64,000 bases of DNA, taken from assembly GCF_000300005.1 (NCBI RefSeq), contig NC_018691.1, positions 4,297,001 to 4,361,000 of the forward strand. Reading direction: 5' to 3'. The notes beneath the pieces are model-generated. The model did not search any database. It was not told the DNA's origin and was given only the letters and a program-made list of their open reading frames with translations. Made by a program: the position numbers and the translations under genes. The DNA is from Alloalcanivorax dieselolei B5. GTDB lineage: Bacteria; Pseudomonadota; Gammaproteobacteria; Pseudomonadales; Alcanivoracaceae. Each line of letters starts with the position of its first letter. Within the stretch, counting starts at the first letter, position 1. Positions 1 to 64,000 of this stretch are shown one piece after another.

Positions 1-296
1 TCGCCGAAGATGTCGCCGAAGCCACCACCAGCGAAACCTCCGGCACCGGCTCCGCCGAAGCCGCCCTGCCCTTCCACTCCGGCATGGCCGAAGCGATCGT
101 AAGCGGCGCGCTTGTCCTCGTCGGACAGGACCTCGTAGGCCTCCTTGGCTTCCTTGAATTTGGCCACCGCCTCGGTGTCATCCGGATTACGGTCCGGATG
201 GTATTTCATCGCCAGGCGTCGATAAGCCTTTTTCAGATCCTGCTGACTGGCGTCCTTGGACACCCCCAGCACTTCGTAATAATCGCGTTTGGACAT
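1..296 (-). CDS. dnaJ: Chaperone protein DnaJ (N-terminal part; cut by window edge)
   Basis: Hsp40 co-chaperone that stimulates DnaK ATPase and hands over unfolded substrates in the cytoplasm. The visible 98 residues begin [12 protein letters not shown] and hold the whole J-domain, including the HPD motif within [10 protein letters not shown] Gly/Phe-rich linker ([11 protein letters not shown]) follows before the window ends, so the zinc-finger and C-terminal domains lie outside. The ATG at 296 is preceded by a purine-rich stretch. It is the last gene of hrcA-grpE-dnaK-dnaJ, 145 bases after dnaK, and the gap contains a strong hairpin. Confidence 0.97.
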
Positions 297-391
297 AAGA
301 GTTCCTGCTTATAAAACGCAAACACGCTTCACGCTTGCACGCCTACACGCAAAATATAGGCCATGCCCGCGAGAAGCGCGGTTGACGTTCC

Positions 392-429
392 GGCACGCAC
401 CACGTCAGCGTGTAAGCGTGGTGCGTGCC
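392..429. repeat. Perfect 13-bp inverted repeat between dnaK and dnaJ
   Basis: GGCACGCACCACG (392-404) and CGTGGTGCGTGCC (417-429) are exact inverted copies around a 12-base loop. Just beyond, towards dnaJ, CACGC occurs several times at short spacing (about 325-355). In the dnaK-to-dnaJ direction there is no T-run after the stem, so it is not a classic terminator. It could be an mRNA-stabilising or attenuating hairpin that lowers dnaJ expression relative to dnaK. That role is inference. Confidence 0.75.
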
Positions 430-441
430 AGCGTGCCGGCT

Positions 442-2364
<1,923 letters not shown>

Positions 2365-2477
2365 AACGTCTGTTTCTCCTTCACACGGTCCGGATGCCAA
2401 AGGCCACCCGGACAGTTGAACCTCAATGAACTTGCCAGCTATATGGCGGCGCCCCGGGTCTTTTCAAGGGAGCCGGA

Positions 2478-3071
2478 TCAACCTTCCGCCTTGCTGACCA
2501 CCACCCGTGCCGGACGGATCAGGCGACCGTTGAGCAGGTAGCCCTTTTCCAGTACGTCGATCACGGTGTTGGGCTCCGCCCCGGGGGCCGGAATCATTGT
2601 CATCGCTTCGTGGCGCTCCGGATTGAAGGGCTCGCCGTGGGGGTCCACCTGCTCCAGATTGTGCCGTCCGAACGCGTCCATCAGCACTTTCAGCGTCAGT
2701 TCCAGCCCCTCACGGGCGGGCTTGAGCGCCTCATCGTCAGCATCCAGGGTCGACAGCCCTCGCTCCAGACTGTCCGCCACGGACAGCAGATCACCGGCGA
2801 ACTTCTCCAGGGCGAACTTATGGGCGTTCTCCACCTCGCGCTCGGCCCGGCGGCGCACGTTCTGGATTTCCGCCTGGGCACGCAGGTCCGCTTCGGCCAA
2901 CGCTTTCTCCAGGCGCTGCACCTGCTCCTGCGCTTCAGCCAGCTGCCGGGCCGCATCCGGCTCCGCGCCGGCCTCTTCGTCAGCCACCTCGGCGGCAGGT
3001 TGGAGGTTCTCCAGTTCGGAATCCTGGGTCACCGCCTCATCTTGGGGTTTCTGTTTGTCCTGATCGCTCAT
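2478..3071 (-). CDS. grpE: Nucleotide exchange factor GrpE
   Basis: Releases ADP from DnaK and acts as a thermosensor. The 197-aa protein has an acidic, disordered N-terminus (residues 1-45), a long heptad-rich helix (about 45-100, [20 protein letters not shown]), and the C-terminal beta domain with the NPERHEAM and [19 protein letters not shown] signatures. The ATG at 3071 has GGAG seven bases upstream, so the longer in-frame start at 3104 is rejected. A sigma32-like promoter lies 50-80 bases upstream, so grpE-dnaK-dnaJ can be heat-induced independently of hrcA. Confidence 0.97.
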
Positions 3072-3123
3072 ATCCACTCCAAAATACCCGAATGCGGGAT
3101 CCATCTCGGGAAAGCGGGCAAAG

Positions 3124-3151
3124 ATATGGGAACAGGTTGAGCGGATTCAAG
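3124..3151 (-). promoter_or_regulatory. Sigma32-type heat-shock promoter of grpE-dnaK-dnaJ
   Basis: Read on the minus strand, CTTGAAT (3151-3145) is followed after exactly 14 bases by CCCATAT (3130-3124). The known sigma32 consensus is CTTGAAA, 12-15 bases, CCCCATNT, so this differs at about one position per box. It lies about 53 bases upstream of the grpE start codon. No CIRCE element (TTAGCACTC-N9-GAGTGCTAA) is visible here or upstream of hrcA. Confidence 0.75.
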
Positions 3152-3164
3152 GGCAAAAAAGAGT

Positions 3165-3352
3165 CAGTTGACAGTTGATAGTGGACAGTTGACAGCGAAA
3201 AGCAAAGATATTGCGGGGACGCAAAGACCATTTGCGCATCCGCAGACCGTTCTTTTGCTTAAGGGGCTGACGTAACCTATGGGTGCGGCCTCTTCGCTAT
3301 AAGGATAGGCCAACGTGTCTCGCGCCGCTGTCAACTATCAACTGTCAACTGC
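3165..3352. repeat. Long interrupted inverted repeat between hrcA and grpE
   Basis: The left arm (about 3165-3197) contains CAGTTGACAGTTGATAGT then GGACAGT then TGACAGCG. The right arm (about 3326-3352) is the reverse complement of the same string without the 7-base insertion. About 130 bases lie between the arms. The core is itself built of short TTGACAGT-like units. It could fold into a stem of about 25 bp in the hrcA-grpE transcript, or be a pair of dispersed intergenic repeats inserted head to head. No function is assigned. Confidence 0.7.
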
Positions 3353-3356
3353 CTTT

Positions 3357-4400
3357 CTACAGTTGATTGAGGGCGGCGGACAGGATGCGGGCGGTGATAT
3401 CGACGGTGGGGATGACTTTTTCATAGTCCATGCGGGTGGGACCGACCACGGCCAGCACGCCCACCGGGCCGTTTTCCAGCCGATACGGCGCCGACACCAG
3501 CGAATACTCCTCGAACGGCTGGTAGCCGGACTCCCTGCCAATGAAGATCTGCACGCCATCGGCTTTCATGCTGCGCTCCAGCAAGTGCAGGATATCGCGC
3601 TTGTGGTTGAAGGCATTGAACAGATCGCGCAGCTTGTCGATGCTGTCGGCCTCGGCGGAATCCAGCAGATTGGATTCCCCGGACACCACGTAATCGGACT
3701 CTTCGTCCCCGGACTGCCTCAAGGCCTGACCGGCCACGTCGAGGGTGGTCTGCATCAGTGCGTCCATCTGCGCCCGATCCGCCGCCATGGTGCTCAACAG
3801 GCCGTCACAGATGGCGTCCAGGTCACAACCGCCGTAGGTGTAATTGATGTAGTTGGCGGCCTGGCGCAATTCACTCTCATCGTACTCGCGGGCGGTATGG
3901 ATGATACGGTTCTGCACCTCGGAACGGTTCACCACCAGAATCACCAGCACGCGTTGACCGGACAGCGGCAGGAACTCCACCTGCCGCAGCGTGCTGACCT
4001 GGCGCCTTGGCGCCGCCACCAGACCGGCCATGCGGGTCAGTTCCGCCAGAGTGCGGGACGCCTGGGACACCAACTCCTGCGGCGATTGATCCGGCGCCAG
4101 CAACTGGCGCAATTCGTCACGCAACTGCTGGTGATCCGGGCTGCGCATGGCGCTCGAGGCCAGCAGCGTATCCACATAAAGGCGGTAGCCCCGCTCGGTG
4201 GGCACCCGGCCCGCCGAAGTGTGGGGACTGATCAATAACCCCAGATCCTCCAGTTCCGCCATGATATTGCGGATGGTTGCCGGGCTTACCGCCAGGCCGC
4301 CCCCCTGGGCCAGGGTTTTCGAGCCCACTGGCTGACCGTCACGGATGTGACGTTCCACCAGGGCCATGAGTAACCGTTGCTTGCGTTCGTTGAGTTCCAC
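3357..4400 (-). CDS. hrcA: Heat-inducible transcription repressor HrcA
   Basis: Repressor of heat-shock genes that classically binds CIRCE operators and needs GroE for activity. The 347-aa protein has an N-terminal winged helix (residues 1-75, ending LISPHTSAGRVPTERGYRLYVD, a family signature) and the HrcA dimerisation/IDD region. The start is GTG at 4400 (MELNERKQRLL) with AAAGG upstream. It is first in the minus-strand order hrcA-grpE-dnaK-dnaJ. No CIRCE site is visible in its own upstream region, so its targets may lie elsewhere, for example groESL. Confidence 0.95.
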   Translation of the reverse strand: MELNERKQRLLMALVERHIRDGQPVGSKTLAQGGGLAVSPATIRNIMAELEDLGLLISPHTSAGRVPTERGYRLYVDTLLASSAMRSPDHQQLRDELRQLLAPDQSPQELVSQASRTLAELTRMAGLVAAPRRQVSTLRQVEFLPLSGQRVLVILVVNRSEVQNRIIHTAREYDESELRQAANYINYTYGGCDLDAICDGLLSTMAADRAQMDALMQTTLDVAGQALRQSGDEESDYVVSGESNLLDSAEADSIDKLRDLFNAFNHKRDILHLLERSMKADGVQIFIGRESGYQPFEEYSLVSAPYRLENGPVGVLAVVGPTRMDYEKVIPTVDITARILSAALNQL

Positions 4401-4584
4401 AGCTGCCTTTCGTCACCCACTACTGCCAATCGGGATGGGCGGAGCGCCCAACCCACTACCGATTGTTGCCAGCGAAACCGCCGCCGTCCAGTGTTACTCC
4501 TCTTCGCCTTGCAAACGGCGGACTTTTAAGACCTTAAACAAGCCCTTACGCTGACGGCCGGAATCGCCTAACATCAACGGGGCA

Positions 4585-4600
4585 CTGGCCAGAATAACAG
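4585..4600 (+). promoter_or_regulatory. Possible LexA (SOS) box upstream of recN
   Basis: CTGG-CCAGAATA-ACAG fits the CTGT-N8-ACAG LexA pattern with one mismatch in the left half and correct spacing, 77 bases before the recN start. recN is a standard SOS gene in gammaproteobacteria, which raises the prior. The core is less A/T-rich than strong boxes. Confidence 0.4.
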
Positions 4601-4677
4601 TTGTCCGAGCTGCGCGACGAACACCACCGCGCCATCCGCTGCAAACGCCCAAACCAGGAAACACGGGGGTTCCGTAC

Positions 4678-6348
4678 ATGCTCACTCACTTGAGCGTTCG
4701 CCATTTCGCCACCGTCGATCAACTCGAGCTGGAACCGGAATCCGGCCTCACCGTCATCAGCGGCGAAACCGGCGCCGGCAAATCCGTATTGATCGATGCC
4801 CTTTCCCTGACCCTGGGAGAACGGGCGGATTCCGCCGTGGTTCGACCGGGCTGCGAACGGGCGGAAGTACTGGCCAGCTTCACCGTGGCCGACCACGCCC
4901 AGGCCAGAGCCTGGCTGGAAGAGCGGGAACTGGACAACGGCGATGACTGCCTGCTGCGCCGCACGGTCCGCGCCGATGGCCGCTCCCGCGCCTATATCAA
5001 CGGCACGCCGGCCCCCCTGGCCGATGTACGCCAGCTCGGCGAACTGCTGATCAGCATTCACAGCCAGCATGAACATCAGGCCTTGCTGCGTCGGGACACT
5101 CACCGTCAACTGCTTGACAACTTCGCCGGCACCGGCGACCTGGCGGCCTCCGTGCGGAACGCCTGGCGGCAGTGGCAACAGGCCCGCCAGGTGCACGACC
5201 AGGCCCTCACCGGTGCCCGCGAACAGAGCGAACGCCAGGAGTTGCTGCGCTTCCAACTGGACGAACTGGACGCCCTGGCCCTGGCCGAAGGCGAATTGGC
5301 GGAACTGGATCAGGAACAACAACGCCTGGGCCACGCCGACGCCCTGATCCGCCTGTGCCAGCAATCGGTGGCGGCACTGTACGACGGCGAGGAAGGCACC
5401 TGTAACGATCAGTTGGGCCAGATCCGCCACTGGCTGGAAGAAGCCCGCGACCACGACAACGCTTTGTCGGAAGCTTTGGACACGGTGGAGTCCGCACGCC
5501 TGCAGGTGGAAGCGGCCGCCGAGTCTCTGCGCCACTACCTGGACCGCCTGGATCTGGATCCGGAGCGGCTGGCGCAGGTGGAAGAGCGCCTGGGCCAAGC
5601 CTACAGCCTGGCCCGTAAACACCGGGTGCGCCCGGAAGAACTGGTGGAGCATCACCAGCAACTGGCGCGCGAAGTAGACACCCTGGAACACTTCGACGAG
5701 CACCTGGAGACCCTGGCCAAAGCGGAGGAAGACGCCCGGGAGCATTACATGAGCACAGCCCGCAAGCTCAGCAAGGCCCGCAAGACCGCCGCCGCCACAC
5801 TCACTCGTCAAATCGCCACCCAGCTCAAGGCCCTGGGCATGAAAGCCGCCAGACTGGAAACCGTGGTGGAAGACGACAGCCCCGGCGCCGAAGGTCTGGA
5901 TCTGGTGGAATTCCGCTTTTCCGCCAACCCCGGCCAACCGTTACGGCCGCTGGCCAAGGTTGCCTCCGGTGGCGAGCTGTCCCGGGTCAGTCTGGCGATC
6001 CAGGTGATCTGCGCGCGCAACCTGACGGTGCCCAGCCTGGTGTTCGATGAGGTGGATGTGGGGGTCGGTGGCGGGGTGGCCGAAATCGTCGGCCGCTTGC
6101 TGCGGGAACTGGGCGAGCACGCCCAGGTGCTGTGCATCACCCACCAGGCGCAAGTGGCCAGCCAGGGGCACCAGCACTGGCAAGTGCACAAGATTCAGAG
6201 CAAGAACACCACCCGCACCCGCATCCAGCCCCTCGCCCCGGACGCCCGGGTGGAGGAACTGGCGCGGATGCTGGGTGGCGTGGAGATCACCGACTCCACC
6301 CTGGCCCACGCCCGGGAAATGCTCGAGAAAGGCCAGGAAGTGGCCTGA
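4678..6348 (+). CDS. recN: DNA repair protein RecN
   Basis: SMC-like ATPase that gathers and holds DNA ends during double-strand break repair. The 556-aa protein has Walker A SGETGAGKS at residues 28-36, a long central coiled coil (about 155-370), the ABC signature ASGGELSR near residue 427, and Walker B LVFDEVDVGVGG about 30 residues later. These features and the length match the family. It is transcribed divergently from hrcA. The region between them (4401-4677) holds a possible LexA box. Confidence 0.97.
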   Translation: MLTHLSVRHFATVDQLELEPESGLTVISGETGAGKSVLIDALSLTLGERADSAVVRPGCERAEVLASFTVADHAQARAWLEERELDNGDDCLLRRTVRADGRSRAYINGTPAPLADVRQLGELLISIHSQHEHQALLRRDTHRQLLDNFAGTGDLAASVRNAWRQWQQARQVHDQALTGAREQSERQELLRFQLDELDALALAEGELAELDQEQQRLGHADALIRLCQQSVAALYDGEEGTCNDQLGQIRHWLEEARDHDNALSEALDTVESARLQVEAAAESLRHYLDRLDLDPERLAQVEERLGQAYSLARKHRVRPEELVEHHQQLAREVDTLEHFDEHLETLAKAEEDAREHYMSTARKLSKARKTAAATLTRQIATQLKALGMKAARLETVVEDDSPGAEGLDLVEFRFSANPGQPLRPLAKVASGGELSRVSLAIQVICARNLTVPSLVFDEVDVGVGGGVAEIVGRLLRELGEHAQVLCITHQAQVASQGHQHWQVHKIQSKNTTRTRIQPLAPDARVEELARMLGGVEITDSTLAHAREMLEKGQEVA

Positions 6349-6465
6349 CAAACCCCCTCCGCCCGTACCCTGGGGCACGGGAGATTGGGTCGGAGAGGAA
6401 GCTTGCGGGCGTGGCGCCGCGATGCGGCGTTGGGCTGGCTGGCGGTGGGGGCCTGGACCGATCGG

Positions 6466-6870
6466 TTATTTGCGCTTCGGCTTAACGTACAGCACCAGGG
6501 CGTGGTCGACGATGTCGTAGCCGTGCTTGTCGGCGATCATCTTCTGACGCTTCTCGATTTCCTCATCGACGAACTCGATCACCTCACCGGTCTCGGTGCA
6601 GACCATATGATCATGGTGGCCCTCATCGGCCAGCTCGAATACGGCGGAACCACCCTCGAAGTTGTGGCGCAATACAATGCCCGCCTGCTCGAATTGAGTG
6701 AGCACCCGGTAGACGGTGGCCAGCCCCACATCCTCGCCGGCTTCCATCAATGCCTTGTAGATGTCTTCCGCGCTGAGATGCCGGGAATCGGAGGATTCCA
6801 GTTGCTGAAGGATTTTCACCCTCGGCAAGGTCACCTTGAGTCCCGCTTTTCTAAGATCCTGATTATCCAA
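6466..6870 (-). CDS. fur: Ferric uptake regulator Fur
   Basis: Iron-responsive repressor of siderophore and iron-uptake genes. The 134-aa protein begins MDNQDLRKAGLKVTLPR, has the winged helix up to about residue 80, and the metal site HHDHMVC at 85-91. The second Cys of the E. coli CxxC motif is absent (CTET), as in Pseudomonas Fur. The start appears to be TTG at 6870, with GGAGC eight bases upstream; no in-frame ATG fits the conserved N-terminus. It is divergent from bamE, matching the recN-fur-omlA order of pseudomonads. Confidence 0.96.
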   Translation of the reverse strand: MDNQDLRKAGLKVTLPRVKILQQLESSDSRHLSAEDIYKALMEAGEDVGLATVYRVLTQFEQAGIVLRHNFEGGSAVFELADEGHHDHMVCTETGEVIEFVDEEIEKRQKMIADKHGYDIVDHALVLYVKPKRK

Positions 6871-6961
6871 TGTACTTGCTCCGTAGCCGCCTTTTGGGGA
6901 TCGCCTGACTTTCAGGGAACCTTGTTCCCCCCGTTCAAGTCTGTATTATCGCCCGAACATT

Positions 6962-7387
6962 ATGCCAAGTCGAAAACCCATGCCAAGGATCATCGCCCTT
7001 TTTGCCATATTGACCACCCTGCTGGCCGGCTGCAGCTCCCTGCGCTTCCCCGGGGTCTACCGCATCGACATTCCCCAGGGGAATGTGGTCACCGAGGATA
7101 TGCTGTCTGGTCTGCAGCCAGGCATGACTCCCGAGCAGGTTCGCTTCGTGCTCGGTCCGCCCACGCTGACCGACCCGTTCACCCCCAATACCTGGTTCTA
7201 CCTGCTGCAGTACCAGCCCGGTAACGGTGAGATGGTGGAACAGCAGATCGTGGTGCATTTCGACCAGGGACACTACAGCCATTACGACGGTCAGGTCACC
7301 AGCGACCTGCGCGAGCGCACCTCCGGCCACCAGGACCAGGAATTACTGCGGCGCGCCGAGGACCGGCGCCAGGAAGCCGCCAACTGA
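6962..7387 (+). CDS. bamE: Outer membrane assembly lipoprotein BamE (SmpA/OmlA)
   Basis: Lipoprotein subunit of the BAM complex that inserts beta-barrel proteins. The 141-aa product has a signal peptide with lipobox LLAGC (Cys 23), then the SmpA/OmlA fold with YRIDIPQGN and LQPGMTPEQVRFVLGPP. An in-frame ATG at 6980 would give a shorter, equally plausible signal peptide; neither start has a clear ribosome-binding site. A TATTAT at 6944-6949 may be the -10 box. It is divergent from fur. Confidence 0.94.
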   Translation: MPSRKPMPRIIALFAILTTLLAGCSSLRFPGVYRIDIPQGNVVTEDMLSGLQPGMTPEQVRFVLGPPTLTDPFTPNTWFYLLQYQPGNGEMVEQQIVVHFDQGHYSHYDGQVTSDLRERTSGHQDQELLRRAEDRRQEAAN

Positions 7388-7394
7388 TCCCATC

Positions 7395-7691
7395 TCAGTC
7401 CTGGCTGGCACGCCGGGCCCTGGCCCGGCGTGCTGATTTCGGGTCCGCCTTGAGCGGCCGGTAGAGTTCCACCCGTTCCCCTTCCGCCAGTGTCCGCCCC
7501 GCCGGATTCGGCTCCACCTTGCCAAACACCCCCATGCTGACCCCGGCCGGGTCCAGCCCTTCGAAATGCTCGGCAATGCCCGAAGCGGTCACGGCCTCCA
7601 GCATGGAAGCGCCCTCCGGCACCTCCACCGCAATCAGCTTCTGCTTCTCCGGCAAGGCATAAACCACCTCGACGCGAATAGTCCCGGCCAT
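7395..7691 (-). CDS. rnfH: RnfH family protein (UPF0125)
   Basis: Small 98-aa ubiquitin-like-fold protein of unknown biochemical role, conserved in gamma- and betaproteobacteria. The opening IRVEVVYALPEKQ and VFGKVEPNPAGRTLAEGERVELYRPL are family signatures, followed by a basic tail (KSARRARARR). It is convergent with bamE, with a 7-base gap. In most relatives it is paired with ratA; here the gene just upstream is an NSS transporter ending 4 bases away, and ratA is not seen. Confidence 0.92.
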   Translation of the reverse strand: MAGTIRVEVVYALPEKQKLIAVEVPEGASMLEAVTASGIAEHFEGLDPAGVSMGVFGKVEPNPAGRTLAEGERVELYRPLKADPKSARRARARRASQD

Positions 7692-7695
7692 GGGC

Positions 7696-9096
7696 CTAAC
7701 CTCCCAGCGCGCCGATCAGGGCATTGAGGAACACCGCGGCCACCGCCAGTGGCGCCACAAGGCGCACCACCGCCCGCCATATCATGTACAGCCCGAAGCT
7801 CTTCATCGCCAACTCCTTACGGGCCTGCGTTTCCTTCATGACCCAGCCGGCGAAAATGGCGATCAACAGGCCACCCAAGGGCAACATCAGGCTGGAAGCG
7901 AGGAAATCGATGTTCTGGAAGAAGGTGCCCACCAGGAAGGTCACATCCTTCCAGTAATTGAAGGACAGCACCGTACCGATACCAATCACCCAGGCGGTCA
8001 GGCCCACGGCCAGGGCCGCCAGTGGCCGTCCCAGCCCCCGTTCCACCAGCCAGGCCACCATCGGCTCACCCAGGGAAATGGAGGAGCTCAACGCCGAGCA
8101 CATCACCAGCACGAAGAACACCGTCCCGACAATGACGCCGGCGGGCATCTGGCCGAACGCCAACGGCAGGGTCACGAACAGCAGCCCCGGTCCCTGGGAA
8201 GGCTCCAGGCCATTGCTGAACACCACCGGAAAAATCACCAGACCGGCCCCCAGAGCCACCAGCGTGTCCAGTAACGCAATGATCCCCACGGTGGAGACGA
8301 TCGACACCCGCCGGGTCTTGCCGCTACGGCGATCCTTGACCTCACGAGGCATATAGGCGCCGTACACCATGATCGCGCCCATCCCCAGGCTCAGGGTGAA
8401 AAACGCCTGTCCCAGAGCGGCCATTACCGCCTTGCCGGAGAGCTTGGAGAAGTCGAAGTGGAACATGAAATTCACGCCCTGGGCGAACCCCGGCGTGGTA
8501 CTGGCGTAGACCACCAGTCCGATCAGCAGCACGAACAGCAGCGGCATCAGCACCTGCACCGCTTTTTCCAAGCCCCTGCTGACGCCACGAGCCACCACCC
8601 ACATGGTCAGGATCATAAAGGCGGTGTGGCAGCCCAGCATCAACCAGGCGTTCGCCTGCATCCCCTCGAAATGGGCCAGAGAGCCGGCGGCGGAGATACC
8701 CTGGAACCCGCCCTGGGCCATGTCCCAGATGTAATAGAGCGTCCAGCCGGCGATCACCGAATAGAATGACAGAATCAGAAACCCGGCCAGAGCCCCCAGG
8801 TAACCGATCCCGGCCCAGCGGCGGCTCACCTTGCTCTCCGCTGCCAGCTTTTTCATCGTATGCACCGGGCTCATGCCGCCTTTGCGGCCGAGCATCACCT
8901 CCGCCACCATGATCGGCACGCCAACCAGAGCAATACACAGCAGGTAGACCAGCACGAAGGCGCCACCGCCATACTCCCCGGCGAAATACGGGAATTTCCA
9001 GATGTTACCGAGCCCGACGGCGGATCCGGTGGCCGCGAGAATAAACGCCCACCGGCTGGTCCACATGCCGTGGACCGGCTTGTCACCTTGCTTCAT
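7696..9096 (-). CDS. Sodium-dependent transporter, NSS (SNF) family
   Basis: Inner-membrane Na+-coupled symporter, probably for an amino acid or similar solute. The 466-aa protein has the family signature [28 protein letters not shown] at its N-terminus (TM1 region) and about 11-12 hydrophobic segments, like bacterial LeuT/MhsT proteins. ATG at 9096 is chosen; a longer frame would add 22 polar residues before the signature. Substrate cannot be told from sequence. It sits between smpB (divergent) and rnfH, in the place where ratA is usually found. Confidence 0.93.
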
Positions 9097-9221
9097 GCAA
9101 ACCTTACCCCTTGGTGAAATGCGATCATTGTGTTGATTTTGCGACAGGCGCTCAAGCCGCAAAACCGCCGACCGTCCATGCCGTCATGCCAATGACGCTC
9201 GCTAAAGCACCGGGCTGTCTC

Positions 9222-9227
9222 TATAAT
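9222..9227 (+). promoter_or_regulatory. Perfect -10 box (TATAAT) very close to smpB start
   Basis: TATAAT ends only 9 bases before the smpB ATG at 9237, so transcription would begin almost on the start codon. No ribosome-binding site is visible between the box and the ATG. No good -35 is seen at 16-18 bases. This fits a leaderless or nearly leaderless smpB transcript, though another upstream promoter cannot be excluded. Confidence 0.5.
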
Positions 9228-9236
9228 CGCGCCCCC

Positions 9237-9713
9237 ATGGGCAAAGCGAAAAAAGCGAAAACACCATCCAGCACCGTGGCGCAGAACCGCAAGGCGCGCT
9301 TCGACTATCACCTGGAAGAACACTTCGAGGCCGGGCTGGCGCTGGAAGGCTGGGAAGTGAAATCCCTGCGTGAAGGGAAAGCCAACCTGTCGGAGGCCTA
9401 CATCCTGCTCCGTGACGGGGAGGCCTACCTGTTCGGCGCCCGCATCGAACCACTCCCCACCGCCAGCACCCACATCACTCCGGACCCGCTGCGCAGCCGC
9501 AAGCTGCTCCTGCACCGGCGCGAGCTGGCCCGCATCTTCAGTGGCGTGCAGAAGGACGGCTACACCTGTGTGCCGGTGAGTCTGTACTGGAAGCGCGGAC
9601 TGGCCAAGCTGGACATCGCCCTGGCCAAAGGGAAGCAGAAGTTCGACAAGCGCGCCACCGAGCGGGAACGCGACTGGAATCGCCAGAAGCAACGCCTCCT
9701 GCGCCGCAACTAG
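9237..9713 (+). CDS. smpB: SsrA-binding protein SmpB
   Basis: Partner of tmRNA in rescue of stalled ribosomes. The 158-aa protein has the family signatures [28 protein letters not shown] (residues 22-49), [25 protein letters not shown], and a basic C-terminal tail ([20 protein letters not shown]) that enters the ribosomal mRNA channel. The ATG at 9237 gives the standard length; an upstream in-frame start at 9111 would add an unrelated 42 residues. ssrA itself lies 620 bases downstream. Confidence 0.97.
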
Positions 9714-9748
9714 CGACGCAGAAGCGCGCAGATCAGGCAATGCCGGGG

Positions 9749-10033
9749 TCAGGAGGCGGTGTGGCGATGGCTAGCCACCAGCGCCTTTACCTCGTCGCGG
9801 ACACACCAGTAGAACAGCAACCAGGAGCGCAGCACCGCCGGCAGGAAGTACACCGCGAACAGGATCACCGGCACCCGGGCGTCTCCGGAAACCCGTTCCA
9901 CCAGCAGCACACCCGCGCCATAGGCACAGAGCACCAGCAGCAACTGCAGGCTGCGGGCCAGCAAGGGCCGCGCGGTTACTGGAGCCAGCAAATAGGTGGC
10001 GCCCTCTTTAGCTGACCGAAAGATCGTCTTCAT
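9749..10033 (-). CDS. Small membrane protein, unknown function
   Basis: A 94-aa protein starting MKTIFRSAKEG, with GAGGAG at a good distance before the ATG at 10033. It has two hydrophobic segments (about residues 27-48 and 53-75), so it is probably a two-helix inner-membrane protein. A longer in-frame start at 10288 is rejected because it lacks a ribosome-binding site. No family recognised. It is convergent with smpB and divergent from ssrA. Confidence 0.75.
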   Translation of the reverse strand: MKTIFRSAKEGATYLLAPVTARPLLARSLQLLLVLCAYGAGVLLVERVSGDARVPVILFAVYFLPAVLRSWLLFYWCVRDEVKALVASHRHTAS

Positions 10034-10228
10034 CGTTTTCTCCTCAATGAACGACGATGCCTTGATCAACGGCCACTTTCTCAGTCTGATTGGGGGCTCG
10101 CTGTAAGTCATCGTGTGGATCACATGGGTGTCCCCGCTGTCCTTCGCTTTTGGCGCCAGGACCGTCGACACACCCAGCCGCACCCCGTGCGACGAGCCCA
10201 TAATGCGCCCGCCCGACGACACAACCCT

Positions 10229-10247
10229 GACAATATGTACGATTGTC
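10229..10247. promoter_or_regulatory. Small inverted repeat upstream of the membrane protein gene and ssrA
   Basis: GACAAT and ATTGTC face each other around 7 bases, with a further GACAAT copy at about 10249-10254. It lies in the 300-base gap between the 94-aa membrane protein and ssrA and could be an operator for either. Nothing else is recognised in 10034-10290. Confidence 0.3.
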
Positions 10248-10293
10248 CGACAATTTATGTAAAGCTCCGTAACACACCTTCCCACCACTTGTT

Positions 10294-10323
10294 TTCGACT
10301 TCTTTGCCCCCATCTCGTACACT
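10294..10323 (+). promoter_or_regulatory. Putative ssrA promoter
   Basis: TTCGAC (10294-10299) and TACACT (10318-10323) are spaced by 18 bases, just before the mature tmRNA 5' end at 10334. This is a reasonable sigma70-type pair for a stable RNA gene, with a few bases of leader to be removed by RNase P. Confidence 0.45.
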
Positions 10324-10333
10324 ACGCCACCCT

Positions 10334-10691
10334 GGGGCCGACAAGGTTTCGACGCCGGTATTGAACTCTGTGGTGCATGCCGAGAAGGTCACGAGTCTCG
10401 TAAAACATTTGTGGCATCTTTAAAGTAATCGCAAACGACGATACTTACGCACTGGCGGCCTAAGGCCTGCCTACGGTCAAGCGACCCAGCCTGTGGGGAA
10501 GCGCGACCGGCATCGCTACACAGGCTCGCAGCAAAGTCCGCCCCGGGCCGCGCTGTTAAAACTTAAAGGGGCTCGGCTCTTTCGTCCTGCCCGTCGGGCT
10601 GAAAGGGCCTAAATCAATAGACACGGCTAAGCATGTAGATCTGCAGGCGGATTGCTGACGGACGCGGGTTCGATTCCCGCCGGCTCCACCA
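10334..10691 (+). ncRNA. ssrA: Transfer-messenger RNA (tmRNA)
   Basis: Rescues ribosomes stalled on mRNAs lacking stop codons. The 5' end GGGGCCGACAAGG pairs with the 3' end CCGGCTCCACCA to form the tRNA-like acceptor; GGACGCGGGTTCGATTCCCG forms the T arm. The internal reading frame at 10431-10463 resumes on GCA and encodes ANDDTYALAA followed by TAA, very close to the E. coli tag ANDENYALAA. Length (358 nt) is typical of one-piece tmRNA. Its 3' end is a frequent integration site for genomic islands, but no integrase lies beside it here. Confidence 0.98.
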
Positions 10692-10725
10692 ATTTAAAGC
10701 TCCACCGATGAAAGACCGATGAAAG

Positions 10726-10758
10726 AAAAGGGGCGCTCCATTCGGGGCGCCCCTTTTT
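10726..10758 (+). terminator. Rho-independent terminator of ssrA
   Basis: Stem AAAAGGGGCGC (10726-10736) with GCGCCCCTTTT, ending in TTTTT at 10754-10758. It starts 35 bases after the tmRNA CCA end. Confidence 0.9.
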
Positions 10759-10953
10759 CGTTCTGGCCGTTGATCCGGTGAGGACGCCCCCCCCCCCTCG
10801 ACAGACCCAACCACCGTAGGGTAGGAGCGGCCCACGGACCGCGATACTCTTTTGATCCATCAGACGCGCACGCGGGATCCGTGGCGCTCCGGTGATCACT
10901 CTCACCGGACCAGCATCCTCAGAGACACCCGGGAAAGGGACAGGAATAACATC

Positions 10954-12060
10954 ATGATCAGAATCGGTTTGCTATTGATGCTGCTGATGAGCATGGCATT
11001 GAGCTCCGGCTGCGGCGTCTACAACGCCTATAAGTCCCACAATGCGCCGGATCTGCTCCCCATCCCGCCCGAACTGGCCGGGGTCGATCCGGAAAAAGAA
11101 AAGGCACGGATGGACGATCTGGCAAGGCAGCTCGAAACCGCTCTTGCCGCCGGCAAGTCCGTGGTGATTTCTCCCATTTTCACCAAGGACGCCTACCACC
11201 AGGGCTTCCGTGGCGAGGACGGCCTGGATGTGCTTTGGGAGAACCCCAATCAGGCCGGCGGCAGTTATTCTCTTACCTGGCTGCGAGCCACCCAGATCCG
11301 GGTCGACGGCCGGGATTATCTGGTCTCAGTGGAAGAGCCGGGCCGCTACAGCCTCAAAGTGGTCAATTATCAGGCCAGGGACGCCAACCTCGACGGCATG
11401 AAACGGGCCGACAAACCGGTCGCTTCACGAGGCCTCGGAGTCACCTATCTGAGCAGCGGCTCCTACAAAGGCCATGAATGGACCCAGGAGTGGCAAGACG
11501 AGATCTCCTGGAATGACCGCCCTCGCCTCAAGACCTATTGCACCCCCACGATGGGCGGCCATTGCATCCCCCATAACGTGATGGAATCCCGCAAACGGGT
11601 GATGCGGGAAGCCGGCTATCACACCACGGTGAAGGAGGTAGCCAAGCCCGCCGTCGACGTGGCCACGGTATTGGATCGCGACTTCGCCGCCTTTGACCTG
11701 AGCGCGGGCGAGGTAGTGATGATCGACGGTGTCTTCGCCAAACCGCCCAACAACTGGTTCGTGGACGACGCCTGTGTCGAAAGCTCGGTCGCCGGCATAC
11801 TGCAGTGCGAGCTGAGAGGCTTCACCATGCAACGGCTCCGGCCTTCCATGGACGCCTTCCGCCAGGGGCTGTCCGAACCGGCATTGAGCCCCAACCGGCG
11901 GGCACGCCAATTGAACCTGACTTCCCGGAACTACAGCGTTCCCAGCGAGACACTGGCCAAGTTATTGTCTTCCGCCACGTATCGACAAGTGCGCTTTTCC
12001 GCCAAACCGGGTGAGGTCGATGAAGCCTGGGGACAAACCTACTACTTGAATCTGGACTAA
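10954..12060 (+). CDS. Lipoprotein of unknown function
   Basis: A 368-aa protein with a clear lipoprotein signal: MIRIGLLLMLLMSMALSSGC, Cys at residue 20, then a mature exported protein. No family is recognised. The body has several Cys residues (YCTPTMGGHC, DACVESS, ILQCELRG) that could form disulfides in the periplasm. ATG at 10954 follows an AGGA at suitable distance; an in-frame start 102 bases upstream would bury the signal peptide. It is the first gene after ssrA and its 3' end overlaps the convergent MFS gene by 4 bases. Confidence 0.85.
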   Translation: MIRIGLLLMLLMSMALSSGCGVYNAYKSHNAPDLLPIPPELAGVDPEKEKARMDDLARQLETALAAGKSVVISPIFTKDAYHQGFRGEDGLDVLWENPNQAGGSYSLTWLRATQIRVDGRDYLVSVEEPGRYSLKVVNYQARDANLDGMKRADKPVASRGLGVTYLSSGSYKGHEWTQEWQDEISWNDRPRLKTYCTPTMGGHCIPHNVMESRKRVMREAGYHTTVKEVAKPAVDVATVLDRDFAAFDLSAGEVVMIDGVFAKPPNNWFVDDACVESSVAGILQCELRGFTMQRLRPSMDAFRQGLSEPALSPNRRARQLNLTSRNYSVPSETLAKLLSSATYRQVRFSAKPGEVDEAWGQTYYLNLD

Positions 12061-13364
12061 CGCCCACCGTCCGCCCCGGTTTCCTTTCGCTTCTGCGCCC
12101 TGCCCAGGCCGGCCCCCACGCCGGCCCAGGCCACAGCGATCCCCGCGCCGATCACCATCGGCAGCGCGGGGACGGAGGCCATCAGATCCAGCCCGCTTTT
12201 CACCCAGCCACTCAGCGCATCGCCACCCCGGTAGACCACCGTGTCGATGGCGTTCTTGGCTTTGTATTTCTGTTCGGCGGGGACCACGGTGTAGAGCATC
12301 TCGCGGCCGGGACGAACCAGCGCGTACTCGCCGGCACGCCGGGCAATCATGACGACAACGAAGACCGCGAACGTGGGCGCCAGAGCGAGCCAGAGAAAGC
12401 CCGCGGTGATCACCAAAGGCACCGCCGTGAGCAGAACCCCCACACCAAGGCGCTGGGCAATGCGGCCGGTCAGGAACACCTGGGTCAGAATCGCCAGCGC
12501 CTGCACCACTGTGTCGATCAACCCAAACACCTGGGTTTGCCGGGTGCGGTCAGGGAACGTCTCGGCCACCAGCCTGGCCTGCTCGAAATAGAGAAAGGTG
12601 CTGACACTGGCCAGCAACAGCACGAAAACCGCGATGGCGATCAGATAAGGAGAGCCGAACACCTCGCCGATACCGGCCAGGGGATTGCCGCCCAAAGCGC
12701 GTTCGCGGTGCCCGTCACCGGCCCGCTCGCGATCCGGCTCCCGGTGGCGGTCCCGCCAGCGATGCAACCAGCCCGCCGCGACCGCGCTGGCGGCAAGCAG
12801 ACCGGCCGCCAGCAGCAGCAACCCGGCATGGCCGATGGGCGCCACCAATACCGTGCCCAACACCGGCCCGGTAAGTCCCCCCAGGCTGGCGCCACCGGCA
12901 ATCAAGGCGAACAGGCGCTTGGCTTCGGCGCTGACGAACACATCCGCCAGCACACTCCAGGCAAGAGAAATAGCCAGCAGGTTGAACACCGAAAGCCAGA
13001 CATAGAACACCCGCCCGGCCCAGACGTCGCCCGGCAGCCAGACCATGGCGGCGGCGAAACCCAGCAGATTGGTAACGAAGAAGCCGTAAACCCAGGGCAG
13101 AATATGGCGCCGGGATACCCGCGACGCTACCCAACCGAACGCTGGCAGCGCCACCAGGGTAGCCACGAAGGTGGCGGTGAACAGCCATTGCAGGTTGTCC
13201 ACACCGCCGGCCACGCCCATGGTTTCGCGCACCGGCCGCAGCATGAAATAGCCGGTGAACAGAGAGAAAAACATCAGCAGCCCCGCCACCACCGCCGGGG
13301 CCTCCACAGGGCGAACATTGAACAGCCGGACCACCAGCCGCGACACCGGGTGGGCGGGCGCCAT
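12057..13364 (-). CDS. MFS / TLC-type (ATP:ADP translocase-like) membrane protein
   Basis: A 435-aa polytopic inner-membrane protein with about 12 hydrophobic segments. The N-terminal pattern YFMLRPVRETMGVAGGVDNLQWLFTATF resembles the free-living-bacterial branch of the NTP/NDP-exchange-like MFS family; substrate unknown. There is a charged insert rich in Arg/Glu/His around residues 205-225 (HRWRDRHREPDRERAGDGHR). The ATG lies 2 bases after the stop codon of the aldo/keto reductase, so the two are probably translationally coupled. Confidence 0.85.
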   Translation of the reverse strand: MAPAHPVSRLVVRLFNVRPVEAPAVVAGLLMFFSLFTGYFMLRPVRETMGVAGGVDNLQWLFTATFVATLVALPAFGWVASRVSRRHILPWVYGFFVTNLLGFAAAMVWLPGDVWAGRVFYVWLSVFNLLAISLAWSVLADVFVSAEAKRLFALIAGGASLGGLTGPVLGTVLVAPIGHAGLLLLAAGLLAASAVAAGWLHRWRDRHREPDRERAGDGHRERALGGNPLAGIGEVFGSPYLIAIAVFVLLLASVSTFLYFEQARLVAETFPDRTRQTQVFGLIDTVVQALAILTQVFLTGRIAQRLGVGVLLTAVPLVITAGFLWLALAPTFAVFVVVMIARRAGEYALVRPGREMLYTVVPAEQKYKAKNAIDTVVYRGGDALSGWVKSGLDLMASVPALPMVIGAGIAVAWAGVGAGLGRAQKRKETGADGGR

Positions 13365-13366
13365 GG

Positions 13367-14281
13367 TCAGGAGAATAGGGCGCGCAAATCGCGGCGCTGC
13401 CGTTCGGTCAACATCGGCCCGTAACCGGCCTGCAGATTATCGCTCTGGCGATGGGGCTTCCCGGTGGCGGGAATGACCGCGGTCACCGCCGGATGACTGA
13501 TGGAAAACTTCAGGAACGCCTGGGCCCAGGAATCGATCCCGGCTTCCGGCGCCCATTCCGGCAGCGGCCGATCCGCCACCTGGCGGAACAGGCGGCCATC
13601 ATCAAAGGCCCGATTGATCAACACCGCCACGCCCAAATCCCGGGCCAGCGGAAACAGTCGCTCTTCCGCCTTGGTGGAAATCACCGAATAGTTGATCTGC
13701 AGGAAATCCGGCTTGCTGGCTTCCACCACCTCGGCCAACTGATCCTGACCACTATCAAGCCAGTGCGTCACGCCGCTGTAACGCACCTTGCCTTCTTTCT
13801 TGAGGTCGTTGATCAGCGCCATCTGGGTTTGCCAGTCCTGCATGTTGTGCACCTGCAGCAGTTCCACTTTGTCGGTTTTCAGGCGGCGCAGCGAGTTTTC
13901 AAACTGGGCCTTGCCGGCCTCTCTGCCAGTGCTGGAAATTTTCGTGGCCAGAAACGTTTTTTCCCGCAGTCCCAGCTGACTCAACAGGTCACCGATCACC
14001 GTTTCCGCCGAACCATAGCTGGGCGCGGTATCGATCAAGCGTCCGCCACCGGCGAAAAAACGCCGAAGCACTTCACGCAGGGGATCGCGCTCCTGGTCAG
14101 AGGTGCCCACCTCGAAACTGCCGGACGAGCCCATGCCAATAACCGGAATCGCTTCACCGCTGGAAGGAATGGTCCGCATCGCCATGGCAGCGTCCTTTTC
14201 GCTGGCCGCCCAAAGCGGCGACAACGCCAGGCCGGCGGCGGAAGCCGCGCCGGCTTTCAACAGAGTACGTCGGGACAGCAT
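13367..14281 (-). CDS. Aldo/keto reductase with Tat signal
   Basis: NAD(P)H-dependent oxidoreductase, 304 aa, with an N-terminal twin-arginine signal (MLSRRTLLKAGAASAAGLALSPLWAA), so it is probably folded with cofactor and exported to the periplasm. The TIM-barrel motifs LIDTAPSYGSAE (catalytic Asp and Tyr), TKISSTG, LLQVHNMQDW and the C-terminal cofactor region TAVIPATGKP are present. AAGGAGG precedes the ATG. It is coupled to the downstream MFS gene. Periplasmic aldo/keto reductases are less common than cytoplasmic ones; substrate unknown. Confidence 0.9.
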   Translation of the reverse strand: MLSRRTLLKAGAASAAGLALSPLWAASEKDAAMAMRTIPSSGEAIPVIGMGSSGSFEVGTSDQERDPLREVLRRFFAGGGRLIDTAPSYGSAETVIGDLLSQLGLREKTFLATKISSTGREAGKAQFENSLRRLKTDKVELLQVHNMQDWQTQMALINDLKKEGKVRYSGVTHWLDSGQDQLAEVVEASKPDFLQINYSVISTKAEERLFPLARDLGVAVLINRAFDDGRLFRQVADRPLPEWAPEAGIDSWAQAFLKFSISHPAVTAVIPATGKPHRQSDNLQAGYGPMLTERQRRDLRALFS

Positions 14282-14330
14282 GAGAGCACCTCCTTATCCT
14301 TATATCGACCGCTTCGTATCGAAAACCGGG

Positions 14331-15125
14331 TCAGCAGATATCGTCCACCACGCCGCCGTCCACGCGCAACGCCGCACCACTGGTGGCGGACGCCTGGGTG
14401 GAGCAGACATAGACCACCATGTTCGCCACTTCCTCGACACTGGCGGGACGCTGAATCACCGAGCTCGGACGCTCCGCCATGACAAATTCCCGGCCCAACG
14501 TCTCCACCGACTTGCCGGTGCGCGCCATCTCGTCCTGCATCATGGCGCGGAAGCCATCCGAAAGCGTCGGCCCGGGCAAGACCGAATTAACGGTGACGCC
14601 GCTGCCGGCCACATGTTTGGCAAGGCCACGCGACAAGGCCAACTGCGCGGTTTTGGAGACGCCATAGTGAATCATGTCGGCGGGAATATTGCGGGCCGAC
14701 TCCGATGAAATGAACACCACCCGGCCCCAGCTTTTCTCCACCATACCCGGCAGATAAGCCCGGGAAAGCCGCACCCCGGACATGACGTTGGTTTCCCAGT
14801 AGTCATCCCAGGTATCGTCGTCAGTATCGTAGAAATCCTTGGGCCCATAGATGCCGACATTGTTGACCAGAATATCCACCGCCGGGATTTGCGCCAGCAG
14901 CGCCTTGCAACCGGACAGGTCGGCGAGATCCGCCGCCACACCCCGTGAATTCACGCCCGGCACGTCCGCGGCCAGCCTGTCCCTGGCCCGGGCCACCGAC
15001 TCATCACCGCGGCCATTGAGAATCACCTCCGCGCCGGAAGCCGCCAGGCCCACGGCAATGGCATAACCAATACCGCCAGTGGAAGCGGTGACCAGCGCGG
15101 TCTTACCGGATAAATCAATATTCAT
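14331..15125 (-). CDS. SDR family oxidoreductase
   Basis: Short-chain dehydrogenase/reductase, 264 aa. Shows the Rossmann nucleotide-binding motif TASTGGIG (residues 13-20), NNVG, and the catalytic Tyr-Lys in MIHYGVSKTA. C-terminal RPASVEEVANMVVYVCSTQASATSGAALRVDGG is typical of classical SDRs. ATG at 15125 is preferred over 15167. It is divergent from the LysR gene at 15251, a common arrangement in which the LysR protein regulates the SDR. Substrate unknown. Confidence 0.93.
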   Translation of the reverse strand: MNIDLSGKTALVTASTGGIGYAIAVGLAASGAEVILNGRGDESVARARDRLAADVPGVNSRGVAADLADLSGCKALLAQIPAVDILVNNVGIYGPKDFYDTDDDTWDDYWETNVMSGVRLSRAYLPGMVEKSWGRVVFISSESARNIPADMIHYGVSKTAQLALSRGLAKHVAGSGVTVNSVLPGPTLSDGFRAMMQDEMARTGKSVETLGREFVMAERPSSVIQRPASVEEVANMVVYVCSTQASATSGAALRVDGGVVDDIC

Positions 15126-15250
15126 ACTCAGCCTTCCGATTTCGGGTTCAAACCTGCAAACCGTCATGAACAGATAATGTGCGCATTCAAAAGGCGTTGC
15201 ACAATCACCGGAATCGGATAAGGATTGTTTCCAAATCGTTGAGAATAATC

Positions 15251-16159
15251 ATGCTCAAGGACATCAACGACCTGCGCATCTTCGAACGCATCGTGGCACG
15301 GGGCAGCCTCTCCGCCGCCGCACGTGAACTGGGCCTGTCCCTGGCGGTGGTGAGCAAACGTCTGGGAGAACTGGAACGGCAGCTGGATGCGCGGCTGTTG
15401 CACCGGACCACCCGCCGGCTCTCGCTCACCGAGGAAGGCGACATTCTTCATCAACATTGTCTGCGCCTGCTGTCCCAGGTGGACGAGGCGGAAGCGGCCC
15501 TGCTGCATCACCATGGCAGTGTCACCGGCACCCTGCACCTGACCGCCCCCACCGGTTTCGGGCGCCGCCACTTGGTGCCGGCACTGTCACGTTTCACCCA
15601 CGAATACCCGGAGCTGCGAGTACAACTGGCCCTGACCGACACGGTGGAAGACCTGGCCAAGGGCGGGTTCGATCTGGCGATCCGCTACGGCGAACCCTTG
15701 GATTCGCGCATGGTGGCGCGCCGCCTGGCCCCCAACCGCCGGGTGCTGTGCGCCAGCCCCGACTACCTGCAACGCAAGGGCGCCCCGCGCAAACTGGCGG
15801 ACTTGGCTGATCACGCCTGCATTCTGATCGGTCAGCAACCACAGGCGGACTGGTATTTCGGTCGTGGGCAACGTGAAAGCGCCGTGCGCATCACCGGCGC
15901 CTTCTGCTGCAACGACGGCGAGGCCGCCCACGCCCTGGCCCTGCAAGGCGCCGGCATCGTACTGAAGTCCATCTGGGACGTGGGCGAGGACCTGCACCGC
16001 GGCCGTCTGATCCAGGTACTGCCCCGCCACGCTCCCGCCGCCGCGCCCTTGAATGCCCTCTACCTGCACGGCCGCCATCTGGCCCCACGGGTTACCCTGT
16101 TCCTGGATTTCCTCAAACAGTATCTGCATGCCCATCCCCAGAGCACCCGCGCTAAATAG
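15251..16159 (+). CDS. LysR family transcriptional regulator
   Basis: 302-aa regulator with an N-terminal winged helix-turn-helix (residues 1-60, IFERIVARGSLSAAARELGLSLAVVSKRLGELE) and a C-terminal substrate-binding domain of the CrgA/DsdC-like type (HLTAPTGFGRRHLVPAL). The 125-base gap to the divergent SDR gene should hold the shared operator; no clear T-N11-A site was identified by eye. It probably controls the SDR-AKR-MFS genes. Confidence 0.93.
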   Translation: MLKDINDLRIFERIVARGSLSAAARELGLSLAVVSKRLGELERQLDARLLHRTTRRLSLTEEGDILHQHCLRLLSQVDEAEAALLHHHGSVTGTLHLTAPTGFGRRHLVPALSRFTHEYPELRVQLALTDTVEDLAKGGFDLAIRYGEPLDSRMVARRLAPNRRVLCASPDYLQRKGAPRKLADLADHACILIGQQPQADWYFGRGQRESAVRITGAFCCNDGEAAHALALQGAGIVLKSIWDVGEDLHRGRLIQVLPRHAPAAAPLNALYLHGRHLAPRVTLFLDFLKQYLHAHPQSTRAK

Positions 16160-16280
16160 GCGCTCACCCCGCGCGAAAATCGGCATCATCAATTGCCCGT
16201 GAAACCGTTGACCCCGCGCAAGCCGGACCACCATGATCAAGGATCCGATTTCGGGCGAGCGGTGAATCAAGGACACGAAG

Positions 16281-17243
16281 ATGGAATCCTTACCGATCAT
16301 TTCCATGGCGGGGTTGTTGAGCGAGCAACCGGCGGAGCGTCAGGCCACGGCCAACGAACTGGGGCGCGCCTGCCGGGATATCGGTTTTTTCTACCTGGTG
16401 GATCATGGGATTCCGGACTCCGTGTTCGAGGCATTGTTCGAGGACGCCTCGGCTTTCTTCTCACTGCCGTCCGACCGCAAGGAAGCGCTCTCCATCAAAC
16501 GCTCCCCGCATAATCGCGGCTACGTGGCGATCCAGGACGAAAAACTCAACCCGGTTTCCGGCGCCGACAGCAAGGAAGCGTTCAACATCGGCCATGACCT
16601 GCCGGCGGATCACCCCGACGTGCTCAATAATAAACCCTTCTGCGGAGTGAATTACTGGCCGGATCTTCCTGGCTGGCGTGAGCGCACCCTGAATTATTAC
16701 CACCGCTGCCTGAACGTGGCCCGCACCCTGCACCGCGGCTTCGCCCTGGATATGGGCGCCCCTGAAGATTTCTTCGAGTCCCGCCTGATCGAGCCCATCG
16801 CCACCCTGCGCATGCTGCGCTACCCGGCCGCCCAGGGTGACCCGCAAAGGGCGGACGGCGCCGCCGGCACTCACACCGACTACGGTAACGTCACTCTATT
16901 GAAAACCGACCGCGTCCCCGGTCTGGAAGTGCGCACCAAGGACGGCCAATGGATCGATGCCCCCAGCCTTCCCGGCGCCTTCGTCTGCAACATCGGCGAC
17001 TGCCTGATGCGCTGGAGCAACGACCTCTACCAGTCCACCCCTCATCGGGTACGCACACCGGAAGCCGAGCGCTACTCCGTGGCGTTTTTCATGGAAGCGG
17101 ACCCGGACGCCATGGTCGATCCTCGCGATCTGTTCCCCCACCAGGAGCCACACTACCCACCGGTCAGCTGTAGCGACTACCTGGCGCAGCGACTCAACTC
17201 CACCTACGACTTCCGCGCCGAACCGCGCCAGGCCAATCGTTAG
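16281..17243 (+). CDS. 2OG-Fe(II) oxygenase, isopenicillin N synthase family
   Basis: Non-haem iron dioxygenase, 320 aa. The DIOX N-terminal domain (residues 1-110, IGFFYLVDHGIP) is followed by the jelly-roll core with iron ligands His198 and Asp200 (GTHTDYG) and His255 (STPHRV), and the 2-oxoglutarate-binding pair Arg264-x-Ser266. These match the family, so it should be active. Substrate unknown. A second family member lies at 50428 inside the purine region. AAGGA lies upstream of the ATG. It is followed by a 28-bp inverted repeat. Confidence 0.92.
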   Translation: MESLPIISMAGLLSEQPAERQATANELGRACRDIGFFYLVDHGIPDSVFEALFEDASAFFSLPSDRKEALSIKRSPHNRGYVAIQDEKLNPVSGADSKEAFNIGHDLPADHPDVLNNKPFCGVNYWPDLPGWRERTLNYYHRCLNVARTLHRGFALDMGAPEDFFESRLIEPIATLRMLRYPAAQGDPQRADGAAGTHTDYGNVTLLKTDRVPGLEVRTKDGQWIDAPSLPGAFVCNIGDCLMRWSNDLYQSTPHRVRTPEAERYSVAFFMEADPDAMVDPRDLFPHQEPHYPPVSCSDYLAQRLNSTYDFRAEPRQANR

Positions 17244-17247
17244 CTAT

Positions 17248-17311
17248 TAAGGAACCTCTGAAAAACGTCATGCCGATCGAGTCCGGCATGACGTTTTTCA
17301 GAGGTTCCTTA
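17248..17311. repeat. 28-bp perfect inverted repeat (terminator or MITE-like element)
   Basis: The arm at 17248-17275 (TAAGGAACCTCTGAAAAACG, then TCATGCCG) is repeated exactly in reverse complement at 17284-17311, with an 8-base loop. It lies between two convergent genes and contains the stop codon of the minus-strand nucleotidyltransferase gene. A-rich and T-rich runs sit inside the stem, so it could terminate transcription both ways. Ends of the type GGAACCTCTGAAAA resemble insertion-sequence terminal repeats, so a fold-back MITE is the alternative. Confidence 0.85.
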
Positions 17312-17854
17312 GGCATTTACCACCAGCCTTGGCCAGATTTCCAGCCACTGTTTGGTGACTATGCGATCATTGAAGTCCTGGGGTTTTGGTCTTTTTGTAT
17401 TAATCGTTACGGTAAAGTCGAACAAGGTGTCAAAGCCAAAAGGGGACACCAACAGAATATCTCCGGTATTGCTCAAGGCGGCGCCGACCGCTGTTTCAAC
17501 CTCAACCCAGTAACTCATTGCATCTGACGTTGACGTGTAGGGCCTGTCGCGGTTCCGCTTGTGCATCCGCGCCTGATTCTTCACCGACCAAGGAACATCC
17601 AGAACGCTGACAAGCTCCCGTTCAAGCTTTCGATCTCTGCTCTCGGATATATCTACTGGATCGAAATGAACCAGATCAATATCGTTCAGGTCCGTGGCCT
17701 GTGAAAATCCATGAACCTTGTCCCATACAAGATTCCGTACGAATCCCGCGGCAAGACACCAATCCGAGAGTCCCAGACTCGCAGCAGCGAAAAGCGCTCT
17801 CATCCGCACGGGATCGTTTGCTATCCACTGTTTGATTCTGGCTTCAGAGTTCAT
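17309..17854 (-). CDS. Nucleotidyltransferase-family protein (DUF925-like)
   Basis: 181-aa protein with a nucleotidyltransferase-like core: AAGFVRNLVWDKVHGF followed by DLNDIDLVHFDP (a DxD-type metal site), as in the small family of uncharacterised nucleotidyltransferases PF06042. Enzyme activity is not established for this family. Base composition is visibly less G+C-rich than its neighbours, suggesting transfer. The start is ATG at 17854, six bases after a GTTAGGC recombination-core-like sequence. The stop codon lies inside the 28-bp inverted repeat. Together with the next gene it looks like an integron cassette pair. Confidence 0.8.
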   Translation of the reverse strand: MNSEARIKQWIANDPVRMRALFAAASLGLSDWCLAAGFVRNLVWDKVHGFSQATDLNDIDLVHFDPVDISESRDRKLERELVSVLDVPWSVKNQARMHKRNRDRPYTSTSDAMSYWVEVETAVGAALSNTGDILLVSPFGFDTLFDFTVTINTKRPKPQDFNDRIVTKQWLEIWPRLVVNA

Positions 17855-17860
17855 CAAGTT

Positions 17861-17951
17861 GCCTAACGAAAAAAGCTAAAGCAGCGCCCTGAAAAGGGCG
17901 TTCCGGTGGACGGCCGCAAGGCAGGGAACGTACTTCAGCAACGGGTTATGA
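17861..17951 (-). other. Candidate integron attC site (59-base-element-like)
   Basis: On the minus strand, the site opens at the stop codon of the VOC gene with TCATAAC (17951-17945), then GCTGAAG (17939-17933), inner stems CGTTCC/GGAACG and CGCCCT/AGGGCG, then CTTTAGC (17881-17875) and GTTAGGC (17867-17861), which fits the core GTTRRRY exactly. GCTGAAG and CTTTAGC pair with one G-U, and TAAC pairs with GTTA, giving the R''-L''-L'-R' layout of attC. R'' departs from the RYYYAAC consensus at two positions. No integrase gene is in the window. Confidence 0.55.
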
Positions 17952-18326
17952 GTTCTCTGATGGCTCAATGTCTTCACCAAACATGATTCGATGCCCCTCG
18001 GGCGTCGCCACGCCGAACTCACGCAACCCCCAGGGCTTATCGGATATTACCTGGAAAATTTCGGCACCACGCTGCTGGTAGTCTCGGTAAATCTCGTCTA
18101 TGCCCTCACAGTTTACATAGGCGAAGTACGAGTGCTCATGCGTATCACTGGCTGGAAGCTCGTCCGGGCAGTGCCCCAACATCACGTGAAAACCACCAAG
18201 ACTCAAGAACGACCAACCGTCCACACGGAACCGGGCGGAAAACCCCAGTTTGTCGAGAAAGTAGCGTTCCGTCTTCTCAAGATCCTTGACCGCCAAAACA
18301 TGCTGGGTGGCTTTTACTTCAAACAT
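17946..18326 (-). CDS. VOC family protein (glyoxalase/bleomycin-resistance fold)
   Basis: 126-aa protein with the repeated beta-alpha-beta-beta-beta fold: QHVLAVKDLEKTERYFLDKLGFS, then HSYFAYVNCEGIDEIYRDYQQRGAEI and FGVATPEGHRIMFGED. Metal ligands of the VOC type (His near the N-terminus, Glu near the C-terminus) are plausible. Reaction unknown. The ATG at 18326 has GGAG seven bases upstream; a start at 18338 would add four residues. Lower G+C than neighbours. It is immediately followed by the attC-like site. Confidence 0.88.
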   Translation of the reverse strand: MFEVKATQHVLAVKDLEKTERYFLDKLGFSARFRVDGWSFLSLGGFHVMLGHCPDELPASDTHEHSYFAYVNCEGIDEIYRDYQQRGAEIFQVISDKPWGLREFGVATPEGHRIMFGEDIEPSENS

Positions 18327-18564
18327 GGATGACTCCATTTACATTTTCCGACTCCGAAAAAGCCAACAAAACCAGAAAAGTCAACCAGTTACAAACTTTG
18401 ACCTGAAATCTGTCCCGGTTCTGTTGCCACAAAAAAGGCGCATCGTAGCCGCCACGCGGAACCAAACCCTGAATATCATTGCATCAAATTGGTGCACAAC
18501 TATAAATGCGCCCCAAAATAGCCCATAAAAGTCCTAAAAATCCCTATAAATCAGCGCTTTATTC

Positions 18565-18574
18565 TTGTATACAA
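18565..18574. promoter_or_regulatory. TTGTATACAA palindrome, candidate GntR operator (TauE/SafE gene)
   Basis: Perfect 10-bp palindrome TTGTATACAA, 90 bases before the TauE/SafE start. It is one of several GTATAC-centred sites in intergenic regions across 18-48 kb. The rest of 18327-18664 is A/T-rich compared with the genes around it and shows no other recognisable feature. Confidence 0.6.
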
Positions 18575-18664
18575 AAATGGCATCCTAGCCAGAATTTCCT
18601 CTAGGGGGAATCCGGAGCCGCGCCCGGGAAGCGACCCGGCCGGCGCAGATCAAATCGTCTGGGG

Positions 18665-19504
18665 ATGATCGTGGAGCTTTTGAGTGGTCACAGTGTCGGA
18701 TGGCTGGCCGGGCTGGTGGTGGCCCTGCTGGCCACCGGCATCATCGCCGGCCTGCTGGCCGGTCTGTTGGGGGTGGGCGGCGGCATCGTGGTGGTGCCGG
18801 TGCTGTACCATCTTTTCACGCTGCTGGGCGTGGACGAGTCGGTAAAAATGCACGTGGCGGTGGGCACCTCCCTGGCCACCATTATCCCGGCCTCGATCAT
18901 GTCGTCCCGGGCCCATGCCAAGAAGGGCAATCTGGACGTCTCCCTGCTACGTAGCTGGGGACCTGCCTTGTTGGTGGGCGTACTGATCGGCATCGCCATC
19001 AGCGGCTATCTGCGTGGCACCACCCTGACCGCGATCTTCGCCGTGGTCGCTCTGCTGGTGGCCGCCAACATGGCGTTCCGCGGCAAGGGTCTGGCGCTGA
19101 CCGACGACCTGCCGCCGACCCCGTTCAAGCAGATCATCGGCACCCTGGTGGGCGGTTTCTCCACTCTCATGGGGATCGGCGGTGGCACGCTGAGCGTACC
19201 GCTGCTGACCGCCTTCGGTTATCCCATCCACCGCGCGGTGGGCACCGCCGCCGCCATCGGCATGGTGATCAGCCTGCCCGGCGCTATTGGTTTTCTGATC
19301 AATGGTCTGGGCGTGCCCAATCGCCCGCCGCTGAGCCTCGGCTACATCAATCTGGCCGGCCTGGCGCTGATCGTGCCAATGACCATGATGATGGCGCCAA
19401 TCGGCGCGCGCATTGCCCACGCGGTGAACGCCAACCGGTTACGGCAGGTTTTCGCTTTTTTCCTTTTCCTGACTTCACTACGCATGCTGTACGGTTTGCT
19501 GTAA
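18665..19504 (+). CDS. TauE/SafE family anion exporter/permease
   Basis: 279-aa inner-membrane protein with about 8 hydrophobic segments. The two homologous halves show GLLAGLLGVGGGIVVVPVL and GTLVGGFSTLMGIGGGTLSVPLL, the family signatures. Members move sulfite, sulfoacetate, sulfolactate or other organic anions. Its position 24 bases before an HpxW-like gene suggests transport of an organic anion in the same pathway, possibly oxamate- or oxalurate-like; that is inference. A GntR-type palindrome lies upstream. Confidence 0.92.
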   Translation: MIVELLSGHSVGWLAGLVVALLATGIIAGLLAGLLGVGGGIVVVPVLYHLFTLLGVDESVKMHVAVGTSLATIIPASIMSSRAHAKKGNLDVSLLRSWGPALLVGVLIGIAISGYLRGTTLTAIFAVVALLVAANMAFRGKGLALTDDLPPTPFKQIIGTLVGGFSTLMGIGGGTLSVPLLTAFGYPIHRAVGTAAAIGMVISLPGAIGFLINGLGVPNRPPLSLGYINLAGLALIVPMTMMMAPIGARIAHAVNANRLRQVFAFFLFLTSLRMLYGLL

Positions 19505-19528
19505 CCGCCACGGCCTGGAGAACACGAC

Positions 19529-21121
19529 ATGTTGACGACCAAACGCGCGCTCGGCGGTGTCATGGTGGCGCCCCATCATCTGGCCGCCCAAGCCGGCCGG
19601 GACGTGCTTCGCGAAGGCGGTAACGCCGCCGAAGCCATGGTAGCGGCGGCGGCGGCCATCGCCGTGGTGTACCCGCACATGAACGCCATCGGCGGCGACG
19701 GTTTCTGGATCCTGGGCGCCCCCGGCGAGGAGCCTGTGGCGATCGAAGCCTGCGGAACCGCCGCGGCAGCCGCGGATGTCGACTACTACCGGGAACGCGG
19801 CCACGACAGCATCCCCAGCCGTGGCCCGTTGGCGGCGCTGACCGTGGCCGGCACCGTTGGCGGCTGGGGCCAGGCCATGAACGTGGCGCGCCAATGGGGA
19901 GGTAAGCTGCCGCTCACACGCTTGCTGGAAGACGGCCAACGGCATGCCCGGGACGGCGTGGCGGTGACCCGCAGTCAGGAACAACTGACCCGGCAGAAGC
20001 TGCCGGAGCTGGCTTCCGTTTCCGGCTTCGCCGACACCTTCCTTGATCAGGGTCAGGTGCCGGTGGAAGGCGCCATTCTGCGGCAGCCGCAACTGGCCGA
20101 CACCCTGGAACGTATCGGGCGGGCCGGCACCGAGGATTTTTACCGGGGCGAGCTGGCCACCGCCATGGCCGAGGATCTGGCCCGGGCCGGCAGTCCGCTC
20201 ACCCGCGAGGATCTGGCAGGCTATCAGGCGCGGACGTTACCGCCGCTGTCGGTGCGCCTGCGGGGCAGCACCCTGTATAACCAGCCGCCGCCCACTCAGG
20301 GCATGGCCTCGTTGATGATTCTCGGCCTGTTCGACCGGCTCGGGGTAACGGACGGTGAAAGTTTCGATCACCTGCACGGACTGGTGGAGGCCACCAAACA
20401 GGCGTTCCTGGTACGCGACCAGTATTGCACCGACCCGGCCTATATGAGCGAGGATCCGGCTCGCTTCCTCAGCGAATCGGATCTGGCCGAGCGGGTGCAA
20501 CGCATCGACCGGCAGAGCGCTCTGCCCTGGCCTCACCCGGCGCAACCCGGCGATACCATCTGGATGGGCTGTATCGACCGCGAAGGCCGCTGCGCCAGTT
20601 TCATCCAGAGCATTTACTGGGAGTTTGGTGCCGGCATCGTGCTGCCCGCCACGGGCGTGCTGTGGCAAAACCGGGGTATCAGTTTCTCCCTGGATGACGC
20701 CGCTCTGCATACCCTGAAACCGGGCCGCAAACCGTTCCATACCCTGAACCCGGCCATGGCCCGCTTCGACGACGGCCGCACCATGGTGTACGGCACCATG
20801 GGCGGCGAGGGCCAACCGCAGACCCAGGCGGCGGTATTCAGCCGCTACGCCCTGTTCGATCAACCTTTGCAGCAGGCCGTGACCGCGCCGCGCTGGCTGC
20901 TCGGTCGAACCTGGGGGGAACAAAGCACCAGCCTGAAACTGGAAGCGCGCTTTGACCCCGCCCTGGTGCAACAACTGCGCGACGCCGGCCACCAGGTGGA
21001 AGTGCTGGACCAAGACTTCAGCGACACCATGGGCCACGCCGGCGCCGTGGTACGCCACCCCAACGGCCTGCTCGAAGGCGCCGCCGACCCGCGCAGCGAC
21101 GGCATCGTCGCGACGCTCTGA
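19529..21121 (+). CDS. Gamma-glutamyltransferase-family hydrolase, HpxW-like (oxamate amidohydrolase)
   Basis: 530-aa Ntn-hydrolase of the GGT family. There is no signal peptide, unlike periplasmic GGT. The predicted autoprocessing Thr is residue 343 in GDTIWMGCIDREG, replacing the TTHxSVVD of true GGTs, as in cytoplasmic HpxW-type enzymes of purine catabolism, which split oxamate to oxalate and ammonia. The neighbours (amidase, AtzH/HpxZ-like protein, GntR) match the logic of the Klebsiella hpxWXYZ set. Substrate by analogy only. GGAG precedes the ATG, and a strong terminator follows. Confidence 0.82.
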   Translation: MLTTKRALGGVMVAPHHLAAQAGRDVLREGGNAAEAMVAAAAAIAVVYPHMNAIGGDGFWILGAPGEEPVAIEACGTAAAAADVDYYRERGHDSIPSRGPLAALTVAGTVGGWGQAMNVARQWGGKLPLTRLLEDGQRHARDGVAVTRSQEQLTRQKLPELASVSGFADTFLDQGQVPVEGAILRQPQLADTLERIGRAGTEDFYRGELATAMAEDLARAGSPLTREDLAGYQARTLPPLSVRLRGSTLYNQPPPTQGMASLMILGLFDRLGVTDGESFDHLHGLVEATKQAFLVRDQYCTDPAYMSEDPARFLSESDLAERVQRIDRQSALPWPHPAQPGDTIWMGCIDREGRCASFIQSIYWEFGAGIVLPATGVLWQNRGISFSLDDAALHTLKPGRKPFHTLNPAMARFDDGRTMVYGTMGGEGQPQTQAAVFSRYALFDQPLQQAVTAPRWLLGRTWGEQSTSLKLEARFDPALVQQLRDAGHQVEVLDQDFSDTMGHAGAVVRHPNGLLEGAADPRSDGIVATL

Positions 21122-21147
21122 ACGCCATCCCTTTTTGTAACCCTCTC

Positions 21148-21172
21148 GGGCGCCGCCAGGCGCCCTTTTTTT
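21148..21172 (+). terminator. Rho-independent terminator after the HpxW-like gene
   Basis: GGGCGCC-GCCA-GGCGCCC followed by seven T residues. It separates the TauE/HpxW-like transcription unit from the amidase unit. Confidence 0.92.
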
Positions 21173-21314
21173 GATCATCACGGTTTGGGGTGCCTCCATC
21201 AGAGACGCGGATCTGTACGGGGATGTATTCACGGCGTTCCCGCAAAAGCGTAACGCTGCTTCGCTGTCCACGATGGAAGCAAAAGGCCCACACCAGGCCC
21301 GCTTGCCCCATTTC

Positions 21315-21322
21315 TGTATACA
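21315..21322. promoter_or_regulatory. TGTATACA palindrome before the amidase-AtzH-gntR operon
   Basis: Perfect TGTATACA in the 340-base gap between the HpxW-like terminator and the leader peptide at 21460. Because gntR (23099) is in this operon, autoregulation is likely. The remainder of 21173-21459 shows no convincing gene. Confidence 0.6.
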
Positions 21323-21459
21323 TCCACGCCCCTCTGCCCCTTTACGGGGCCCCACTTCTCCCCACTGCCTCGCAAATCCGCATTTTTCCAGCACCGAAGG
21401 TTGGCACGAACACTGCTCCGTCTGCTTTGGACGTCCCAAGGTTCTCAAGGAGCACACCC

Positions 21460-21504
21460 ATGCAAAACCTTCCCAGCCGCCAACATTGGAGGGGCCGGCG
21501 GTGA
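21460..21504 (+). CDS. Possible 14-aa leader peptide coupled to the amidase
   Basis: ATG at 21460 has AAGGAG at ideal spacing and opens a 14-codon frame (MQNLPSRQHWRGRR) whose TGA overlaps the amidase GTG start as GTGA. The good ribosome-binding site and overlapping stop/start suggest translational coupling or attenuation. It may instead be the remnant of a longer upstream gene, or chance. Confidence 0.4.
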   Translation: MQNLPSRQHWRGRR

Positions 21505-22670
21505 TACTGGAAAACGGCTTTCTCGATTTCGACCCGGTGCACCTCGACGCCACCGGAGAGGGCCCGCTGCAAGGCCTGACTTTCGCCGTCAAGGACGTGT
21601 TCGACATAGCCGGCACCGTTACCGGCGTCGGCCAGCCGAGCTGGCGCGCCAGCCAGCCGCCAGCGCGACACACCTCTCCGATGATCGAAACCCTGCTGGC
21701 GGCGGGCGCGGAACTGGTCGGCAAGACCCACACCGACGAGCTGACTTACAGCCTGGCGGGCCAGAACGCGCACTACGGCACACCGCCCAATCCGGCAGTG
21801 CCGGGCGCGGTACCGGGCGGCTCCTCCAGCGGCTCCGCCTCGGTGGTGGCCGCCGCGCTGGTGGACTTCGCGCTAGGCAGCGACACCGGCGGTTCGGTGC
21901 GGGTGCCCGCTAGTTACTGCGGCATCCATGGCCTGCGTCCCACCCATGGCGTGGTGGACTACCGTCACTGCGCCCATCTGGCGAAGAGTTTCGATACCCT
22001 TGGCTGGTTCGCCCGGGACGCCCGGCTCATGGCCCGGATTGGCCGGATTCTGCTGCCCGCCGGCGACCGGCCCGCGCCGCGCCGTTTGCTGCTGGTGGAA
22101 GAGGCACTGGCGCAATCCGATGCCGACGTGGTGTCGCAACTGGAAGCGCGGGTCGGCAACGGCCTGCCCGGCGTGACCTTTGGCGGCAGCATCAGTGTTG
22201 GCAACCTGGACACCTACTTCAACGCGTTCCGGCCACTGCAAGCTTACGAGGCCTGGGCCCGCTTCGGCTCCTGGATCGAAACCGAGCAACCGGTATTCGG
22301 CCCCGGCGTGAAGGAACGCTTCGAAGCAGCGTCCCGCATTAGCGCCGCCGAAGCCGAGGACGCCCGTGAACAATGCCAGGCTTTGCGGACCCGGATCCGC
22401 GCCCTGCTCGGCGAGGATACCCTGCTTTGCCTGCCCACCACGCCGACCTCGGCCCTGCCCTTGCAAGCCGACGAGGCCAGGGTGGAAGACATTCGCGGCC
22501 GCACCCTGCGGATGACGGCCCTGGCCGGCACCACCGGGCTGCCGCAACTGAGTTTGCCGCTGTTGCATGACCGTGATGGCCCGGTGGGCCTGTCATTGAT
22601 CGGCCCGGCGAGCAGCGATCAACAGCTGCTGGATCTGGCGGCCCGCCTGCCTGAATTCATCAATACCTGA
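21501..22670 (+). CDS. Amidase (amidase signature family)
   Basis: 389-aa Ser-cisSer-Lys amidase. Lys31 (AVKD), cis-Ser108 (GGSSSGSA) and nucleophile Ser132 (GSDTGGSVRVP) are all present. The short length and GKTHTDELTYSLAGQNAHYGTP resemble the AMI1-like branch rather than the longer AtzE. GTG at 21501 is preferred as start because GGAGGGG lies just upstream and the fold begins there; the open frame continues upstream without a better start. The next gene is AtzH/HpxZ-like, a usual partner of amidases acting on carboxy-ureas and related compounds. Confidence 0.88.
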   Translation: MILENGFLDFDPVHLDATGEGPLQGLTFAVKDVFDIAGTVTGVGQPSWRASQPPARHTSPMIETLLAAGAELVGKTHTDELTYSLAGQNAHYGTPPNPAVPGAVPGGSSSGSASVVAAALVDFALGSDTGGSVRVPASYCGIHGLRPTHGVVDYRHCAHLAKSFDTLGWFARDARLMARIGRILLPAGDRPAPRRLLLVEEALAQSDADVVSQLEARVGNGLPGVTFGGSISVGNLDTYFNAFRPLQAYEAWARFGSWIETEQPVFGPGVKERFEAASRISAAEAEDAREQCQALRTRIRALLGEDTLLCLPTTPTSALPLQADEARVEDIRGRTLRMTALAGTTGLPQLSLPLLHDRDGPVGLSLIGPASSDQQLLDLAARLPEFINT

Positions 22671-22709
22671 CGCCCCGGCCCCGAAGAGTAATAATGTGGA
22701 GTGATAATA

Positions 22710-23093
22710 ATGGCCCTGGAATTGGACCGCCCGGACGTAGTGGCGGAAGTCAAAGCCGCGTTCCTGCGCTATGAGAAAGCGCTGGTCGAAAATGATGTGA
22801 CGGTCCTGGACGAATTGTTCTGGAACGACGAGCGTGTGGTGCGCTACGGTGCCGGCGAGAATCTCTACGGCTACCGGCAGATTGCCGCCTTCCGCGCGCA
22901 GCGGCCGTCCAAGGGACTGCAACGCGAATTACATAACACCGTGATCACCGCCCATGGCGACGATCTGGCCACCGCCTGGACCGAGTTCCGCCGCCCGGGG
23001 AACCCGCGTATCGGCCGCCAGAGTCAGGTCTGGGCCCGCCGCCCGGAGGGATGGCGGGTCGTGGCCGCCCATGTGTCGTTCATGGAGGAGTAA
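22710..23093 (+). CDS. AtzH-like / HpxZ-like protein (DUF3225, SnoaL fold)
   Basis: 127-aa single-domain NTF2-like protein: RPDVVAEVKAAFLRYEKALVENDVTVLDELFW, RYGAGENLYGYRQIAAFRAQRP, GRQSQVWARRPEGWRVVAAHVSFM. This is the AtzH-like domain found beside amidases and in hpx clusters, named HpxZ there. In AtzH it has been linked to 1-carboxybiuret metabolism. The ATG at 22710 has GGAG eight bases upstream. It ends 5 bases before gntR. Confidence 0.87.
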   Translation: MALELDRPDVVAEVKAAFLRYEKALVENDVTVLDELFWNDERVVRYGAGENLYGYRQIAAFRAQRPSKGLQRELHNTVITAHGDDLATAWTEFRRPGNPRIGRQSQVWARRPEGWRVVAAHVSFMEE

Positions 23094-23098
23094 GCGTC

Positions 23099-23803
23099 AT
23101 GACACAACAGACTGTGCTCAGTGCCGCCGGCGAGGACGACCGTCCATTGGCGGAGCAGGTCCGGCGCGCGCTGTCCGATGAGATTCTCGGCGGCCTGCTG
23201 CCGCCGGGCACGCGTCTGGACGAGATCGCCCTGGCTCGCCGCTTCAACGTTTCACGGACTCCGGTACGCGAGGCCTTGCGGGAAATGGCCTCCGCCGGCC
23301 TGGTCGAACACCAGCACCGGCGCGGCGTGTTCGTCATCGAAGTGCCGGAGCAGCGGCTCAGCGAAATGTTCGAATACGCGGCGGAAATGGAAGCGGCCTG
23401 CGCGCGCATGGCGGCGCTCAATATGACCCGCGCGGAACGGGAGGACTTGCTTGCCAGCCACCTGGACAGCCATGCCCATGTGGCCGACGGCAACGTGGAC
23501 GCCTACGACGCGGCCAACCTGAGCTTCCATGAGAAGCTGTTTCGCGGCTGCCATAACAGCTACTTATATGAAACCGCCATGGCCGCCCGTTCCCGGGTGC
23601 TGGCTTACCGCCGCGCGCAATTCAGAGTGGGGGAACGCCTGGCCGCGTCCTTCACCGAGCACAGCGACATTGTCATGGCCATCGTTCGCGGCGAAAGCGA
23701 GCGGGCCGCGCAGTTGATCCGGGATCATGTTCTGCACGCCCACCGTACTTCACAGGATTATCTGGATACCCGTGGCGGTACGGAAAATCAATCCTCCGGA
23801 TAA
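23099..23803 (+). CDS. GntR family transcriptional regulator (FadR/FCD subfamily)
   Basis: 234-aa regulator with an N-terminal winged HTH (PPGTRLDEIALARRFNVSRTPVREALREMASAGLV) and an all-helical FCD ligand domain with the metal/ligand pattern DxxxH (NLSFHEKLF) and a C-terminal H (DHVLHAH). GGAGGAG precedes the ATG at 23099. It is last in the amidase operon behind a TGTATACA site. Its 3' end overlaps the convergent binding-protein gene by 16 bases. Confidence 0.94.
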   Translation: MTQQTVLSAAGEDDRPLAEQVRRALSDEILGGLLPPGTRLDEIALARRFNVSRTPVREALREMASAGLVEHQHRRGVFVIEVPEQRLSEMFEYAAEMEAACARMAALNMTRAEREDLLASHLDSHAHVADGNVDAYDAANLSFHEKLFRGCHNSYLYETAMAARSRVLAYRRAQFRVGERLAASFTEHSDIVMAIVRGESERAAQLIRDHVLHAHRTSQDYLDTRGGTENQSSG

Positions 23804-24816
23804 AGCGCCCGCACGAAACGCAGGTCGTAGGCTTTCTGATAATCCAGGTCATCCGGCAAAGTGCCGGCATCGACCATCTGCCGATAAAACTCCCGCCAGC
23901 GCCGGTCGCTCATGATGCCGTACCGGCCGCCCTCGGCATCACCGGACAGCAGGATCCCCTCGCTTTGCATTTTATCGATGCTGTAAGCGATCAGCGCGTC
24001 TTCCATCTGTGGGTTATCCGCCTTGATCAAGCTGTTCGCCGGCCGCGGATCCTCGAAGTAGGCTTTCCAGCCTTCCGCGGTGGCCGCCACCATGGCCTGT
24101 ACCACTTCGGGATGCTTCTCGATCATCTCGCGGGTGGTATCCAGGGTCGCCGAGTAGGCTTCCCAACCGGCGTCCGCCAGCAACAAACTTTTTGCCGCCA
24201 CGTTTTCTTTCCGCAGAAAGTAGCCGTCGTTGGTAATGTAGCCCTGCTGCGCGACCTTCGGATCCGTAATGAACGGCCCGATGGTGTAGTCGTAGGGCCG
24301 CAGTTGATCGTCGGTGAAACCGTACTTGGCCTTGAGCCAGGGCCAGTAGGCCACCCGGCCGGCGGTGGGAATGCGAAGCCCCGCGCCTTTCAGATCGGCG
24401 ATAGTGTGGTAACCCTGCCCTTCATGCACCATCAGCGATTGCGGATCCTTCTGGAAAAACGCGGCCACCGTCACCAGCGGCAATCCCTGCTTCACCGCAT
24501 TGAAGGATTGCAGACTGTAGCCCATGCTGAAATCGGTGACGCCACCGACCAGCAGTTGCACATTGTTGACCTGCGGACCGCCCATTTTTATGGTCACATC
24601 CAGGCCGTGCTTTTGGTACAACCCCATGGCCTTGGCGGCGTAGAGACCACCGTGCTCAGCCTGGGCATACCAGGTGGTGGATACTGTCACCGGCGTCAGT
24701 TCCTCCGCCACCGCCGTCACTGACAGGCACAAGCCCGCCAGCGCCAGAGCAGCATCGAGCCACCATCGTCGTTTCAATATCGGCTGTTTCAGGGTCCGTC
24801 GTTTCAGCGTCGACAT
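23788..24816 (-). CDS. ABC transporter substrate-binding protein (NMT1/THI5-like)
   Basis: 342-aa periplasmic binding protein. A basic N-terminus and hydrophobic segment form a signal peptide cut near AVAEEL. The core STTWYAQAEHGGLYAAKAMGLYQKHGLDVTIKMGGPQVN is shared with two further binding proteins at 38100 and 39149. The family includes binders of thiamine precursors and other N-heterocycles. It is last in the run porin to creatininase; its ATPase and permease lie at 27822 and 27019. GAGGG precedes the ATG. Confidence 0.92.
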   Translation of the reverse strand: MSTLKRRTLKQPILKRRWWLDAALALAGLCLSVTAVAEELTPVTVSTTWYAQAEHGGLYAAKAMGLYQKHGLDVTIKMGGPQVNNVQLLVGGVTDFSMGYSLQSFNAVKQGLPLVTVAAFFQKDPQSLMVHEGQGYHTIADLKGAGLRIPTAGRVAYWPWLKAKYGFTDDQLRPYDYTIGPFITDPKVAQQGYITNDGYFLRKENVAAKSLLLADAGWEAYSATLDTTREMIEKHPEVVQAMVAATAEGWKAYFEDPRPANSLIKADNPQMEDALIAYSIDKMQSEGILLSGDAEGGRYGIMSDRRWREFYRQMVDAGTLPDDLDYQKAYDLRFVRALYPED

Positions 24817-24830
24817 GCTATTACCCTCAT

Positions 24831-25646
24831 TTAATCGTTCGAGCCCGGTACAGGCATGCGGAATCGGTGAATCTCCTCCAGCGCGGCAACCCAGCCTTCC
24901 ACCAGAGAGGCCAGGACCGTCTCCCCCTCTTCACGGCTGGAGCCCTGCGGGTCCCCGACCACGCCGCTGGCGCTGAGGTCGTGGGTCAGCCAGGCGAAAC
25001 GAAAACGCCCTTCCGGAGTGAGCAGGCCATGATGCGGGCAGGGATACTCCCCCACCGCCCGGTCCAGATGCACATGATCCGGCGTCAACGCCAGCATCAG
25101 ACTGGTTTCCGCGCGACCGGCATGAATGCCTTCGGCCTTTTCACGCTCGGAAAGAAACTCCCCGGCCCGATTCGGCACGCCCCAGGTGAACACGGGAAAC
25201 AAACAAAAATCCGGATATTCGGCGCGCAGATCACGGGCCACTATTTCCACCACCTGAGGCTGACCGCCGTGTCCGTTGACCAGAACCAGCTTGCGGAACC
25301 CCATGCGGTACACGCTCTCACCGATATCCCAAAGCACCCGCAGCAAGGTATCGGCCTTGAGAATCACCGTTCCCGAGAATTGAATGTGCTCATTGGATTT
25401 ACCGCACCATACCGGCGGTAACGCGAACGCCGGCACCGACTCCGGCAAGGCCGCCAACGCCTTGCCGCTTACCTCGGTGGCAATGGCGGTGTCGGTGCAA
25501 ATAGGCAGATGCGGACCGTGCTGCTCAATGGCGCCAATCGGCAATACGATCACGGTGTTGGCCTTGTCCGGCAGTGCCTCGATCTCCGGCGCGGTCAAGT
25601 ACGGCAAAAAACGGTGGGGTGGCACGCAGCCGTTCAGTTGACTCAT
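24831..25646 (-). CDS. Creatininase family protein
   Basis: 271-aa metal-dependent amidohydrolase. Ligand motifs PIGAIEQHGPHLPICTD (Glu41, His43, Asp52), LVNGHGGQ and HAGRAETS (Glu) are intact. Family members hydrolyse cyclic or formyl amides: creatinine, formamidopyrimidines (ArfB) and others. The ATG overlaps the stop of the FAD oxidase by 4 bases, so it belongs to the same operon. The true substrate is unknown; ring opening of a cyclic amide after oxidation would fit. Confidence 0.9.
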   Translation of the reverse strand: MSQLNGCVPPHRFLPYLTAPEIEALPDKANTVIVLPIGAIEQHGPHLPICTDTAIATEVSGKALAALPESVPAFALPPVWCGKSNEHIQFSGTVILKADTLLRVLWDIGESVYRMGFRKLVLVNGHGGQPQVVEIVARDLRAEYPDFCLFPVFTWGVPNRAGEFLSEREKAEGIHAGRAETSLMLALTPDHVHLDRAVGEYPCPHHGLLTPEGRFRFAWLTHDLSASGVVGDPQGSSREEGETVLASLVEGWVAALEEIHRFRMPVPGSND

Positions 25647-27022
25647 GCCGCCGCTCCTTTTTCATCCCAGCTGCGCATCTTGCCCGGGTTCAGCAGTCCG
25701 GCCGGATCCAGCCGCTGTTTCATCGCCAGCTGTCCCGGATCCACACTGAGCTTGCCGCCATCCTCGAGAATATAGGTGTGCGGGTTGCTGACATGGACAC
25801 CGTTATCCCGGTGATACTGAATGATCTGGTTAAGCCGCTCCTCGGTGGTGTAACGGATCACCTGCAAACCGCTACAGGTGACCGCCCCATCCGCCTTGAG
25901 GAATTCCAGATGCATCATCACCTCGTCACCGAAGTGCCGGTACATCTGCTCCACTTTTTCCACGTTCTCCCAGGGCCGGAAGCCGCTCTGCAGGTAAGTG
26001 ATATCCTTGTGCTTGCGCAGGATGTGCAGCGTGGTGTGATTCCAGGTGTGCTCCACCAGACTTTTGGCGGTGCCGTAGACCTCGGCGTTATCCTGCTGAC
26101 GCTCGATGCGGCCATTGAAGTTCGCGGCGATTTCCTCCACCGCTTCCAGGGCGGCACGGTTCACCAGACACAATACGGCGGCGCGCCCTTCACCCACATC
26201 CTTGCCCAGACCACACATTTGCGGCAGCGGATCCGCCAGCAGGGTCAACAGCTTTTTGATGACGCCGGTGGCCCGCCCCAGTGTCTGACAAAAACGCACA
26301 CCCTCCATGAAGGAGGGGAAGCTGAGCACGGCCTCCTGCCAGTTCATTGCCGGCGTCAGCGCGAATTCCAGCTCGGTGATCACCCCGTTGACACCATAGG
26401 CGTGGTACAGGTCACGAGCCTCGGCGGATCGGAACTCGGCGACTTCCGGTTGCTCGGCCAGACTCATGGCCCGCACTCCCAGTACATTCCCCGGATCGCC
26501 GATGGAACCGTAGGTGATCGAGCCGATGCCGCCAAAGCCGCCGCAAAAGAAACCGCCGGCGGTGGCCAGCCTATAGGTGGACGGCAGCAAGCGCAGTTCC
26601 CAGCCTTTTTCCCTAGCCGCGTTGTCGATATCCACCAGCCGGGCTCCGGCCTGGACCCGGGCCACGCCGTCGGCGATCCACAGCACTTTATTAAGTCCAC
26701 TCATGTCCATCAGCACACCGCCACGTAACGGCGTGCACTGACCGTAGTTGCCGGTACCGCTGCCGCGCAGTGTCAGGGGCACCCGGTGGCGATAGCAGGC
26801 CGCGGCCACCCGGCGCACTTGCTCTTCGCTGGTGGGGCGAACAATGGCGTCCGCCCGTTTGCCCTCCAACGCCTCGGTCAGGACCGGGCTGAACCAGGAG
26901 AAGTCTTTGGAGTAGCGCTGCAAGGCGGTACTGTCGGTGATCAGTTCCAGATCACCCAGATCCGCCGCCAGCCGCTGCATCGTGTTTTGATCCATTGCAT
27001 GGCTCCCTGTGGAATCGGTCAT
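25643..27022 (-). CDS. FAD-binding oxidoreductase (PCMH/VAO type)
   Basis: 459-aa flavoprotein with the N-terminal FAD-binding PCMH domain: DAIVRPTSEEQVRRVAAACYRHRVPLTLRGSGTGNYGQ, then LPSTYRLATAGGFFCGGFGGIGSITYG, and a C-terminal FAD-linked-oxidase domain ending LDPAGLLNPGKM. Related enzymes oxidise hydroxyacids, sugars or amines. No signal peptide. The start overlaps the permease stop by 4 bases. Its place between ABC transporter genes and a creatininase suggests oxidation of an imported compound before amide hydrolysis. Confidence 0.9.
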   Translation of the reverse strand: MTDSTGSHAMDQNTMQRLAADLGDLELITDSTALQRYSKDFSWFSPVLTEALEGKRADAIVRPTSEEQVRRVAAACYRHRVPLTLRGSGTGNYGQCTPLRGGVLMDMSGLNKVLWIADGVARVQAGARLVDIDNAAREKGWELRLLPSTYRLATAGGFFCGGFGGIGSITYGSIGDPGNVLGVRAMSLAEQPEVAEFRSAEARDLYHAYGVNGVITELEFALTPAMNWQEAVLSFPSFMEGVRFCQTLGRATGVIKKLLTLLADPLPQMCGLGKDVGEGRAAVLCLVNRAALEAVEEIAANFNGRIERQQDNAEVYGTAKSLVEHTWNHTTLHILRKHKDITYLQSGFRPWENVEKVEQMYRHFGDEVMMHLEFLKADGAVTCSGLQVIRYTTEERLNQIIQYHRDNGVHVSNPHTYILEDGGKLSVDPGQLAMKQRLDPAGLLNPGKMRSWDEKGAAA

Positions 27023-27822
27023 TGCTCTACCTTGAGAGCGCTTTCATGCCAGTTGCGCAGTACCCGGTCGGACAGCCACACCATCAGCGCGAACAACAGA
27101 ATGCCGGTGACGGTGATCAGGCCCAGAGCGGCGAACATGCGAGGAATGTTCAGGTTGTAACCGGCCTGCAGGATCAGATAGGCGAGCCCGGCCTGGTTGC
27201 CGCCGGTGCCGGCCACGAACTCCGCCACCACCGCGCCGATCAACGCCAGACCGGTACTGATACGCATGCCACCAAAAAAATACGGCAGGGCACTGGGTAT
27301 GCGCAGGCGGATCAGCTGCTGCCAGCGTCCGGTCCGATACATGCGAAACATACTCATCAGATTGGGATCCACGCTGCGCAGCCCCAGCGTGGTATTGGAA
27401 ATGATCGGAAAGATCGCGATGATCACCGCACACACGGTGAGTGCCCAGGTGGTGTCCTTGACCCAGATAATGATCAGCGGCGCGATGGCGACGATCGGTG
27501 TCACCTGCATCAGCACCGCATAGGGGAACAGACTCACCTCGATCCAGCGGCTCTGCACGAACAGCAGGGAAGCGGCGGTGCCAAGCACCACGGCGATCAC
27601 GAATGCCAGCAACGTCACCTTCAATGTCATCATCAGGCTGTGAAACAACACCGCCCAGTCCGTGACGAAGGATTTGGCGATGGCCACCGGTCCGGGCAGG
27701 ATGTACACCGGCAACTCGGCGGCGCGCACCGCCAGCTCCCAGAAACACAGGAACACCACACCCACGAATAAAGGCGCGGCGATCTGGACGAACCGTTCAT
27801 TCTGCAATAGGGGCTGTTTCAT
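27019..27822 (-). CDS. ABC transporter permease (NitT/TauT type)
   Basis: 267-aa inner-membrane protein with about six hydrophobic segments and the permease EAA-like loop (FRMYRTGRWQQLIRLRIPSALPYFFGGMRIS) typical of SsuC/TauC/ThiX-like permeases. The gene overlaps the ATPase stop by one base and the FAD oxidase start by four. Works with the ATPase at 27822 and the binding protein at 23788. Confidence 0.94.
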   Translation of the reverse strand: MKQPLLQNERFVQIAAPLFVGVVFLCFWELAVRAAELPVYILPGPVAIAKSFVTDWAVLFHSLMMTLKVTLLAFVIAVVLGTAASLLFVQSRWIEVSLFPYAVLMQVTPIVAIAPLIIIWVKDTTWALTVCAVIIAIFPIISNTTLGLRSVDPNLMSMFRMYRTGRWQQLIRLRIPSALPYFFGGMRISTGLALIGAVVAEFVAGTGGNQAGLAYLILQAGYNLNIPRMFAALGLITVTGILLFALMVWLSDRVLRNWHESALKVEQ

Positions 27823-28694
27823 CAGTGGTCCTCCTCACCTTGAGCACTGGCTTTTTCCAACGCCAGGGACACCCGCCGGCAGTAATCGGCGAACTCGGTG
27901 GACACGCGGAACTCGGCGCCACGGGGATAAGGTGCGTCGATCCTGACGTCCTCCACCACCCGGCCCGGACGCGCCGCCATTACCACCACCCGGTTGGAGA
28001 GATACACCGCCTCGTAAACGCTGTGCGTCACGAACACCACGGTCCAGCCTTTCTCTTTCCACAGACGCAAAACATCATCGTTGAGCCGGTTGCGGGTCAT
28101 CTCGTCGAGGGCGCCGAACGGCTCATCCATCAGCAGCAGGTTCGGCTCGGTGACCATGGCGCGGGCGATGGAAGCCCGCATCTGCATCCCCCCGGACAGC
28201 TCCCTCGGGTAAGCGTTGCCGAACTTGCTCAACCCCACCATTTCCAGAGCCTGATCAATGCGGGCTTCCGCGTCCTCACCATGTTCATGGGCCAGATCCA
28301 GTGGCAAGCGCACGTTCTTGCGCACCCGCGCCCACGGCATCAGCGTGGCGTTCTGGAATACAAACGCCAGTTTGCGCCCCTTGCCTCCCACCACCTGGTA
28401 ATCCTGTTCCCACCACTTCACCGTGCCGGAAGAGGCCTCGCCGAGGCCGGCCATCACCCGCAACAACGTGGATTTACCACAACCACTGGGGCCCAGCAGG
28501 CTGACGAATTCCCCTTCTCCGACGGTCAGATCCACTTCCTTCAATGCCACGGTGCCGTTGCCGTAGACCTTGTCCACGCCGGCGACCTCCACCACCGGGC
28601 GGCCACCAAACGCCCGCGCCGGATCGTCCGTCTTCGTCGATGCCGTCATTGACACCACCACCTCATCACGAATCGCCTTGAGTTGTTTCACCAT
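27822..28694 (-). CDS. ABC transporter ATP-binding protein (NitT/TauT type)
   Basis: 290-aa ATPase. Walker A GPSGCGKST (residues 68-76), Q-loop FVFQNATLMPW, signature ELSGGMQMR, Walker B LLLMDEPFGALDE and the switch His in VTHSVYEA are intact. The ATG at 28694 has GGAGGG upstream, so the longer frame to 28769 is rejected. It has a 30-residue N-terminal extension before the usual ABC start. Confidence 0.94.
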   Translation of the reverse strand: MVKQLKAIRDEVVVSMTASTKTDDPARAFGGRPVVEVAGVDKVYGNGTVALKEVDLTVGEGEFVSLLGPSGCGKSTLLRVMAGLGEASSGTVKWWEQDYQVVGGKGRKLAFVFQNATLMPWARVRKNVRLPLDLAHEHGEDAEARIDQALEMVGLSKFGNAYPRELSGGMQMRASIARAMVTEPNLLLMDEPFGALDEMTRNRLNDDVLRLWKEKGWTVVFVTHSVYEAVYLSNRVVVMAARPGRVVEDVRIDAPYPRGAEFRVSTEFADYCRRVSLALEKASAQGEEDH

Positions 28695-28713
28695 GAGTTT
28701 CCCTCCGGATTCG

Positions 28714-30342
28714 TCAGCCATTGTCCGTGGCGGATACCACGGGCAGCTCCAGCCAGCTTTCGCTGACATCGAGCCGCAAAGTCATGATCGGGTAATCACT
28801 GCAACGGATATCGCCCTGAACCCGGCCGGAGCCGTCATTGAGCGCATAACCGGGATAACTGGCGCCGCTGATGCTCAGGCGCAAACACTGGCCGGCGGCG
28901 ACGGTGGCGCATACCGCGCGTAAGGATACGGTCACCACCCCGCCAGCAACGCGTGCGTAACCCTGGGTCAGGTTGTGGCTGCGACCTTCGGGGTCCACCA
29001 CGCCGAGCACCGCGCACAGATCAAAGCTGTCCACATCGGCGGCGCACGACAGCACCACGCGCACCTCGCCGGTCAGAGCCAGCGTTTCGGTCAGGGCCGC
29101 GGTGGTATAGGTAAGCACATCCGGGCGGGCGTCCAGCGCGGTACGCTCCTGAATGCCCGGAGACGGCGGCAAATGCCCTCCCTGTGTCGGCACCGGTCGC
29201 CAGGGATCGTGCACCCAAACGTCTTCCACCGGTTCCCCCACATCGGGCCTGGCGCGGAGCAAGCCGCCGTGCGGATCAATACCCGCCCGGCCATTGCTGG
29301 CCAGATACCATTTTTCCGCTTGCCGGCATGGCCAGGCCGAAAAATCCTTCCAGTCGCTCTCGCCCAGGTCATACAGGGAAATCGGCGGTTCCGCCGTCAC
29401 CCCGTTGTTCTCGCCTTTGAGGAAAAAGTCGAACCAGCGCAATTGCAGATCGTCCACTGGCGAGCAGGCGCTGTCGCCCAACCAACGCTGCCCCACCTGG
29501 GGGATCCAGGGCAGATGCCCCCAAGGGCCCACCAACAGCCGTTGCGGCTGCCGGCCTTTTTGGAAATGCCGATAGGCGGAGAGAGTGCCGGTGAGGAAGC
29601 TGTCGTACCAGCCCCCCACATGCAGGGCTGGAATATCAACGTCGTCGAGCATGGTGCCCGGTGAACGTTGCCGCCAGTAATCACCGCCCGGAGCTTGATC
29701 CAGCCAATCGCCGTAGAACGTATCGGCAAGCGTTTCGCGCAAGGCCGGTGCCGCCGGATCAATCAGTTGTACCGGGGAAGGCGCATGTCCAATGCCATAA
29801 CAGGCGCTGAAGCCGTCGGCATCGCCCCGCCGCCGGGCGCTCTCGGCGCCCAGTTGCGCCGCCCAGCTCAGGGTGTTGTACAGTCGCAACGCACCGCCTT
29901 CATAGGCCCAGTCCCGGTCCAGATGAAAAGCACACATGGCCGGCGCCATCACTTTCAGTGCCGGGTGCCGGCTGGCGGCGGCGAACAGTTGGGTGGTGCC
30001 CTGGTAGGAAAACCCGTACATGCCCACGCACCCATTACCGCCGGGCAGTTGTGATACCCATTCCAGGGTGTCCTCGCCATCGTCCCGCTCGTGGATGAAC
30101 GGCTCGAACTCCCCTTCGGATGTGCCCCTGCCACGCACGTCCTGAATCACCACCAAATAGCCCCGGGCGGCGTACCAGCTCGGGTGGGCATAGGTCACCG
30201 TGGAGGCGATGCGGCGGCCGTACGGTTGGCGCATTAGCAACACCGGGAAGGGACCCGGCCCATCCGGGCTGTAGACATCGGCGTCCAGGCGAACCCCGTC
30301 ACGGGTGCGCATGCTCATTACCGTGGGCAGAATGGCGCTCAT
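28714..30342 (-). CDS. CocE/NonD family hydrolase
   Basis: 542-aa serine hydrolase of the X-Pro dipeptidyl-peptidase/cocaine-esterase type. Nucleophile Ser112 in GFSYQG, the acid in GGWYDSFL and the His in GPWGHLPW complete the triad. The C-terminal jelly-roll begins around residue 330. There is no signal peptide. Members cleave esters, amides and glutaryl-amides. It overlaps the cupin gene by 4 bases. Confidence 0.9.
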   Translation of the reverse strand: MSAILPTVMSMRTRDGVRLDADVYSPDGPGPFPVLLMRQPYGRRIASTVTYAHPSWYAARGYLVVIQDVRGRGTSEGEFEPFIHERDDGEDTLEWVSQLPGGNGCVGMYGFSYQGTTQLFAAASRHPALKVMAPAMCAFHLDRDWAYEGGALRLYNTLSWAAQLGAESARRRGDADGFSACYGIGHAPSPVQLIDPAAPALRETLADTFYGDWLDQAPGGDYWRQRSPGTMLDDVDIPALHVGGWYDSFLTGTLSAYRHFQKGRQPQRLLVGPWGHLPWIPQVGQRWLGDSACSPVDDLQLRWFDFFLKGENNGVTAEPPISLYDLGESDWKDFSAWPCRQAEKWYLASNGRAGIDPHGGLLRARPDVGEPVEDVWVHDPWRPVPTQGGHLPPSPGIQERTALDARPDVLTYTTAALTETLALTGEVRVVLSCAADVDSFDLCAVLGVVDPEGRSHNLTQGYARVAGGVVTVSLRAVCATVAAGQCLRLSISGASYPGYALNDGSGRVQGDIRCSDYPIMTLRLDVSESWLELPVVSATDNG

Positions 30343-30764
30343 GACGACGCCCCTTTGAGCACACGCATGTCGTCGTCATCGAGCACGTCGGGGACACCGG
30401 AGCGTATCAATCTGGAAAAGTTCTCGTCCGGCACCATCACGGTAAGTGTATAAAAACGGCCCTTGCCGGCATTTTCCACCACGTGCTCGGAGCCGGCACG
30501 CACCACCAGAGCGTCCCCTTTTTTCAATCTCACCCATTGGTCATCGCAACGGGCGCGCCCTTCACCTTCCAGTACGAAAAAGAATTCGTCCGCTTCCTTA
30601 TGGGTGTTTGGCGGTGTGGTGCCGCCCTCGTCAAAAATTTCCACGCAGGCAATGAAGCCCAGACCGTCGCCGGGCCCATCGCAGATCACCACCAGCCGGT
30701 TGCTCTCCCCTTCCTTGATACGAAAGGCTTCAAACTGCTCGGGATGCTTGAACAGCGGCATCAT
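30339..30764 (-). CDS. Cupin-domain protein
   Basis: 141-aa single-cupin protein with motif 1-like TPPNTHKEADEFFFVLEGEGRA and motif 2-like GDALVVRAGSEHVVEN. The His/Glu pattern suggests a metal site. The start is ATGATG at 30764 with GGAGGAAA upstream; its first bases overlap the preceding stop codon. Could be a sugar-isomerase-type, dioxygenase-type or binding cupin; not resolved. Confidence 0.87.
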   Translation of the reverse strand: MMPLFKHPEQFEAFRIKEGESNRLVVICDGPGDGLGFIACVEIFDEGGTTPPNTHKEADEFFFVLEGEGRARCDDQWVRLKKGDALVVRAGSEHVVENAGKGRFYTLTVMVPDENFSRLIRSGVPDVLDDDDMRVLKGASS

Positions 30765-31555
30765 GGTTGTGTTTCCTCCAAAGCCCGGCAGACGTCGCTG
30801 GCCAGGGCGGTAAATCCAAATATTTGCCGCGCGTTGTACAAGGTGGCGTCCCAACAGAACGCCGGCGAGGTGGTGGCGCAGCAGTCTTCCAGGAAAAGCG
30901 TGTCGTAGCCGAGAAAGTTGGCGTCCGCCAGGGTATGCAATACACACTGGTCAGCGTTGACGCCGGCGAACAGGCAGGTAGTGATGCCCAGGTTGCGCAG
31001 GATCGAATCCAGCGGCGTGTCCCAGAATCCGCTCATGCGGAACTTGGCCACCTGGATGTCGGCTTGATCCACGGCCAGTTCATCGACGACAGCGGCGCCC
31101 CAGCTTCCGGATTGCAGCACCGCGGCGCCCGTGGTCGGAACCGGCTCGCCCAGCCCGACGCCATTACCGGAGCCGTTGTAAACGTGCAATAAAGCCGGGC
31201 TTATGTTGCCGAGATCGGGGCGATTGCCCCAGTTGACCCAGATCACCGGCATACCCGCCCGCCGGAAACAAGGCAGCGCCGCTCGCAACGGTTCGATCGG
31301 CGCCCGCGCCGGCCGGTAGTCCACGCCGATGTGATCCAGCCAGCCACCGGCGCTACAAAAATCGTTCTGCATGTCCACCACCAGCAACGCGGTCCGGGAC
31401 ACATCCAGAGTAAGGTTCTTGGGCCGTGCCGCTATCGTCAGCGGGCGTACACGATGACCCGCGCGGCTCAGATCCGCGTGATCATCACTCACCCGCCAGC
31501 GGTTCCAGGGCTTGCGCCCTGTCGGCAGAGGATAAAGGGCATCCGATTGAGTCAT
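30761..31555 (-). CDS. Cysteine hydrolase, RutB-like (isochorismatase family)
   Basis: 264-aa amidohydrolase. The catalytic triad Asp61 (VVDMQNDF), Lys171 (AKFRMSGFWDTPLD) and Cys204 (GVNADQCVLHT) is complete. SGFWDTPLDSILRNLGI and the GSW-VVDEL region are strikingly like RutB, which hydrolyses ureidoacrylate in pyrimidine degradation; the other rut genes are absent here. ATG at 31555 has GAGG upstream. It is the first enzyme gene after the porin and overlaps the cupin by 4 bases. Confidence 0.88.
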   Translation of the reverse strand: MTQSDALYPLPTGRKPWNRWRVSDDHADLSRAGHRVRPLTIAARPKNLTLDVSRTALLVVDMQNDFCSAGGWLDHIGVDYRPARAPIEPLRAALPCFRRAGMPVIWVNWGNRPDLGNISPALLHVYNGSGNGVGLGEPVPTTGAAVLQSGSWGAAVVDELAVDQADIQVAKFRMSGFWDTPLDSILRNLGITTCLFAGVNADQCVLHTLADANFLGYDTLFLEDCCATTSPAFCWDATLYNARQIFGFTALASDVCRALEETQP

Positions 31556-31579
31556 GACACGACCTCGTATTCGCAGTTG

Positions 31580-31635
31580 AAAAAGAGCTCGCCTTGGGGT
31601 CGCGGTGCAGAGGGGCACCGAAACCCCGCGGCGAG
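31580..31635 (-). terminator. Hairpin with T-run after the porin gene (partial terminator/attenuator)
   Basis: On the minus strand an interrupted stem (CTCGCC/GGCGAG, ACCCC/GGGGT, CGGTGC/GCACCG, apical loop about 6 bases) is followed by CTCTTTTTC. It starts 13 bases past the porin stop and lies before the RutB-like gene. This is a usual way to make far more porin than downstream enzymes from one transcript. Confidence 0.75.
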
Positions 31636-31648
31636 ACGCTCAAGGCGA

Positions 31649-32707
31649 TCAGAAGCGGAACTGGGCCCCCACGCCGTAGCTATCGGCATCGCCAACGATC
31701 TCGACGTCGTCGTGCATGAACACGGCATACAAGTCCAACTGCTTGGCCAGCGGATAGCTGTAAGCCATGGACCAGGTGTCGCGCTCCGTCTCCCAGGCTC
31801 CGGTGAAATCGGAGTAACCGTAGGAACCCAGCACCGAACCACGGCCCGCCGGCACCGCGAAGCTGAAGACATAGGTATCGGTGTCCACGTCACCATTGAG
31901 GGTATCGGTGGCCAGGTTCTGGTACTGGGCAAACACTTTGATGATGTCGAAGTCGTAAGCGACCCCGACCATCACCGCGTCCTGATCGGTGGCGTCCGGA
32001 ATGGCGCCGTACTCGCCGGCACTGACATCACCGACGGCAAGGGCACCCTGTTTGATGCTGTGCGCGGCCACGGTGGCCATGAACTTGCCATTGCGGTAAA
32101 CCGCGTTACCGCCGACTTTGTTCTCGCCATGCTCGTCTTCTTCTTCACCGAAGGCATACATAAGAGTAGCGGTCAGACCGCCCATCTCCGGCGTGGTGTA
32201 GGCCAGGGAGTTACTCCAGCCGGAGTCCCCCATGATCGGTCCGTAGTTACCACCCTGGAAGGAATGCAGGATGGAGGGTGAAAAGGTGAAGGAGCCCCCC
32301 AGCGAGTTGCTGAACACCACCGGCAAATAATAGGGTGAGGTGTTACGGCCTGCTTTGATGGTACCGAAATCACCAGTGGCCCCTATGTAGGCACTGCGAG
32401 CGAAGAACTCGTCACCACCATAGCGTCCGTCTTCCGCGTTATCCGGACGGAAAAACATCTCGGCGGCGGCAATACCGGTAATCCCCGGTGTCAAATCCAT
32501 ACTGGCTTTGAAACCCAGGAACGAGGTAGCCATGCCCCCCGCGTCCATCTTGAGAGTGTCATCCCCCGTGGTTTTGTTACCCGCGCTACCCGCCCAGAGA
32601 TCGAGCAGACCGTAGAACGAGACTTTCGCCTCGGCGGACACGGGCCCGGCGGCGGACATCAGCGCGGCGGCACCCAGAACGATTGCAGCTTGCTTCTTCA
32701 GTTTCAC
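31649..32707 (-). CDS. Gram-negative porin
   Basis: 352-aa outer-membrane beta-barrel with a clear signal peptide (MKLKKQAAIVLGAAALMSAAGPVSAEA) and a C-terminal Phe (GVGAQFRF), as needed for BAM-dependent assembly. SFYGLLDLWAG and FARSAYIGATGDFGTIKAGRN are typical of Gram-negative trimeric porins (OmpC-like fold). The start is GTG at 32707 with GAGGAA upstream. It heads the nine-gene minus-strand run and should supply the outer-membrane step for the ABC importer. Confidence 0.92.
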   Translation of the reverse strand: MKLKKQAAIVLGAAALMSAAGPVSAEAKVSFYGLLDLWAGSAGNKTTGDDTLKMDAGGMATSFLGFKASMDLTPGITGIAAAEMFFRPDNAEDGRYGGDEFFARSAYIGATGDFGTIKAGRNTSPYYLPVVFSNSLGGSFTFSPSILHSFQGGNYGPIMGDSGWSNSLAYTTPEMGGLTATLMYAFGEEEDEHGENKVGGNAVYRNGKFMATVAAHSIKQGALAVGDVSAGEYGAIPDATDQDAVMVGVAYDFDIIKVFAQYQNLATDTLNGDVDTDTYVFSFAVPAGRGSVLGSYGYSDFTGAWETERDTWSMAYSYPLAKQLDLYAVFMHDDVEIVGDADSYGVGAQFRF

Positions 32708-33216
32708 GTCTATTCCTCGTCAAATCAGCCAGGACATACCCGCCACTCATGAGGCCGGTGGGCATCCGGTGATCCCGAAGGTTTCACCGTTCCCGTAACC
32801 GCACCTGCCTCCCTATGGCCGGTGTCCGATACCTAAAATGCTCTTCGTTCCCCTAGAGCAATGTGCCGGCCCCTCAATACAACGGCGCCGAACCCCGTTC
32901 GCATGCGCAACCAAATCGATCTTGCATACAGAACACCGGAAACCTTTCAAAATGCATGCCACAAGGATTTAACGAGGAAAAACAACAGCTTATTCACTTT
33001 CTGTTTTTTCTTTTTTTGTTAACCTGGCGGGAAAAACCAAAGACGCGCTTTAAAAGGGCAAAGCATCGATTATTTCGCCCCACCATAGGGCTTTTTCTTT
33101 TCCATTAGCCCCCACAACCGATACCTTTTTTAGTTCGCCGTGCATACAAAAAGGCATCATTATTTCTGCCACTCCCCAGCTCCGCGCCATGAACTTTGCA
33201 GATATTTTCGCAGGCC
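32708..33216. promoter_or_regulatory. 509-base intergenic region before the porin, with two TGCATACA sites
   Basis: Contains TGCATACA at 32923-32930 and at 33141-33148, single-base variants of the TGTATACA motif seen elsewhere in the window. Much of 32990-33180 is A/T-rich compared with its surroundings. No convincing gene is present; an 81-codon plus-strand frame (32863-33108) lacks a ribosome-binding site and coding character. The porin promoter must lie here but was not pinned down. Confidence 0.45.
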
Positions 33217-33242
33217 AAAAAAAACCGGGGTATACCCCGGTT
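33217..33242 (-). terminator. Rho-independent terminator of the Rieske operon
   Basis: On the minus strand AACCGGGG-TATA-CCCCGGTT is followed by a run of T residues (33224-33217). It lies 25 bases past the stop of the last gene (Rieske oxygenase at 33267). Confidence 0.92.
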
Positions 33243-33266
33243 AAAAGAGATAAAGCGGAGAAGAGG

Positions 33267-34259
33267 CTACTGAACCGTAACCGCCTGGGTTTCGTGATCC
33301 TCTATCAAGGCCTGAATCATGCGTCGCATCACCAACCCCGGCTTATCCGACACCATGTGCCGTTCGTCACGGGGATCCAGAGGCACATCCGCGTCGGTGC
33401 TTTCAAGCACGTGCTTATCCTCCAGGGTCACCTTGCGGTCAAACGCCAGGATCGCGGCTTCATCGATGCCATTGCCATCGTCTTCCTGGAAGCAAAACTG
33501 CACCACCTGGGAACGGTTATTGGCCAGCGGCACCTGGCAATTGATGATCACGTGAGCAGGGCCGTCGGCGTAGTTGATACGCAGCCGGCAAATAAAGGGG
33601 GCATACCAACTGCAGTCCAGGAATCGTTCATTGTTGCGATCCTGGGCGTGATGGGCCTGCTTGACCCCCAGTCTGCCGGTATAGTGAAAGCCCCCGGGAA
33701 ACTCTTCGATTTTCGCGTCCTCGGCCACCAGATGTTCAGGGCTGCCAAAGGTGCCCAGATGCACGTAGCTGGGATGGGCCATATCCAGCTCATTCTCCAT
33801 CACCCGCAGGCCGGAAACCCGCCACTCCTCATAGAACTCGTGGATCAGGACAAAGCTATCGTCCGCCGCCTCGGGGAAATCGGGGATGTCGAACAACGGC
33901 TGCTCCAAGGCCACCCAGGCGTAGCCGTACTTTTCCCGGCAGGAGAACGCTTTGACCCGTCGTTTGGGCCCCGGATCACGATCCGGCATCTGCGGCACCA
34001 GTACGCACTGACCCTCCCGGTTGTAGCGCCAGCCGTGATACGGACAGGCAATGGCATTGTCACAAACTTCGCCAAGGGACAAACGGGCGGTGCGATGACA
34101 GCAACGGTCCTCCAGCGCCGCCGGAACGCCGTCGTCATCCAGAAACAACGCCAACGCCTGGCCGAGCAACTCGAACCGTTGCGGTCGCTGTTTCAGTTCC
34201 GACATCGGCATAACCGGGTACCAGAACCGGCGAAACACCGCGTGCTCCATAACATTCAC
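33267..34259 (-). CDS. Rieske [2Fe-2S] oxygenase, alpha subunit (copy 1)
   Basis: 330-aa aromatic-ring/N-heterocycle oxygenase of the VanA/HpxD/N-demethylase size class. The Rieske cluster ligands are Cys53-x-His55 and Cys72-x2-His75 (CCHRTARLSLG...ACPYHGW); the mononuclear iron site is Asp159-x2-His162-x4-His167 (ELDMAHPSYVH). Both centres look intact. Start GTG at 34259 overlaps the MFS stop as GTGA and has GGAG upstream. It is last in the operon Rieske-deaminase-MFS-Rieske. No reductase or ferredoxin partner is in the operon. Confidence 0.92.
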   Translation of the reverse strand: MNVMEHAVFRRFWYPVMPMSELKQRPQRFELLGQALALFLDDDGVPAALEDRCCHRTARLSLGEVCDNAIACPYHGWRYNREGQCVLVPQMPDRDPGPKRRVKAFSCREKYGYAWVALEQPLFDIPDFPEAADDSFVLIHEFYEEWRVSGLRVMENELDMAHPSYVHLGTFGSPEHLVAEDAKIEEFPGGFHYTGRLGVKQAHHAQDRNNERFLDCSWYAPFICRLRINYADGPAHVIINCQVPLANNRSQVVQFCFQEDDGNGIDEAAILAFDRKVTLEDKHVLESTDADVPLDPRDERHMVSDKPGLVMRRMIQALIEDHETQAVTVQ

Positions 34260-35473
34260 GGGGATATCTCCTTTATATCAACGGTCAGTGGGCCGGTACC
34301 GCTCCGATTCCTGTTCGGCGGACGGAACGTCAGGCCGAGCAGGAACGAAGCCACCGTGGCCAACAGTAAAAAAACCAGCGCCGCGGAAAAGCCGAAGCCA
34401 TCCCGCAACACCCCGAACAACAAGGGGCCACACGATCCCATCAGCATGCCGAATCCCAGCACCATGGCGGAAAGCCGACCGGCTTCCGTCGGCGTGTGGG
34501 CGTAATCCAGCGGCAATGTCAGGGCCAGGGGAAAGGAGCCGCCCAGGCCGAACCCGGCCAGCACCACCCAACTGGCGCCGCCCCAGGTTGGCGCCCAGCA
34601 CAGACCGGCCAGCCCCAGCGACAGCAGCACCAAAGTCAGCGCCAGGGCCGGCCGCCGGTCCGGTTGCAGTTGCGCCACCGGCGGCACCAGCAAAGCGCCG
34701 GCGATCTGCGCCGCGGTATAGGCCACCAGCATGGCTCCGCCCTGCTCCTGAGTCAGACCAAGAGCCATATAGAACGGCACCAGCCACGCCAGTAACGTCA
34801 TGTAGGCCAGCGAGCCGGTTCCCAGAAACAACGCCATCCGCCAGCCAAGGGCACTGCGCCAGGGCAGCCCCATCGGCCCGTCATCCGTGAATACCCGCAG
34901 GCGGCCAGGCCACAACAGCGCCGCCAGCAAGGCTGGCAACGCCCAGATCGCCAGCGATGCCTGCCAGGAACCCAGGGTGCTGATCGCCAGTGGCGCGGCG
35001 AGAGCCCCCAGGGCCGCGCCCAGATTCATCGCTGTGGTGTAGCCCCCCATCATCAGCGCCGCCCGGGAAGGAAAATACCGCTTGATCACCACCGGAATCA
35101 GTACCTGACCACAGGCAATCCCCAATCCGGCCAGTGCCGTCGCCAAAGCCAGCATTGGCAGCCAGTCACCGGCCCAGCGCAGGGCACAGCCCACCGCGAT
35201 CAACAACAACGCCAGGCGCATACCGGCGCCAACACCGAGCCGGGCAATCAGCCAGCCACCGGCCAGAGAGACCAACCCCATGCAAAGGGTGGGGATCGCC
35301 GCCAGGGCCCCGACCAGAGTGCTGGACAGTCCCAGGTCCACGCGGATCAATTCCAGATTGGTACCGAGCGTGGTCAGCAATGGACGCAGATTGAGGCCCG
35401 CCAGCAGCACCATCAGCACCAGCCACCACAGCGCCGGAGCCTTTATCAAGGGCACGTCCGGCGTCCGCTTCAT
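34256..35473 (-). CDS. MFS transporter, CynX/NimT-like
   Basis: 405-aa 12-segment major facilitator protein. LLAGLNLRPLLTTLGTNLELIRVDLGLSSTLVGALAAIPTL is typical of the cyanate/nitroimidazole (CynX/NimT) branch. ATG at 35473 overlaps the deaminase stop by one base (TGATG), and the end overlaps the Rieske start by four, showing tight coupling. Its likely cargo is the substrate or product of the two oxygenases and the deaminase. Confidence 0.9.
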   Translation of the reverse strand: MKRTPDVPLIKAPALWWLVLMVLLAGLNLRPLLTTLGTNLELIRVDLGLSSTLVGALAAIPTLCMGLVSLAGGWLIARLGVGAGMRLALLLIAVGCALRWAGDWLPMLALATALAGLGIACGQVLIPVVIKRYFPSRAALMMGGYTTAMNLGAALGALAAPLAISTLGSWQASLAIWALPALLAALLWPGRLRVFTDDGPMGLPWRSALGWRMALFLGTGSLAYMTLLAWLVPFYMALGLTQEQGGAMLVAYTAAQIAGALLVPPVAQLQPDRRPALALTLVLLSLGLAGLCWAPTWGGASWVVLAGFGLGGSFPLALTLPLDYAHTPTEAGRLSAMVLGFGMLMGSCGPLLFGVLRDGFGFSAALVFLLLATVASFLLGLTFRPPNRNRSGTGPLTVDIKEISP

Positions 35474-36834
35474 CAATGCAACTCCGCCGTGGCCCTGGCG
35501 GCCTGCTCTCGCAACGCTTCCATATCCAGCCCCGGAATGGCCCCGTTCTCCACCACCGGTTTGCCGTTCACCAACAGGCAGCGCAACGACGCGGTTCCCC
35601 CGGCGCACACCGGAGCCACCGCCACATCATGCGCGCCGAAGTAGCGGGGCTGATCCAGATCGTAGATCGCCAGATCCGCGGCACTGCCGACACTCAAAGT
35701 GCCGATGCCGTCCAGTCCCAATACCCGGGCCCCGCCTCGCGTGCCCCATTCGATCACTTCTTCGGCGGTGACGGCGTCGGCGCCGCCATGGGCACGGTGC
35801 ACCATCCAGGCCAGATGCGCTTCCTGAATCATGTCGGCGGCCTCGTTGGAGGCGGCGCCGTCCACCGCCAGCGATACCGGAATACCCAGGCGCGACATCT
35901 CCGGAGCGCGGGCAATGCCGCTGCCCAGCCGGCAGTTACTTTGCGGGCAATGGGCGATCCCGGTGCCGGTTTGCAGCAGCAAAGGCAGCTCGTCGTCCGC
36001 CACATGAACCATGTGGGCAAACCAGACGTCGTCTCCAAGCCATTCGTTCTCGGCACAGAATTGCACCGGCGTCATGCCGTGCACTTCCCGGCAGTAGGTA
36101 ACGTAGTCGCGCGTCTCCGACAGATGACTGTGCAGCCGAACCCCCATGGATCGGGCGGCCCGGGCCAGTTCCCTGAGCACCGCGGGATTCACCGAAAAGG
36201 TCGGCGTGGTCGGCGCCATCACCACCTGCCGCATGGGGTTGGGCCCCACCTGGTGATAGCGTTCGCGCAGCCGTTGCACATCGTTGATGATGTCGTCGAC
36301 ACGCTCCGATTCCAGATTATTGGGATAGCCCGGGTGCCGCCCTTTCTCCGTGGCGCCGCCACGGCACAATACGAATCGCAACCCCAAACGGTCCGCCACC
36401 TCGAACAGCACATCGCCCATCTCACTGTCGAGGCCGGCGTAGTAGATGTAATGATGGTCGGCACAAGTGGACGTGCCAGAGAGCAACAGTTCGGCCAACC
36501 CGACCATCGCCGCGGTTTCCAGATGACGGTCACGGATGCGGGTAAGGCGCGGGTAAGGCACCGCGCCGAGCCAGCCGAACAGCGGTTCGTTGATACCTTC
36601 CGGCACCGCTTTCAGCAGACTCTGGAACAGATGGTGGTGGGTGTTGATCCAACCGGGGTAGACCACGCAGCCGCGCGCTTCGATTACCCGTTCATCAGCG
36701 GCGGGGATCAACCCCGCCGCCATCTCGTGAATCACACCATCACGGATACGCAGATCCACCGCCCCCGCCCGGGCCTGCTCCCCGGGCAGACCGGTCATCA
36801 CCGCTTCGGCGCCACGAATCAGCAGGTCGCTCAT
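35473..36834 (-). CDS. ATZ/TRZ-type amidohydrolase (8-oxoguanine-deaminase-like)
   Basis: 453-aa metal-dependent deaminase. Zinc ligands NTHHHLF (His66-68 region), HSHLSE and the late Asp in AVDGAASNEAADMI are present. It is related in layout to the 8-oxoguanine deaminase at 47954 but clearly divergent, with HHYIYYAGLDSEMGDV and RLGSGIARAPEM. The family acts on amino-substituted triazines, purines and pyrimidines. It lies between a Rieske oxygenase and an MFS transporter, so it may deaminate the oxidised product. Substrate unknown. Confidence 0.87.
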   Translation of the reverse strand: MSDLLIRGAEAVMTGLPGEQARAGAVDLRIRDGVIHEMAAGLIPAADERVIEARGCVVYPGWINTHHHLFQSLLKAVPEGINEPLFGWLGAVPYPRLTRIRDRHLETAAMVGLAELLLSGTSTCADHHYIYYAGLDSEMGDVLFEVADRLGLRFVLCRGGATEKGRHPGYPNNLESERVDDIINDVQRLRERYHQVGPNPMRQVVMAPTTPTFSVNPAVLRELARAARSMGVRLHSHLSETRDYVTYCREVHGMTPVQFCAENEWLGDDVWFAHMVHVADDELPLLLQTGTGIAHCPQSNCRLGSGIARAPEMSRLGIPVSLAVDGAASNEAADMIQEAHLAWMVHRAHGGADAVTAEEVIEWGTRGGARVLGLDGIGTLSVGSAADLAIYDLDQPRYFGAHDVAVAPVCAGGTASLRCLLVNGKPVVENGAIPGLDMEALREQAARATAELH

Positions 36835-37877
36835 GACGCCTTTTCCTTCATCGGGATGCGGGCGCCGGAGATACGGGCCTCTTCCTCGCCAAAGCGGGCC
36901 AGCAACGCCAACAGCATCTTGCGCATCACCATGCCCGGCTGATCGGAAGGCATATGACGTTCCTCGCCGCTGGCGGTATCCAGAGGCGCATCGTAATCGG
37001 TACTTTCCAGAACCCTTTTGTCCTCTTCGGTCACCTGACGATCAAAAGCGATGATCTGTTCCGCCGGCGCGTCCTCCTCGGAGTCGCTGCGGTAAGCCCA
37101 CTGACAGATCATGGAATGCTCATCATCGATCGGCGTGGCGTAGGTGATGATCGCGTGCACCAGCCCATTGGGGTACCGGATGTTGAGCTTGCGGCCGAAC
37201 GGCATGAACCAGTTGCTGGTCATGTGCCGCTCGGTGGTATCGCTGTCCATCTTCAACAGCTTTTTCTGCAACGGCGGGTTGTTCACCGGCGCCACGGTTT
37301 CGAATCGAAAGCCAAAGTCTTCCTCGACGATGTTGAGCTTGGCCGGGATCGGCTTGTCGAACTGGCCAAAGCTTTCCCGATGCACGAAGCTGAAGTGAGC
37401 GTTATCGAAGGAGTTCTCCATCAGACGCAGGCCGGCGGTGCGCCAGACTTCATAAAACTGATGGATCACCCGGTAACCGGGTTCGTCGGCTTCCGGCATG
37501 TGAGGAATATCGGTTAGCGGATCACCGAGACACACCCACACGTAGCCGTAACGAGCCTCGGCATTGAAGGCACGGACCTTGGCGCGGCCCGCCGAGCGAT
37601 CAGGCGTCTGCGGAATACGGACACAGCCGCCACCGCCGTCATAGGTCCAGCCGTGATAGGGGCAAACAATGTTGTCGCCCTCCACCCAGCCCAGGGACAA
37701 ACGCGCGGTACGGTGCGCGCAGCGGTCCTCGGCGGCGTGCGGCTTGCCTTCGGAATCGAGCCACAGCACCAGCTCTTCGTTCATCAGCCGGAAGGGCTGG
37801 GGACCATCGCCAAGTTGTTCCAGTGGCATCACCGGATACCAGAAGCGACGCAGTACGGGTTGTTGAGTTGCAAGCAT
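36831..37877 (-). CDS. Rieske [2Fe-2S] oxygenase, alpha subunit (copy 2)
   Basis: 348-aa oxygenase related to copy 1 (shared FWYPVMP, EDRC-HRTARLSLG, CPYHGW). Rieske ligands Cys53-x-His55 and Cys72-x2-His75; iron ligands Asp158-x2-His161-x4-His166 (SFDNAHFSFVH). ATG at 37877 has GGAG upstream and places the protein start next to the conserved LRRFWYPVMP, so the longer frame to 38054 is rejected. First gene of the four-gene operon; a TGTATGCA site lies 190 bases upstream. Ends overlapping the deaminase start by 4 bases. Confidence 0.92.
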   Translation of the reverse strand: MLATQQPVLRRFWYPVMPLEQLGDGPQPFRLMNEELVLWLDSEGKPHAAEDRCAHRTARLSLGWVEGDNIVCPYHGWTYDGGGGCVRIPQTPDRSAGRAKVRAFNAEARYGYVWVCLGDPLTDIPHMPEADEPGYRVIHQFYEVWRTAGLRLMENSFDNAHFSFVHRESFGQFDKPIPAKLNIVEEDFGFRFETVAPVNNPPLQKKLLKMDSDTTERHMTSNWFMPFGRKLNIRYPNGLVHAIITYATPIDDEHSMICQWAYRSDSEEDAPAEQIIAFDRQVTEEDKRVLESTDYDAPLDTASGEERHMPSDQPGMVMRKMLLALLARFGEEEARISGARIPMKEKAS

Positions 37878-38066
37878 GGCCAGTCTCTCCAGTTGGGGCC
37901 CGCTCCACGTCCGGTAGCACTGCCACAACGGCAGCGGGCCCAGGCGAGGCAGCCCCCGCCCATTACCCCAGGGCCGGCTTGTCCTCAGATCAGGGTGGCG
38001 AGGGTCGTGCACCGCTTTGCGCCTCGCCACCATGGACACAAAGCGGTATACCATTATGGAACAGAA

Positions 38067-38074
38067 TGTATGCA
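38067..38074. promoter_or_regulatory. TGTATGCA, variant operator before the Rieske operon
   Basis: One-base variant of TGTATACA, 190 bases upstream of the first Rieske gene and just past the stop of the binding-protein gene at 38100. A GGTATACC palindrome is also present at 38045-38052, but that sequence also occurs inside genes in this window, so it carries little weight. Confidence 0.4.
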
Positions 38075-38099
38075 GTTACCGTGCCATCGGAACCGCCGG

Positions 38100-39116
38100 T
38101 TAGGGCATCACCGGCGGGTTGGGCAGGAATTCCAGGCTGTAGGCCTGTTTATAGTCCATATCCTCCGGCACCAGACCGGCCTTCGCCATGAAGTCGAAGG
38201 TGGCCTTCCAGCGTTCATCGGTCATCACCCCGAGCCCTTTGGTGGCGGCGTCACCACCGGCCACCAGGCCATATTCCTTGATCTTGCCAATGCCAAACGC
38301 GATCTGAGCATCGGTCATTCCCGGGTTATCCTGCTTGATCAGGGCATTGGCCGGCGCCGGATTTTCAAAGTAGCTTATCCAGCCCTCCATGGACGCCTGC
38401 ACGAACTTACGCACCACCTCCGGATTGTCCTCGATCATTTCCCGGGTGGTTTCGATGGTCTGGGCGTAGGGGGGATAGCCGTAGTCGGCGAACAGGAAGA
38501 TGGATGGCTTGACGCCGCCCTGCTCCATGGCAAACGGCTCGGAGGTGACATAGCCCTGTTGCACCACGCTCTTATCCGCCAGGAACGGCGCGACACTGAA
38601 GGTATAGGGGCGGATCATATCGTCGGAAAAGCCGAAACGTTGCTTCAACCAGGGCCAGAATGTCTGTTGCGCGCCGGAGAAAACATACACCGGCTGCCCC
38701 TTTATCTCCTCCAGCGACTTCACGTGAGGGTGCGCCAACAAAGCCTGTGGATCGCTTTGGAAAGGCGCCGCCACGGTCACCACGGGCATGTTCTGATTCA
38801 CCGAATTGAGGTTGCGGATCGGATAGCCCATGGTGAAATCCTGCCGCCCGGCGAGCAGAAGCTGCAGATTGTTCACCTGCGGCCCGCCCATTGTGATGGT
38901 CACATCCAGTCCATACTTCTCATAGATCCCGGTGGCCTTGGCCTGATAGAAGCCGCCATGTTCCGCCTGGGCGAACCAGTTGGTGCCAAAAGTGATCTTG
39001 GTCAGTGGCTGCTGCGCCGTCGCCAGAGCAGGGATCAATAAAGCACAGCACAGCAACAACCCGCGCAAACGTTCACCCGGGAAACCCGTCCAGGCCTTAA
39101 GAGAAAATCTCATCAT
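38100..39116 (-). CDS. ABC transporter substrate-binding protein (paralogue 2)
   Basis: 338-aa periplasmic binding protein with a signal peptide (hydrophobic LLLCCALLIPALATAQQ). The core TNWFAQAEHGGFYQAKATGIYEKYGLDVTITMGGPQVNNLQLL is near-identical in pattern to the proteins at 39149 and 23788. ATG at 39116 has AAAAGGAG upstream. No permease or ATPase is adjacent, so it probably docks onto the transporter at 27019/27822 or one elsewhere. Confidence 0.92.
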   Translation of the reverse strand: MMRFSLKAWTGFPGERLRGLLLCCALLIPALATAQQPLTKITFGTNWFAQAEHGGFYQAKATGIYEKYGLDVTITMGGPQVNNLQLLLAGRQDFTMGYPIRNLNSVNQNMPVVTVAAPFQSDPQALLAHPHVKSLEEIKGQPVYVFSGAQQTFWPWLKQRFGFSDDMIRPYTFSVAPFLADKSVVQQGYVTSEPFAMEQGGVKPSIFLFADYGYPPYAQTIETTREMIEDNPEVVRKFVQASMEGWISYFENPAPANALIKQDNPGMTDAQIAFGIGKIKEYGLVAGGDAATKGLGVMTDERWKATFDFMAKAGLVPEDMDYKQAYSLEFLPNPPVMP

Positions 39117-39148
39117 CGTTCTCCTTTTCACCAACTGGGGCCGGCGTC

Positions 39149-40156
39149 CTAGGGAAGCACCGGCGTTTGCGGCAGGAACTCCAGGGTGTAAGCCTTGTGG
39201 TAATCCACGTCGGCATCGACCAGACCCGCTGCCACCATGAAGTCGAACGTCTTCTCCCAGCGTTCATCGCTCATGTAGCCAATGCCCTTTTCCCCTGCGT
39301 CCCCGCCGGTGACGATGCCGAATTCCTTCAGCTTCTCGATGCCGAAAGCCAGCTGTTCATCGGTCATTTGCGGATTGTCTTTCTTGATCAGGGCATTACC
39401 GCGTTGCGGGTCTTGCAGGTAACTCTTCCACCCTTCCAGAGTGGCCTGGACAAATCGGCGCACCACATCCGGTTTTTCCTCGACCAGATCCCTACGCGTT
39501 TCCAGTGTCGCCGCGTAGGGCGGATAACCATGGTCCGCGAACAGGAAGATGTTCGGTTTGACGCCGCCCTTTTCCGCGGCGAAAGGCTCGGAACTGATAT
39601 ACGCCTGCTGCACCAACTCTTTGTCGGCCAGGAAGGGGCCCAGACTGAAGGTATAGGGCTTGGCCTGATCGTCGGTGAAACCGTATTCGGCTTTCAGCCA
39701 GGGCCAGTAGGTGGTGCGCGCCGAAGTGGATATCAGCACGGTGTGCCCCTTGACGTCTTCCAGCGATGCCACCTGCGGATGGGCGATCAGCCCCTGGGGG
39801 TCTTTTTGGAAGGTCGCCGCCACGGTCACCACCGGGAGCCCTTCCTTCACCGCATTGATATTGCGGATCGGATACCCCATGGTGAAGTCGTACTGCCCGG
39901 CCACCAGCAGTTGCAGGCCATTCACCTGGGGCCCACCCATTTTGATGTTCACGTCGAGACCGTACTTTTTGTAAATCCCCGCGGCCTTGGCCTGATAAAA
40001 TCCGCCGTGCTCCGCCTGCGCGTACCAGCTGGTGCCTATGGTGACCTTGTCGTCGGCTTGAACACCGCCCGCGACACTCCCCACGATCGCCGCCATGACC
40101 ACCCCCAGGCCAGTGCGACGATATCCGAACAGATGCTTTAAAAAACCGAATGACAT
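39149..40156 (-). CDS. ABC transporter substrate-binding protein (paralogue 3)
   Basis: 335-aa binding protein, tandem duplicate of the gene at 38100, sharing the WYAQAEHGGFYQAKAAGIYKKYGLDVNIKMGGPQVNG core, the DxTMGYPIRN segment and the C-terminal AYTLEFLPQTPVLP. Signal peptide cut near GGVQADDK. ATG at 40156. A TGTATGCA site lies 43 bases upstream. Different ligands for the paralogues are likely. Confidence 0.92.
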   Translation of the reverse strand: MSFGFLKHLFGYRRTGLGVVMAAIVGSVAGGVQADDKVTIGTSWYAQAEHGGFYQAKAAGIYKKYGLDVNIKMGGPQVNGLQLLVAGQYDFTMGYPIRNINAVKEGLPVVTVAATFQKDPQGLIAHPQVASLEDVKGHTVLISTSARTTYWPWLKAEYGFTDDQAKPYTFSLGPFLADKELVQQAYISSEPFAAEKGGVKPNIFLFADHGYPPYAATLETRRDLVEEKPDVVRRFVQATLEGWKSYLQDPQRGNALIKKDNPQMTDEQLAFGIEKLKEFGIVTGGDAGEKGIGYMSDERWEKTFDFMVAAGLVDADVDYHKAYTLEFLPQTPVLP

Positions 40157-40198
40157 GATTTCAGACTCCACAAAAAAGTGTTGGTCGGCCCTCAGTTT

Positions 40199-40206
40199 TG
40201 TATGCA
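40199..40206. promoter_or_regulatory. TTGTATGCAA, variant operator before the tandem binding proteins
   Basis: TTGTATGCAA is a 10-base near-palindrome, 43 bases upstream of the binding-protein gene starting at 40156. Same motif family as the TGTATACA sites. Confidence 0.5.
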
Positions 40207-40263
40207 AGCAACCTTCGTGCCGCCTTTTACTGCAATAAAAAAGAGCATGAGGCATGCCCCGTT

Positions 40264-40938
40264 TCAGGGCTCCCGGTTAGCGGCGGCCAGCTCCACCGAT
40301 GCCGGCTCCGGTCGTACCTGCGCGGCCAGTCGCGCCACCCGCGCCCCCAACGCCCGGGCAATCGCCTTCTCGTTATCGTCCACGGACAAGGTGCCATCGA
40401 ACCCAGTGACCGCCGAGGCGCCATAGGGAGAGCCGCCCTTACGTGTGCGCACCAGCGCGGGAACACTGTGCGGCACACCGGCAATGATCATCCCGTGCTG
40501 CATGAATGGGAGCAGCAGAGATAACAATGTCATCTCGTTACCGGAATGCATGCCACCGGTGGAAGTAAAGGCGGCGCCAACCTTGCCGATCAGCGCCCCT
40601 TCCCGCCACAACGGGGCCACTTCGTCGATAAAGGCGCGTAACGGTGTACTCATCAGGCCGTAGCGGGTCGGCGATCCCCAGACGATCCCCTTGGCCCAGC
40701 GCAGATCGTCCGCCGTGGCACGGGGCAGTTCACGATAAATTCGTTGTGTCTCCCGGTAGTCGGCTCGCTCACTATCGACACTGAATTCCGGCTCACTCAA
40801 TTCCACCCGGCAGAGCCGGACCCGGGCACCGCCGCTGTCCGCTCCCTCGGCGATTTCCCGCGCCAGATCCAGGGTACTGCCGTAGCGGGAGTCGCAGATC
40901 ACACACACAGTGGCGCCGTCCGAATCAATCGATGTCAT
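40264..40938 (-). CDS. NAD(P)H:quinone oxidoreductase, WrbA-like flavoprotein
   Basis: 224-aa flavodoxin-fold protein: VCVICDSRYGSTLDLAREIAEGA (FMN phosphate loop), VWGSPTRYGLMSTPLRAFIDE and AFTSTGGMHSGNEMTLLSLLLPFMQHGM are WrbA signatures. ATG at 40938, 22 bases from a perfect TGTATACA site that should lie in or next to its promoter. It may keep quinones reduced under oxidative load, or serve as an electron carrier for the reductase-less Rieske oxygenases; the second idea is speculation. Confidence 0.9.
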   Translation of the reverse strand: MTSIDSDGATVCVICDSRYGSTLDLAREIAEGADSGGARVRLCRVELSEPEFSVDSERADYRETQRIYRELPRATADDLRWAKGIVWGSPTRYGLMSTPLRAFIDEVAPLWREGALIGKVGAAFTSTGGMHSGNEMTLLSLLLPFMQHGMIIAGVPHSVPALVRTRKGGSPYGASAVTGFDGTLSVDDNEKAIARALGARVARLAAQVRPEPASVELAAANREP

Positions 40939-40959
40939 GGCACATTCCTGAATAAAAAA

Positions 40960-40967
40960 TGTATACA
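40960..40967. promoter_or_regulatory. TGTATACA operator upstream of the WrbA-like gene
   Basis: Perfect palindrome, 22 bases before the WrbA-like ATG (minus strand). It shares a 223-base divergent region with guaD, which has its own copy at 41138. Confidence 0.65.
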
Positions 40968-41137
40968 GGCAACTCCCGTGCCATGGTGATAACACCCCGA
41001 ATACTGATACAGCCTTGCCGAATTGATGCGTTATATTTGTGCGCTCGCCCCTTTTTTGATCACTGTTTTAAGTCTTTTCGTCCACTTCACGGAAGCGCTT
41101 CCCTCGCTTCGCATCAAGCGATATGGTTCTCTCCTGA

Positions 41138-41145
41138 TGTATACA
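41138..41145. promoter_or_regulatory. TGTATACA operator immediately upstream of guaD
   Basis: Perfect palindrome (context GATGTATACATTAG), 17 bases before the guaD ATG, placed to block transcription start or elongation. Confidence 0.65.
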
Positions 41146-41161
41146 TTAGGGATGCCCGACC

Positions 41162-42403
41162 ATGTCCAAGACTTTGCTGATCCGAGCCAGCCTGCTGACA
41201 CCACTGGACGCGAACCGCTGGCAGTACATCAGTGACGGCGGCCTTTTGATCAAGGCCGGCCGCATCGTCGACGTGGACCGGATTGAACAATTCGCCGACG
41301 GCCGGGACCGCAACACTCTGGAGCTGGACGGCCTGCTGGTGCCCGGCTTCGCGGACGTTCATATTCATTGGGTGCAACATCATGTTCGCGGGCGCTTCCA
41401 GACCGACCTGATGGAATGGTTGCGCGAACACATCTGGCCGGAAGAAGCCGGCTTCGAGCACGCCGGGCTGGCCCATGGTCATGCCCGTGCTTTCTTCAGC
41501 GACACGCTCCGCGCCGGCACCACCCTGGGCATGGCCTATTCCAGCCCACACGACGACGCCCTGCGCATCGCCGCCGAACACGCCAGAGGCGACTGGATCC
41601 TGGGCAACGCCATCATGGAAAAATCCGCCCCGGAGCCGCTGCGCAGAGCCAGTCCGGATAACGCCGACGCCGTGGCACCGTTATTGGAGGAACTGGGCAC
41701 CGCGCACTACGCCATTACTCCGCGCTTCGCTCTCAATTGCAGTGCCCGGCTGATGGGGGAACTGGGAGAACTGGCACAACGCACCGGTGCCTTTGTACAG
41801 ACGCATTTGTCCGAGTCCCCGCAGGAGATCCGGGAAGTCCACGAGGCCTTCCCCGAGGCCAGGGACTACACCGACGTTTATGATCGGGCCGGGCTGTTAA
41901 CCCCACGCACCGTGCTCGGCCACTGCATTCATCTTTCACAACGTGAGTACCACACCCTTGCCCAGCGGCGCAGTTGGATCGCGCACTGCCCTTCAAGCAA
42001 CGAGGCCCTGGATAGTGGCCGGATGAATCTGGAAGCGATAAGGCGGCACCGGCTGCGGTTTGCTCTGGCCTCGGATGTGGGGGCGGGGCCTAGCCACAGC
42101 ATGCTGCACGTCATGCAGCGCTTTGTGGACCAGCATCGTGCCGCCGGGGTCCCGGTAACACCGGAAGAAGCGCTCTACCGGGCCACCCAGGCCGGTGCGG
42201 ACTGCCTTGGGCGTGGCCGTGAAGCCGGCAGTCTGACCGCGGGAAAAAGGGCGGACTTCGTTCTGCTGCCACGCCCGGCGGGCAAAGCCGGCATCGAGGA
42301 CTGGTTCGAGGAATTACTGCGCGGAGACGCCGCCGATCTGGAGCGGCGCCCATTACAGACCTGGCTCGGCGGCACCCCGGTCTCACCCGACCCGGTCACA
42401 TAA
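41162..42403 (+). CDS. guaD: Guanine deaminase
   Basis: Converts guanine to xanthine and ammonia. The 413-aa amidohydrolase has the signature PGFADVHIHWVQHHVRG (zinc ligands His67, His69), QTHLSES, GHCIHLS and HCPSSNEALDSG, the guanine-deaminase version of the motif, and a late Asp in ALASDVGAGPSHSM. Length is slightly below the usual 430-450. It overlaps uraD tail to tail by 21 bases. First step of the purine route encoded here. Confidence 0.92.
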   Translation: MSKTLLIRASLLTPLDANRWQYISDGGLLIKAGRIVDVDRIEQFADGRDRNTLELDGLLVPGFADVHIHWVQHHVRGRFQTDLMEWLREHIWPEEAGFEHAGLAHGHARAFFSDTLRAGTTLGMAYSSPHDDALRIAAEHARGDWILGNAIMEKSAPEPLRRASPDNADAVAPLLEELGTAHYAITPRFALNCSARLMGELGELAQRTGAFVQTHLSESPQEIREVHEAFPEARDYTDVYDRAGLLTPRTVLGHCIHLSQREYHTLAQRRSWIAHCPSSNEALDSGRMNLEAIRRHRLRFALASDVGAGPSHSMLHVMQRFVDQHRAAGVPVTPEEALYRATQAGADCLGRGREAGSLTAGKRADFVLLPRPAGKAGIEDWFEELLRGDAADLERRPLQTWLGGTPVSPDPVT

Positions 42404-42913
42404 ACGCAATAACGCGATACGATTCACCTGGTCCACCGCGGTCTTGCGTTCCTGTTCCAGGTCGTGCTCCAAACGGGCGGCAAAGGCATCCAGAATGTCG
42501 CCACGGTGCAATCCCTTTACCGCGATAATGAAAGGGAAACCGAAACGCTTTTGATAAGCGTCGTTGAGCGTTTGAAAGCGGGCGAATTGTTCCGGCGTGC
42601 ATTGGTCAAGGCCCGCGGAAGCCTGCTCGACGCTGGAGTCCCGGGTCAGCTCACCGGCCAGTGCGGCTTTTCCGGCCAGATCCGGATGCGCTCTCAACAC
42701 GCCCAGTTGGCGCTCCGGATCCGCCGCGCAAAATACTCTCGCCATCACCTCCGCCAATCCTTGCGGGGTGTCCTGCGGTTCGCCGAGCCCCAGCTGGTAA
42801 GCCTCTTTGGCAATCCATGGAGAATGTTCATAAACATCGCCGAACCGGTCGACGAAATCGGCCTCGCTGAGCCGGCTCGGGCGTGGTGTGAGACGGACGA
42901 TGGTTTCAGCCAT
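42383..42913 (-). CDS. uraD: OHCU decarboxylase
   Basis: 2-oxo-4-hydroxy-4-carboxy-5-ureidoimidazoline decarboxylase, producing S-allantoin. The 176-aa all-helical protein has the catalytic-site motif LRAHPDLAGKAAL (His76), LNDAYQKRFGFPFIIAVKG and a C-terminal basic segment. ATG at 42913 overlaps the end of puuE by 8 bases, so puuE-uraD form one unit. Confidence 0.95.
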   Translation of the reverse strand: MAETIVRLTPRPSRLSEADFVDRFGDVYEHSPWIAKEAYQLGLGEPQDTPQGLAEVMARVFCAADPERQLGVLRAHPDLAGKAALAGELTRDSSVEQASAGLDQCTPEQFARFQTLNDAYQKRFGFPFIIAVKGLHRGDILDAFAARLEHDLEQERKTAVDQVNRIALLRLCDRVG

Positions 42914-43811
42914 GGTGCTCCATCCAGTGTCGGGCAATATCGATACGCCGGGCGCACCACACCCCGTTATGGGCGCGCAGGTATTTGAGGAAGCGTTCCA
43001 GTGCCGCGGCCCGGCCCGGACGCCCCGCCAGCCGGCAATGCAAACCCACCGATAGCATACGCGGCTGCTCCGCCCCCTCCTGATACAGCGTGTCAAAAGC
43101 GTCACGCAGGTAAGTGAAAAACTGATCACCGTTGTTGAAGCCACCAGGGCTGGCGAAACGCATGTCGTTGGCATCCAGTGTGTAGGGCACCACCAAATGT
43201 TTGCGCCCGGACACGGTCATCCAGAACGGCAGCTCATCACTGTAGTCGTCGGCGTCATAGAGAAAGCCGCCATGCTCCACCACCAGCCGCCGGGTATTCG
43301 GACTGGTGCGGCCGGTGTACCAGCCCAGCGGTGGCGTGCCGGCGGCGCGAGTCAGCGCCTCCACCGCGCGGCCGATATGCTCCGCCTCCACCGCCTCCGG
43401 CACATATTGATAGTCAATCCAGCGATAGCCGTGACAGCAGATTTCGTGGCCCTGCTCCACCATGGTGCGAATGACTTCCGGATGCCGCTCCGCCGCCATG
43501 CCCACGGCGAACACGGTGAGCGGAATCCGATAGCGCTGAAACAGTTTCAACAGACGCCATACCCCGACCCGGCTGCCGTATTCGTAGAGTGATTCCATGC
43601 TCATATGACGTACGCCTTCGCGCGCGTCGGCCCCGACCATTTCCGACAAGAAGGACTCCGAAGCCGGATCACCATGCAGGATGCAATTCTCCCCTCCTTC
43701 TTCGTAATTAAGCACGAACTGCACTGCCACACGGGCACCATCGGGCCAGTGTGGATTCGGTGGACTGGCCCCATAGCCGATCAGGTCACGGGGATAAGAC
43801 GGATCGCTCAT
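42906..43811 (-). CDS. puuE: Allantoinase PuuE (polysaccharide-deacetylase fold)
   Basis: Hydrolyses allantoin to allantoate without the classical zinc amidohydrolase fold. The 301-aa protein has the diagnostic QFVLNYEEGGEN (about 31-42), ICCHGYRWIDYQ and WYTGRTSPNTRRLV. ATG at 43811 is chosen over an upstream frame to 43850. Divergent from uraH with a TGTATACA site between them. Confidence 0.95.
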   Translation of the reverse strand: MSDPSYPRDLIGYGASPPNPHWPDGARVAVQFVLNYEEGGENCILHGDPASESFLSEMVGADAREGVRHMSMESLYEYGSRVGVWRLLKLFQRYRIPLTVFAVGMAAERHPEVIRTMVEQGHEICCHGYRWIDYQYVPEAVEAEHIGRAVEALTRAAGTPPLGWYTGRTSPNTRRLVVEHGGFLYDADDYSDELPFWMTVSGRKHLVVPYTLDANDMRFASPGGFNNGDQFFTYLRDAFDTLYQEGAEQPRMLSVGLHCRLAGRPGRAAALERFLKYLRAHNGVWCARRIDIARHWMEHHG

Positions 43812-43841
43812 GTTTGCCTCCACTCTGGCATCAATCATGCA

Positions 43842-43849
43842 TGTATACA
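43842..43849. promoter_or_regulatory. ATGTATACAT operator between puuE-uraD and uraH-puuD-alc-allA
   Basis: Perfect palindrome (10-bp ATGTATACAT at 43841-43850) in the 85-base divergent gap. One site can control both the puuE-uraD and the uraH-puuD-alc-allA units. Confidence 0.7.
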
Positions 43850-43896
43850 TTTACTGATAAGTATTGTCGACATTAAATATGGACACAGGAGCGCAC

Positions 43897-44250
43897 ATGG
43901 GCCGATTGACCACCCACGTTCTGGACACCAGCAGTGGCTGTCCCGCCGCCGGCCTCGATCTCCAGTTGTGGCGAATAGAGGGAAACCAGGCCCGTCTGTT
44001 GACTGAATGCAAAACCAATGCCGATGGACGTTGTGACGCGCCGCTACTTGACGGCGGCACCATGGTAAGCGGGGTATACCAACTAAACTTCGCGGTGGGG
44101 GACTACTTCCTTGCCCAAGGCATTTCCTCATCAACCCCGGCGTTTCTGGATGACGTAGTGGTCCGGTTCGGCATCAGCACCCCCGACCAGCATTACCACG
44201 TTCCACTGCTGGTCTCTCCCTACGGTTACAGCACCTACCGCGGCAGTTAA
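43897..44250 (+). CDS. uraH: 5-hydroxyisourate hydrolase (transthyretin-like)
   Basis: Opens 5-hydroxyisourate to OHCU. The 117-aa protein has the N-terminal LTTHVLDTSSGCPA (His7), the central Arg, and the C-terminal tetrapeptide YRGS that distinguishes hydrolases from transthyretin. ATG at 43897 has AGGAG upstream. Followed 13 bases later by puuD. Confidence 0.96.
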   Translation: MGRLTTHVLDTSSGCPAAGLDLQLWRIEGNQARLLTECKTNADGRCDAPLLDGGTMVSGVYQLNFAVGDYFLAQGISSSTPAFLDDVVVRFGISTPDQHYHVPLLVSPYGYSTYRGS

Positions 44251-44263
44251 CAGGGGAGAAACG

Positions 44264-45478
44264 ATGGAAGCGCATCTGTACGAATGGGCCAACCTGCTGA
44301 TCCGCTGGCTGCACATCACCGTCGGCATAGCCTGGATAGGGGCTTCTTTCTATTTCAATTGGCTGGAGAACCATCTGCAGCGAGAGGGCCATAAGCCACC
44401 GGGCGTCGCTGGTACTCTCTGGGCCATCCACGGTGGCGGCTTTTACTACCTGCAGAAATATCAGGTGGCGCCGGAACAACTGCCCGAACGTCTGCACTGG
44501 TTCAAATGGGAAGCCTATTACACCTGGATGAGCGGCTTCCTGCTGTTGTTCGTGGTGTATTACCTGAATGCCGGAACCAATCTGATCGATCCCTCGGTGG
44601 CGGAGTTATCCCCTCTTGCCGCCAGTCTGATCGGCATTAGCGTTCTGATTCTCTCCTGGCTGGTGTACGACGGACTGTGCCGCTCACCACTGGGCCGGCG
44701 TCCTGCGCTGCTGGCGGCAGTGGGCTTTATCTTGCTGGTGGCTCTGGCCTGGGGACTGAGCCAGATTTTCAGCGGCCGTGGCGCCTATATTCATGTCGGC
44801 GCCGCCATTGGCACCTGCATGGTCGCCAACGTCTTTTTCGTGATCATTCCCGGCCAGCGCGCCATGGTGGATGCCATGACCGCCGGTCGCGAACCGGATG
44901 CCGCCAGGGGCCTGGCCGGAGCGCAACGCTCCCGGCACAACAATTATCTGACTCTGCCGGTGCTGTTCATCATGATCAGCAACCATTTCCCCGGCACCTA
45001 CGGCAGCCACTGGAACTGGTTGATTCTGGCCACCCTGATGGCGACCAGCATATTGATTCGTCACTACTTCAACATCCGCCATCTGCCCCGACCCGCCAAG
45101 ATTGCATTGCCGCTGGCCGGCGCAGCCGGACTGGTCGTGTTGATCATATTCACCACGCCGGCCGGGCCGGCTCCGGCGGAGGCGGGCCTGCCACCAGTGC
45201 CCTTCTCCCAGGTGGAAAGCATCGTGCAGGAACGCTGTGCCGGCTGCCATGCGGCGCGCCCTGATTTCGCCGGCTTCGCCACGCCACCCAAGGGCGTGCG
45301 GCTGGATACGCCGGCGCAAATCCGCGCCCACAAAACCCAGATCGGCCAGTTGGCCGTGACCACTTCGGTGATGCCGCCAGGCAACATCACCCGCATCACC
45401 GACGACGAACGCGCGTTGCTGGCCCGCTGGTTGCAACAAGGCGCGGAACACAATTCGGAAAACAGTCAGACGGAATAA
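44264..45478 (+). CDS. puuD: Membrane urate hydroxylase PuuD (cytochrome c type urate oxidase)
   Basis: Oxidises urate to 5-hydroxyisourate at the inner membrane, passing electrons to the respiratory chain. The 404-aa protein has an N-terminal eight-helix membrane domain with conserved His residues (RWLHITVGIAWIG; HNNYLTLPVLFIMISNH) and a C-terminal cytochrome c domain with haem motif CAGCH at 325-329 and an axial Met in VMPPGN. GGAG precedes the ATG. No soluble uricase or HpxO is seen, so this is the urate step. Confidence 0.95.
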   Translation: MEAHLYEWANLLIRWLHITVGIAWIGASFYFNWLENHLQREGHKPPGVAGTLWAIHGGGFYYLQKYQVAPEQLPERLHWFKWEAYYTWMSGFLLLFVVYYLNAGTNLIDPSVAELSPLAASLIGISVLILSWLVYDGLCRSPLGRRPALLAAVGFILLVALAWGLSQIFSGRGAYIHVGAAIGTCMVANVFFVIIPGQRAMVDAMTAGREPDAARGLAGAQRSRHNNYLTLPVLFIMISNHFPGTYGSHWNWLILATLMATSILIRHYFNIRHLPRPAKIALPLAGAAGLVVLIIFTTPAGPAPAEAGLPPVPFSQVESIVQERCAGCHAARPDFAGFATPPKGVRLDTPAQIRAHKTQIGQLAVTTSVMPPGNITRITDDERALLARWLQQGAEHNSENSQTE

Positions 45479-45509
45479 ACCGGCAGTGACCGGAACCATG
45501 GAGCCTCCA

Positions 45510-46496
45510 ATGACGGACACCATCATCGCCTACCCTAATCTCGCCGCCGCCCGGCTGGGCACCGAGATCGTATCGGTTACCGACCAGTTCTTCGCCAGCG
45601 CCGAACGCATGTTGGCGGAGACACCCCCCCGATTCATCGCCGACAAATTCGATGATCACGGCAAATGGATGGATGGCTGGGAAACCCGCCGCCGCCGCGG
45701 CCCCGGACACGACAGCGCAATCGTGCGTCTGGGCGCCCCCGGTGACGTCCACCAACTGGAAATCGATACCGCTCACTTCACCGGCAACTACCCCATGGCC
45801 GCCTCCGTGGACGCCTGCGTCCTCGACGATGGCGAGGATCCGGCTTCCGCTCGCTGGCAGCCCCTGCTGACCATGACCGCTCTGCAAGGCGACCATCCGC
45901 ACCGCTTCACCTTGCCTGCCCCACGCCATGCCACCCACGTTCGTCTGAACCTCTATCCCGACGGCGGCGTCGCGCGCTTTCGTGTGCTGGGCCGCCCACG
46001 AGTGGACTGGGCCGGCGTTGACGCGGACCAGGAAGTGGAACTGTCGGCGGCCCGGCTTGGCGGCCAGGTCCTGGCTCTGAGCGACGCCCACTACGGCTGG
46101 CCGCACTCCCTGCTCTATCCCGGCCGGGGCCTTAACATGGGGGACGGCTGGGAAACCCGGCGGCGCCGCGAACCAGGTTTCGACTGGTGCGTGATCGGTC
46201 TGGGCCACCGTGGCCGTGTCACCGGACTGGAAGTGGACACGGCCTTTTTTAAAGGCAACTTTCCGGCTCAGGTATCGGTGCAAGCGGCCAATCTGGAAGG
46301 CCATGCGGACACCGCCCTGCTGCGTGCCTCCAGTATGTTCTGGCCGACGCTGCTGACACCGCAACCGCTGGGCCCGGATGCCATACACCATTTCCAGGAC
46401 CAGTTGGAAACCCTGGATGCGGTGACCCATGTTCGTCTTAACATGCACCCGGATGGCGGCATCAGCCGCTTCCGCGTGTTCGGCCAGATACAATGA
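45510..46496 (+). CDS. alc: Allantoicase
   Basis: Hydrolyses allantoate to ureidoglycolate and urea. The 328-aa protein consists of two homologous beta-sandwich repeats, each with DGWETRRRR-PG-D, -LEIDTAHFTGNYP / -LEVDTAFFKGNFP, and THVRLN-PDGG--RFR. GGAG lies just before the ATG at 45510. Overlaps allA by 4 bases. Confidence 0.96.
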   Translation: MTDTIIAYPNLAAARLGTEIVSVTDQFFASAERMLAETPPRFIADKFDDHGKWMDGWETRRRRGPGHDSAIVRLGAPGDVHQLEIDTAHFTGNYPMAASVDACVLDDGEDPASARWQPLLTMTALQGDHPHRFTLPAPRHATHVRLNLYPDGGVARFRVLGRPRVDWAGVDADQEVELSAARLGGQVLALSDAHYGWPHSLLYPGRGLNMGDGWETRRRREPGFDWCVIGLGHRGRVTGLEVDTAFFKGNFPAQVSVQAANLEGHADTALLRASSMFWPTLLTPQPLGPDAIHHFQDQLETLDAVTHVRLNMHPDGGISRFRVFGQIQ

Positions 46497-46993
46497 CCAC
46501 TCAAGAGCTGACACTGGAGCCGTTGACGGCGGAGGCGTTCACCCCCTTCGGCGACCTCATCCACAGCCATGAGCGGGACTACTTCCTGATCAACGATGGC
46601 CAATGCCGGCGTTACCACCGGCTGGCCAAAGTGGAAACCGGCACCGACGGCGGCGCCATTCTCAGTCTGTTCCGGCCGCGACCGATCTCACTACCGCACA
46701 CTCTGGTGCTGATGGAACGCCACCCCCTCGGCAGCCAGGCGTTCGTGCCGCTGGCCGGTCAGCCTTACATCGTGGTGGTCGCCCCTCCCGGACCACCGCC
46801 GGCGGTGGCGGACCTGCGCGCTTTTTTGATCACCGATGGCACCGGCGTCAATTATCACGCGGGCACCTGGCATCATCCCCTGCTGGCCCTTTCGCCTGAC
46901 GGCGACTTTCTGGTAGTGGACCGGGAAGGCCCGGGCAGCAATTGCGAGGAACATCTTCTGGAGGGTATCCGCCTCCCGGTTGCACCCGTATAA
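46493..46993 (+). CDS. allA: Ureidoglycolate lyase
   Basis: Splits ureidoglycolate to glyoxylate and urea. The 166-aa cupin-like protein has LTAEAFTPFGDLI, LERHPLGSQAF-type core and the conserved NYHAGTWHHPLLAL. Start overlaps the alc stop (ATGA). Completes urate to glyoxylate plus two urea; no urease is in the window. Confidence 0.95.
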   Translation: MTTQELTLEPLTAEAFTPFGDLIHSHERDYFLINDGQCRRYHRLAKVETGTDGGAILSLFRPRPISLPHTLVLMERHPLGSQAFVPLAGQPYIVVVAPPGPPPAVADLRAFLITDGTGVNYHAGTWHHPLLALSPDGDFLVVDREGPGSNCEEHLLEGIRLPVAPV

Positions 46994-46998
46994 AGGTC

Positions 46999-47006
46999 TG
47001 TATACA
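46999..47006. promoter_or_regulatory. TGTATACA operator before gntR (47042)
   Basis: Perfect palindrome 36 bases before the GntR ATG and 6 bases after the allA stop. Suggests autoregulation of the regulator. Confidence 0.65.
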
Positions 47007-47041
47007 TTCCGGTAGTCCCAAAAAAAGGAATAACGGTACCC

Positions 47042-47791
47042 ATGGCTGTCGATCCCCGCACGGACAAACAGACCGCCGCGTCGCTGGACGCCATGCACAC
47101 CAATGGCAGCCGGGGCTCGCGCAAAGCCACCGACCAGACCATCTACGATTCCATCTATCAGGCGGTACTGACCCAGCGGCTGCCTCCCGGTTCGAAGCTG
47201 CCGGAAGTGGCGTTAAGCGAACTGTTCGGAGTGAGCCGGTCCATCGTGCGCAAGGCACTGACCCGGTTGGCATCCGATCACGTCACCGAACAAAGCCCCA
47301 ATCAAATGGCGGTGGTGGCCAGACCCGGCATCGAGGAAACCCGACAAATTTTCGCCGCCCGCCGCCTGGTGGAAGGGGAGGTCACCCGCCTGGTGGCCGG
47401 CACCCTGGGCAAATCCGAGGCACAAACCCTGCGCAAACTGATCAAGGAAGAAAAGAGCGCCCACGAGCGTGGCCAGGACCAACACCGCGTGCACTGCTCC
47501 ATGGCAATTCACCAGTATCTGGCTCGTCAGTGCCCCAATCAGGTGCTCGGCAAGATGATGCTGGAACTGGTATTGCGCACCTCCATTGTCATCGCGCTAT
47601 ACAAAGCCCCGGGCATCACCGCCTGCTTTCTTGGTAATGATCACGGTCGCCTGGCCGATCTGATTATCAAGGGCGAGGCAGACCAGGCCGCGCAACTGGC
47701 GCGGGAACACCTGGACACCCTTGAAGGCCTGCTGGATCTGGATGAGCCCTCCGGCGACATCGATCTGGCAAGCATCTTGCGTTACACCTGA
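47042..47791 (+). CDS. GntR family regulator (FadR/FCD type) of the purine genes
   Basis: 249-aa regulator with a 30-residue polar N-terminal extension, winged HTH (PPGSKLPEVALSELFGVSRSIVRKALTRLASDHV) and an FCD domain (IFAARRLVEGEVTRLVAG; His pattern VHCSMAIHQYL; LAREHLDTLE). It lies between allA and 8-oxoguanine deaminase with GTATAC sites on both sides. It is the best candidate for the protein that binds the TGTATACA sites. Confidence 0.93.
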   Translation: MAVDPRTDKQTAASLDAMHTNGSRGSRKATDQTIYDSIYQAVLTQRLPPGSKLPEVALSELFGVSRSIVRKALTRLASDHVTEQSPNQMAVVARPGIEETRQIFAARRLVEGEVTRLVAGTLGKSEAQTLRKLIKEEKSAHERGQDQHRVHCSMAIHQYLARQCPNQVLGKMMLELVLRTSIVIALYKAPGITACFLGNDHGRLADLIIKGEADQAAQLAREHLDTLEGLLDLDEPSGDIDLASILRYT

Positions 47792-47858
47792 GGTAAAACG
47801 GACCGCTGGTCCTGGCGACGGCCCTCTCGGCCGGGTTTGAGTGTGCGCCACCGGTGGC

Positions 47859-47866
47859 GGTATACA
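47859..47866. promoter_or_regulatory. GGTATACA, variant operator before 8-oxoguanine deaminase
   Basis: One-base variant of TGTATACA, with a nearby half-site GTGTAC at 47873-47878, 88 bases upstream of the 8-oxoguanine deaminase ATG. No other feature is seen in 47792-47953. Confidence 0.4.
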
Positions 47867-47953
47867 GGTCAGTGTACGTTCTTCCGCGCCGCCCTTGGGT
47901 CGCGCTATTTCGCGTTTGCTTTTCTGTTTTTTTAGATAAAAGGAGCCCGGGCG

Positions 47954-49318
47954 ATGAGCCGCACTCTGTTACTGAACAACGCCACGGTCGTGGCGACCAT
48001 GGACGATCACGGTACCGAGATCCGTGACGGCGCCGTTCTGATCGAAGGCAACCGCATTCGCGCGGTGGGCCCGAGCCACACCCTGTCCCGGGAGGCGGAC
48101 GAAACCATCGACCTCAGTGGCCATGTGCTGATACCCGGTCTGGTCAACACCCATCACCATATGTTCCAGAGCCTGACCCGGGCCTTACCGGCGGCGCAGA
48201 ACGCCGAGCTGTTCGACTGGCTCGACGCCCTGTTTCCGGTCTGGGCCAATATCACTCCGGAAATGATGACGGTGTCGGCGCAAACCGCCATGGCGGAATT
48301 GATGCTTTCCGGGTGCACCACCGCCGCCGACCACGCTTACTTCTATGTCAATGGCGGCCGCCTGGAGGACAACATCGAGGCGGCTTCGATCATGGGCCTG
48401 CGGTATCACGGTGTCCGTGGCGCCATTACGCTGGGCAAAAGCCAGGGCGGGCTGCCGCCGGATCTGGTGGTGGAGAAGAATGAGGACGCGGTACTCAAGG
48501 AAATGCAGCGAGTGGTGGAAGCGCACCACGACGCCAGTAGCGACGCCATGCTGCAGGTAGCGCTGGGACCATCGTCGCCGTTCACGGTAACACCGGATCT
48601 GATGCGCCAGAGCGCGGTTCTGGCGCGCGATCTCGGCGTGCGACTGCATACCCATACCGCCGAAAACGGCAAGGATCTGGCGTTCAGCCAGCAGCGGTAT
48701 GGCATGACACCGGCACAGTTCGCCGAGGAAATGAACTGGGTCGGCGATGACGTCTGGCACGCTCACTGTGTGCACCTGGACGATCACGGCATTCAGCTGT
48801 TCGGCCGCACCGGCACCGGCGTGGCCCACTGCCCCTGTTCCAATATGCGCCTGGCATCGGGCCACGCCCCGATCCGTCGCATGCTGGATAACGGTGTCCG
48901 TGTCGGCCTGGGCGTGGACGGCTCCGCTTCCAACGACGGCAACGATCTGTTGGGAGAGGCCCGCCAGGCCATGCTGGTGGCGCGGGTCCGTGACGAAGAT
49001 CCAGCAGCCCTGTCGGCCCGCGAAGCCCTGCGGCTGGCCACCCGTGGCGGCGCCGAAGTGCTGGGGCGCGGTGATCATCTGGGGCGTATTCAGGCCGGCT
49101 ACTGCGCTGATCTGGTGGCCTGGAAACTGGACGACATCGCCTTCGCCGGCGGCTTGTCCGATCCGCTGGCGGCCCTGTTGTTCTGTGCGCCCCGACGAGT
49201 TTCGCTGAGTATCGTCAATGGCAAGACGGTGGTGCGTGACGGACAACTCACCACCGTGGAACTGCCACGCCTGGTGGAACGGCACAATCAGTTGTCGCGG
49301 ATATTGATCGACGGCTAG
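47954..49318 (+). CDS. 8-oxoguanine deaminase
   Basis: Deaminates 8-oxoguanine directly to urate (also isocytosine in characterised relatives such as PA0142). The 454-aa amidohydrolase has NTHHHMFQSLTRALPAAQ (His67-69), HTHTAENGKD, CPCSNMRLASG and VDGSASNDGNDLLGEARQAML, the last being characteristic of this subgroup. AGGAG precedes the ATG. The C-terminus ends in a short tandem repeat (RILIDG). It feeds the puuD step without needing xanthine dehydrogenase. Confidence 0.93.
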   Translation: MSRTLLLNNATVVATMDDHGTEIRDGAVLIEGNRIRAVGPSHTLSREADETIDLSGHVLIPGLVNTHHHMFQSLTRALPAAQNAELFDWLDALFPVWANITPEMMTVSAQTAMAELMLSGCTTAADHAYFYVNGGRLEDNIEAASIMGLRYHGVRGAITLGKSQGGLPPDLVVEKNEDAVLKEMQRVVEAHHDASSDAMLQVALGPSSPFTVTPDLMRQSAVLARDLGVRLHTHTAENGKDLAFSQQRYGMTPAQFAEEMNWVGDDVWHAHCVHLDDHGIQLFGRTGTGVAHCPCSNMRLASGHAPIRRMLDNGVRVGLGVDGSASNDGNDLLGEARQAMLVARVRDEDPAALSAREALRLATRGGAEVLGRGDHLGRIQAGYCADLVAWKLDDIAFAGGLSDPLAALLFCAPRRVSLSIVNGKTVVRDGQLTTVELPRLVERHNQLSRILIDG

Positions 49319-49349
49319 ATTGATCGACGGTGATTGATCCACGGTTAGA
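49304..49349 (+). repeat. Three tandem copies of a TTGATCGACGG unit
   Basis: Copies start at 49304, 49320 and 49334 (unit 14-16 bases; the third is TTGATCCACGG). The first copy encodes the last residues of the deaminase; the others lie in the gap before the LysR gene. Probably slippage duplication; could also be read as regulator half-sites. Confidence 0.8.
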
Positions 49350-49359
49350 GAGGCTCCCG

Positions 49360-50313
49360 ATGAGCACACGGTTGCGCGTTCATTCTCCGGCGGTGGTGTA
49401 CTTCGACGCGGTACGCCGCGCCGGCTCCATACGTGAAGCGGCACGACGCCTGTTCGTGGCGTCCTCCGCGGTCAACCGACAGATCCTGAAACTCGAGGAC
49501 GAAGTGGGTACGCCGCTGTTCGAGCGGCTGCCCGGTGGACTGAGGCTGACCACCGCCGGTGAGATCTTCGCCCGTCATGCCCTGGTGGTATTGCAGGACG
49601 CGGAACGGGCGCGCTCGGAGCTGGACGCGCTCAAGGGTCTGCGCACCGGTCACGTGGAAATCGCCACCGTGGAAGGGGTCACCTCGGATTTCATGCCCAC
49701 CATCATTGAACGGGCCCGGGAGCACTTCCCGAAAGTGACCCTGGGCGTGGTCACCCTCGGCTCCCGCGACATTCCCGAAGCGGTAACCAGCGGCGCCGCC
49801 GACCTGGGCATGGCCTTCGCCCTGCAACGCAGCACCGGCCTGCGACAGATCATGGTGGGGCGGTTCCGGCTCGGCGCCCTGGTGCCGGCGGAACACCCCC
49901 TGGCACAGCGGCGCGAAGTCAGCTTCGCCACCTGTGCCGAGTACCCTCTGATCCTGGCGAAGACCGATCTATCGGTATACCACCTGCTCAAACCGGCCAT
50001 CGAACGCGCCGGTGTCGGCGACAAGGGGGTGGTGCAATCCAACTCGGTGGAGCTGGGCAAGGAGCTGGCACGACGCGGTGTTGGCGTCACCTTTCAGACC
50101 CGTATCGGTCTGGAAGCGGAATTAAGTGCTGGCACACTCCGGCATATCCCTCTCAACGACAACGGCCCGGTTTTCAGCGACCTCGGCATCTACACCCGTA
50201 CCGGCCGTTCCCTGCCGGTGGCGGCCGACGCGGTGGCAAGATTGCTGGCCGATGAACTGGCGGAGCGGGAACTCCGCGAGGCCAGAGACATCGGCGAGCC
50301 ATTGACCGATTGA
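49360..50313 (+). CDS. LysR family transcriptional regulator
   Basis: 317-aa regulator with N-terminal HTH (VVYFDAVRRAGSIREAARRLFVASSAVNRQILKLEDEVG) and a substrate-binding domain. ATG at 49360 with GAGAGG upstream; a GTG at 49330 would extend into the tandem repeat. Same-strand neighbours are the 8-oxoguanine deaminase and a 2OG oxygenase, so it may control the latter. Confidence 0.93.
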   Translation: MSTRLRVHSPAVVYFDAVRRAGSIREAARRLFVASSAVNRQILKLEDEVGTPLFERLPGGLRLTTAGEIFARHALVVLQDAERARSELDALKGLRTGHVEIATVEGVTSDFMPTIIERAREHFPKVTLGVVTLGSRDIPEAVTSGAADLGMAFALQRSTGLRQIMVGRFRLGALVPAEHPLAQRREVSFATCAEYPLILAKTDLSVYHLLKPAIERAGVGDKGVVQSNSVELGKELARRGVGVTFQTRIGLEAELSAGTLRHIPLNDNGPVFSDLGIYTRTGRSLPVAADAVARLLADELAERELREARDIGEPLTD

Positions 50314-50427
50314 TCACCGGCACCGCTGCCGGATCGGCATCAGCACGGTCGATATTCTCTTCTTTGGCACCGCCGCGGCTCCGCGCACACTGGTTGGTGA
50401 GGATCGTCCGCCAGCGAGAGAGGTTCC

Positions 50428-51405
50428 ATGACGAGCACCCTGCAAGCGCAAAAGGTCAATCAACAGTCGCTGCCGATCATCGATATCGGGGCCTTGATCG
50501 ACGGCGACGAGAAACAACGCCGGGCGGTTGCCGAACAACTCAGCGCCGCCTGCCGTGACAAGGGCTTCTTCTACATTCGTAACCATGGTATCGAAGCGCG
50601 CCTGCAGGCCCAGGTGTTTGCTGCCGCCAAGGCGTTCTTCGCACAGCCACCGGAGATGAAAAAGCAAGTCGACAAAGCGCTGTCGCCAGCCAACCGGGGC
50701 TATGAACCACTGCGCGGCCAGACCCTGGAAGCGGATGCCCCACCGGATCTCAAGGAAGGCTACTATATTGGCCGTGACCTGCCCGACGACCATCCAGCGG
50801 TACGCGCCGGTAAGTTCAACCACGGCGCCAACCAGTGGCCACGACAGGCCGGCTTTCGTGAAGCAATGGAAGCCTACTTCGAAGCCATGAACGCGCTGAG
50901 TGCGCGAATCATGCAAGGGTTGGCGCTATCACTGTCCTTGCCAGAAGACTATTTTGCTGATTTTTGCCGTGAGCCGATGGCGGTCCTGCGTTTGTTGCAC
51001 TACCCGCCGCAACCGGGCAATCCCGAGCCCGGCGAAAAAGGCTGCGGCGCCCACACCGATTTTGGCGGCATCACCTTGCTGCTGCAGGATGACAATCCCG
51101 GTCTGCAGGTCTGGGACCAGGCCAGTCAGGGCTGGATTCACGCCGATCCCGTTCCCGGCACCTATGTGGTGAACCTGGGCGACATGATCGCCCGCTGGAC
51201 CAATGACCGTTATCGCTCGACCCTGCATCGCGTGGTCAACCTGTCCGGCCGGGAACGTTTCTCCGTGCCGTTCTTCCATTCCGGAAATCCGGATCATCAG
51301 GTGCAATGCCTGCCCAGTTGTCTGGCCCCCGGCGCCTCGCCGAAGTATCCGCCGGTCACTGTCGAGCAACACATGATCGACATGTATCAACGCACCTATA
51401 AGTAA
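50428..51405 (+). CDS. 2OG-Fe(II) oxygenase, isopenicillin N synthase family (second copy)
   Basis: 325-aa dioxygenase. Iron ligands His209 and Asp211 (GAHTDFG) and His267 (STLHRVV), 2-oxoglutarate motif Arg277-x-Ser279. It is paralogous to the protein at 16281 (shared CRD-GFFY, HNxG/ANRGY, DLPDDHP motifs). It lies near 8-oxoguanine deaminase, and to my recollection Pseudomonas aeruginosa has the same pairing (PA0142 and PA0147). A role in purine or pyrimidine oxidation is inference. AGAGAGG precedes the ATG. Confidence 0.92.
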   Translation: MTSTLQAQKVNQQSLPIIDIGALIDGDEKQRRAVAEQLSAACRDKGFFYIRNHGIEARLQAQVFAAAKAFFAQPPEMKKQVDKALSPANRGYEPLRGQTLEADAPPDLKEGYYIGRDLPDDHPAVRAGKFNHGANQWPRQAGFREAMEAYFEAMNALSARIMQGLALSLSLPEDYFADFCREPMAVLRLLHYPPQPGNPEPGEKGCGAHTDFGGITLLLQDDNPGLQVWDQASQGWIHADPVPGTYVVNLGDMIARWTNDRYRSTLHRVVNLSGRERFSVPFFHSGNPDHQVQCLPSCLAPGASPKYPPVTVEQHMIDMYQRTYK

Positions 51406-51418
51406 CTCAAGTAACTCG

Positions 51419-52198
51419 ATGAACGATGTCATTCTGATTCACGGCGCCTGGGCCGGTGCCTGGGTTTGGGACGCCCTGGCACCACTGTTGCGCCGGCAAG
51501 GATTCCGCCCCCACGCGCTGAATCTGCCCGGCAATGGCCACGGTACCGGCACTCCGGAGCAGGCCGATTTCGCGGACTGTGTCGCCTGTGTGGAAACGGC
51601 CCTCGATCAGCTCGACGGCCCGACCTTTCTGGTGGCGCACTCGGGCGGTGGCGTGATCGCCACGCAGGCGGCGGAGAATCGCCCTGACCGCATTGCCGGC
51701 GTCGCCTACGTGGCCGGAATGATGTTGCCCACGGGCACTGGGTTCGCCGACCTGACCCGGCATCTGGTCCAGCGGAATCCCGCCGCCGCCGGCATCGGCC
51801 CACACTTGATCTGGGACGAAGCACGCCGCTACAGCGAAGTGCCGCCCGCCTCGGCCCGCGACATCTTCTTTCAGGACGTCGACGATACGCCCGCCTGGGC
51901 CGCCGCCCGGCAGCTCACGCCGCAACCGGAAGGTGTTCGCGCCGGCGTCGCACACTGGACAGCAGAACGCTTTGGCACACTACCACGCCTCTACGTGGAA
52001 GCGTTGCGTGATCGCTCGGTGATCCTGGCGGCGCAGCGCTGGATGCAACAACAGGTTCCCGGGGCCGAAGTCGCCACTCTCGATACAGGGCATGCCCCGC
52101 AATTGGCTTCTCCCGCCGAGCTTGGAGAGATACTGGGGAGTTTCTTTCACCGCGTTAGCACACATGACAAGGCATGCCCCTTGCATGGACCACTATAG
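51419..52198 (+). CDS. Alpha/beta hydrolase
   Basis: 259-aa hydrolase of the small esterase type (salicylate/methyl ester esterase-like): LIHGAWAGAWVWDALAPLLRRQG, nucleophile Ser75 in AHSGGG, C-terminal His in DTGHAPQL. The start is 13 bases past the 2OG oxygenase stop, preceded by a duplicated AAGTAACTC rather than a good ribosome-binding site, so translation is probably coupled. Substrate unknown. Confidence 0.88.
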   Translation: MNDVILIHGAWAGAWVWDALAPLLRRQGFRPHALNLPGNGHGTGTPEQADFADCVACVETALDQLDGPTFLVAHSGGGVIATQAAENRPDRIAGVAYVAGMMLPTGTGFADLTRHLVQRNPAAAGIGPHLIWDEARRYSEVPPASARDIFFQDVDDTPAWAAARQLTPQPEGVRAGVAHWTAERFGTLPRLYVEALRDRSVILAAQRWMQQQVPGAEVATLDTGHAPQLASPAELGEILGSFFHRVSTHDKACPLHGPL

Positions 52199-52250
52199 CG
52201 AGACAACGGCGTGTCGCCGCACGCGACCCCGGACTAAAAAGGAGTTACCC

Positions 52251-53240
52251 ATGATCAAGCGTTTCAGACGTTACCTTTTGACGGCCTCACTTGTCAGTAT
52301 GGCGGCGAGCGTCCAGGCGGCGGATAAAATCCGCTGGCTCAACGACTGGTTGCCCGCTGGCGACAAGGCCATCATCTACCTCGCCGTGGAACAAGGCTTG
52401 TTCGCGGCCGAGGACATTGACGTGGAAATCATGTCCGGGCGCGGTTCCAGCGATGTGGTCACCAAACTGGCCACCGGCGCCGCTGACATGGGCACCGGCG
52501 GTCTGTCCGCGCTACTGCAAGCGAAGGCAGGGGCTACCGTGCCGGTGACCGCCGTGCTTTCCGTTTATACCAAACAACCGGATGCGGTCTTCGTCAGTGC
52601 CGATTCCGGCATCGAAACCCTGGGCGATTTGAAAGGAAAGAATCTCGCCACCGCCACTTTCTCCGCCTCCAATGTCACCTGGCCGTTGGTCCTGGAAACC
52701 AACGGCATGTCGCCAGACGATGTGCGCGTAACCAAAGTGGATCCCGGGGCCATGGGCCCGATGATGAGTACCGGCCGGGTGGACGGCACCATCAACTGGA
52801 TCACCAAGCTGCCGGCCTTCAATGCCTTGATGAAACAGGCCGGCAAGGAGATCCGGGTTTTGCCCTGGTCTGATTATGGCTTTGATGGCTATGGTCTCTC
52901 GGTGTTCGCATCCGACCGTCTGATCAAGGAAAAACCGGAGCTGGTCAGAAAGGTACTGACCATTTATCTCCAGGCGCAACAAATGGCTATTGAAGATCCC
53001 CAACAAGCGGGAGCGGCGCTGAAAGCGAAGGTGGAGGAAGTGGATGCGGATGTGGCCACCGAGGAGTTTTCCGCCTCCATTCCCCTGATGCAAAACGAAA
53101 TCAGCGAGCGCGATGGCACCGGTGTTTTCAATCCCGCGCTGCTGGCCACCACCTGGAAGTGGGTCGCCGAAGCCCAGGGTCTGCCGGAGGATACTCTGAA
53201 CCCCGCCGACGCCGTCAGTGGTGATTTCATCAGCAAGTAG
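52251..53240 (+). CDS. ABC transporter substrate-binding protein (NitT/TauT type, SsuA-like)
   Basis: 329-aa periplasmic binding protein. Signal peptide cut after ASVQA, then ADKIRWLNDWLPAGDKAIIYLAVEQGLFAAEDIDVEIMSGRGSSDVVTKLATGAADMG, typical of the family. AAGGAG precedes the ATG at 52251. First gene of a complete importer with the ATPase (53444) and permease (54231). A terminator in between lets binding protein be made in excess. Confidence 0.93.
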   Translation: MIKRFRRYLLTASLVSMAASVQAADKIRWLNDWLPAGDKAIIYLAVEQGLFAAEDIDVEIMSGRGSSDVVTKLATGAADMGTGGLSALLQAKAGATVPVTAVLSVYTKQPDAVFVSADSGIETLGDLKGKNLATATFSASNVTWPLVLETNGMSPDDVRVTKVDPGAMGPMMSTGRVDGTINWITKLPAFNALMKQAGKEIRVLPWSDYGFDGYGLSVFASDRLIKEKPELVRKVLTIYLQAQQMAIEDPQQAGAALKAKVEEVDADVATEEFSASIPLMQNEISERDGTGVFNPALLATTWKWVAEAQGLPEDTLNPADAVSGDFISK

Positions 53241-53273
53241 GCGGGCACCACATCAAGAAAACGTTTTCATTGC

Positions 53274-53308
53274 ACGCGGGTCCGGGTTTTTCCGGCCCGC
53301 GTTTTTTT
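53274..53308 (+). terminator. Rho-independent terminator after the binding-protein gene
   Basis: Stem ACGCGGGTCCGG / CCGGCCCGCGT with a GTTTTT-type loop, then seven T residues. Confidence 0.88.
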
Positions 53309-53443
53309 ATCGCAACTTAGAATGATGCCCGTCCGGCAACGGCCCGTGCGGAAATCTCTGCTTTTGGCGCGCATGTTGCAACGCTCACACTATGACGGCC
53401 ACTTCAGGTGGCTTTAAAGACTCAAATCCGATTCGAGGTGTTC

Positions 53444-54247
53444 ATGGCGCCCCACGACGATAACGACAACCTGCGACCGAGCATTCGCTTCAACAATGTG
53501 GGCCAGCTGTTCACGTCCTCCGATGGCAGCGTCATCAACGCGCTGGACGGCGTCAGCTTCGACATTCATAAACACGAATTCATTGCTGTTATCGGCCCTT
53601 CCGGCTGCGGCAAGTCCACGCTGCTTCGGGTGATCGCCGGGCTGGTGCAGCCCACGTCCGGGCAAGCGGAAATCTATGGTTTGCCGGTAACCGAGCCCCG
53701 CGAGGAAGTCGGCATTGTGTTCCAACAGCCCACCCTGCTCCCCTGGCTCAACGTGGTGGACAACATCACCTTTCCGATGAAGCACAAATATGGCCGCGTC
53801 ACCCTTGAAGAAAAACAGAGGGCACAGGAATTATTGGACACCGTGGGGCTGCGGGACTTCGCCCACAAACGCCCCTCCGAACTGTCCGGCGGCATGCAAC
53901 AGCGGGTGGGTATCGCCCGTGCCCTGCTGCACGACCCGGATATTCTGCTGATGGACGAACCGTTTTCCGCCCTCGATGCCCTGACCCGTGACGAGATGAG
54001 TTTTGAGTTGCTGCGCATCTGGACCAAGCGCCCCAAAACGGTGCTGTTCATTACCCACTCCATTCCCGAAGCCCTGCTGCTGGCGGACCGTATCCTGGTG
54101 ATGTCCGCCCGGCCCGGACGCATTCGCGAGATCATCGACGTGGGCCTGCCACGCCCGCGCACCCTGAAAACCCTGTCGGAGCCCCGCTTCCATGAAATCG
54201 CCAACCATATCCGCGGCCAGGTCTTCAGCCATGCGGCCCTCGCCTGA
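53444..54247 (+). CDS. ABC transporter ATP-binding protein
   Basis: 267-aa NitT/TauT-type ATPase. Walker A GPSGCGKST (51-59), Q-loop IVFQQPTLLPW, signature ELSGGMQQR, Walker B ILLMDEPFSALDA, switch His in ITHSIPEA. ATG at 53444 with GAGGTG upstream is preferred over a GTG at 53408. Overlaps the permease start by 17 bases. Confidence 0.94.
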   Translation: MAPHDDNDNLRPSIRFNNVGQLFTSSDGSVINALDGVSFDIHKHEFIAVIGPSGCGKSTLLRVIAGLVQPTSGQAEIYGLPVTEPREEVGIVFQQPTLLPWLNVVDNITFPMKHKYGRVTLEEKQRAQELLDTVGLRDFAHKRPSELSGGMQQRVGIARALLHDPDILLMDEPFSALDALTRDEMSFELLRIWTKRPKTVLFITHSIPEALLLADRILVMSARPGRIREIIDVGLPRPRTLKTLSEPRFHEIANHIRGQVFSHAALA

Positions 54248-55028
54248 ATCCGCCGGGCGCGTGCTTCTGAGACTGCTGGACCGGGGAGCGCCAGTCCTTG
54301 CCGCGCTGCTGTTGCTGCTGATCTGGGAGCTTGGTTGTCGTCTGCTGGACGTGCCGGTGTACTTGCTTCCCCCTCCCAGCGCCATCGTTGAAGGCGCACT
54401 GGCGGTCAGCCCGGGCAGTTGGGCCAACCATATCTGGGCAACGCTCCGGGTCAGCCTGCTGGGCTATGCGCTGGCGGTGATTATCGGCATTCCGTTGGCG
54501 GTGGCTCTGGCCAACAGCCGGCTGCTGTCCCGAACGCTCTATCCGATGCTGGTGGTGGTACAGTCCACACCCGTCGTCGCCGTGGCGCCGATTATCGTGG
54601 TGGTGCTGGGCGCCGGTGACGCGCCGCGCATCGTCATTACTTTCCTGATCACTTTTTTTCCCATCGTTGTGTCCACCGTCACCGGACTGATGTCGACACC
54701 GCCTGAACTGCTGGAGCTTTCCCGCTCCCTCGGAGCCAGCCGTTGGCGCGAGATTCGCAACATTCAACTGCCGTTCGCGGTGCCCCATATTTTTTCCGCG
54801 CTGCGCATTTCCATCACGCTGGCCATCATCGGCGCGGTGGTGGCGGAATTTGTCGCCGCCGAAAACGGGTTGGGATTCTTCATCGCTTTCTCCACCTCGT
54901 TCTTCAAAGTACCCCAGGCATTCGCCGCGCTGGCCGTTCTGGTTACCATCAGCCTGATCCTGTTCCGGCTGGTGGCGATGATCCAGAAATGGTGGTTTCC
55001 CTGGAGCCTGCCGAAAAAGGATCAGTAG
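54231..55028 (+). CDS. ABC transporter permease
   Basis: 265-aa inner-membrane permease with about six hydrophobic segments and the EAA-like loop (LSRSLGASRWREIRNIQLPFAVPHIFSALRIS). The ATG lies inside the 3' end of the ATPase gene. Tail to tail with another permease of the same family at 55053. Confidence 0.93.
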   Translation: MRPSPESAGRVLLRLLDRGAPVLAALLLLLIWELGCRLLDVPVYLLPPPSAIVEGALAVSPGSWANHIWATLRVSLLGYALAVIIGIPLAVALANSRLLSRTLYPMLVVVQSTPVVAVAPIIVVVLGAGDAPRIVITFLITFFPIVVSTVTGLMSTPPELLELSRSLGASRWREIRNIQLPFAVPHIFSALRISITLAIIGAVVAEFVAAENGLGFFIAFSTSFFKVPQAFAALAVLVTISLILFRLVAMIQKWWFPWSLPKKDQ

Positions 55029-55043
55029 CAAACCGGATAAGGA

Positions 55044-55065
55044 GCGCTGGTATTATTGCCAGCGC
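55044..55065. terminator. Small hairpin between two convergent permease genes
   Basis: GCGCTGG (55044-55050) and CCAGCGC (55059-55065) around about 8 bases. It overlaps the stop codon of the minus-strand permease and lacks a T-run. May act as a weak bidirectional terminator. Confidence 0.35.
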
Positions 55066-55811
55066 ACCAGCCATTTCTCCAACAGCTCGATAGCGTAATA
55101 AAGCACAATGCTCATCACCGTCAGAATCGCCAGAGCGGCAAAGGCCAGCGGTGTCTGCGATTGTGCGGAGGAGGTTAGAATCAAATAACCCAGGCCTTCT
55201 TCGGAGCCAACGAATTCACCAATCACGGCGCCAATCACCGCCAGCGTGATCGCCACTTTGCACCCGACCATGATGGTGGGCAAAGCCACCGGCAGGCGAA
55301 CCCGTTTGAACACCTGCCAAGGATTGGCCTGCATGGAGCGCATCAGGTTCAGCATCGCCTTTGGCGTTGCTTCAAGCCCCGCCGTGGCATTGACCACGAT
55401 GGGGAAAAAGCACACCAGGAACACGATCACCACTTTGGGCAGTGTGCCGAAACCCACCCACAGGGTAATAAGGGGCGCGATCGCGACCTTGGGTACCGAT
55501 TGCAGGGCCAGCAGGATGGGATACACCGTATGGCGCAGCAAAGGCGCGTACACCACCAGAATCGCGATCGGCAGTGCAATGACCACCGCCGCCAAAAATC
55601 CCAGGACAGTCTCGTACAACGTTACCCAACTGTGAGTCCACAATTCCACCCGCCAATCGAAAGCGGTGCTGCCCACTGATGTCGGAGCAGGCAGGACCCA
55701 CTCCTGAATACCACTGTGACGAACAAACACTTCCCAGAGCACCACCATGGCCAGAAGGCTGATACAGGGCAGGACATAGCGTACCCATTCCGAACGCCAC
55801 ATATTCGTCAT
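55053..55811 (-). CDS. ABC transporter permease (second system)
   Basis: 252-aa permease, about six hydrophobic segments, EAA-like loop LMRSMQANPWQVFKRVRLPVALPTIMVGCKVA. It belongs with the ATPase at 55838 and binding protein at 56636 (minus strand). Only 24 bases separate its end from the end of the plus-strand permease. Confidence 0.93.
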   Translation of the reverse strand: MTNMWRSEWVRYVLPCISLLAMVVLWEVFVRHSGIQEWVLPAPTSVGSTAFDWRVELWTHSWVTLYETVLGFLAAVVIALPIAILVVYAPLLRHTVYPILLALQSVPKVAIAPLITLWVGFGTLPKVVIVFLVCFFPIVVNATAGLEATPKAMLNLMRSMQANPWQVFKRVRLPVALPTIMVGCKVAITLAVIGAVIGEFVGSEEGLGYLILTSSAQSQTPLAFAALAILTVMSIVLYYAIELLEKWLVRWQ

Positions 55812-55837
55812 TTTTCTATCCCTCGACGGATACCGGA

Positions 55838-56623
55838 TTAATGACGCTGAGAGAAGATCAGCGACTTGATATGGTGTGTCAGTTGCCTGAACTCGGGCTC
55901 CAACTCCGTTTTCGGACCTCGAGGCCTGGGCAGATTGATATCAATGGTTTCGATCACTCGCCCCGGTCGGGGGGACATGACAATGACGGTGTCGGACAAC
56001 AACACCGCCTCATTGATATCGTGAGTAATCAGCAAGGCTGTCTTACGATCACGCTCCCAGATGGTCAGCAGTTCCAGCGACAACTCTTCACGGGTCAGCG
56101 CATCAAGCGCACCGAAGGGTTCATCCATCAACAGTACCTGAGGATCCGTCAGCAACGCCCGGCAGATAGCGGTTCTCTGTTTCATGCCACCGGACAGGTC
56201 GGAAGGCTTTCTTTGCTCAAACCCCTCAAGCCCCGACAGTTTCAGCAGTGCCCTCGCACGTGGCTCGCTGTCTTCCTTCGCCAGACCGTAGAGTTCCGCG
56301 GGAAGCAGCACGTTTTCCAGCACCGTCAGCCAGGGCAAAAGCACATGTTCCTGAAATACGATGCCCACCTCGCGGCTCGGCGCCACCAGCGGTTTGCCGT
56401 TACGAAAAGCGTGCCCGTCGGACGCGGACTCCAGTGCCGCGAGGACGTTAAGAAGCGTGGACTTCCCACAGCCGGAAGCACCAACAATGGAGACAAAGCT
56501 GCCTTTTGGTACATCAATGCTGACGTCACGTAATGCCTCGATGGTGCCACTGCGTGTCCGATAGATCTTCGACAGATTGCGGGTGGACAGCATCACCGGG
56601 GCGTCTTTCATTTCCGTTGTCAT
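55838..56623 (-). CDS. ABC transporter ATP-binding protein (second system)
   Basis: 261-aa ATPase with Walker A GASGCGKST (48-56), IVFQEHVLLPW, DLSGGMKQR, VLLMDEPFGALDA and ITHDINEA. ATG at 56623 is favoured over the GTG one codon upstream, since GGGGG then sits at the right distance. Starts 12 bases after the binding-protein stop. Confidence 0.93.
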   Translation of the reverse strand: MTTEMKDAPVMLSTRNLSKIYRTRSGTIEALRDVSIDVPKGSFVSIVGASGCGKSTLLNVLAALESASDGHAFRNGKPLVAPSREVGIVFQEHVLLPWLTVLENVLLPAELYGLAKEDSEPRARALLKLSGLEGFEQRKPSDLSGGMKQRTAICRALLTDPQVLLMDEPFGALDALTREELSLELLTIWERDRKTALLITHDINEAVLLSDTVIVMSPRPGRVIETIDINLPRPRGPKTELEPEFRQLTHHIKSLIFSQRH

Positions 56624-56635
56624 CACAAGCCCCCG

Positions 56636-57598
56636 CTATCTGGCGAACCCGTCAACATAGAGATCAGTGGCTTTCACCGGGTATTTCATCTCGTAGGCGG
56701 CGGAGACCAGATCCACGGTTTCCTGCATACGAACCGGGTCGATCGCGCCCGGCCCATCCGGATTCTTCGCCAGTTCGGCGACGCGACGGGTCTCACCGGC
56801 GGCGACGTCAGCGTCCACCTGACGGTAGTAATCGTGCAGAATTACGCCGGCTTCATCTGGATTGGCGAAGGCATCACGCATGCCCTTCAAGGTGGCGGCA
56901 ACAAAACGTCGAATCGTATCCGGGTTATCGCGGATGGTCTCCTCGGACGCTACCAAGCCATTGCCGTAGTAGCTCAGGCCCGCGTCCCGGTAAGCAAGAC
57001 GAACCAGTTTCTTCGGCGCCACGGCTTTTTCCAGTAAGGGCTCACCGACAATAAATTGACCGATGGCATCCACCCGCCCCGTGGACAGCAAGGACGGTAA
57101 CGCCGAGCCATCCGCCACCAGCCAGGACACCTTATCCGGATCGACTCCGCTCGCCTTTGCATAGGCACTGAACAGCGTAGGCACCGCACTGAACGCGGTA
57201 TCGGCGATTTTCCTGCCTTCCAGATCCTTAACCGTCTTGATACCGCTGCCTTCCAGCGCATAAATGGCGTGCGGCGGCTGTGCGTAAATAATGGAGACCA
57301 GTTTCACTGGAACCTTGTCATTACCCCGGGCCAACACCAGGGCACCGGCGTCGGCGAACCCCATCCGGGCACTACCGTGAGCGACTTTCTTGATGGCATC
57401 GGCGGATCCCTGCCCGCGTACGAAAGTCACATCCAAACCTTCTTCCTTGTAATACCCCTTTTTGTCCGCGACGAAGAAATAGGCATGGCGACCGTTAATG
57501 CCGAAATCAGTAATGAAGGTGAGGCTTTCCGCCCACCCGGCCAACGGCGTAAAGAGGGTCAGGCCTACAAGCCCGAGTACGAATGGATAACGTCGCAT
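56636..57598 (-). CDS. ABC transporter substrate-binding protein (second system)
   Basis: 320-aa binding protein with signal peptide MRRYPFVLGLVGLTLFTPLAGWAES and SsuA/NMT1-like core (FFVADKKGYYKEEGLDVTFVRGQGSADAIKKVAHGSARMGFADAG). ATG at 57598; the longer frame to 57736 is rejected. Divergent from the amidohydrolase at 57955, whose substrate it may import. Confidence 0.93.
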   Translation of the reverse strand: MRRYPFVLGLVGLTLFTPLAGWAESLTFITDFGINGRHAYFFVADKKGYYKEEGLDVTFVRGQGSADAIKKVAHGSARMGFADAGALVLARGNDKVPVKLVSIIYAQPPHAIYALEGSGIKTVKDLEGRKIADTAFSAVPTLFSAYAKASGVDPDKVSWLVADGSALPSLLSTGRVDAIGQFIVGEPLLEKAVAPKKLVRLAYRDAGLSYYGNGLVASEETIRDNPDTIRRFVAATLKGMRDAFANPDEAGVILHDYYRQVDADVAAGETRRVAELAKNPDGPGAIDPVRMQETVDLVSAAYEMKYPVKATDLYVDGFAR

Positions 57599-57954
57599 GA
57601 CAGTTCGCTCCGACAAGTCGTTTATCTTCCCCGGTTCTCTCTTGAAGACGCTGAAAACGCCACCGATACGAGAACGGAACACCCGTCGAATGCTGCAGAT
57701 TGTATGCCAGACCGTCCCACCCTCTCCCCGAACCAATTATAACTCCTTGTTTTTCATATTCTTTTTCTCGAACAACGTGACACCATCCTGGGCCAAACGC
57801 GCCATGAGGGTGGTTTGGCGACCCTTTTCAAGCACTAATTTCGTGCAAAAATACCTATAAATGACCCAAAACTTATTTTTATATCTATATTTGACTAAAA
57901 ATAAATTAAATGGTCGCATATAGATCATCTTTTCTCACCATCTGGCTGCTTGCT
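57599..57954. promoter_or_regulatory. 356-base divergent intergenic region, A/T-rich
   Basis: Separates the ABC operon (minus) from the amidohydrolase operon (plus). 57740-57930 is strikingly A/T-rich, with TATATTT-type -10 candidates. TGTATGCC at 57701-57708 is only a weak match to the operator family. IclR sites, if the regulator at 60126 acts here, would be expected in this gap but were not identified. Confidence 0.5.
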
Positions 57955-59202
57955 ATGAACACACTCACCCATCCAGACAGGTTCGACCTGATTATTGAAA
58001 ACGGAGAGCTGCTTGATCCGGCCACGGGTATGCGCCAGTCCGGTCATTTGGCGATTCATAACGGCCGTATCAGCGCCATCAGCCCCACAGCGTTCACTAT
58101 TCCGGCTCGGCATCGCGTGAACGCCACCGGCAAGCTGGTGTGCCCCGGCCTGATCGACATGCATGTTCATGTCTACGAATGGGTTACCAATTTTGGTGTC
58201 CAGGCGGACGATGCCGGGGTCCACGCCGGTATCACCACGGTCGTCGACCAGGGCAGCAGTGGCGCCTGGACCTTTGGCGGGTTTAACGCGCACGTTATCG
58301 AGCCTTCTCTGACCGATGTCCGCGCTTTCGTTTCCATCAACGTCGCCGGCGCGCTTATGGGGGGAATGAAAGGCGAGGTCCTTCATAACCCTTCCATGAC
58401 CGACGGCGCCTCTCTGATCGCCTTGGCCCAACGCTACCCAGATCACGTGAAAGGCATCAAATGTCACTGCGAATCCGGAGGGCTTTCGCATTGGGGAACG
58501 GACGTGCTTCAACATGCCAGCGAGGTGGGCAGGGCCGCCAATATTCCACTGTACGTTCACACCGGTGAACTGTTTCCGGTCAAGGAATCCTCTCGGCCCG
58601 AGGTCGGCTCCGTCTTCACCAGCGTGCTGCCACTACTGAAACCGGGAGACATGCTGGCGCACATTTACAGCTGCATGCCCGACGGCATCGTCGGTCAAAG
58701 CAAGGAAGTGCCGGCAGCAGTTATCGAAGCCAAGGACATGGGCGTTCATTTCGATATCGGCTACGGGCTGAATTTCAGCTATCGCATCGCCCGCATGCTA
58801 ATGGAAGCCGACCTTCTTCCTTTCACCATCAGTAGCGACATTCACGGTGACTTCAACCGCTTCCATGACAACAGCAAGCTCGATTACAGCCTCTACGGTG
58901 CCATGACCCGTCTATGGGCACTGGGTATGTCTCTCGAGGACGTAATACAGGCAACCACTTACAACCCCGCGCGCATGCTGAAGGAGGAGGACGAAATAGG
59001 CACCCTGGCTATCGGCAGCCGCGCGGACCTCTCCATCATCGAAATCGACGAATCCGGGTACGACCTCGCGGACGGCCGCGGTGAGTGGCTCCATACCCCG
59101 AAAGCACTCTTGCCATGGATGACCATCCGTGAAGGGCGCCGGATCACACCCCATCGCCGCCTGATCAAGGACCTTATTCCTCAAACCACCACGGCTCTCT
59201 GA
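57955..59202 (+). CDS. Amidohydrolase/deacetylase family metallohydrolase (dihydroorotase-like)
   Basis: 415-aa TIM-barrel hydrolase: FDLIIENGELLDPATGMRQSGHLAIHNGRISAI, then LVCPGLIDMHVHVYEW (metal ligands), VHTGELFPV, AHIYSCMPDG and SSDIHGDF. Nearest recognisable group is the uncharacterised amidohydrolase/deacetylase family related to dihydroorotase and D-aminoacylase. Start uncertain: ATG at 57955 is used; 57910 would add 15 residues. Neither has a clear ribosome-binding site. Confidence 0.85.
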   Translation: MNTLTHPDRFDLIIENGELLDPATGMRQSGHLAIHNGRISAISPTAFTIPARHRVNATGKLVCPGLIDMHVHVYEWVTNFGVQADDAGVHAGITTVVDQGSSGAWTFGGFNAHVIEPSLTDVRAFVSINVAGALMGGMKGEVLHNPSMTDGASLIALAQRYPDHVKGIKCHCESGGLSHWGTDVLQHASEVGRAANIPLYVHTGELFPVKESSRPEVGSVFTSVLPLLKPGDMLAHIYSCMPDGIVGQSKEVPAAVIEAKDMGVHFDIGYGLNFSYRIARMLMEADLLPFTISSDIHGDFNRFHDNSKLDYSLYGAMTRLWALGMSLEDVIQATTYNPARMLKEEDEIGTLAIGSRADLSIIEIDESGYDLADGRGEWLHTPKALLPWMTIREGRRITPHRRLIKDLIPQTTTAL

Positions 59203-59218
59203 CACTAAGGGAATCATC

Positions 59219-60025
59219 ATGCAAACCGAAGATATCGAATTTCGCCAACACCGCGTTCGTCTGTATCGAGCCGGTCAAGGCCCAACCCTTCTGCTGATTC
59301 ATGGCATTGGTCCAGGGACCTCGATCCCTGCCAACTTTGGAGCGGTGATCCCAGCTCTTGCCGAACACCACACCGTTGTCGGCATGGATCTTCTGGGTTT
59401 TGGTGGGTCAGAAAGAAAAAGCGCTCCGCCCTTTTTCGACTTTCCTCTCTGGTGCGAGCAAACAAGTTTCGTTATCGACTATCTGGGCAAGAACGCCCTT
59501 GGTGTCTGGGGGCAGTCCCTGGGTGGCGCCATGGCCCTCAAAGTCGCCGCGGAATGCCCGGCTATCAAAAAAGTGGTGGCCACCGGAGCCGGCGGAGGCC
59601 CTCAGGAAATGAATCCGGCCCTGAATCGCTTCTGGACCTTTCCGAAAAGCGCGGCGGCACTGCAACAGGCACTGTTGAGCTCGATGTACGATACCTCCGG
59701 TATCACCGACACCCTGGTACAGGAACGTTTCGAGACCCTGCGGCAAGGGGGCGTCGGTGAGTATTTCGAAAGCATGATGTCCGGTGATAAGCAGGCGCTT
59801 CTGGATTCCGTATTCCTTTCTCCCGAGTTGCTCGGCCAGGTCAATGCGGACGTTCTGATACTGCATGGCCGCGAAGATATCCCGGTGCCCTATGAGCACA
59901 CCGCCCTGCACCTGGGGGCCCACCTGCCCAACTGCAACACCATGATCATCGGCAAATGCGGCCACAACCCCGCTCGCGAACATCCGGATCTGACCTTGCG
60001 CCTGGCCCTGGATCATCTCGGTTGA
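59219..60025 (+). CDS. Alpha/beta hydrolase
   Basis: 268-aa hydrolase: LLIHGIGPGTSIPANFGAVIPALAEHHTVVGMDLLGFGGSE, nucleophile Ser100 in WGQSLGGAMAL, acid in LHGREDIPVP, His in GKCGHNP. Sixteen bases downstream of the amidohydrolase. Probably cleaves an ester, amide or C-C bond of the intermediate handled by that enzyme; undefined. Confidence 0.9.
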   Translation: MQTEDIEFRQHRVRLYRAGQGPTLLLIHGIGPGTSIPANFGAVIPALAEHHTVVGMDLLGFGGSERKSAPPFFDFPLWCEQTSFVIDYLGKNALGVWGQSLGGAMALKVAAECPAIKKVVATGAGGGPQEMNPALNRFWTFPKSAAALQQALLSSMYDTSGITDTLVQERFETLRQGGVGEYFESMMSGDKQALLDSVFLSPELLGQVNADVLILHGREDIPVPYEHTALHLGAHLPNCNTMIIGKCGHNPAREHPDLTLRLALDHLG

Positions 60026-60125
60026 CCCCATGGCCCGCCCTTTGCATCCCGGAGCCCTTCGATTACCATCACGCGACCCCGTCTCACGGGGTCATGAATC
60101 ATCCCTATTCAGTCAGGCATCGGGC

Positions 60126-60899
60126 ATGAGCGACAACGGCGTACCACGTAAGGATTCCTATCTTCAGTCCCTGGAAAAGGGACTGGCCGTCCTCGAATGC
60201 TTTAGCGCAGGGACGGTGTCGTTGTCGATCAGCGAGATCGCAGAGCGCACCGGCCAGGACCGGGCCTCCGCCCGCCGCGCCATTCTGACGCTGACTCATC
60301 TCGGCTACACACGTCTGGAGGGGCGGCGCTATTCTCTCACACCCAAATCCCTGACCCTGGGTCACCGGTACCTGTCATCATTACCCTTCCTGCCCATGGC
60401 GCAAAGGGTGATCGAGGAGCTGGCCGACGAGTTGCAGGAAACCGTCTCCATCGGCGCTCTCGACAGCAGCGATGTGGTCTTTCTGTGCCGGGTCGCCCCG
60501 CGCCGCTTTCTCAGTGTGGATGCCAACGTCGGCAGTCGGGTTCCCGCACACCTCCATTCCATGGGGCAGGTCCTGCTCGCCCACCTTCCAGCCGAGGAGC
60601 GGGTGCGACGCGTCAGTGATCTGGACTTCCACCCCTTCACGCCCCATTCCGTGACCGATCCCGCTGTTTTGGATCAGCAGCTGGAACAGGTGACACAACA
60701 AGGCTGGGCGTTCACCAACCAGCAGTATGAAGAAGGCTACTGCGGTATTGCCGTTGCGCTTGCGGATGCCAGCAACCACGCCGTCGCCGCGTTGAATGTC
60801 AGCTTCGCCACTGGCCAGGACGCCTATCGTCGCGCCACCGATGATGTTCTGCCACGACTCAAACTGGCAGTACGAAGGATACAGAGTCCCCGCGTATGA
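60126..60899 (+). CDS. IclR family transcriptional regulator (PcaR/PobR-like)
   Basis: 257-aa regulator with N-terminal winged HTH (YLQSLEKGLAVLECFSAGTVSLSISEIAERTGQDRASARRAILTL) and an effector domain (SMGQVLLAHLPAEERVRR; EGYCGIAVALAD). The opening resembles regulators of aromatic-acid pathways such as PcaR. ATG at 60126 is preferred to one at 60030. It likely controls the 57955-61509 group and the divergent ABC system. Confidence 0.93.
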   Translation: MSDNGVPRKDSYLQSLEKGLAVLECFSAGTVSLSISEIAERTGQDRASARRAILTLTHLGYTRLEGRRYSLTPKSLTLGHRYLSSLPFLPMAQRVIEELADELQETVSIGALDSSDVVFLCRVAPRRFLSVDANVGSRVPAHLHSMGQVLLAHLPAEERVRRVSDLDFHPFTPHSVTDPAVLDQQLEQVTQQGWAFTNQQYEEGYCGIAVALADASNHAVAALNVSFATGQDAYRRATDDVLPRLKLAVRRIQSPRV

Positions 60900-61002
60900 T
60901 CCTCTGCTGCCGTATCAGCAACGGCCTGGACACTAATCTTTGCTATCCAAGCCTGCAACACGGCCCCACACTAAAGTTCCGATTGAAGCCATCGTCTTTG
61001 TC

Positions 61003-61509
61003 ATGTCCGATCAAATCACACCGCCGCATCTGAACCACGAGCACTATATGAGAGAGAGCTTCCAGGTCGCAGAACGCGCTCTGGAAAAAGGTTGCCATCC
61101 GTTTGGTGCGCTGTTGGTGGACGCCGATGGAACGGTATTGATGGAGCAGGAGAATGCTTTCCTGCCCCATCATGATATGACCGGCCATGCCGAACGGGTG
61201 ATCCTTACGCGTGCTTCGCGAACCTACCCACCGGATTTTCTTGCCCGGTGCACGCTCTATACCTCCGCCGAGCCCTGCGCCATGTGCGCCGGGGCCGCGT
61301 ACTGGGCCGGCATAGGACGCGTGGTCTATGGTCTTTCCGAAAAACAACTCAAAGCGATTACCGGCAACCATCCGGAAAACCCCACCCTGGATCTGCCCTG
61401 CCGCACGGTTTTCGCCGCCGGGCAACGCTCCGTGCAGGTGATCGGCCCACTACTGGAAGAAGAGGCCACCGCCCTTCACCTGCGCTTCTGGGAAAAAGAG
61501 AAAGACTGA
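61003..61509 (+). CDS. Nucleoside/cytosine deaminase-like protein (CDA fold)
   Basis: 168-aa zinc deaminase. Zinc site His62-x-Glu64 (GHAERVIL) and Pro91-Cys92-x2-Cys95 (EPCAMCAGA); HPFGALLVDADG is the usual substrate-pocket start. Closest in layout to bacterial guanine/cytosine-type deaminases (GuaD-like CDA fold) rather than tRNA-editing TadA, because it lacks a strongly basic C-terminus. Start at 61003 is probable but without a strong ribosome-binding site. Confidence 0.87.
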   Translation: MSDQITPPHLNHEHYMRESFQVAERALEKGCHPFGALLVDADGTVLMEQENAFLPHHDMTGHAERVILTRASRTYPPDFLARCTLYTSAEPCAMCAGAAYWAGIGRVVYGLSEKQLKAITGNHPENPTLDLPCRTVFAAGQRSVQVIGPLLEEEATALHLRFWEKEKD

Positions 61510-61613
61510 CCAGTATGTACTCTCCGCGTCATTATATCGTCACCTGACGGGTCCACAGTGCCCTTCTTTTTCACGGCGTTGATCCTGGCGCTTTGGTTTG
61601 GAGAGCACTTCTA

Positions 61614-63254
61614 ATGTCATTTCTTTTTTCCCGCAACTCTCGCGTTTCTTTATTGTCGGCCATCACCCTCGCCACTTTCCTGAGCGCCTGCGGCGGCTCC
61701 GGGGGCGGCTCCTCACCCTCTCCGGAACCCACCCCGGAGCCAACTCCGGAGCCAACCCCGGAACCGCAACCCAGCGGGGCCTGGAGCGCCGGGGATCTGC
61801 ATGTGCATACCTATCAATCCGACGATGCCCAGGTGTCCCTGGAAAGCGTGCTGGACGATGCCTTTACCCGCTACGACCTGGACTGGCTCACCATTTCCAA
61901 TCATCTGCGCACGTCCTACCGGGATCCTGACGGCGCCGAGTTGGGAGAATCCATACCCTTCTATCAGGCACTCATCGACTACGAAGTGCCTTATCTGAAG
62001 CAGGCTCTGGAGCAGGATCGCTACCCAGGTGCTTTGATGTATTCCTCTTTCGAGTGGGACATGCCGACCCACGATCACGTCAATGTCGGCATCGGCATGG
62101 ACGACCCGATGTCCGAGGCCAATCTGCAAGCGGTGGCGGAATTCGAGTATCTGTTCACCACCCGCGATGCCAGCCTTTTCGATCCCGCCCTGGTGGAAAG
62201 TCTGGGCGACCAGCCGCGTGCCAACGCTACCCACGAGGACGCCCTCAGCGCGTTAGGCTGGCTGCGCGATAATCACCCCGACAGCTATATGCTGTTGAAC
62301 CACCCTTCCCGCTACATGGGCAAATACACCATCGCCCAGATCCGCCAGATGCACGATCTGGCGCCCGATCAGTTCTTCACCATCGAAGGCATGGTCGGCA
62401 ATCAGATGGAGCCGGATCGTGGCGGCTATGTCGAGGCCTATACCGAAGAGAACCTGAGCTCGCGCACCTATGGCGGTGTCGACTATCTGGTGGCGAAACT
62501 GGGTGGCACCTGGGACGCGCTGCTGGGTGAAGGCCGGCGGATCTGGAACGTGGCCAACTCCGACTACCATTTCACCACGGCGCAGGGTCGATACAGCAGC
62601 GGCTACGCTCCTGGCGAGTACGCCAAAACCTATGTCTGGAAGGATGGAGAAGACGCCTCCGCCCTGCTGGACGCTCTGCGCGGCGGCCGTCTGTTCGGCG
62701 TTTTCGGTGATCTGATCGATGCACTGGAGTTTCAGGCCGAAGGCGCTGAAGGCAGCACTCCGATGGGCGGTACGCTGACGGCGGCCCAGGGCGAACAGGT
62801 GACGGTGACCATCCGCTTCCGCAGCCCGCAAGCCAATAACTACGAGTATCCGCTGGAAAGCGGCCAGTCCGCCTATATGAAACCGACCGTGGATCATGTG
62901 GACCTGATCGTCGGCGATGTGCAGGCGCCCGCACAACCCGATTCCGCCGATTACCAGTCCGCCAGCAACCCGAGCACCCGGGTTCTGGCGCGCTTCACCG
63001 CCAACGACTGGACCGTGGACGAGGACGGCTACAATGTCATCACCCACACCCTCACCGCGACCGCTGATCAGTACCTGCGCCTGCGCGGCACCAATCTGGC
63101 GGTCAACGTGCCCGGTCAAATGGAAGACGGCGAGCCGCTGCCGGACGCCAAAGTGGAGGTGGCCATTGACCCCGCCCGCTTTGATGCCATCAACGCCCGC
63201 AATTACAACGACCTGTGGTTCTACTCCAATCCGATTTTCATTAGCGTGGAGTGA
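61614..63254 (+). CDS. PHP-domain lipoprotein (CehA/McbA-type metallohydrolase)
   Basis: 546-aa exported protein. Lipobox FLSAC (Cys26) is followed by a Gly/Ser stretch and a (PEPT)n linker, residues 36-53, then a PHP domain with DLHVHTYQSDDAQ (His63, His65), YSSFEWDMPTHDHVN, LLNHPSRY and NSDYHFT. A C-terminal beta-rich region follows. CehA-like PHP proteins hydrolyse phosphoesters or carbamates; activity here is unknown. GGAG precedes the ATG at 61614. G/C pattern like the core genome. Confidence 0.88.
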   Translation: MSFLFSRNSRVSLLSAITLATFLSACGGSGGGSSPSPEPTPEPTPEPTPEPQPSGAWSAGDLHVHTYQSDDAQVSLESVLDDAFTRYDLDWLTISNHLRTSYRDPDGAELGESIPFYQALIDYEVPYLKQALEQDRYPGALMYSSFEWDMPTHDHVNVGIGMDDPMSEANLQAVAEFEYLFTTRDASLFDPALVESLGDQPRANATHEDALSALGWLRDNHPDSYMLLNHPSRYMGKYTIAQIRQMHDLAPDQFFTIEGMVGNQMEPDRGGYVEAYTEENLSSRTYGGVDYLVAKLGGTWDALLGEGRRIWNVANSDYHFTTAQGRYSSGYAPGEYAKTYVWKDGEDASALLDALRGGRLFGVFGDLIDALEFQAEGAEGSTPMGGTLTAAQGEQVTVTIRFRSPQANNYEYPLESGQSAYMKPTVDHVDLIVGDVQAPAQPDSADYQSASNPSTRVLARFTANDWTVDEDGYNVITHTLTATADQYLRLRGTNLAVNVPGQMEDGEPLPDAKVEVAIDPARFDAINARNYNDLWFYSNPIFISVE

Positions 63255-63267
63255 CCCATCCCGGCGG

Positions 63268-63286
63268 AAGCGGCCATCGGCCGCTT
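63268..63286 (+). terminator. Hairpin after the PHP lipoprotein gene
   Basis: AAGCGGCC-ATC-GGCCGCTT perfect 8-bp stem 13 bases past the stop, followed by only a short T-rich stretch. The rest of the gap to 63464 shows no gene; it includes an A/T-rich part (63323-63410) likely to hold the SulP promoter. Confidence 0.55.
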
Positions 63287-63464
63287 TCAGCCCTTTGCCG
63301 GACCCCCCTGTTAATAACCAGCCATCAAAAAAATAGGCTGGAGAACCAACTTCAATCCCCCTCTCTCCTCATTTATAATTGCCTCACATTACCTCAAATA
63401 AGCTTTCACCCGGTCGCCCCGGTCTTGCCGTGGGCCGCGCCGCGGTGTCGCTCATGGAGTTTCA

Positions 63465-64000
63465 ATGACGTCCTGGATCCGCCGCCTGCTGCCGTTCACG
63501 CAGTGGCCCCGTCCCAGCGCCCAGTCACTGCGCAAGGACGCCTTCGCCGGCATTACGGTGGGACTGGTACTGATTCCTCAAGCCATCGCCTACGCCACTC
63601 TGGCCGGCATGCCGCCGGTCACCGGACTCTATGCCGCGCTGCTGCCCAGTGTCGTGGGGATTCTGTGGGGCTCCTCGGCGCTGCTCGCGGTGGGCCCGGT
63701 GGCCCTCACCAGCCTGCTCACCTATGCCGCGCTGCACCCCCTGGCCGAGCCGGAAAGCGGGCAATGGGTAGTGCTGGCCATCTGGCTGGCGCTGTACGCC
63801 GGTCTGATCCAGTTCCTGCTTGGTGCCTTTCGGCTTGGAGTGATCGCCAACTTCATCTCCAACGCTGTGATAACGGGGTTTATCAATGCGGCGGCACTGA
63901 TCATTTTGCTGTCTCAGGTGCCGGCCCTGCTCGGTCTGGAGGGTCAGGACTTCAACGCTGCCCTGGCCGGCCTCCAGCATCATCTGGCCGATGCCGACGC
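63465..64000 (+). CDS. SulP family anion transporter (5' part; cut by window edge)
   Basis: Inner-membrane sulfate/bicarbonate-type permease. The visible 178 residues start MTSWIRRLLPFTQWPRPS and include the SulP signature DAFAGITVGLVLIPQAIAYATLAGMPPVTGLYAALLP, then GSSALLAVGPVALTSLL and FISNAVITGFINAAALIILLSQ. GGAG lies six bases before the ATG. The C-terminal STAS domain would be beyond the window. Confidence 0.95.
   Translation, partial: MTSWIRRLLPFTQWPRPSAQSLRKDAFAGITVGLVLIPQAIAYATLAGMPPVTGLYAALLPSVVGILWGSSALLAVGPVALTSLLTYAALHPLAEPESGQWVVLAIWLALYAGLIQFLLGAFRLGVIANFISNAVITGFINAAALIILLSQVPALLGLEGQDFNAALAGLQHHLADAD

Follow-up and report, generated by a model that had tools for sequence, protein, structure and literature searches.

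In Pseudomonas aeruginosa, the GntR regulator UgmR (PA1520) is reported to bind in front of the allantoin and gcl clusters, which it represses until relieved by uric acid, not by allantoin (PMC12694930). Atu1419 of Agrobacterium fabrum, a VanR-group FCD GntR, was crystallised on ATGTATACAT and can bind two palindromes 190 bp apart (PMC7797058). We analysed a stretch of 64,000 nt from Alloalcanivorax dieselolei B5 (contig NC_018691.1, 4,297,001-4,361,000, forward strand), hereafter the window, in which the word TGTATACA recurs across an island of catabolic genes. The host is an oil-degrading marine bacterium. TGTATACA is probably the operator of an FCD GntR repressor clade of purine catabolism, the acting member of which here would be GntR-A, with binding, repression and ligand predicted. 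The genes concerned are the following.

19529-23093, plus strand: gamma-glutamyltransferase-family (hpxW-like) gene, amidase and hpxZ (oxalurate catabolism protein), from profile scores
23099-23803, plus strand: gntR-B, second FCD-type GntR regulator, from its domains; separate clade
41162-42403, plus strand: guanine deaminase-like protein, below curated cut-offs (304.9 vs 375.4 and 322.2 vs 351 bits)
42383-43850, minus strand: uraD and puuE (OHCU decarboxylase, allantoinase), above cut-off
43864-46993, plus strand: uraH, puuD (urate oxidase, by Pfam Urate_ox_N), alc (allantoicase) and allA (ureidoglycolate lyase)
47042-47791, plus strand: gntR-A, FCD-type GntR regulator with GntR and FCD domains; grouped with purine-locus GntRs
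47954-49318, plus strand: 8-oxoguanine deaminase (655.3 bits, cut-off 532)

HpxZ (204.9 bits, cut-off 135) and the amidase (465.5 bits, cut-off 391) score over their thresholds, and the hpxW-like protein falls under its own (328.8 vs 357.85). GntR-A matches PF00392, the N-terminal winged helix-turn-helix (49.1 bits, cut-off 27), and PF07729, the C-terminal FCD domain (58 bits, cut-off 24.3). Its predicted structure has a mean pLDDT of 52.6, too poor to count the C-terminal helices (VanR group, six versus seven).

TGTATACA is a full palindrome, that is, a mirror-image word, with the core GTATAC. Six exact copies start at 18566, 21315, 40960, 41138, 43842 and 46999, whereas 100 dinucleotide shuffles of the window gave 0.16 copies on average and never more than 2. 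These are the copies reported in the first-pass annotation, which had put chance at well under one copy in 64 kb; the 8-mer proper of the first begins at 18566, embedded in TTGTATACAA, which begins at 18565. The 4.93-Mb genome contains 12 exact copies, half of them (six) within 28 kb of island, versus 4 copies genome-wide of the word read backwards. Across the window and the islands of the sister genomes G043 and G182 there are 25 copies, against an average of 0.35 for the 63 remaining palindromic 8-mers that contain six A/T. Sites with at most one mismatch number 14 in the window (6 of them exact) against 5.8 expected; this class is only mildly enriched. The five variants, which lie where the annotation had placed them (32923, 33141, 38067, 40199 and 47859), are supported by conservation in sister species. 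All 11 sites are non-coding, as had been claimed of the copies (6/6 exact and 5/5 variants), in a region (18500-51500) where 6.9% of positions are non-coding; this tally uses start codons partly trimmed by homology, and with the longest ORFs sites 21315, 40199, 40960 and 43842 would sit inside 5' extensions. The sites and their counterparts in the sister genomes compared site by site (G080, G043, G182, L046 and L044) are listed below, with no strand assigned.

18566-18573: operator candidate TGTATACA in TTGTATACAA, before the tauE-like and hpxW-like genes (18665-21121); exact before tauE in G080, G043 and G182
21315-21322: exact operator candidate between the hpxW-like gene and the amidase-hpxZ-gntR run; exact in G080
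32923-32930: operator variant TGCATACA, porin-proximal; TGTATGCA (one mismatch) at the corresponding place in G043 and G182
33141-33148: operator variant TGCATACA, porin-distal; exact TGTATACA at the corresponding place in G043 and G182
38067-38074: operator variant TGTATGCA before the Rieske operon; identical variant in the near-identical G080 and L044
40199-40206: operator variant TGTATGCA before an NMT1-type binding-protein gene; one-mismatch counterpart in G043, G182 and L046
40960-40967: exact operator candidate before a wrbA-like gene; exact in all five
41138-41145: exact operator candidate before the guanine deaminase-like gene; exact in all five
43842-43849: exact operator candidate between divergent puuE and uraH; exact in all five
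46999-47006: exact operator candidate 35 bp before gntR-A (putative autoregulation site); exact in all five
47859-47866: operator variant GGTATACA before the 8-oxoguanine deaminase gene; exact TGTATACA at the corresponding place in G043, G182 and L046

A comparison of the upstream regions of related genomes had been suggested as a check, and it came out in favour of the operator: G043 and G182, two sister species, each keep the site at 10 of the 11 promoters (8 exact and 2 one-mismatch). This table takes one-mismatch sites only outside matched genes and in only three core forms, and does not count all inexact sites. The islands hold 9 of the 13 exact copies in G043, 10 of 16 in G182 and 6 of 11 in G080. 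In G043 and G182 the counterpart of 21315 is an exact site after hpxW, there about 3 kb from the amidase. The Rieske site at 38067 is absent from this place in the three more distant sisters (G043, G182 and L046), which have instead an exact site before the binding-protein gene adjoining the Rieske genes. In the same three genomes the counterpart of 46999 is kept though alc and allA do not adjoin it, and the site before gntR-A thus occurs in the window and in 5/5 sister genomes compared.

Outside the window there are six exact copies, three inside genes and three between genes on an ORF reading by eye; placing the L034 copy between genes assumes that two overlapping ORFs there, of 380 and 148 aa, are not genuine. 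A wider regulon built on these copies was rejected, as those at L031, L033 and L041 are inside genes and that at L032 adjoins a different GntR gene, a distant FCD-like GntR of the same genome. The copy at L042, between amidohydrolase and binding-protein genes, was also set aside: no exact copy (the only kind covered in this sister comparison) lies beside the amidohydrolase homologues in G043 and G080, and no G182 homologue was found at E<=1e-40. The exact copies outside the window do not clearly extend the regulon. A paralogue at C1:8149, 40% identical to GntR-A, was rejected as the regulator, with no exact copy in the surrounding 18-20 kb here or in three sisters; it has Q at the residue matching R49 of Atu1419.

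In other genera, 14 of 62 loci also have the word upstream of puuE. Of the 256 palindromic 8-mers, TGTATACA is the most widespread in this position (10 of 36 genera; runner-up 4). Outside the genus, the puuE locus carries the word in 21 of the 23 genomes where GntR-A has a homologue and in 1 of the 36 where it has none, or, counted by genus, 15 of 17 versus 1 of 19. The association has p = 1e-12 for TGTATACA and 1e-4 for the next palindrome, values that shared ancestry makes too small. The exceptions are G103 and G111, which have a GntR-A homologue and no copy in the puuE locus, and G177, which has a copy and no homologue detected; at the level of loci they are 2 of the 18 with a homologue in view and 6 of the 44 without. 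The clustering of the word, its retention at 10 of 11 promoters in two sisters and its order-wide co-occurrence with GntR-A homologues strongly support the GntR operator shared across the island that the first-pass annotation had proposed.

In other genera the 10-mer form TTGTATACAA prevails, and the core 8-mer is common to both. The outer T/A is present in 10 of 42 half-sites in this genus versus 68 of 82 in other genera. Outside the genus we also observed 11 nearby site pairs 119-302 bp apart, five of them at 193-194 bp, near the 190 bp of Atu1419. Since the pair spacing may be inherited, looping by paired sites was not counted as evidence.

A single regulator serving all the sites is favoured. 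We infer that a GntR-A dimer would sit on the operator with one recognition helix per half-site, and that GntR-A bound near the start of each operon would block transcription, its own gene included. A purine intermediate would then bind the FCD domain and release GntR-A; since its kin UgmR answers to urate, urate is the most likely ligand by analogy. Release would be expected to raise jointly the genes of the path from guanine and 8-oxoguanine to ureidoglycolate and the oxalurate, porin, binding-protein and Rieske genes.

The second regulator must be weighed against this. In the tree, GntR-A falls inside a 35-row group (100/100) with GntRs of purine loci and GntR-B in a separate clade, although, by the program's own warning, the placement of long branches may be wrong. 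Both GntR genes had been annotated as standing behind a site; this holds for gntR-A (46999), while gntR-B closes the amidase-hpxZ-gntR run and is not directly behind one, 21315 lying upstream of the whole run. It is conceivable, though unlikely, that both proteins compete for the same operators and that the regulon answers two signals. The two separate clades do have the same word upstream: GntR-B homologues in four genomes (L083, L087, L088 and L094) carry it no more than about 55 bp ahead of their start codons, and G036 has one member of each clade, each with its own copy. The core word is not confined to the GntR-A clade, a copy also adjoining the distant FCD-like GntR of this genome (L032). 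The four GntR-B-clade autosites, however, all show TTGTATACAA, from which the outer bases of the operators in Alloalcanivorax depart. The GntR-A orthologue in G102 also has an autosite upstream, in a genome that gave no GntR-B homologue at E<=1e-30; for the GntR-A orthologue in G144, the 350 bp ahead of the start contain no exact copy. A more elaborate and quite unlikely reading makes the island a two-input switch, with GntR-A (urate branch) and GntR-B (oxalurate branch) acting on the same TGTATACA operators. The path from guanine or 8-oxoguanine to oxalurate would then be fully open only with both intermediates, and the relaxed outer base would have coevolved with a changed GntR-A wing (NQM/NQV for NRG).

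It is improbable that GntR-A acts elsewhere and that the regulator of the sites, or of the ones near the oxalurate genes, is GntR-B. GntR-B is an FCD GntR that keeps the usual DNA contacts E, R, T and R, and its gene follows site 21315 within its run. However, in four Alloalcanivorax genomes the 350 bp preceding its gene lack an exact copy. Outside the genus it is best matched in G073 (locus L126, close to an amidase), where 20 kb hold no exact copy and no site with at most one mismatch lies between 8 and 14 kb of that locus. Moreover, in the co-occurrence test, which covered GntR-A homologues, having such a homologue is by itself almost enough to tell apart the genomes that carry the word and those that lack it. 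GntR-B is thus less likely, yet its homologues carry the word upstream, so the two regulators may share operators. A promoter element, or an A+T-rich motif arisen by chance, is a most improbable reading of the word: it contains a -10-like TATACA and most copies are near gene starts, but it is a full palindrome, palindromes of equal composition are rare in the islands, and the puuE locus lacks it in 35 of the 36 genomes that have no GntR-A homologue. A consensus sigma-70 promoter scan of 40100-48100 found none and was uninformative.

The GntR-A reading offers an operator that can be tested for the GntR regulators of purine catabolism in one order of gammaproteobacteria. It places oxalurate, Rieske, porin and transporter genes in one predicted regulon, a hint as to what substrates they handle. 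It may also provide a natural case of an operator outer base changing together with the regulator wing.

Among known systems, the island resembles the purine/oxalurate hpx genes of Klebsiella in its hpxW-like, amidase and HpxZ genes; the regulators and arrangement there differ. In most HutC-type sites GT and AC are four bases apart (PMC4494728), whereas in GTATAC here they are two apart. ATGTATACAT of Atu1419 has the same core as TGTATACA, and its DNA contacts E34, R45 and R49 (PMC7797058) correspond to E55, R66 and R70 of GntR-A, with T46 replaced by S67. The wing residue G66 is N in GntR-A, and the two proteins are a weak sequence match (33.4 bits). Unlike the role predicted for GntR-A, Atu1419 controls hydroxycinnamate genes, with methylenetetrahydrofolate as its proposed ligand (PMC7797058). 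This is the only GntR paper with the 8-mer among the literature matches listed, which include no purine operator with this sequence and are not proof of none in print; the matches listed for the 10-mer give no sign of a bacterial operator.

Like UgmR, GntR-A is a GntR of the FCD type, tied to genes of the allantoin pathway that have one operator word in common upstream. A GntR-A homologue is present in six f21 genomes, taken to be Pseudomonas-like by their size, G+C and gene order. All six have TTGTATACAA in the puuE locus, though the homologue in G147 lies elsewhere. In a comparison that covered the f21 proteins, GntR-A shows 38-40% identity to them and belongs to the same 35-row group on a different branch. 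The outer operator base is relaxed here relative to TTGTATACAA of other genera. Unlike that of UgmR, the predicted regulon here also spans oxalurate, porin, Rieske and binding-protein genes. By this analogy, the GntR-A regulon is probably an enlarged version of a urate-responsive UgmR-type system.

The palindromic 8-mer TGTATACA (hereafter the word), a candidate operator, occurs six times in the window, at 18566 (inside TTGTATACAA at 18565), 21315, 40960, 41138, 43842 and 46999, as the first-pass annotation had reported. It had also put the chance level below one copy, and shuffles agree, with 0.16 copies expected. The genome, a single contig of 4,928,223 bases with the window at 4297001-4361000, holds 12 copies, and a genome-wide scan placed half of them in one 28.4-kb stretch of the purine-catabolism island (binomial probability 3e-11, or about 6e-9 once any 28.4-kb stretch is allowed for). 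As a class, sites with up to one mismatch exceed expectation only slightly (14 in the window including exact ones vs 5.8), and therefore the five variants (32923, 33141, 38067, 40199 and 47859) rest on conservation. All 11 sites are non-coding under the gene starts used, some shortened from homology; with longest ORFs instead, four would fall in 5' extensions. Another sequence, GGTATACC, has four copies in the window (33229, 38045, 44073 and 49974; 0.26 expected), two of them inside genes.

The genes to which the argument refers are as follows.
23099..23803, + strand: GntR-B, GntR regulator with GntR and FCD domains
36831-37880: Rieske oxygenase, within 33267-38054
47042..47791, + strand: GntR-A, GntR regulator with GntR and FCD domains

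The island encodes 8-oxoguanine deaminase, UraD, PuuE, UraH, PuuD, allantoicase and ureidoglycolate lyase, as well as HpxZ and an amidase. Guanine deaminase-like and HpxW-like proteins are both under their family cut-offs, and the porin assignment is weak (22 bits). Two Rieske oxygenases, ABC genes and binding proteins of the NMT1 type are also present. ABC genes of the window at 52.1-55.0 kb carry neither the word nor a one-mismatch form. No XdhB of canonical xanthine dehydrogenase was found over the family cut-off in the whole genome (best piece 144 of 849.5 bits), and the best solved relative of the Rieske oxygenase listed is the methylxanthine N-demethylase NdmA. Thus a purine oxidation step may be done by Rieske enzymes of the island. 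An amidohydrolase gene at 57910-59202 has a product 42% identical to that beside L042, a copy of the word outside the window.

The nearest named relatives are Alloalcanivorax; the GntR-A proteins of A. xenomutans and A. balearicus show 98% identity. In two more distant sister genomes, G043 and G182, island proteins are 41-90% identical to those of the window (mostly 70-85%), and upstream regions at the 11 promoters bear out the proposed sites: each genome has eight exact, two one-mismatch and one missing, the one-mismatch sites being without a separate chance control. Variants 33141 and 47859 correspond to the exact word there, and 32923 and 40199 to one-mismatch sites. The 38067 site is absent, and an exact site precedes the neighbouring binding-protein gene. 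In a third sister locus, L046, seven of the 11 promoters are covered and six keep the site. The site before gntR-A itself is kept in all three, though it lacks alc and allA as neighbours there. The islands of the window, G043 and G182 hold 25 exact copies, against a mean of 0.35 for the 63 further palindromic 8-mers that contain six A/T. The island's share of the genome's copies is 9/13 in G043, 10/16 in G182 and 6/11 in G080, which like L044 is near-identical to the window and adds little to conservation. Two sister species have an extra exact site past a 2OG-Fe(II) oxygenase gene (L121:8302, before an SsuA-type binding-protein gene, and L046:15034).

Among 194 genomes of the order, PuuE was found at E<=1e-80 in 63, giving 62 puuE loci from 59 genomes outside the genus (stretches up to 20 kb, some ended by contig ends). 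Of 256 palindromes, the word is the one found most widely within 500 bp upstream of puuE (14 of 62 loci, in 10 of 36 genera), and the runner-up reaches four genera. With a GntR-A homologue defined at E<=1e-30 in the genome or tblastn E<=1e-8 in the locus, 21 of 23 genomes with such a homologue carry the word in their puuE locus, vs one of 36 without (15/17 vs 1/19 by genus). The exceptions are G103 and G111, with the regulator and no word, and G177, where the word is present and the regulator was not found. When the homologue is required in the same stretch, the figures are 16 of 18 loci vs 6 of 44. The association has p = 1e-12 for the word and 1e-4 for the best of the other 255 palindromes, values that shared ancestry makes too small. 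Word pairs 193-194 bp apart occur in purine loci of two genera (L105, L107, L103, L179 and L181), a distance near the 190 bp known for Atu1419, a looping regulator.

A maximum-likelihood tree built from 63 GntR proteins (68 extracted; one overlong, one cut, one near-duplicate and two distant left out) groups GntR-A with purine-locus GntRs (35 rows, support 100/100). Its orthologues in G102 and G144 form a clade with it (100/100), joined by a genus paralogue at 95/79. UgmR-like proteins of genomes that look Pseudomonas-like occupy another branch of this group, and GntR-B lies in a separate clade. The word precedes gntR-A in the six Alloalcanivorax genomes compared and in G102; no exact word was found in the 350 bp upstream of the G144 orthologue. 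Four members of the GntR-B clade have TTGTATACAA before their own gene, which counts against exclusivity for GntR-A. A copy at L032:1501, within GTATACTGTATACAGTATAC, adjoins another GntR gene and a thioesterase-like gene (the latter by eye), and probably serves the neighbouring regulator as its own operator.

Other genera have T/A as the outer base in 68 of 82 half-sites, vs 10 of 42 in the window, G043 and G182 (p = 1.5e-10, from sites that are not independent; G102, 6/10, and G144, 7/8, were kept apart). The wing is NQM or NQV in GntR-A and its orthologues, NRG, RRG or similar in most others of the group, and RRG in GntR-B. These sequence differences fit GntR-A as the reader of the island sites, as a hint only. 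Overall, the sites mark a real regulon, most likely that of GntR-A.

GntR-A keeps E34, R45 and R49 of Atu1419 and has S in place of T46. The wing differs, and here the comparison tells against the hint above: Atu1419, bound to ATGTATACAT, has glycines at that position, and its wing is described as less crucial than that of FadR (PMC7797058). No purine-gene operator of this form was among the literature matches listed. FadR-subfamily palindromes mostly have GT and AC three bases apart and sometimes two (PMC4494728); the word has the rarer, two-base spacing. UgmR of Pseudomonas aeruginosa is reported to repress the allantoin and gcl clusters, an effect lifted by uric acid but not allantoin (PMC12694930). 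By analogy, GntR-A would repress the predicted regulon, and urate or a near intermediate would lift the repression. UgmR already gives the outline of this kind of regulon, and the one predicted for the island is an enlarged version.
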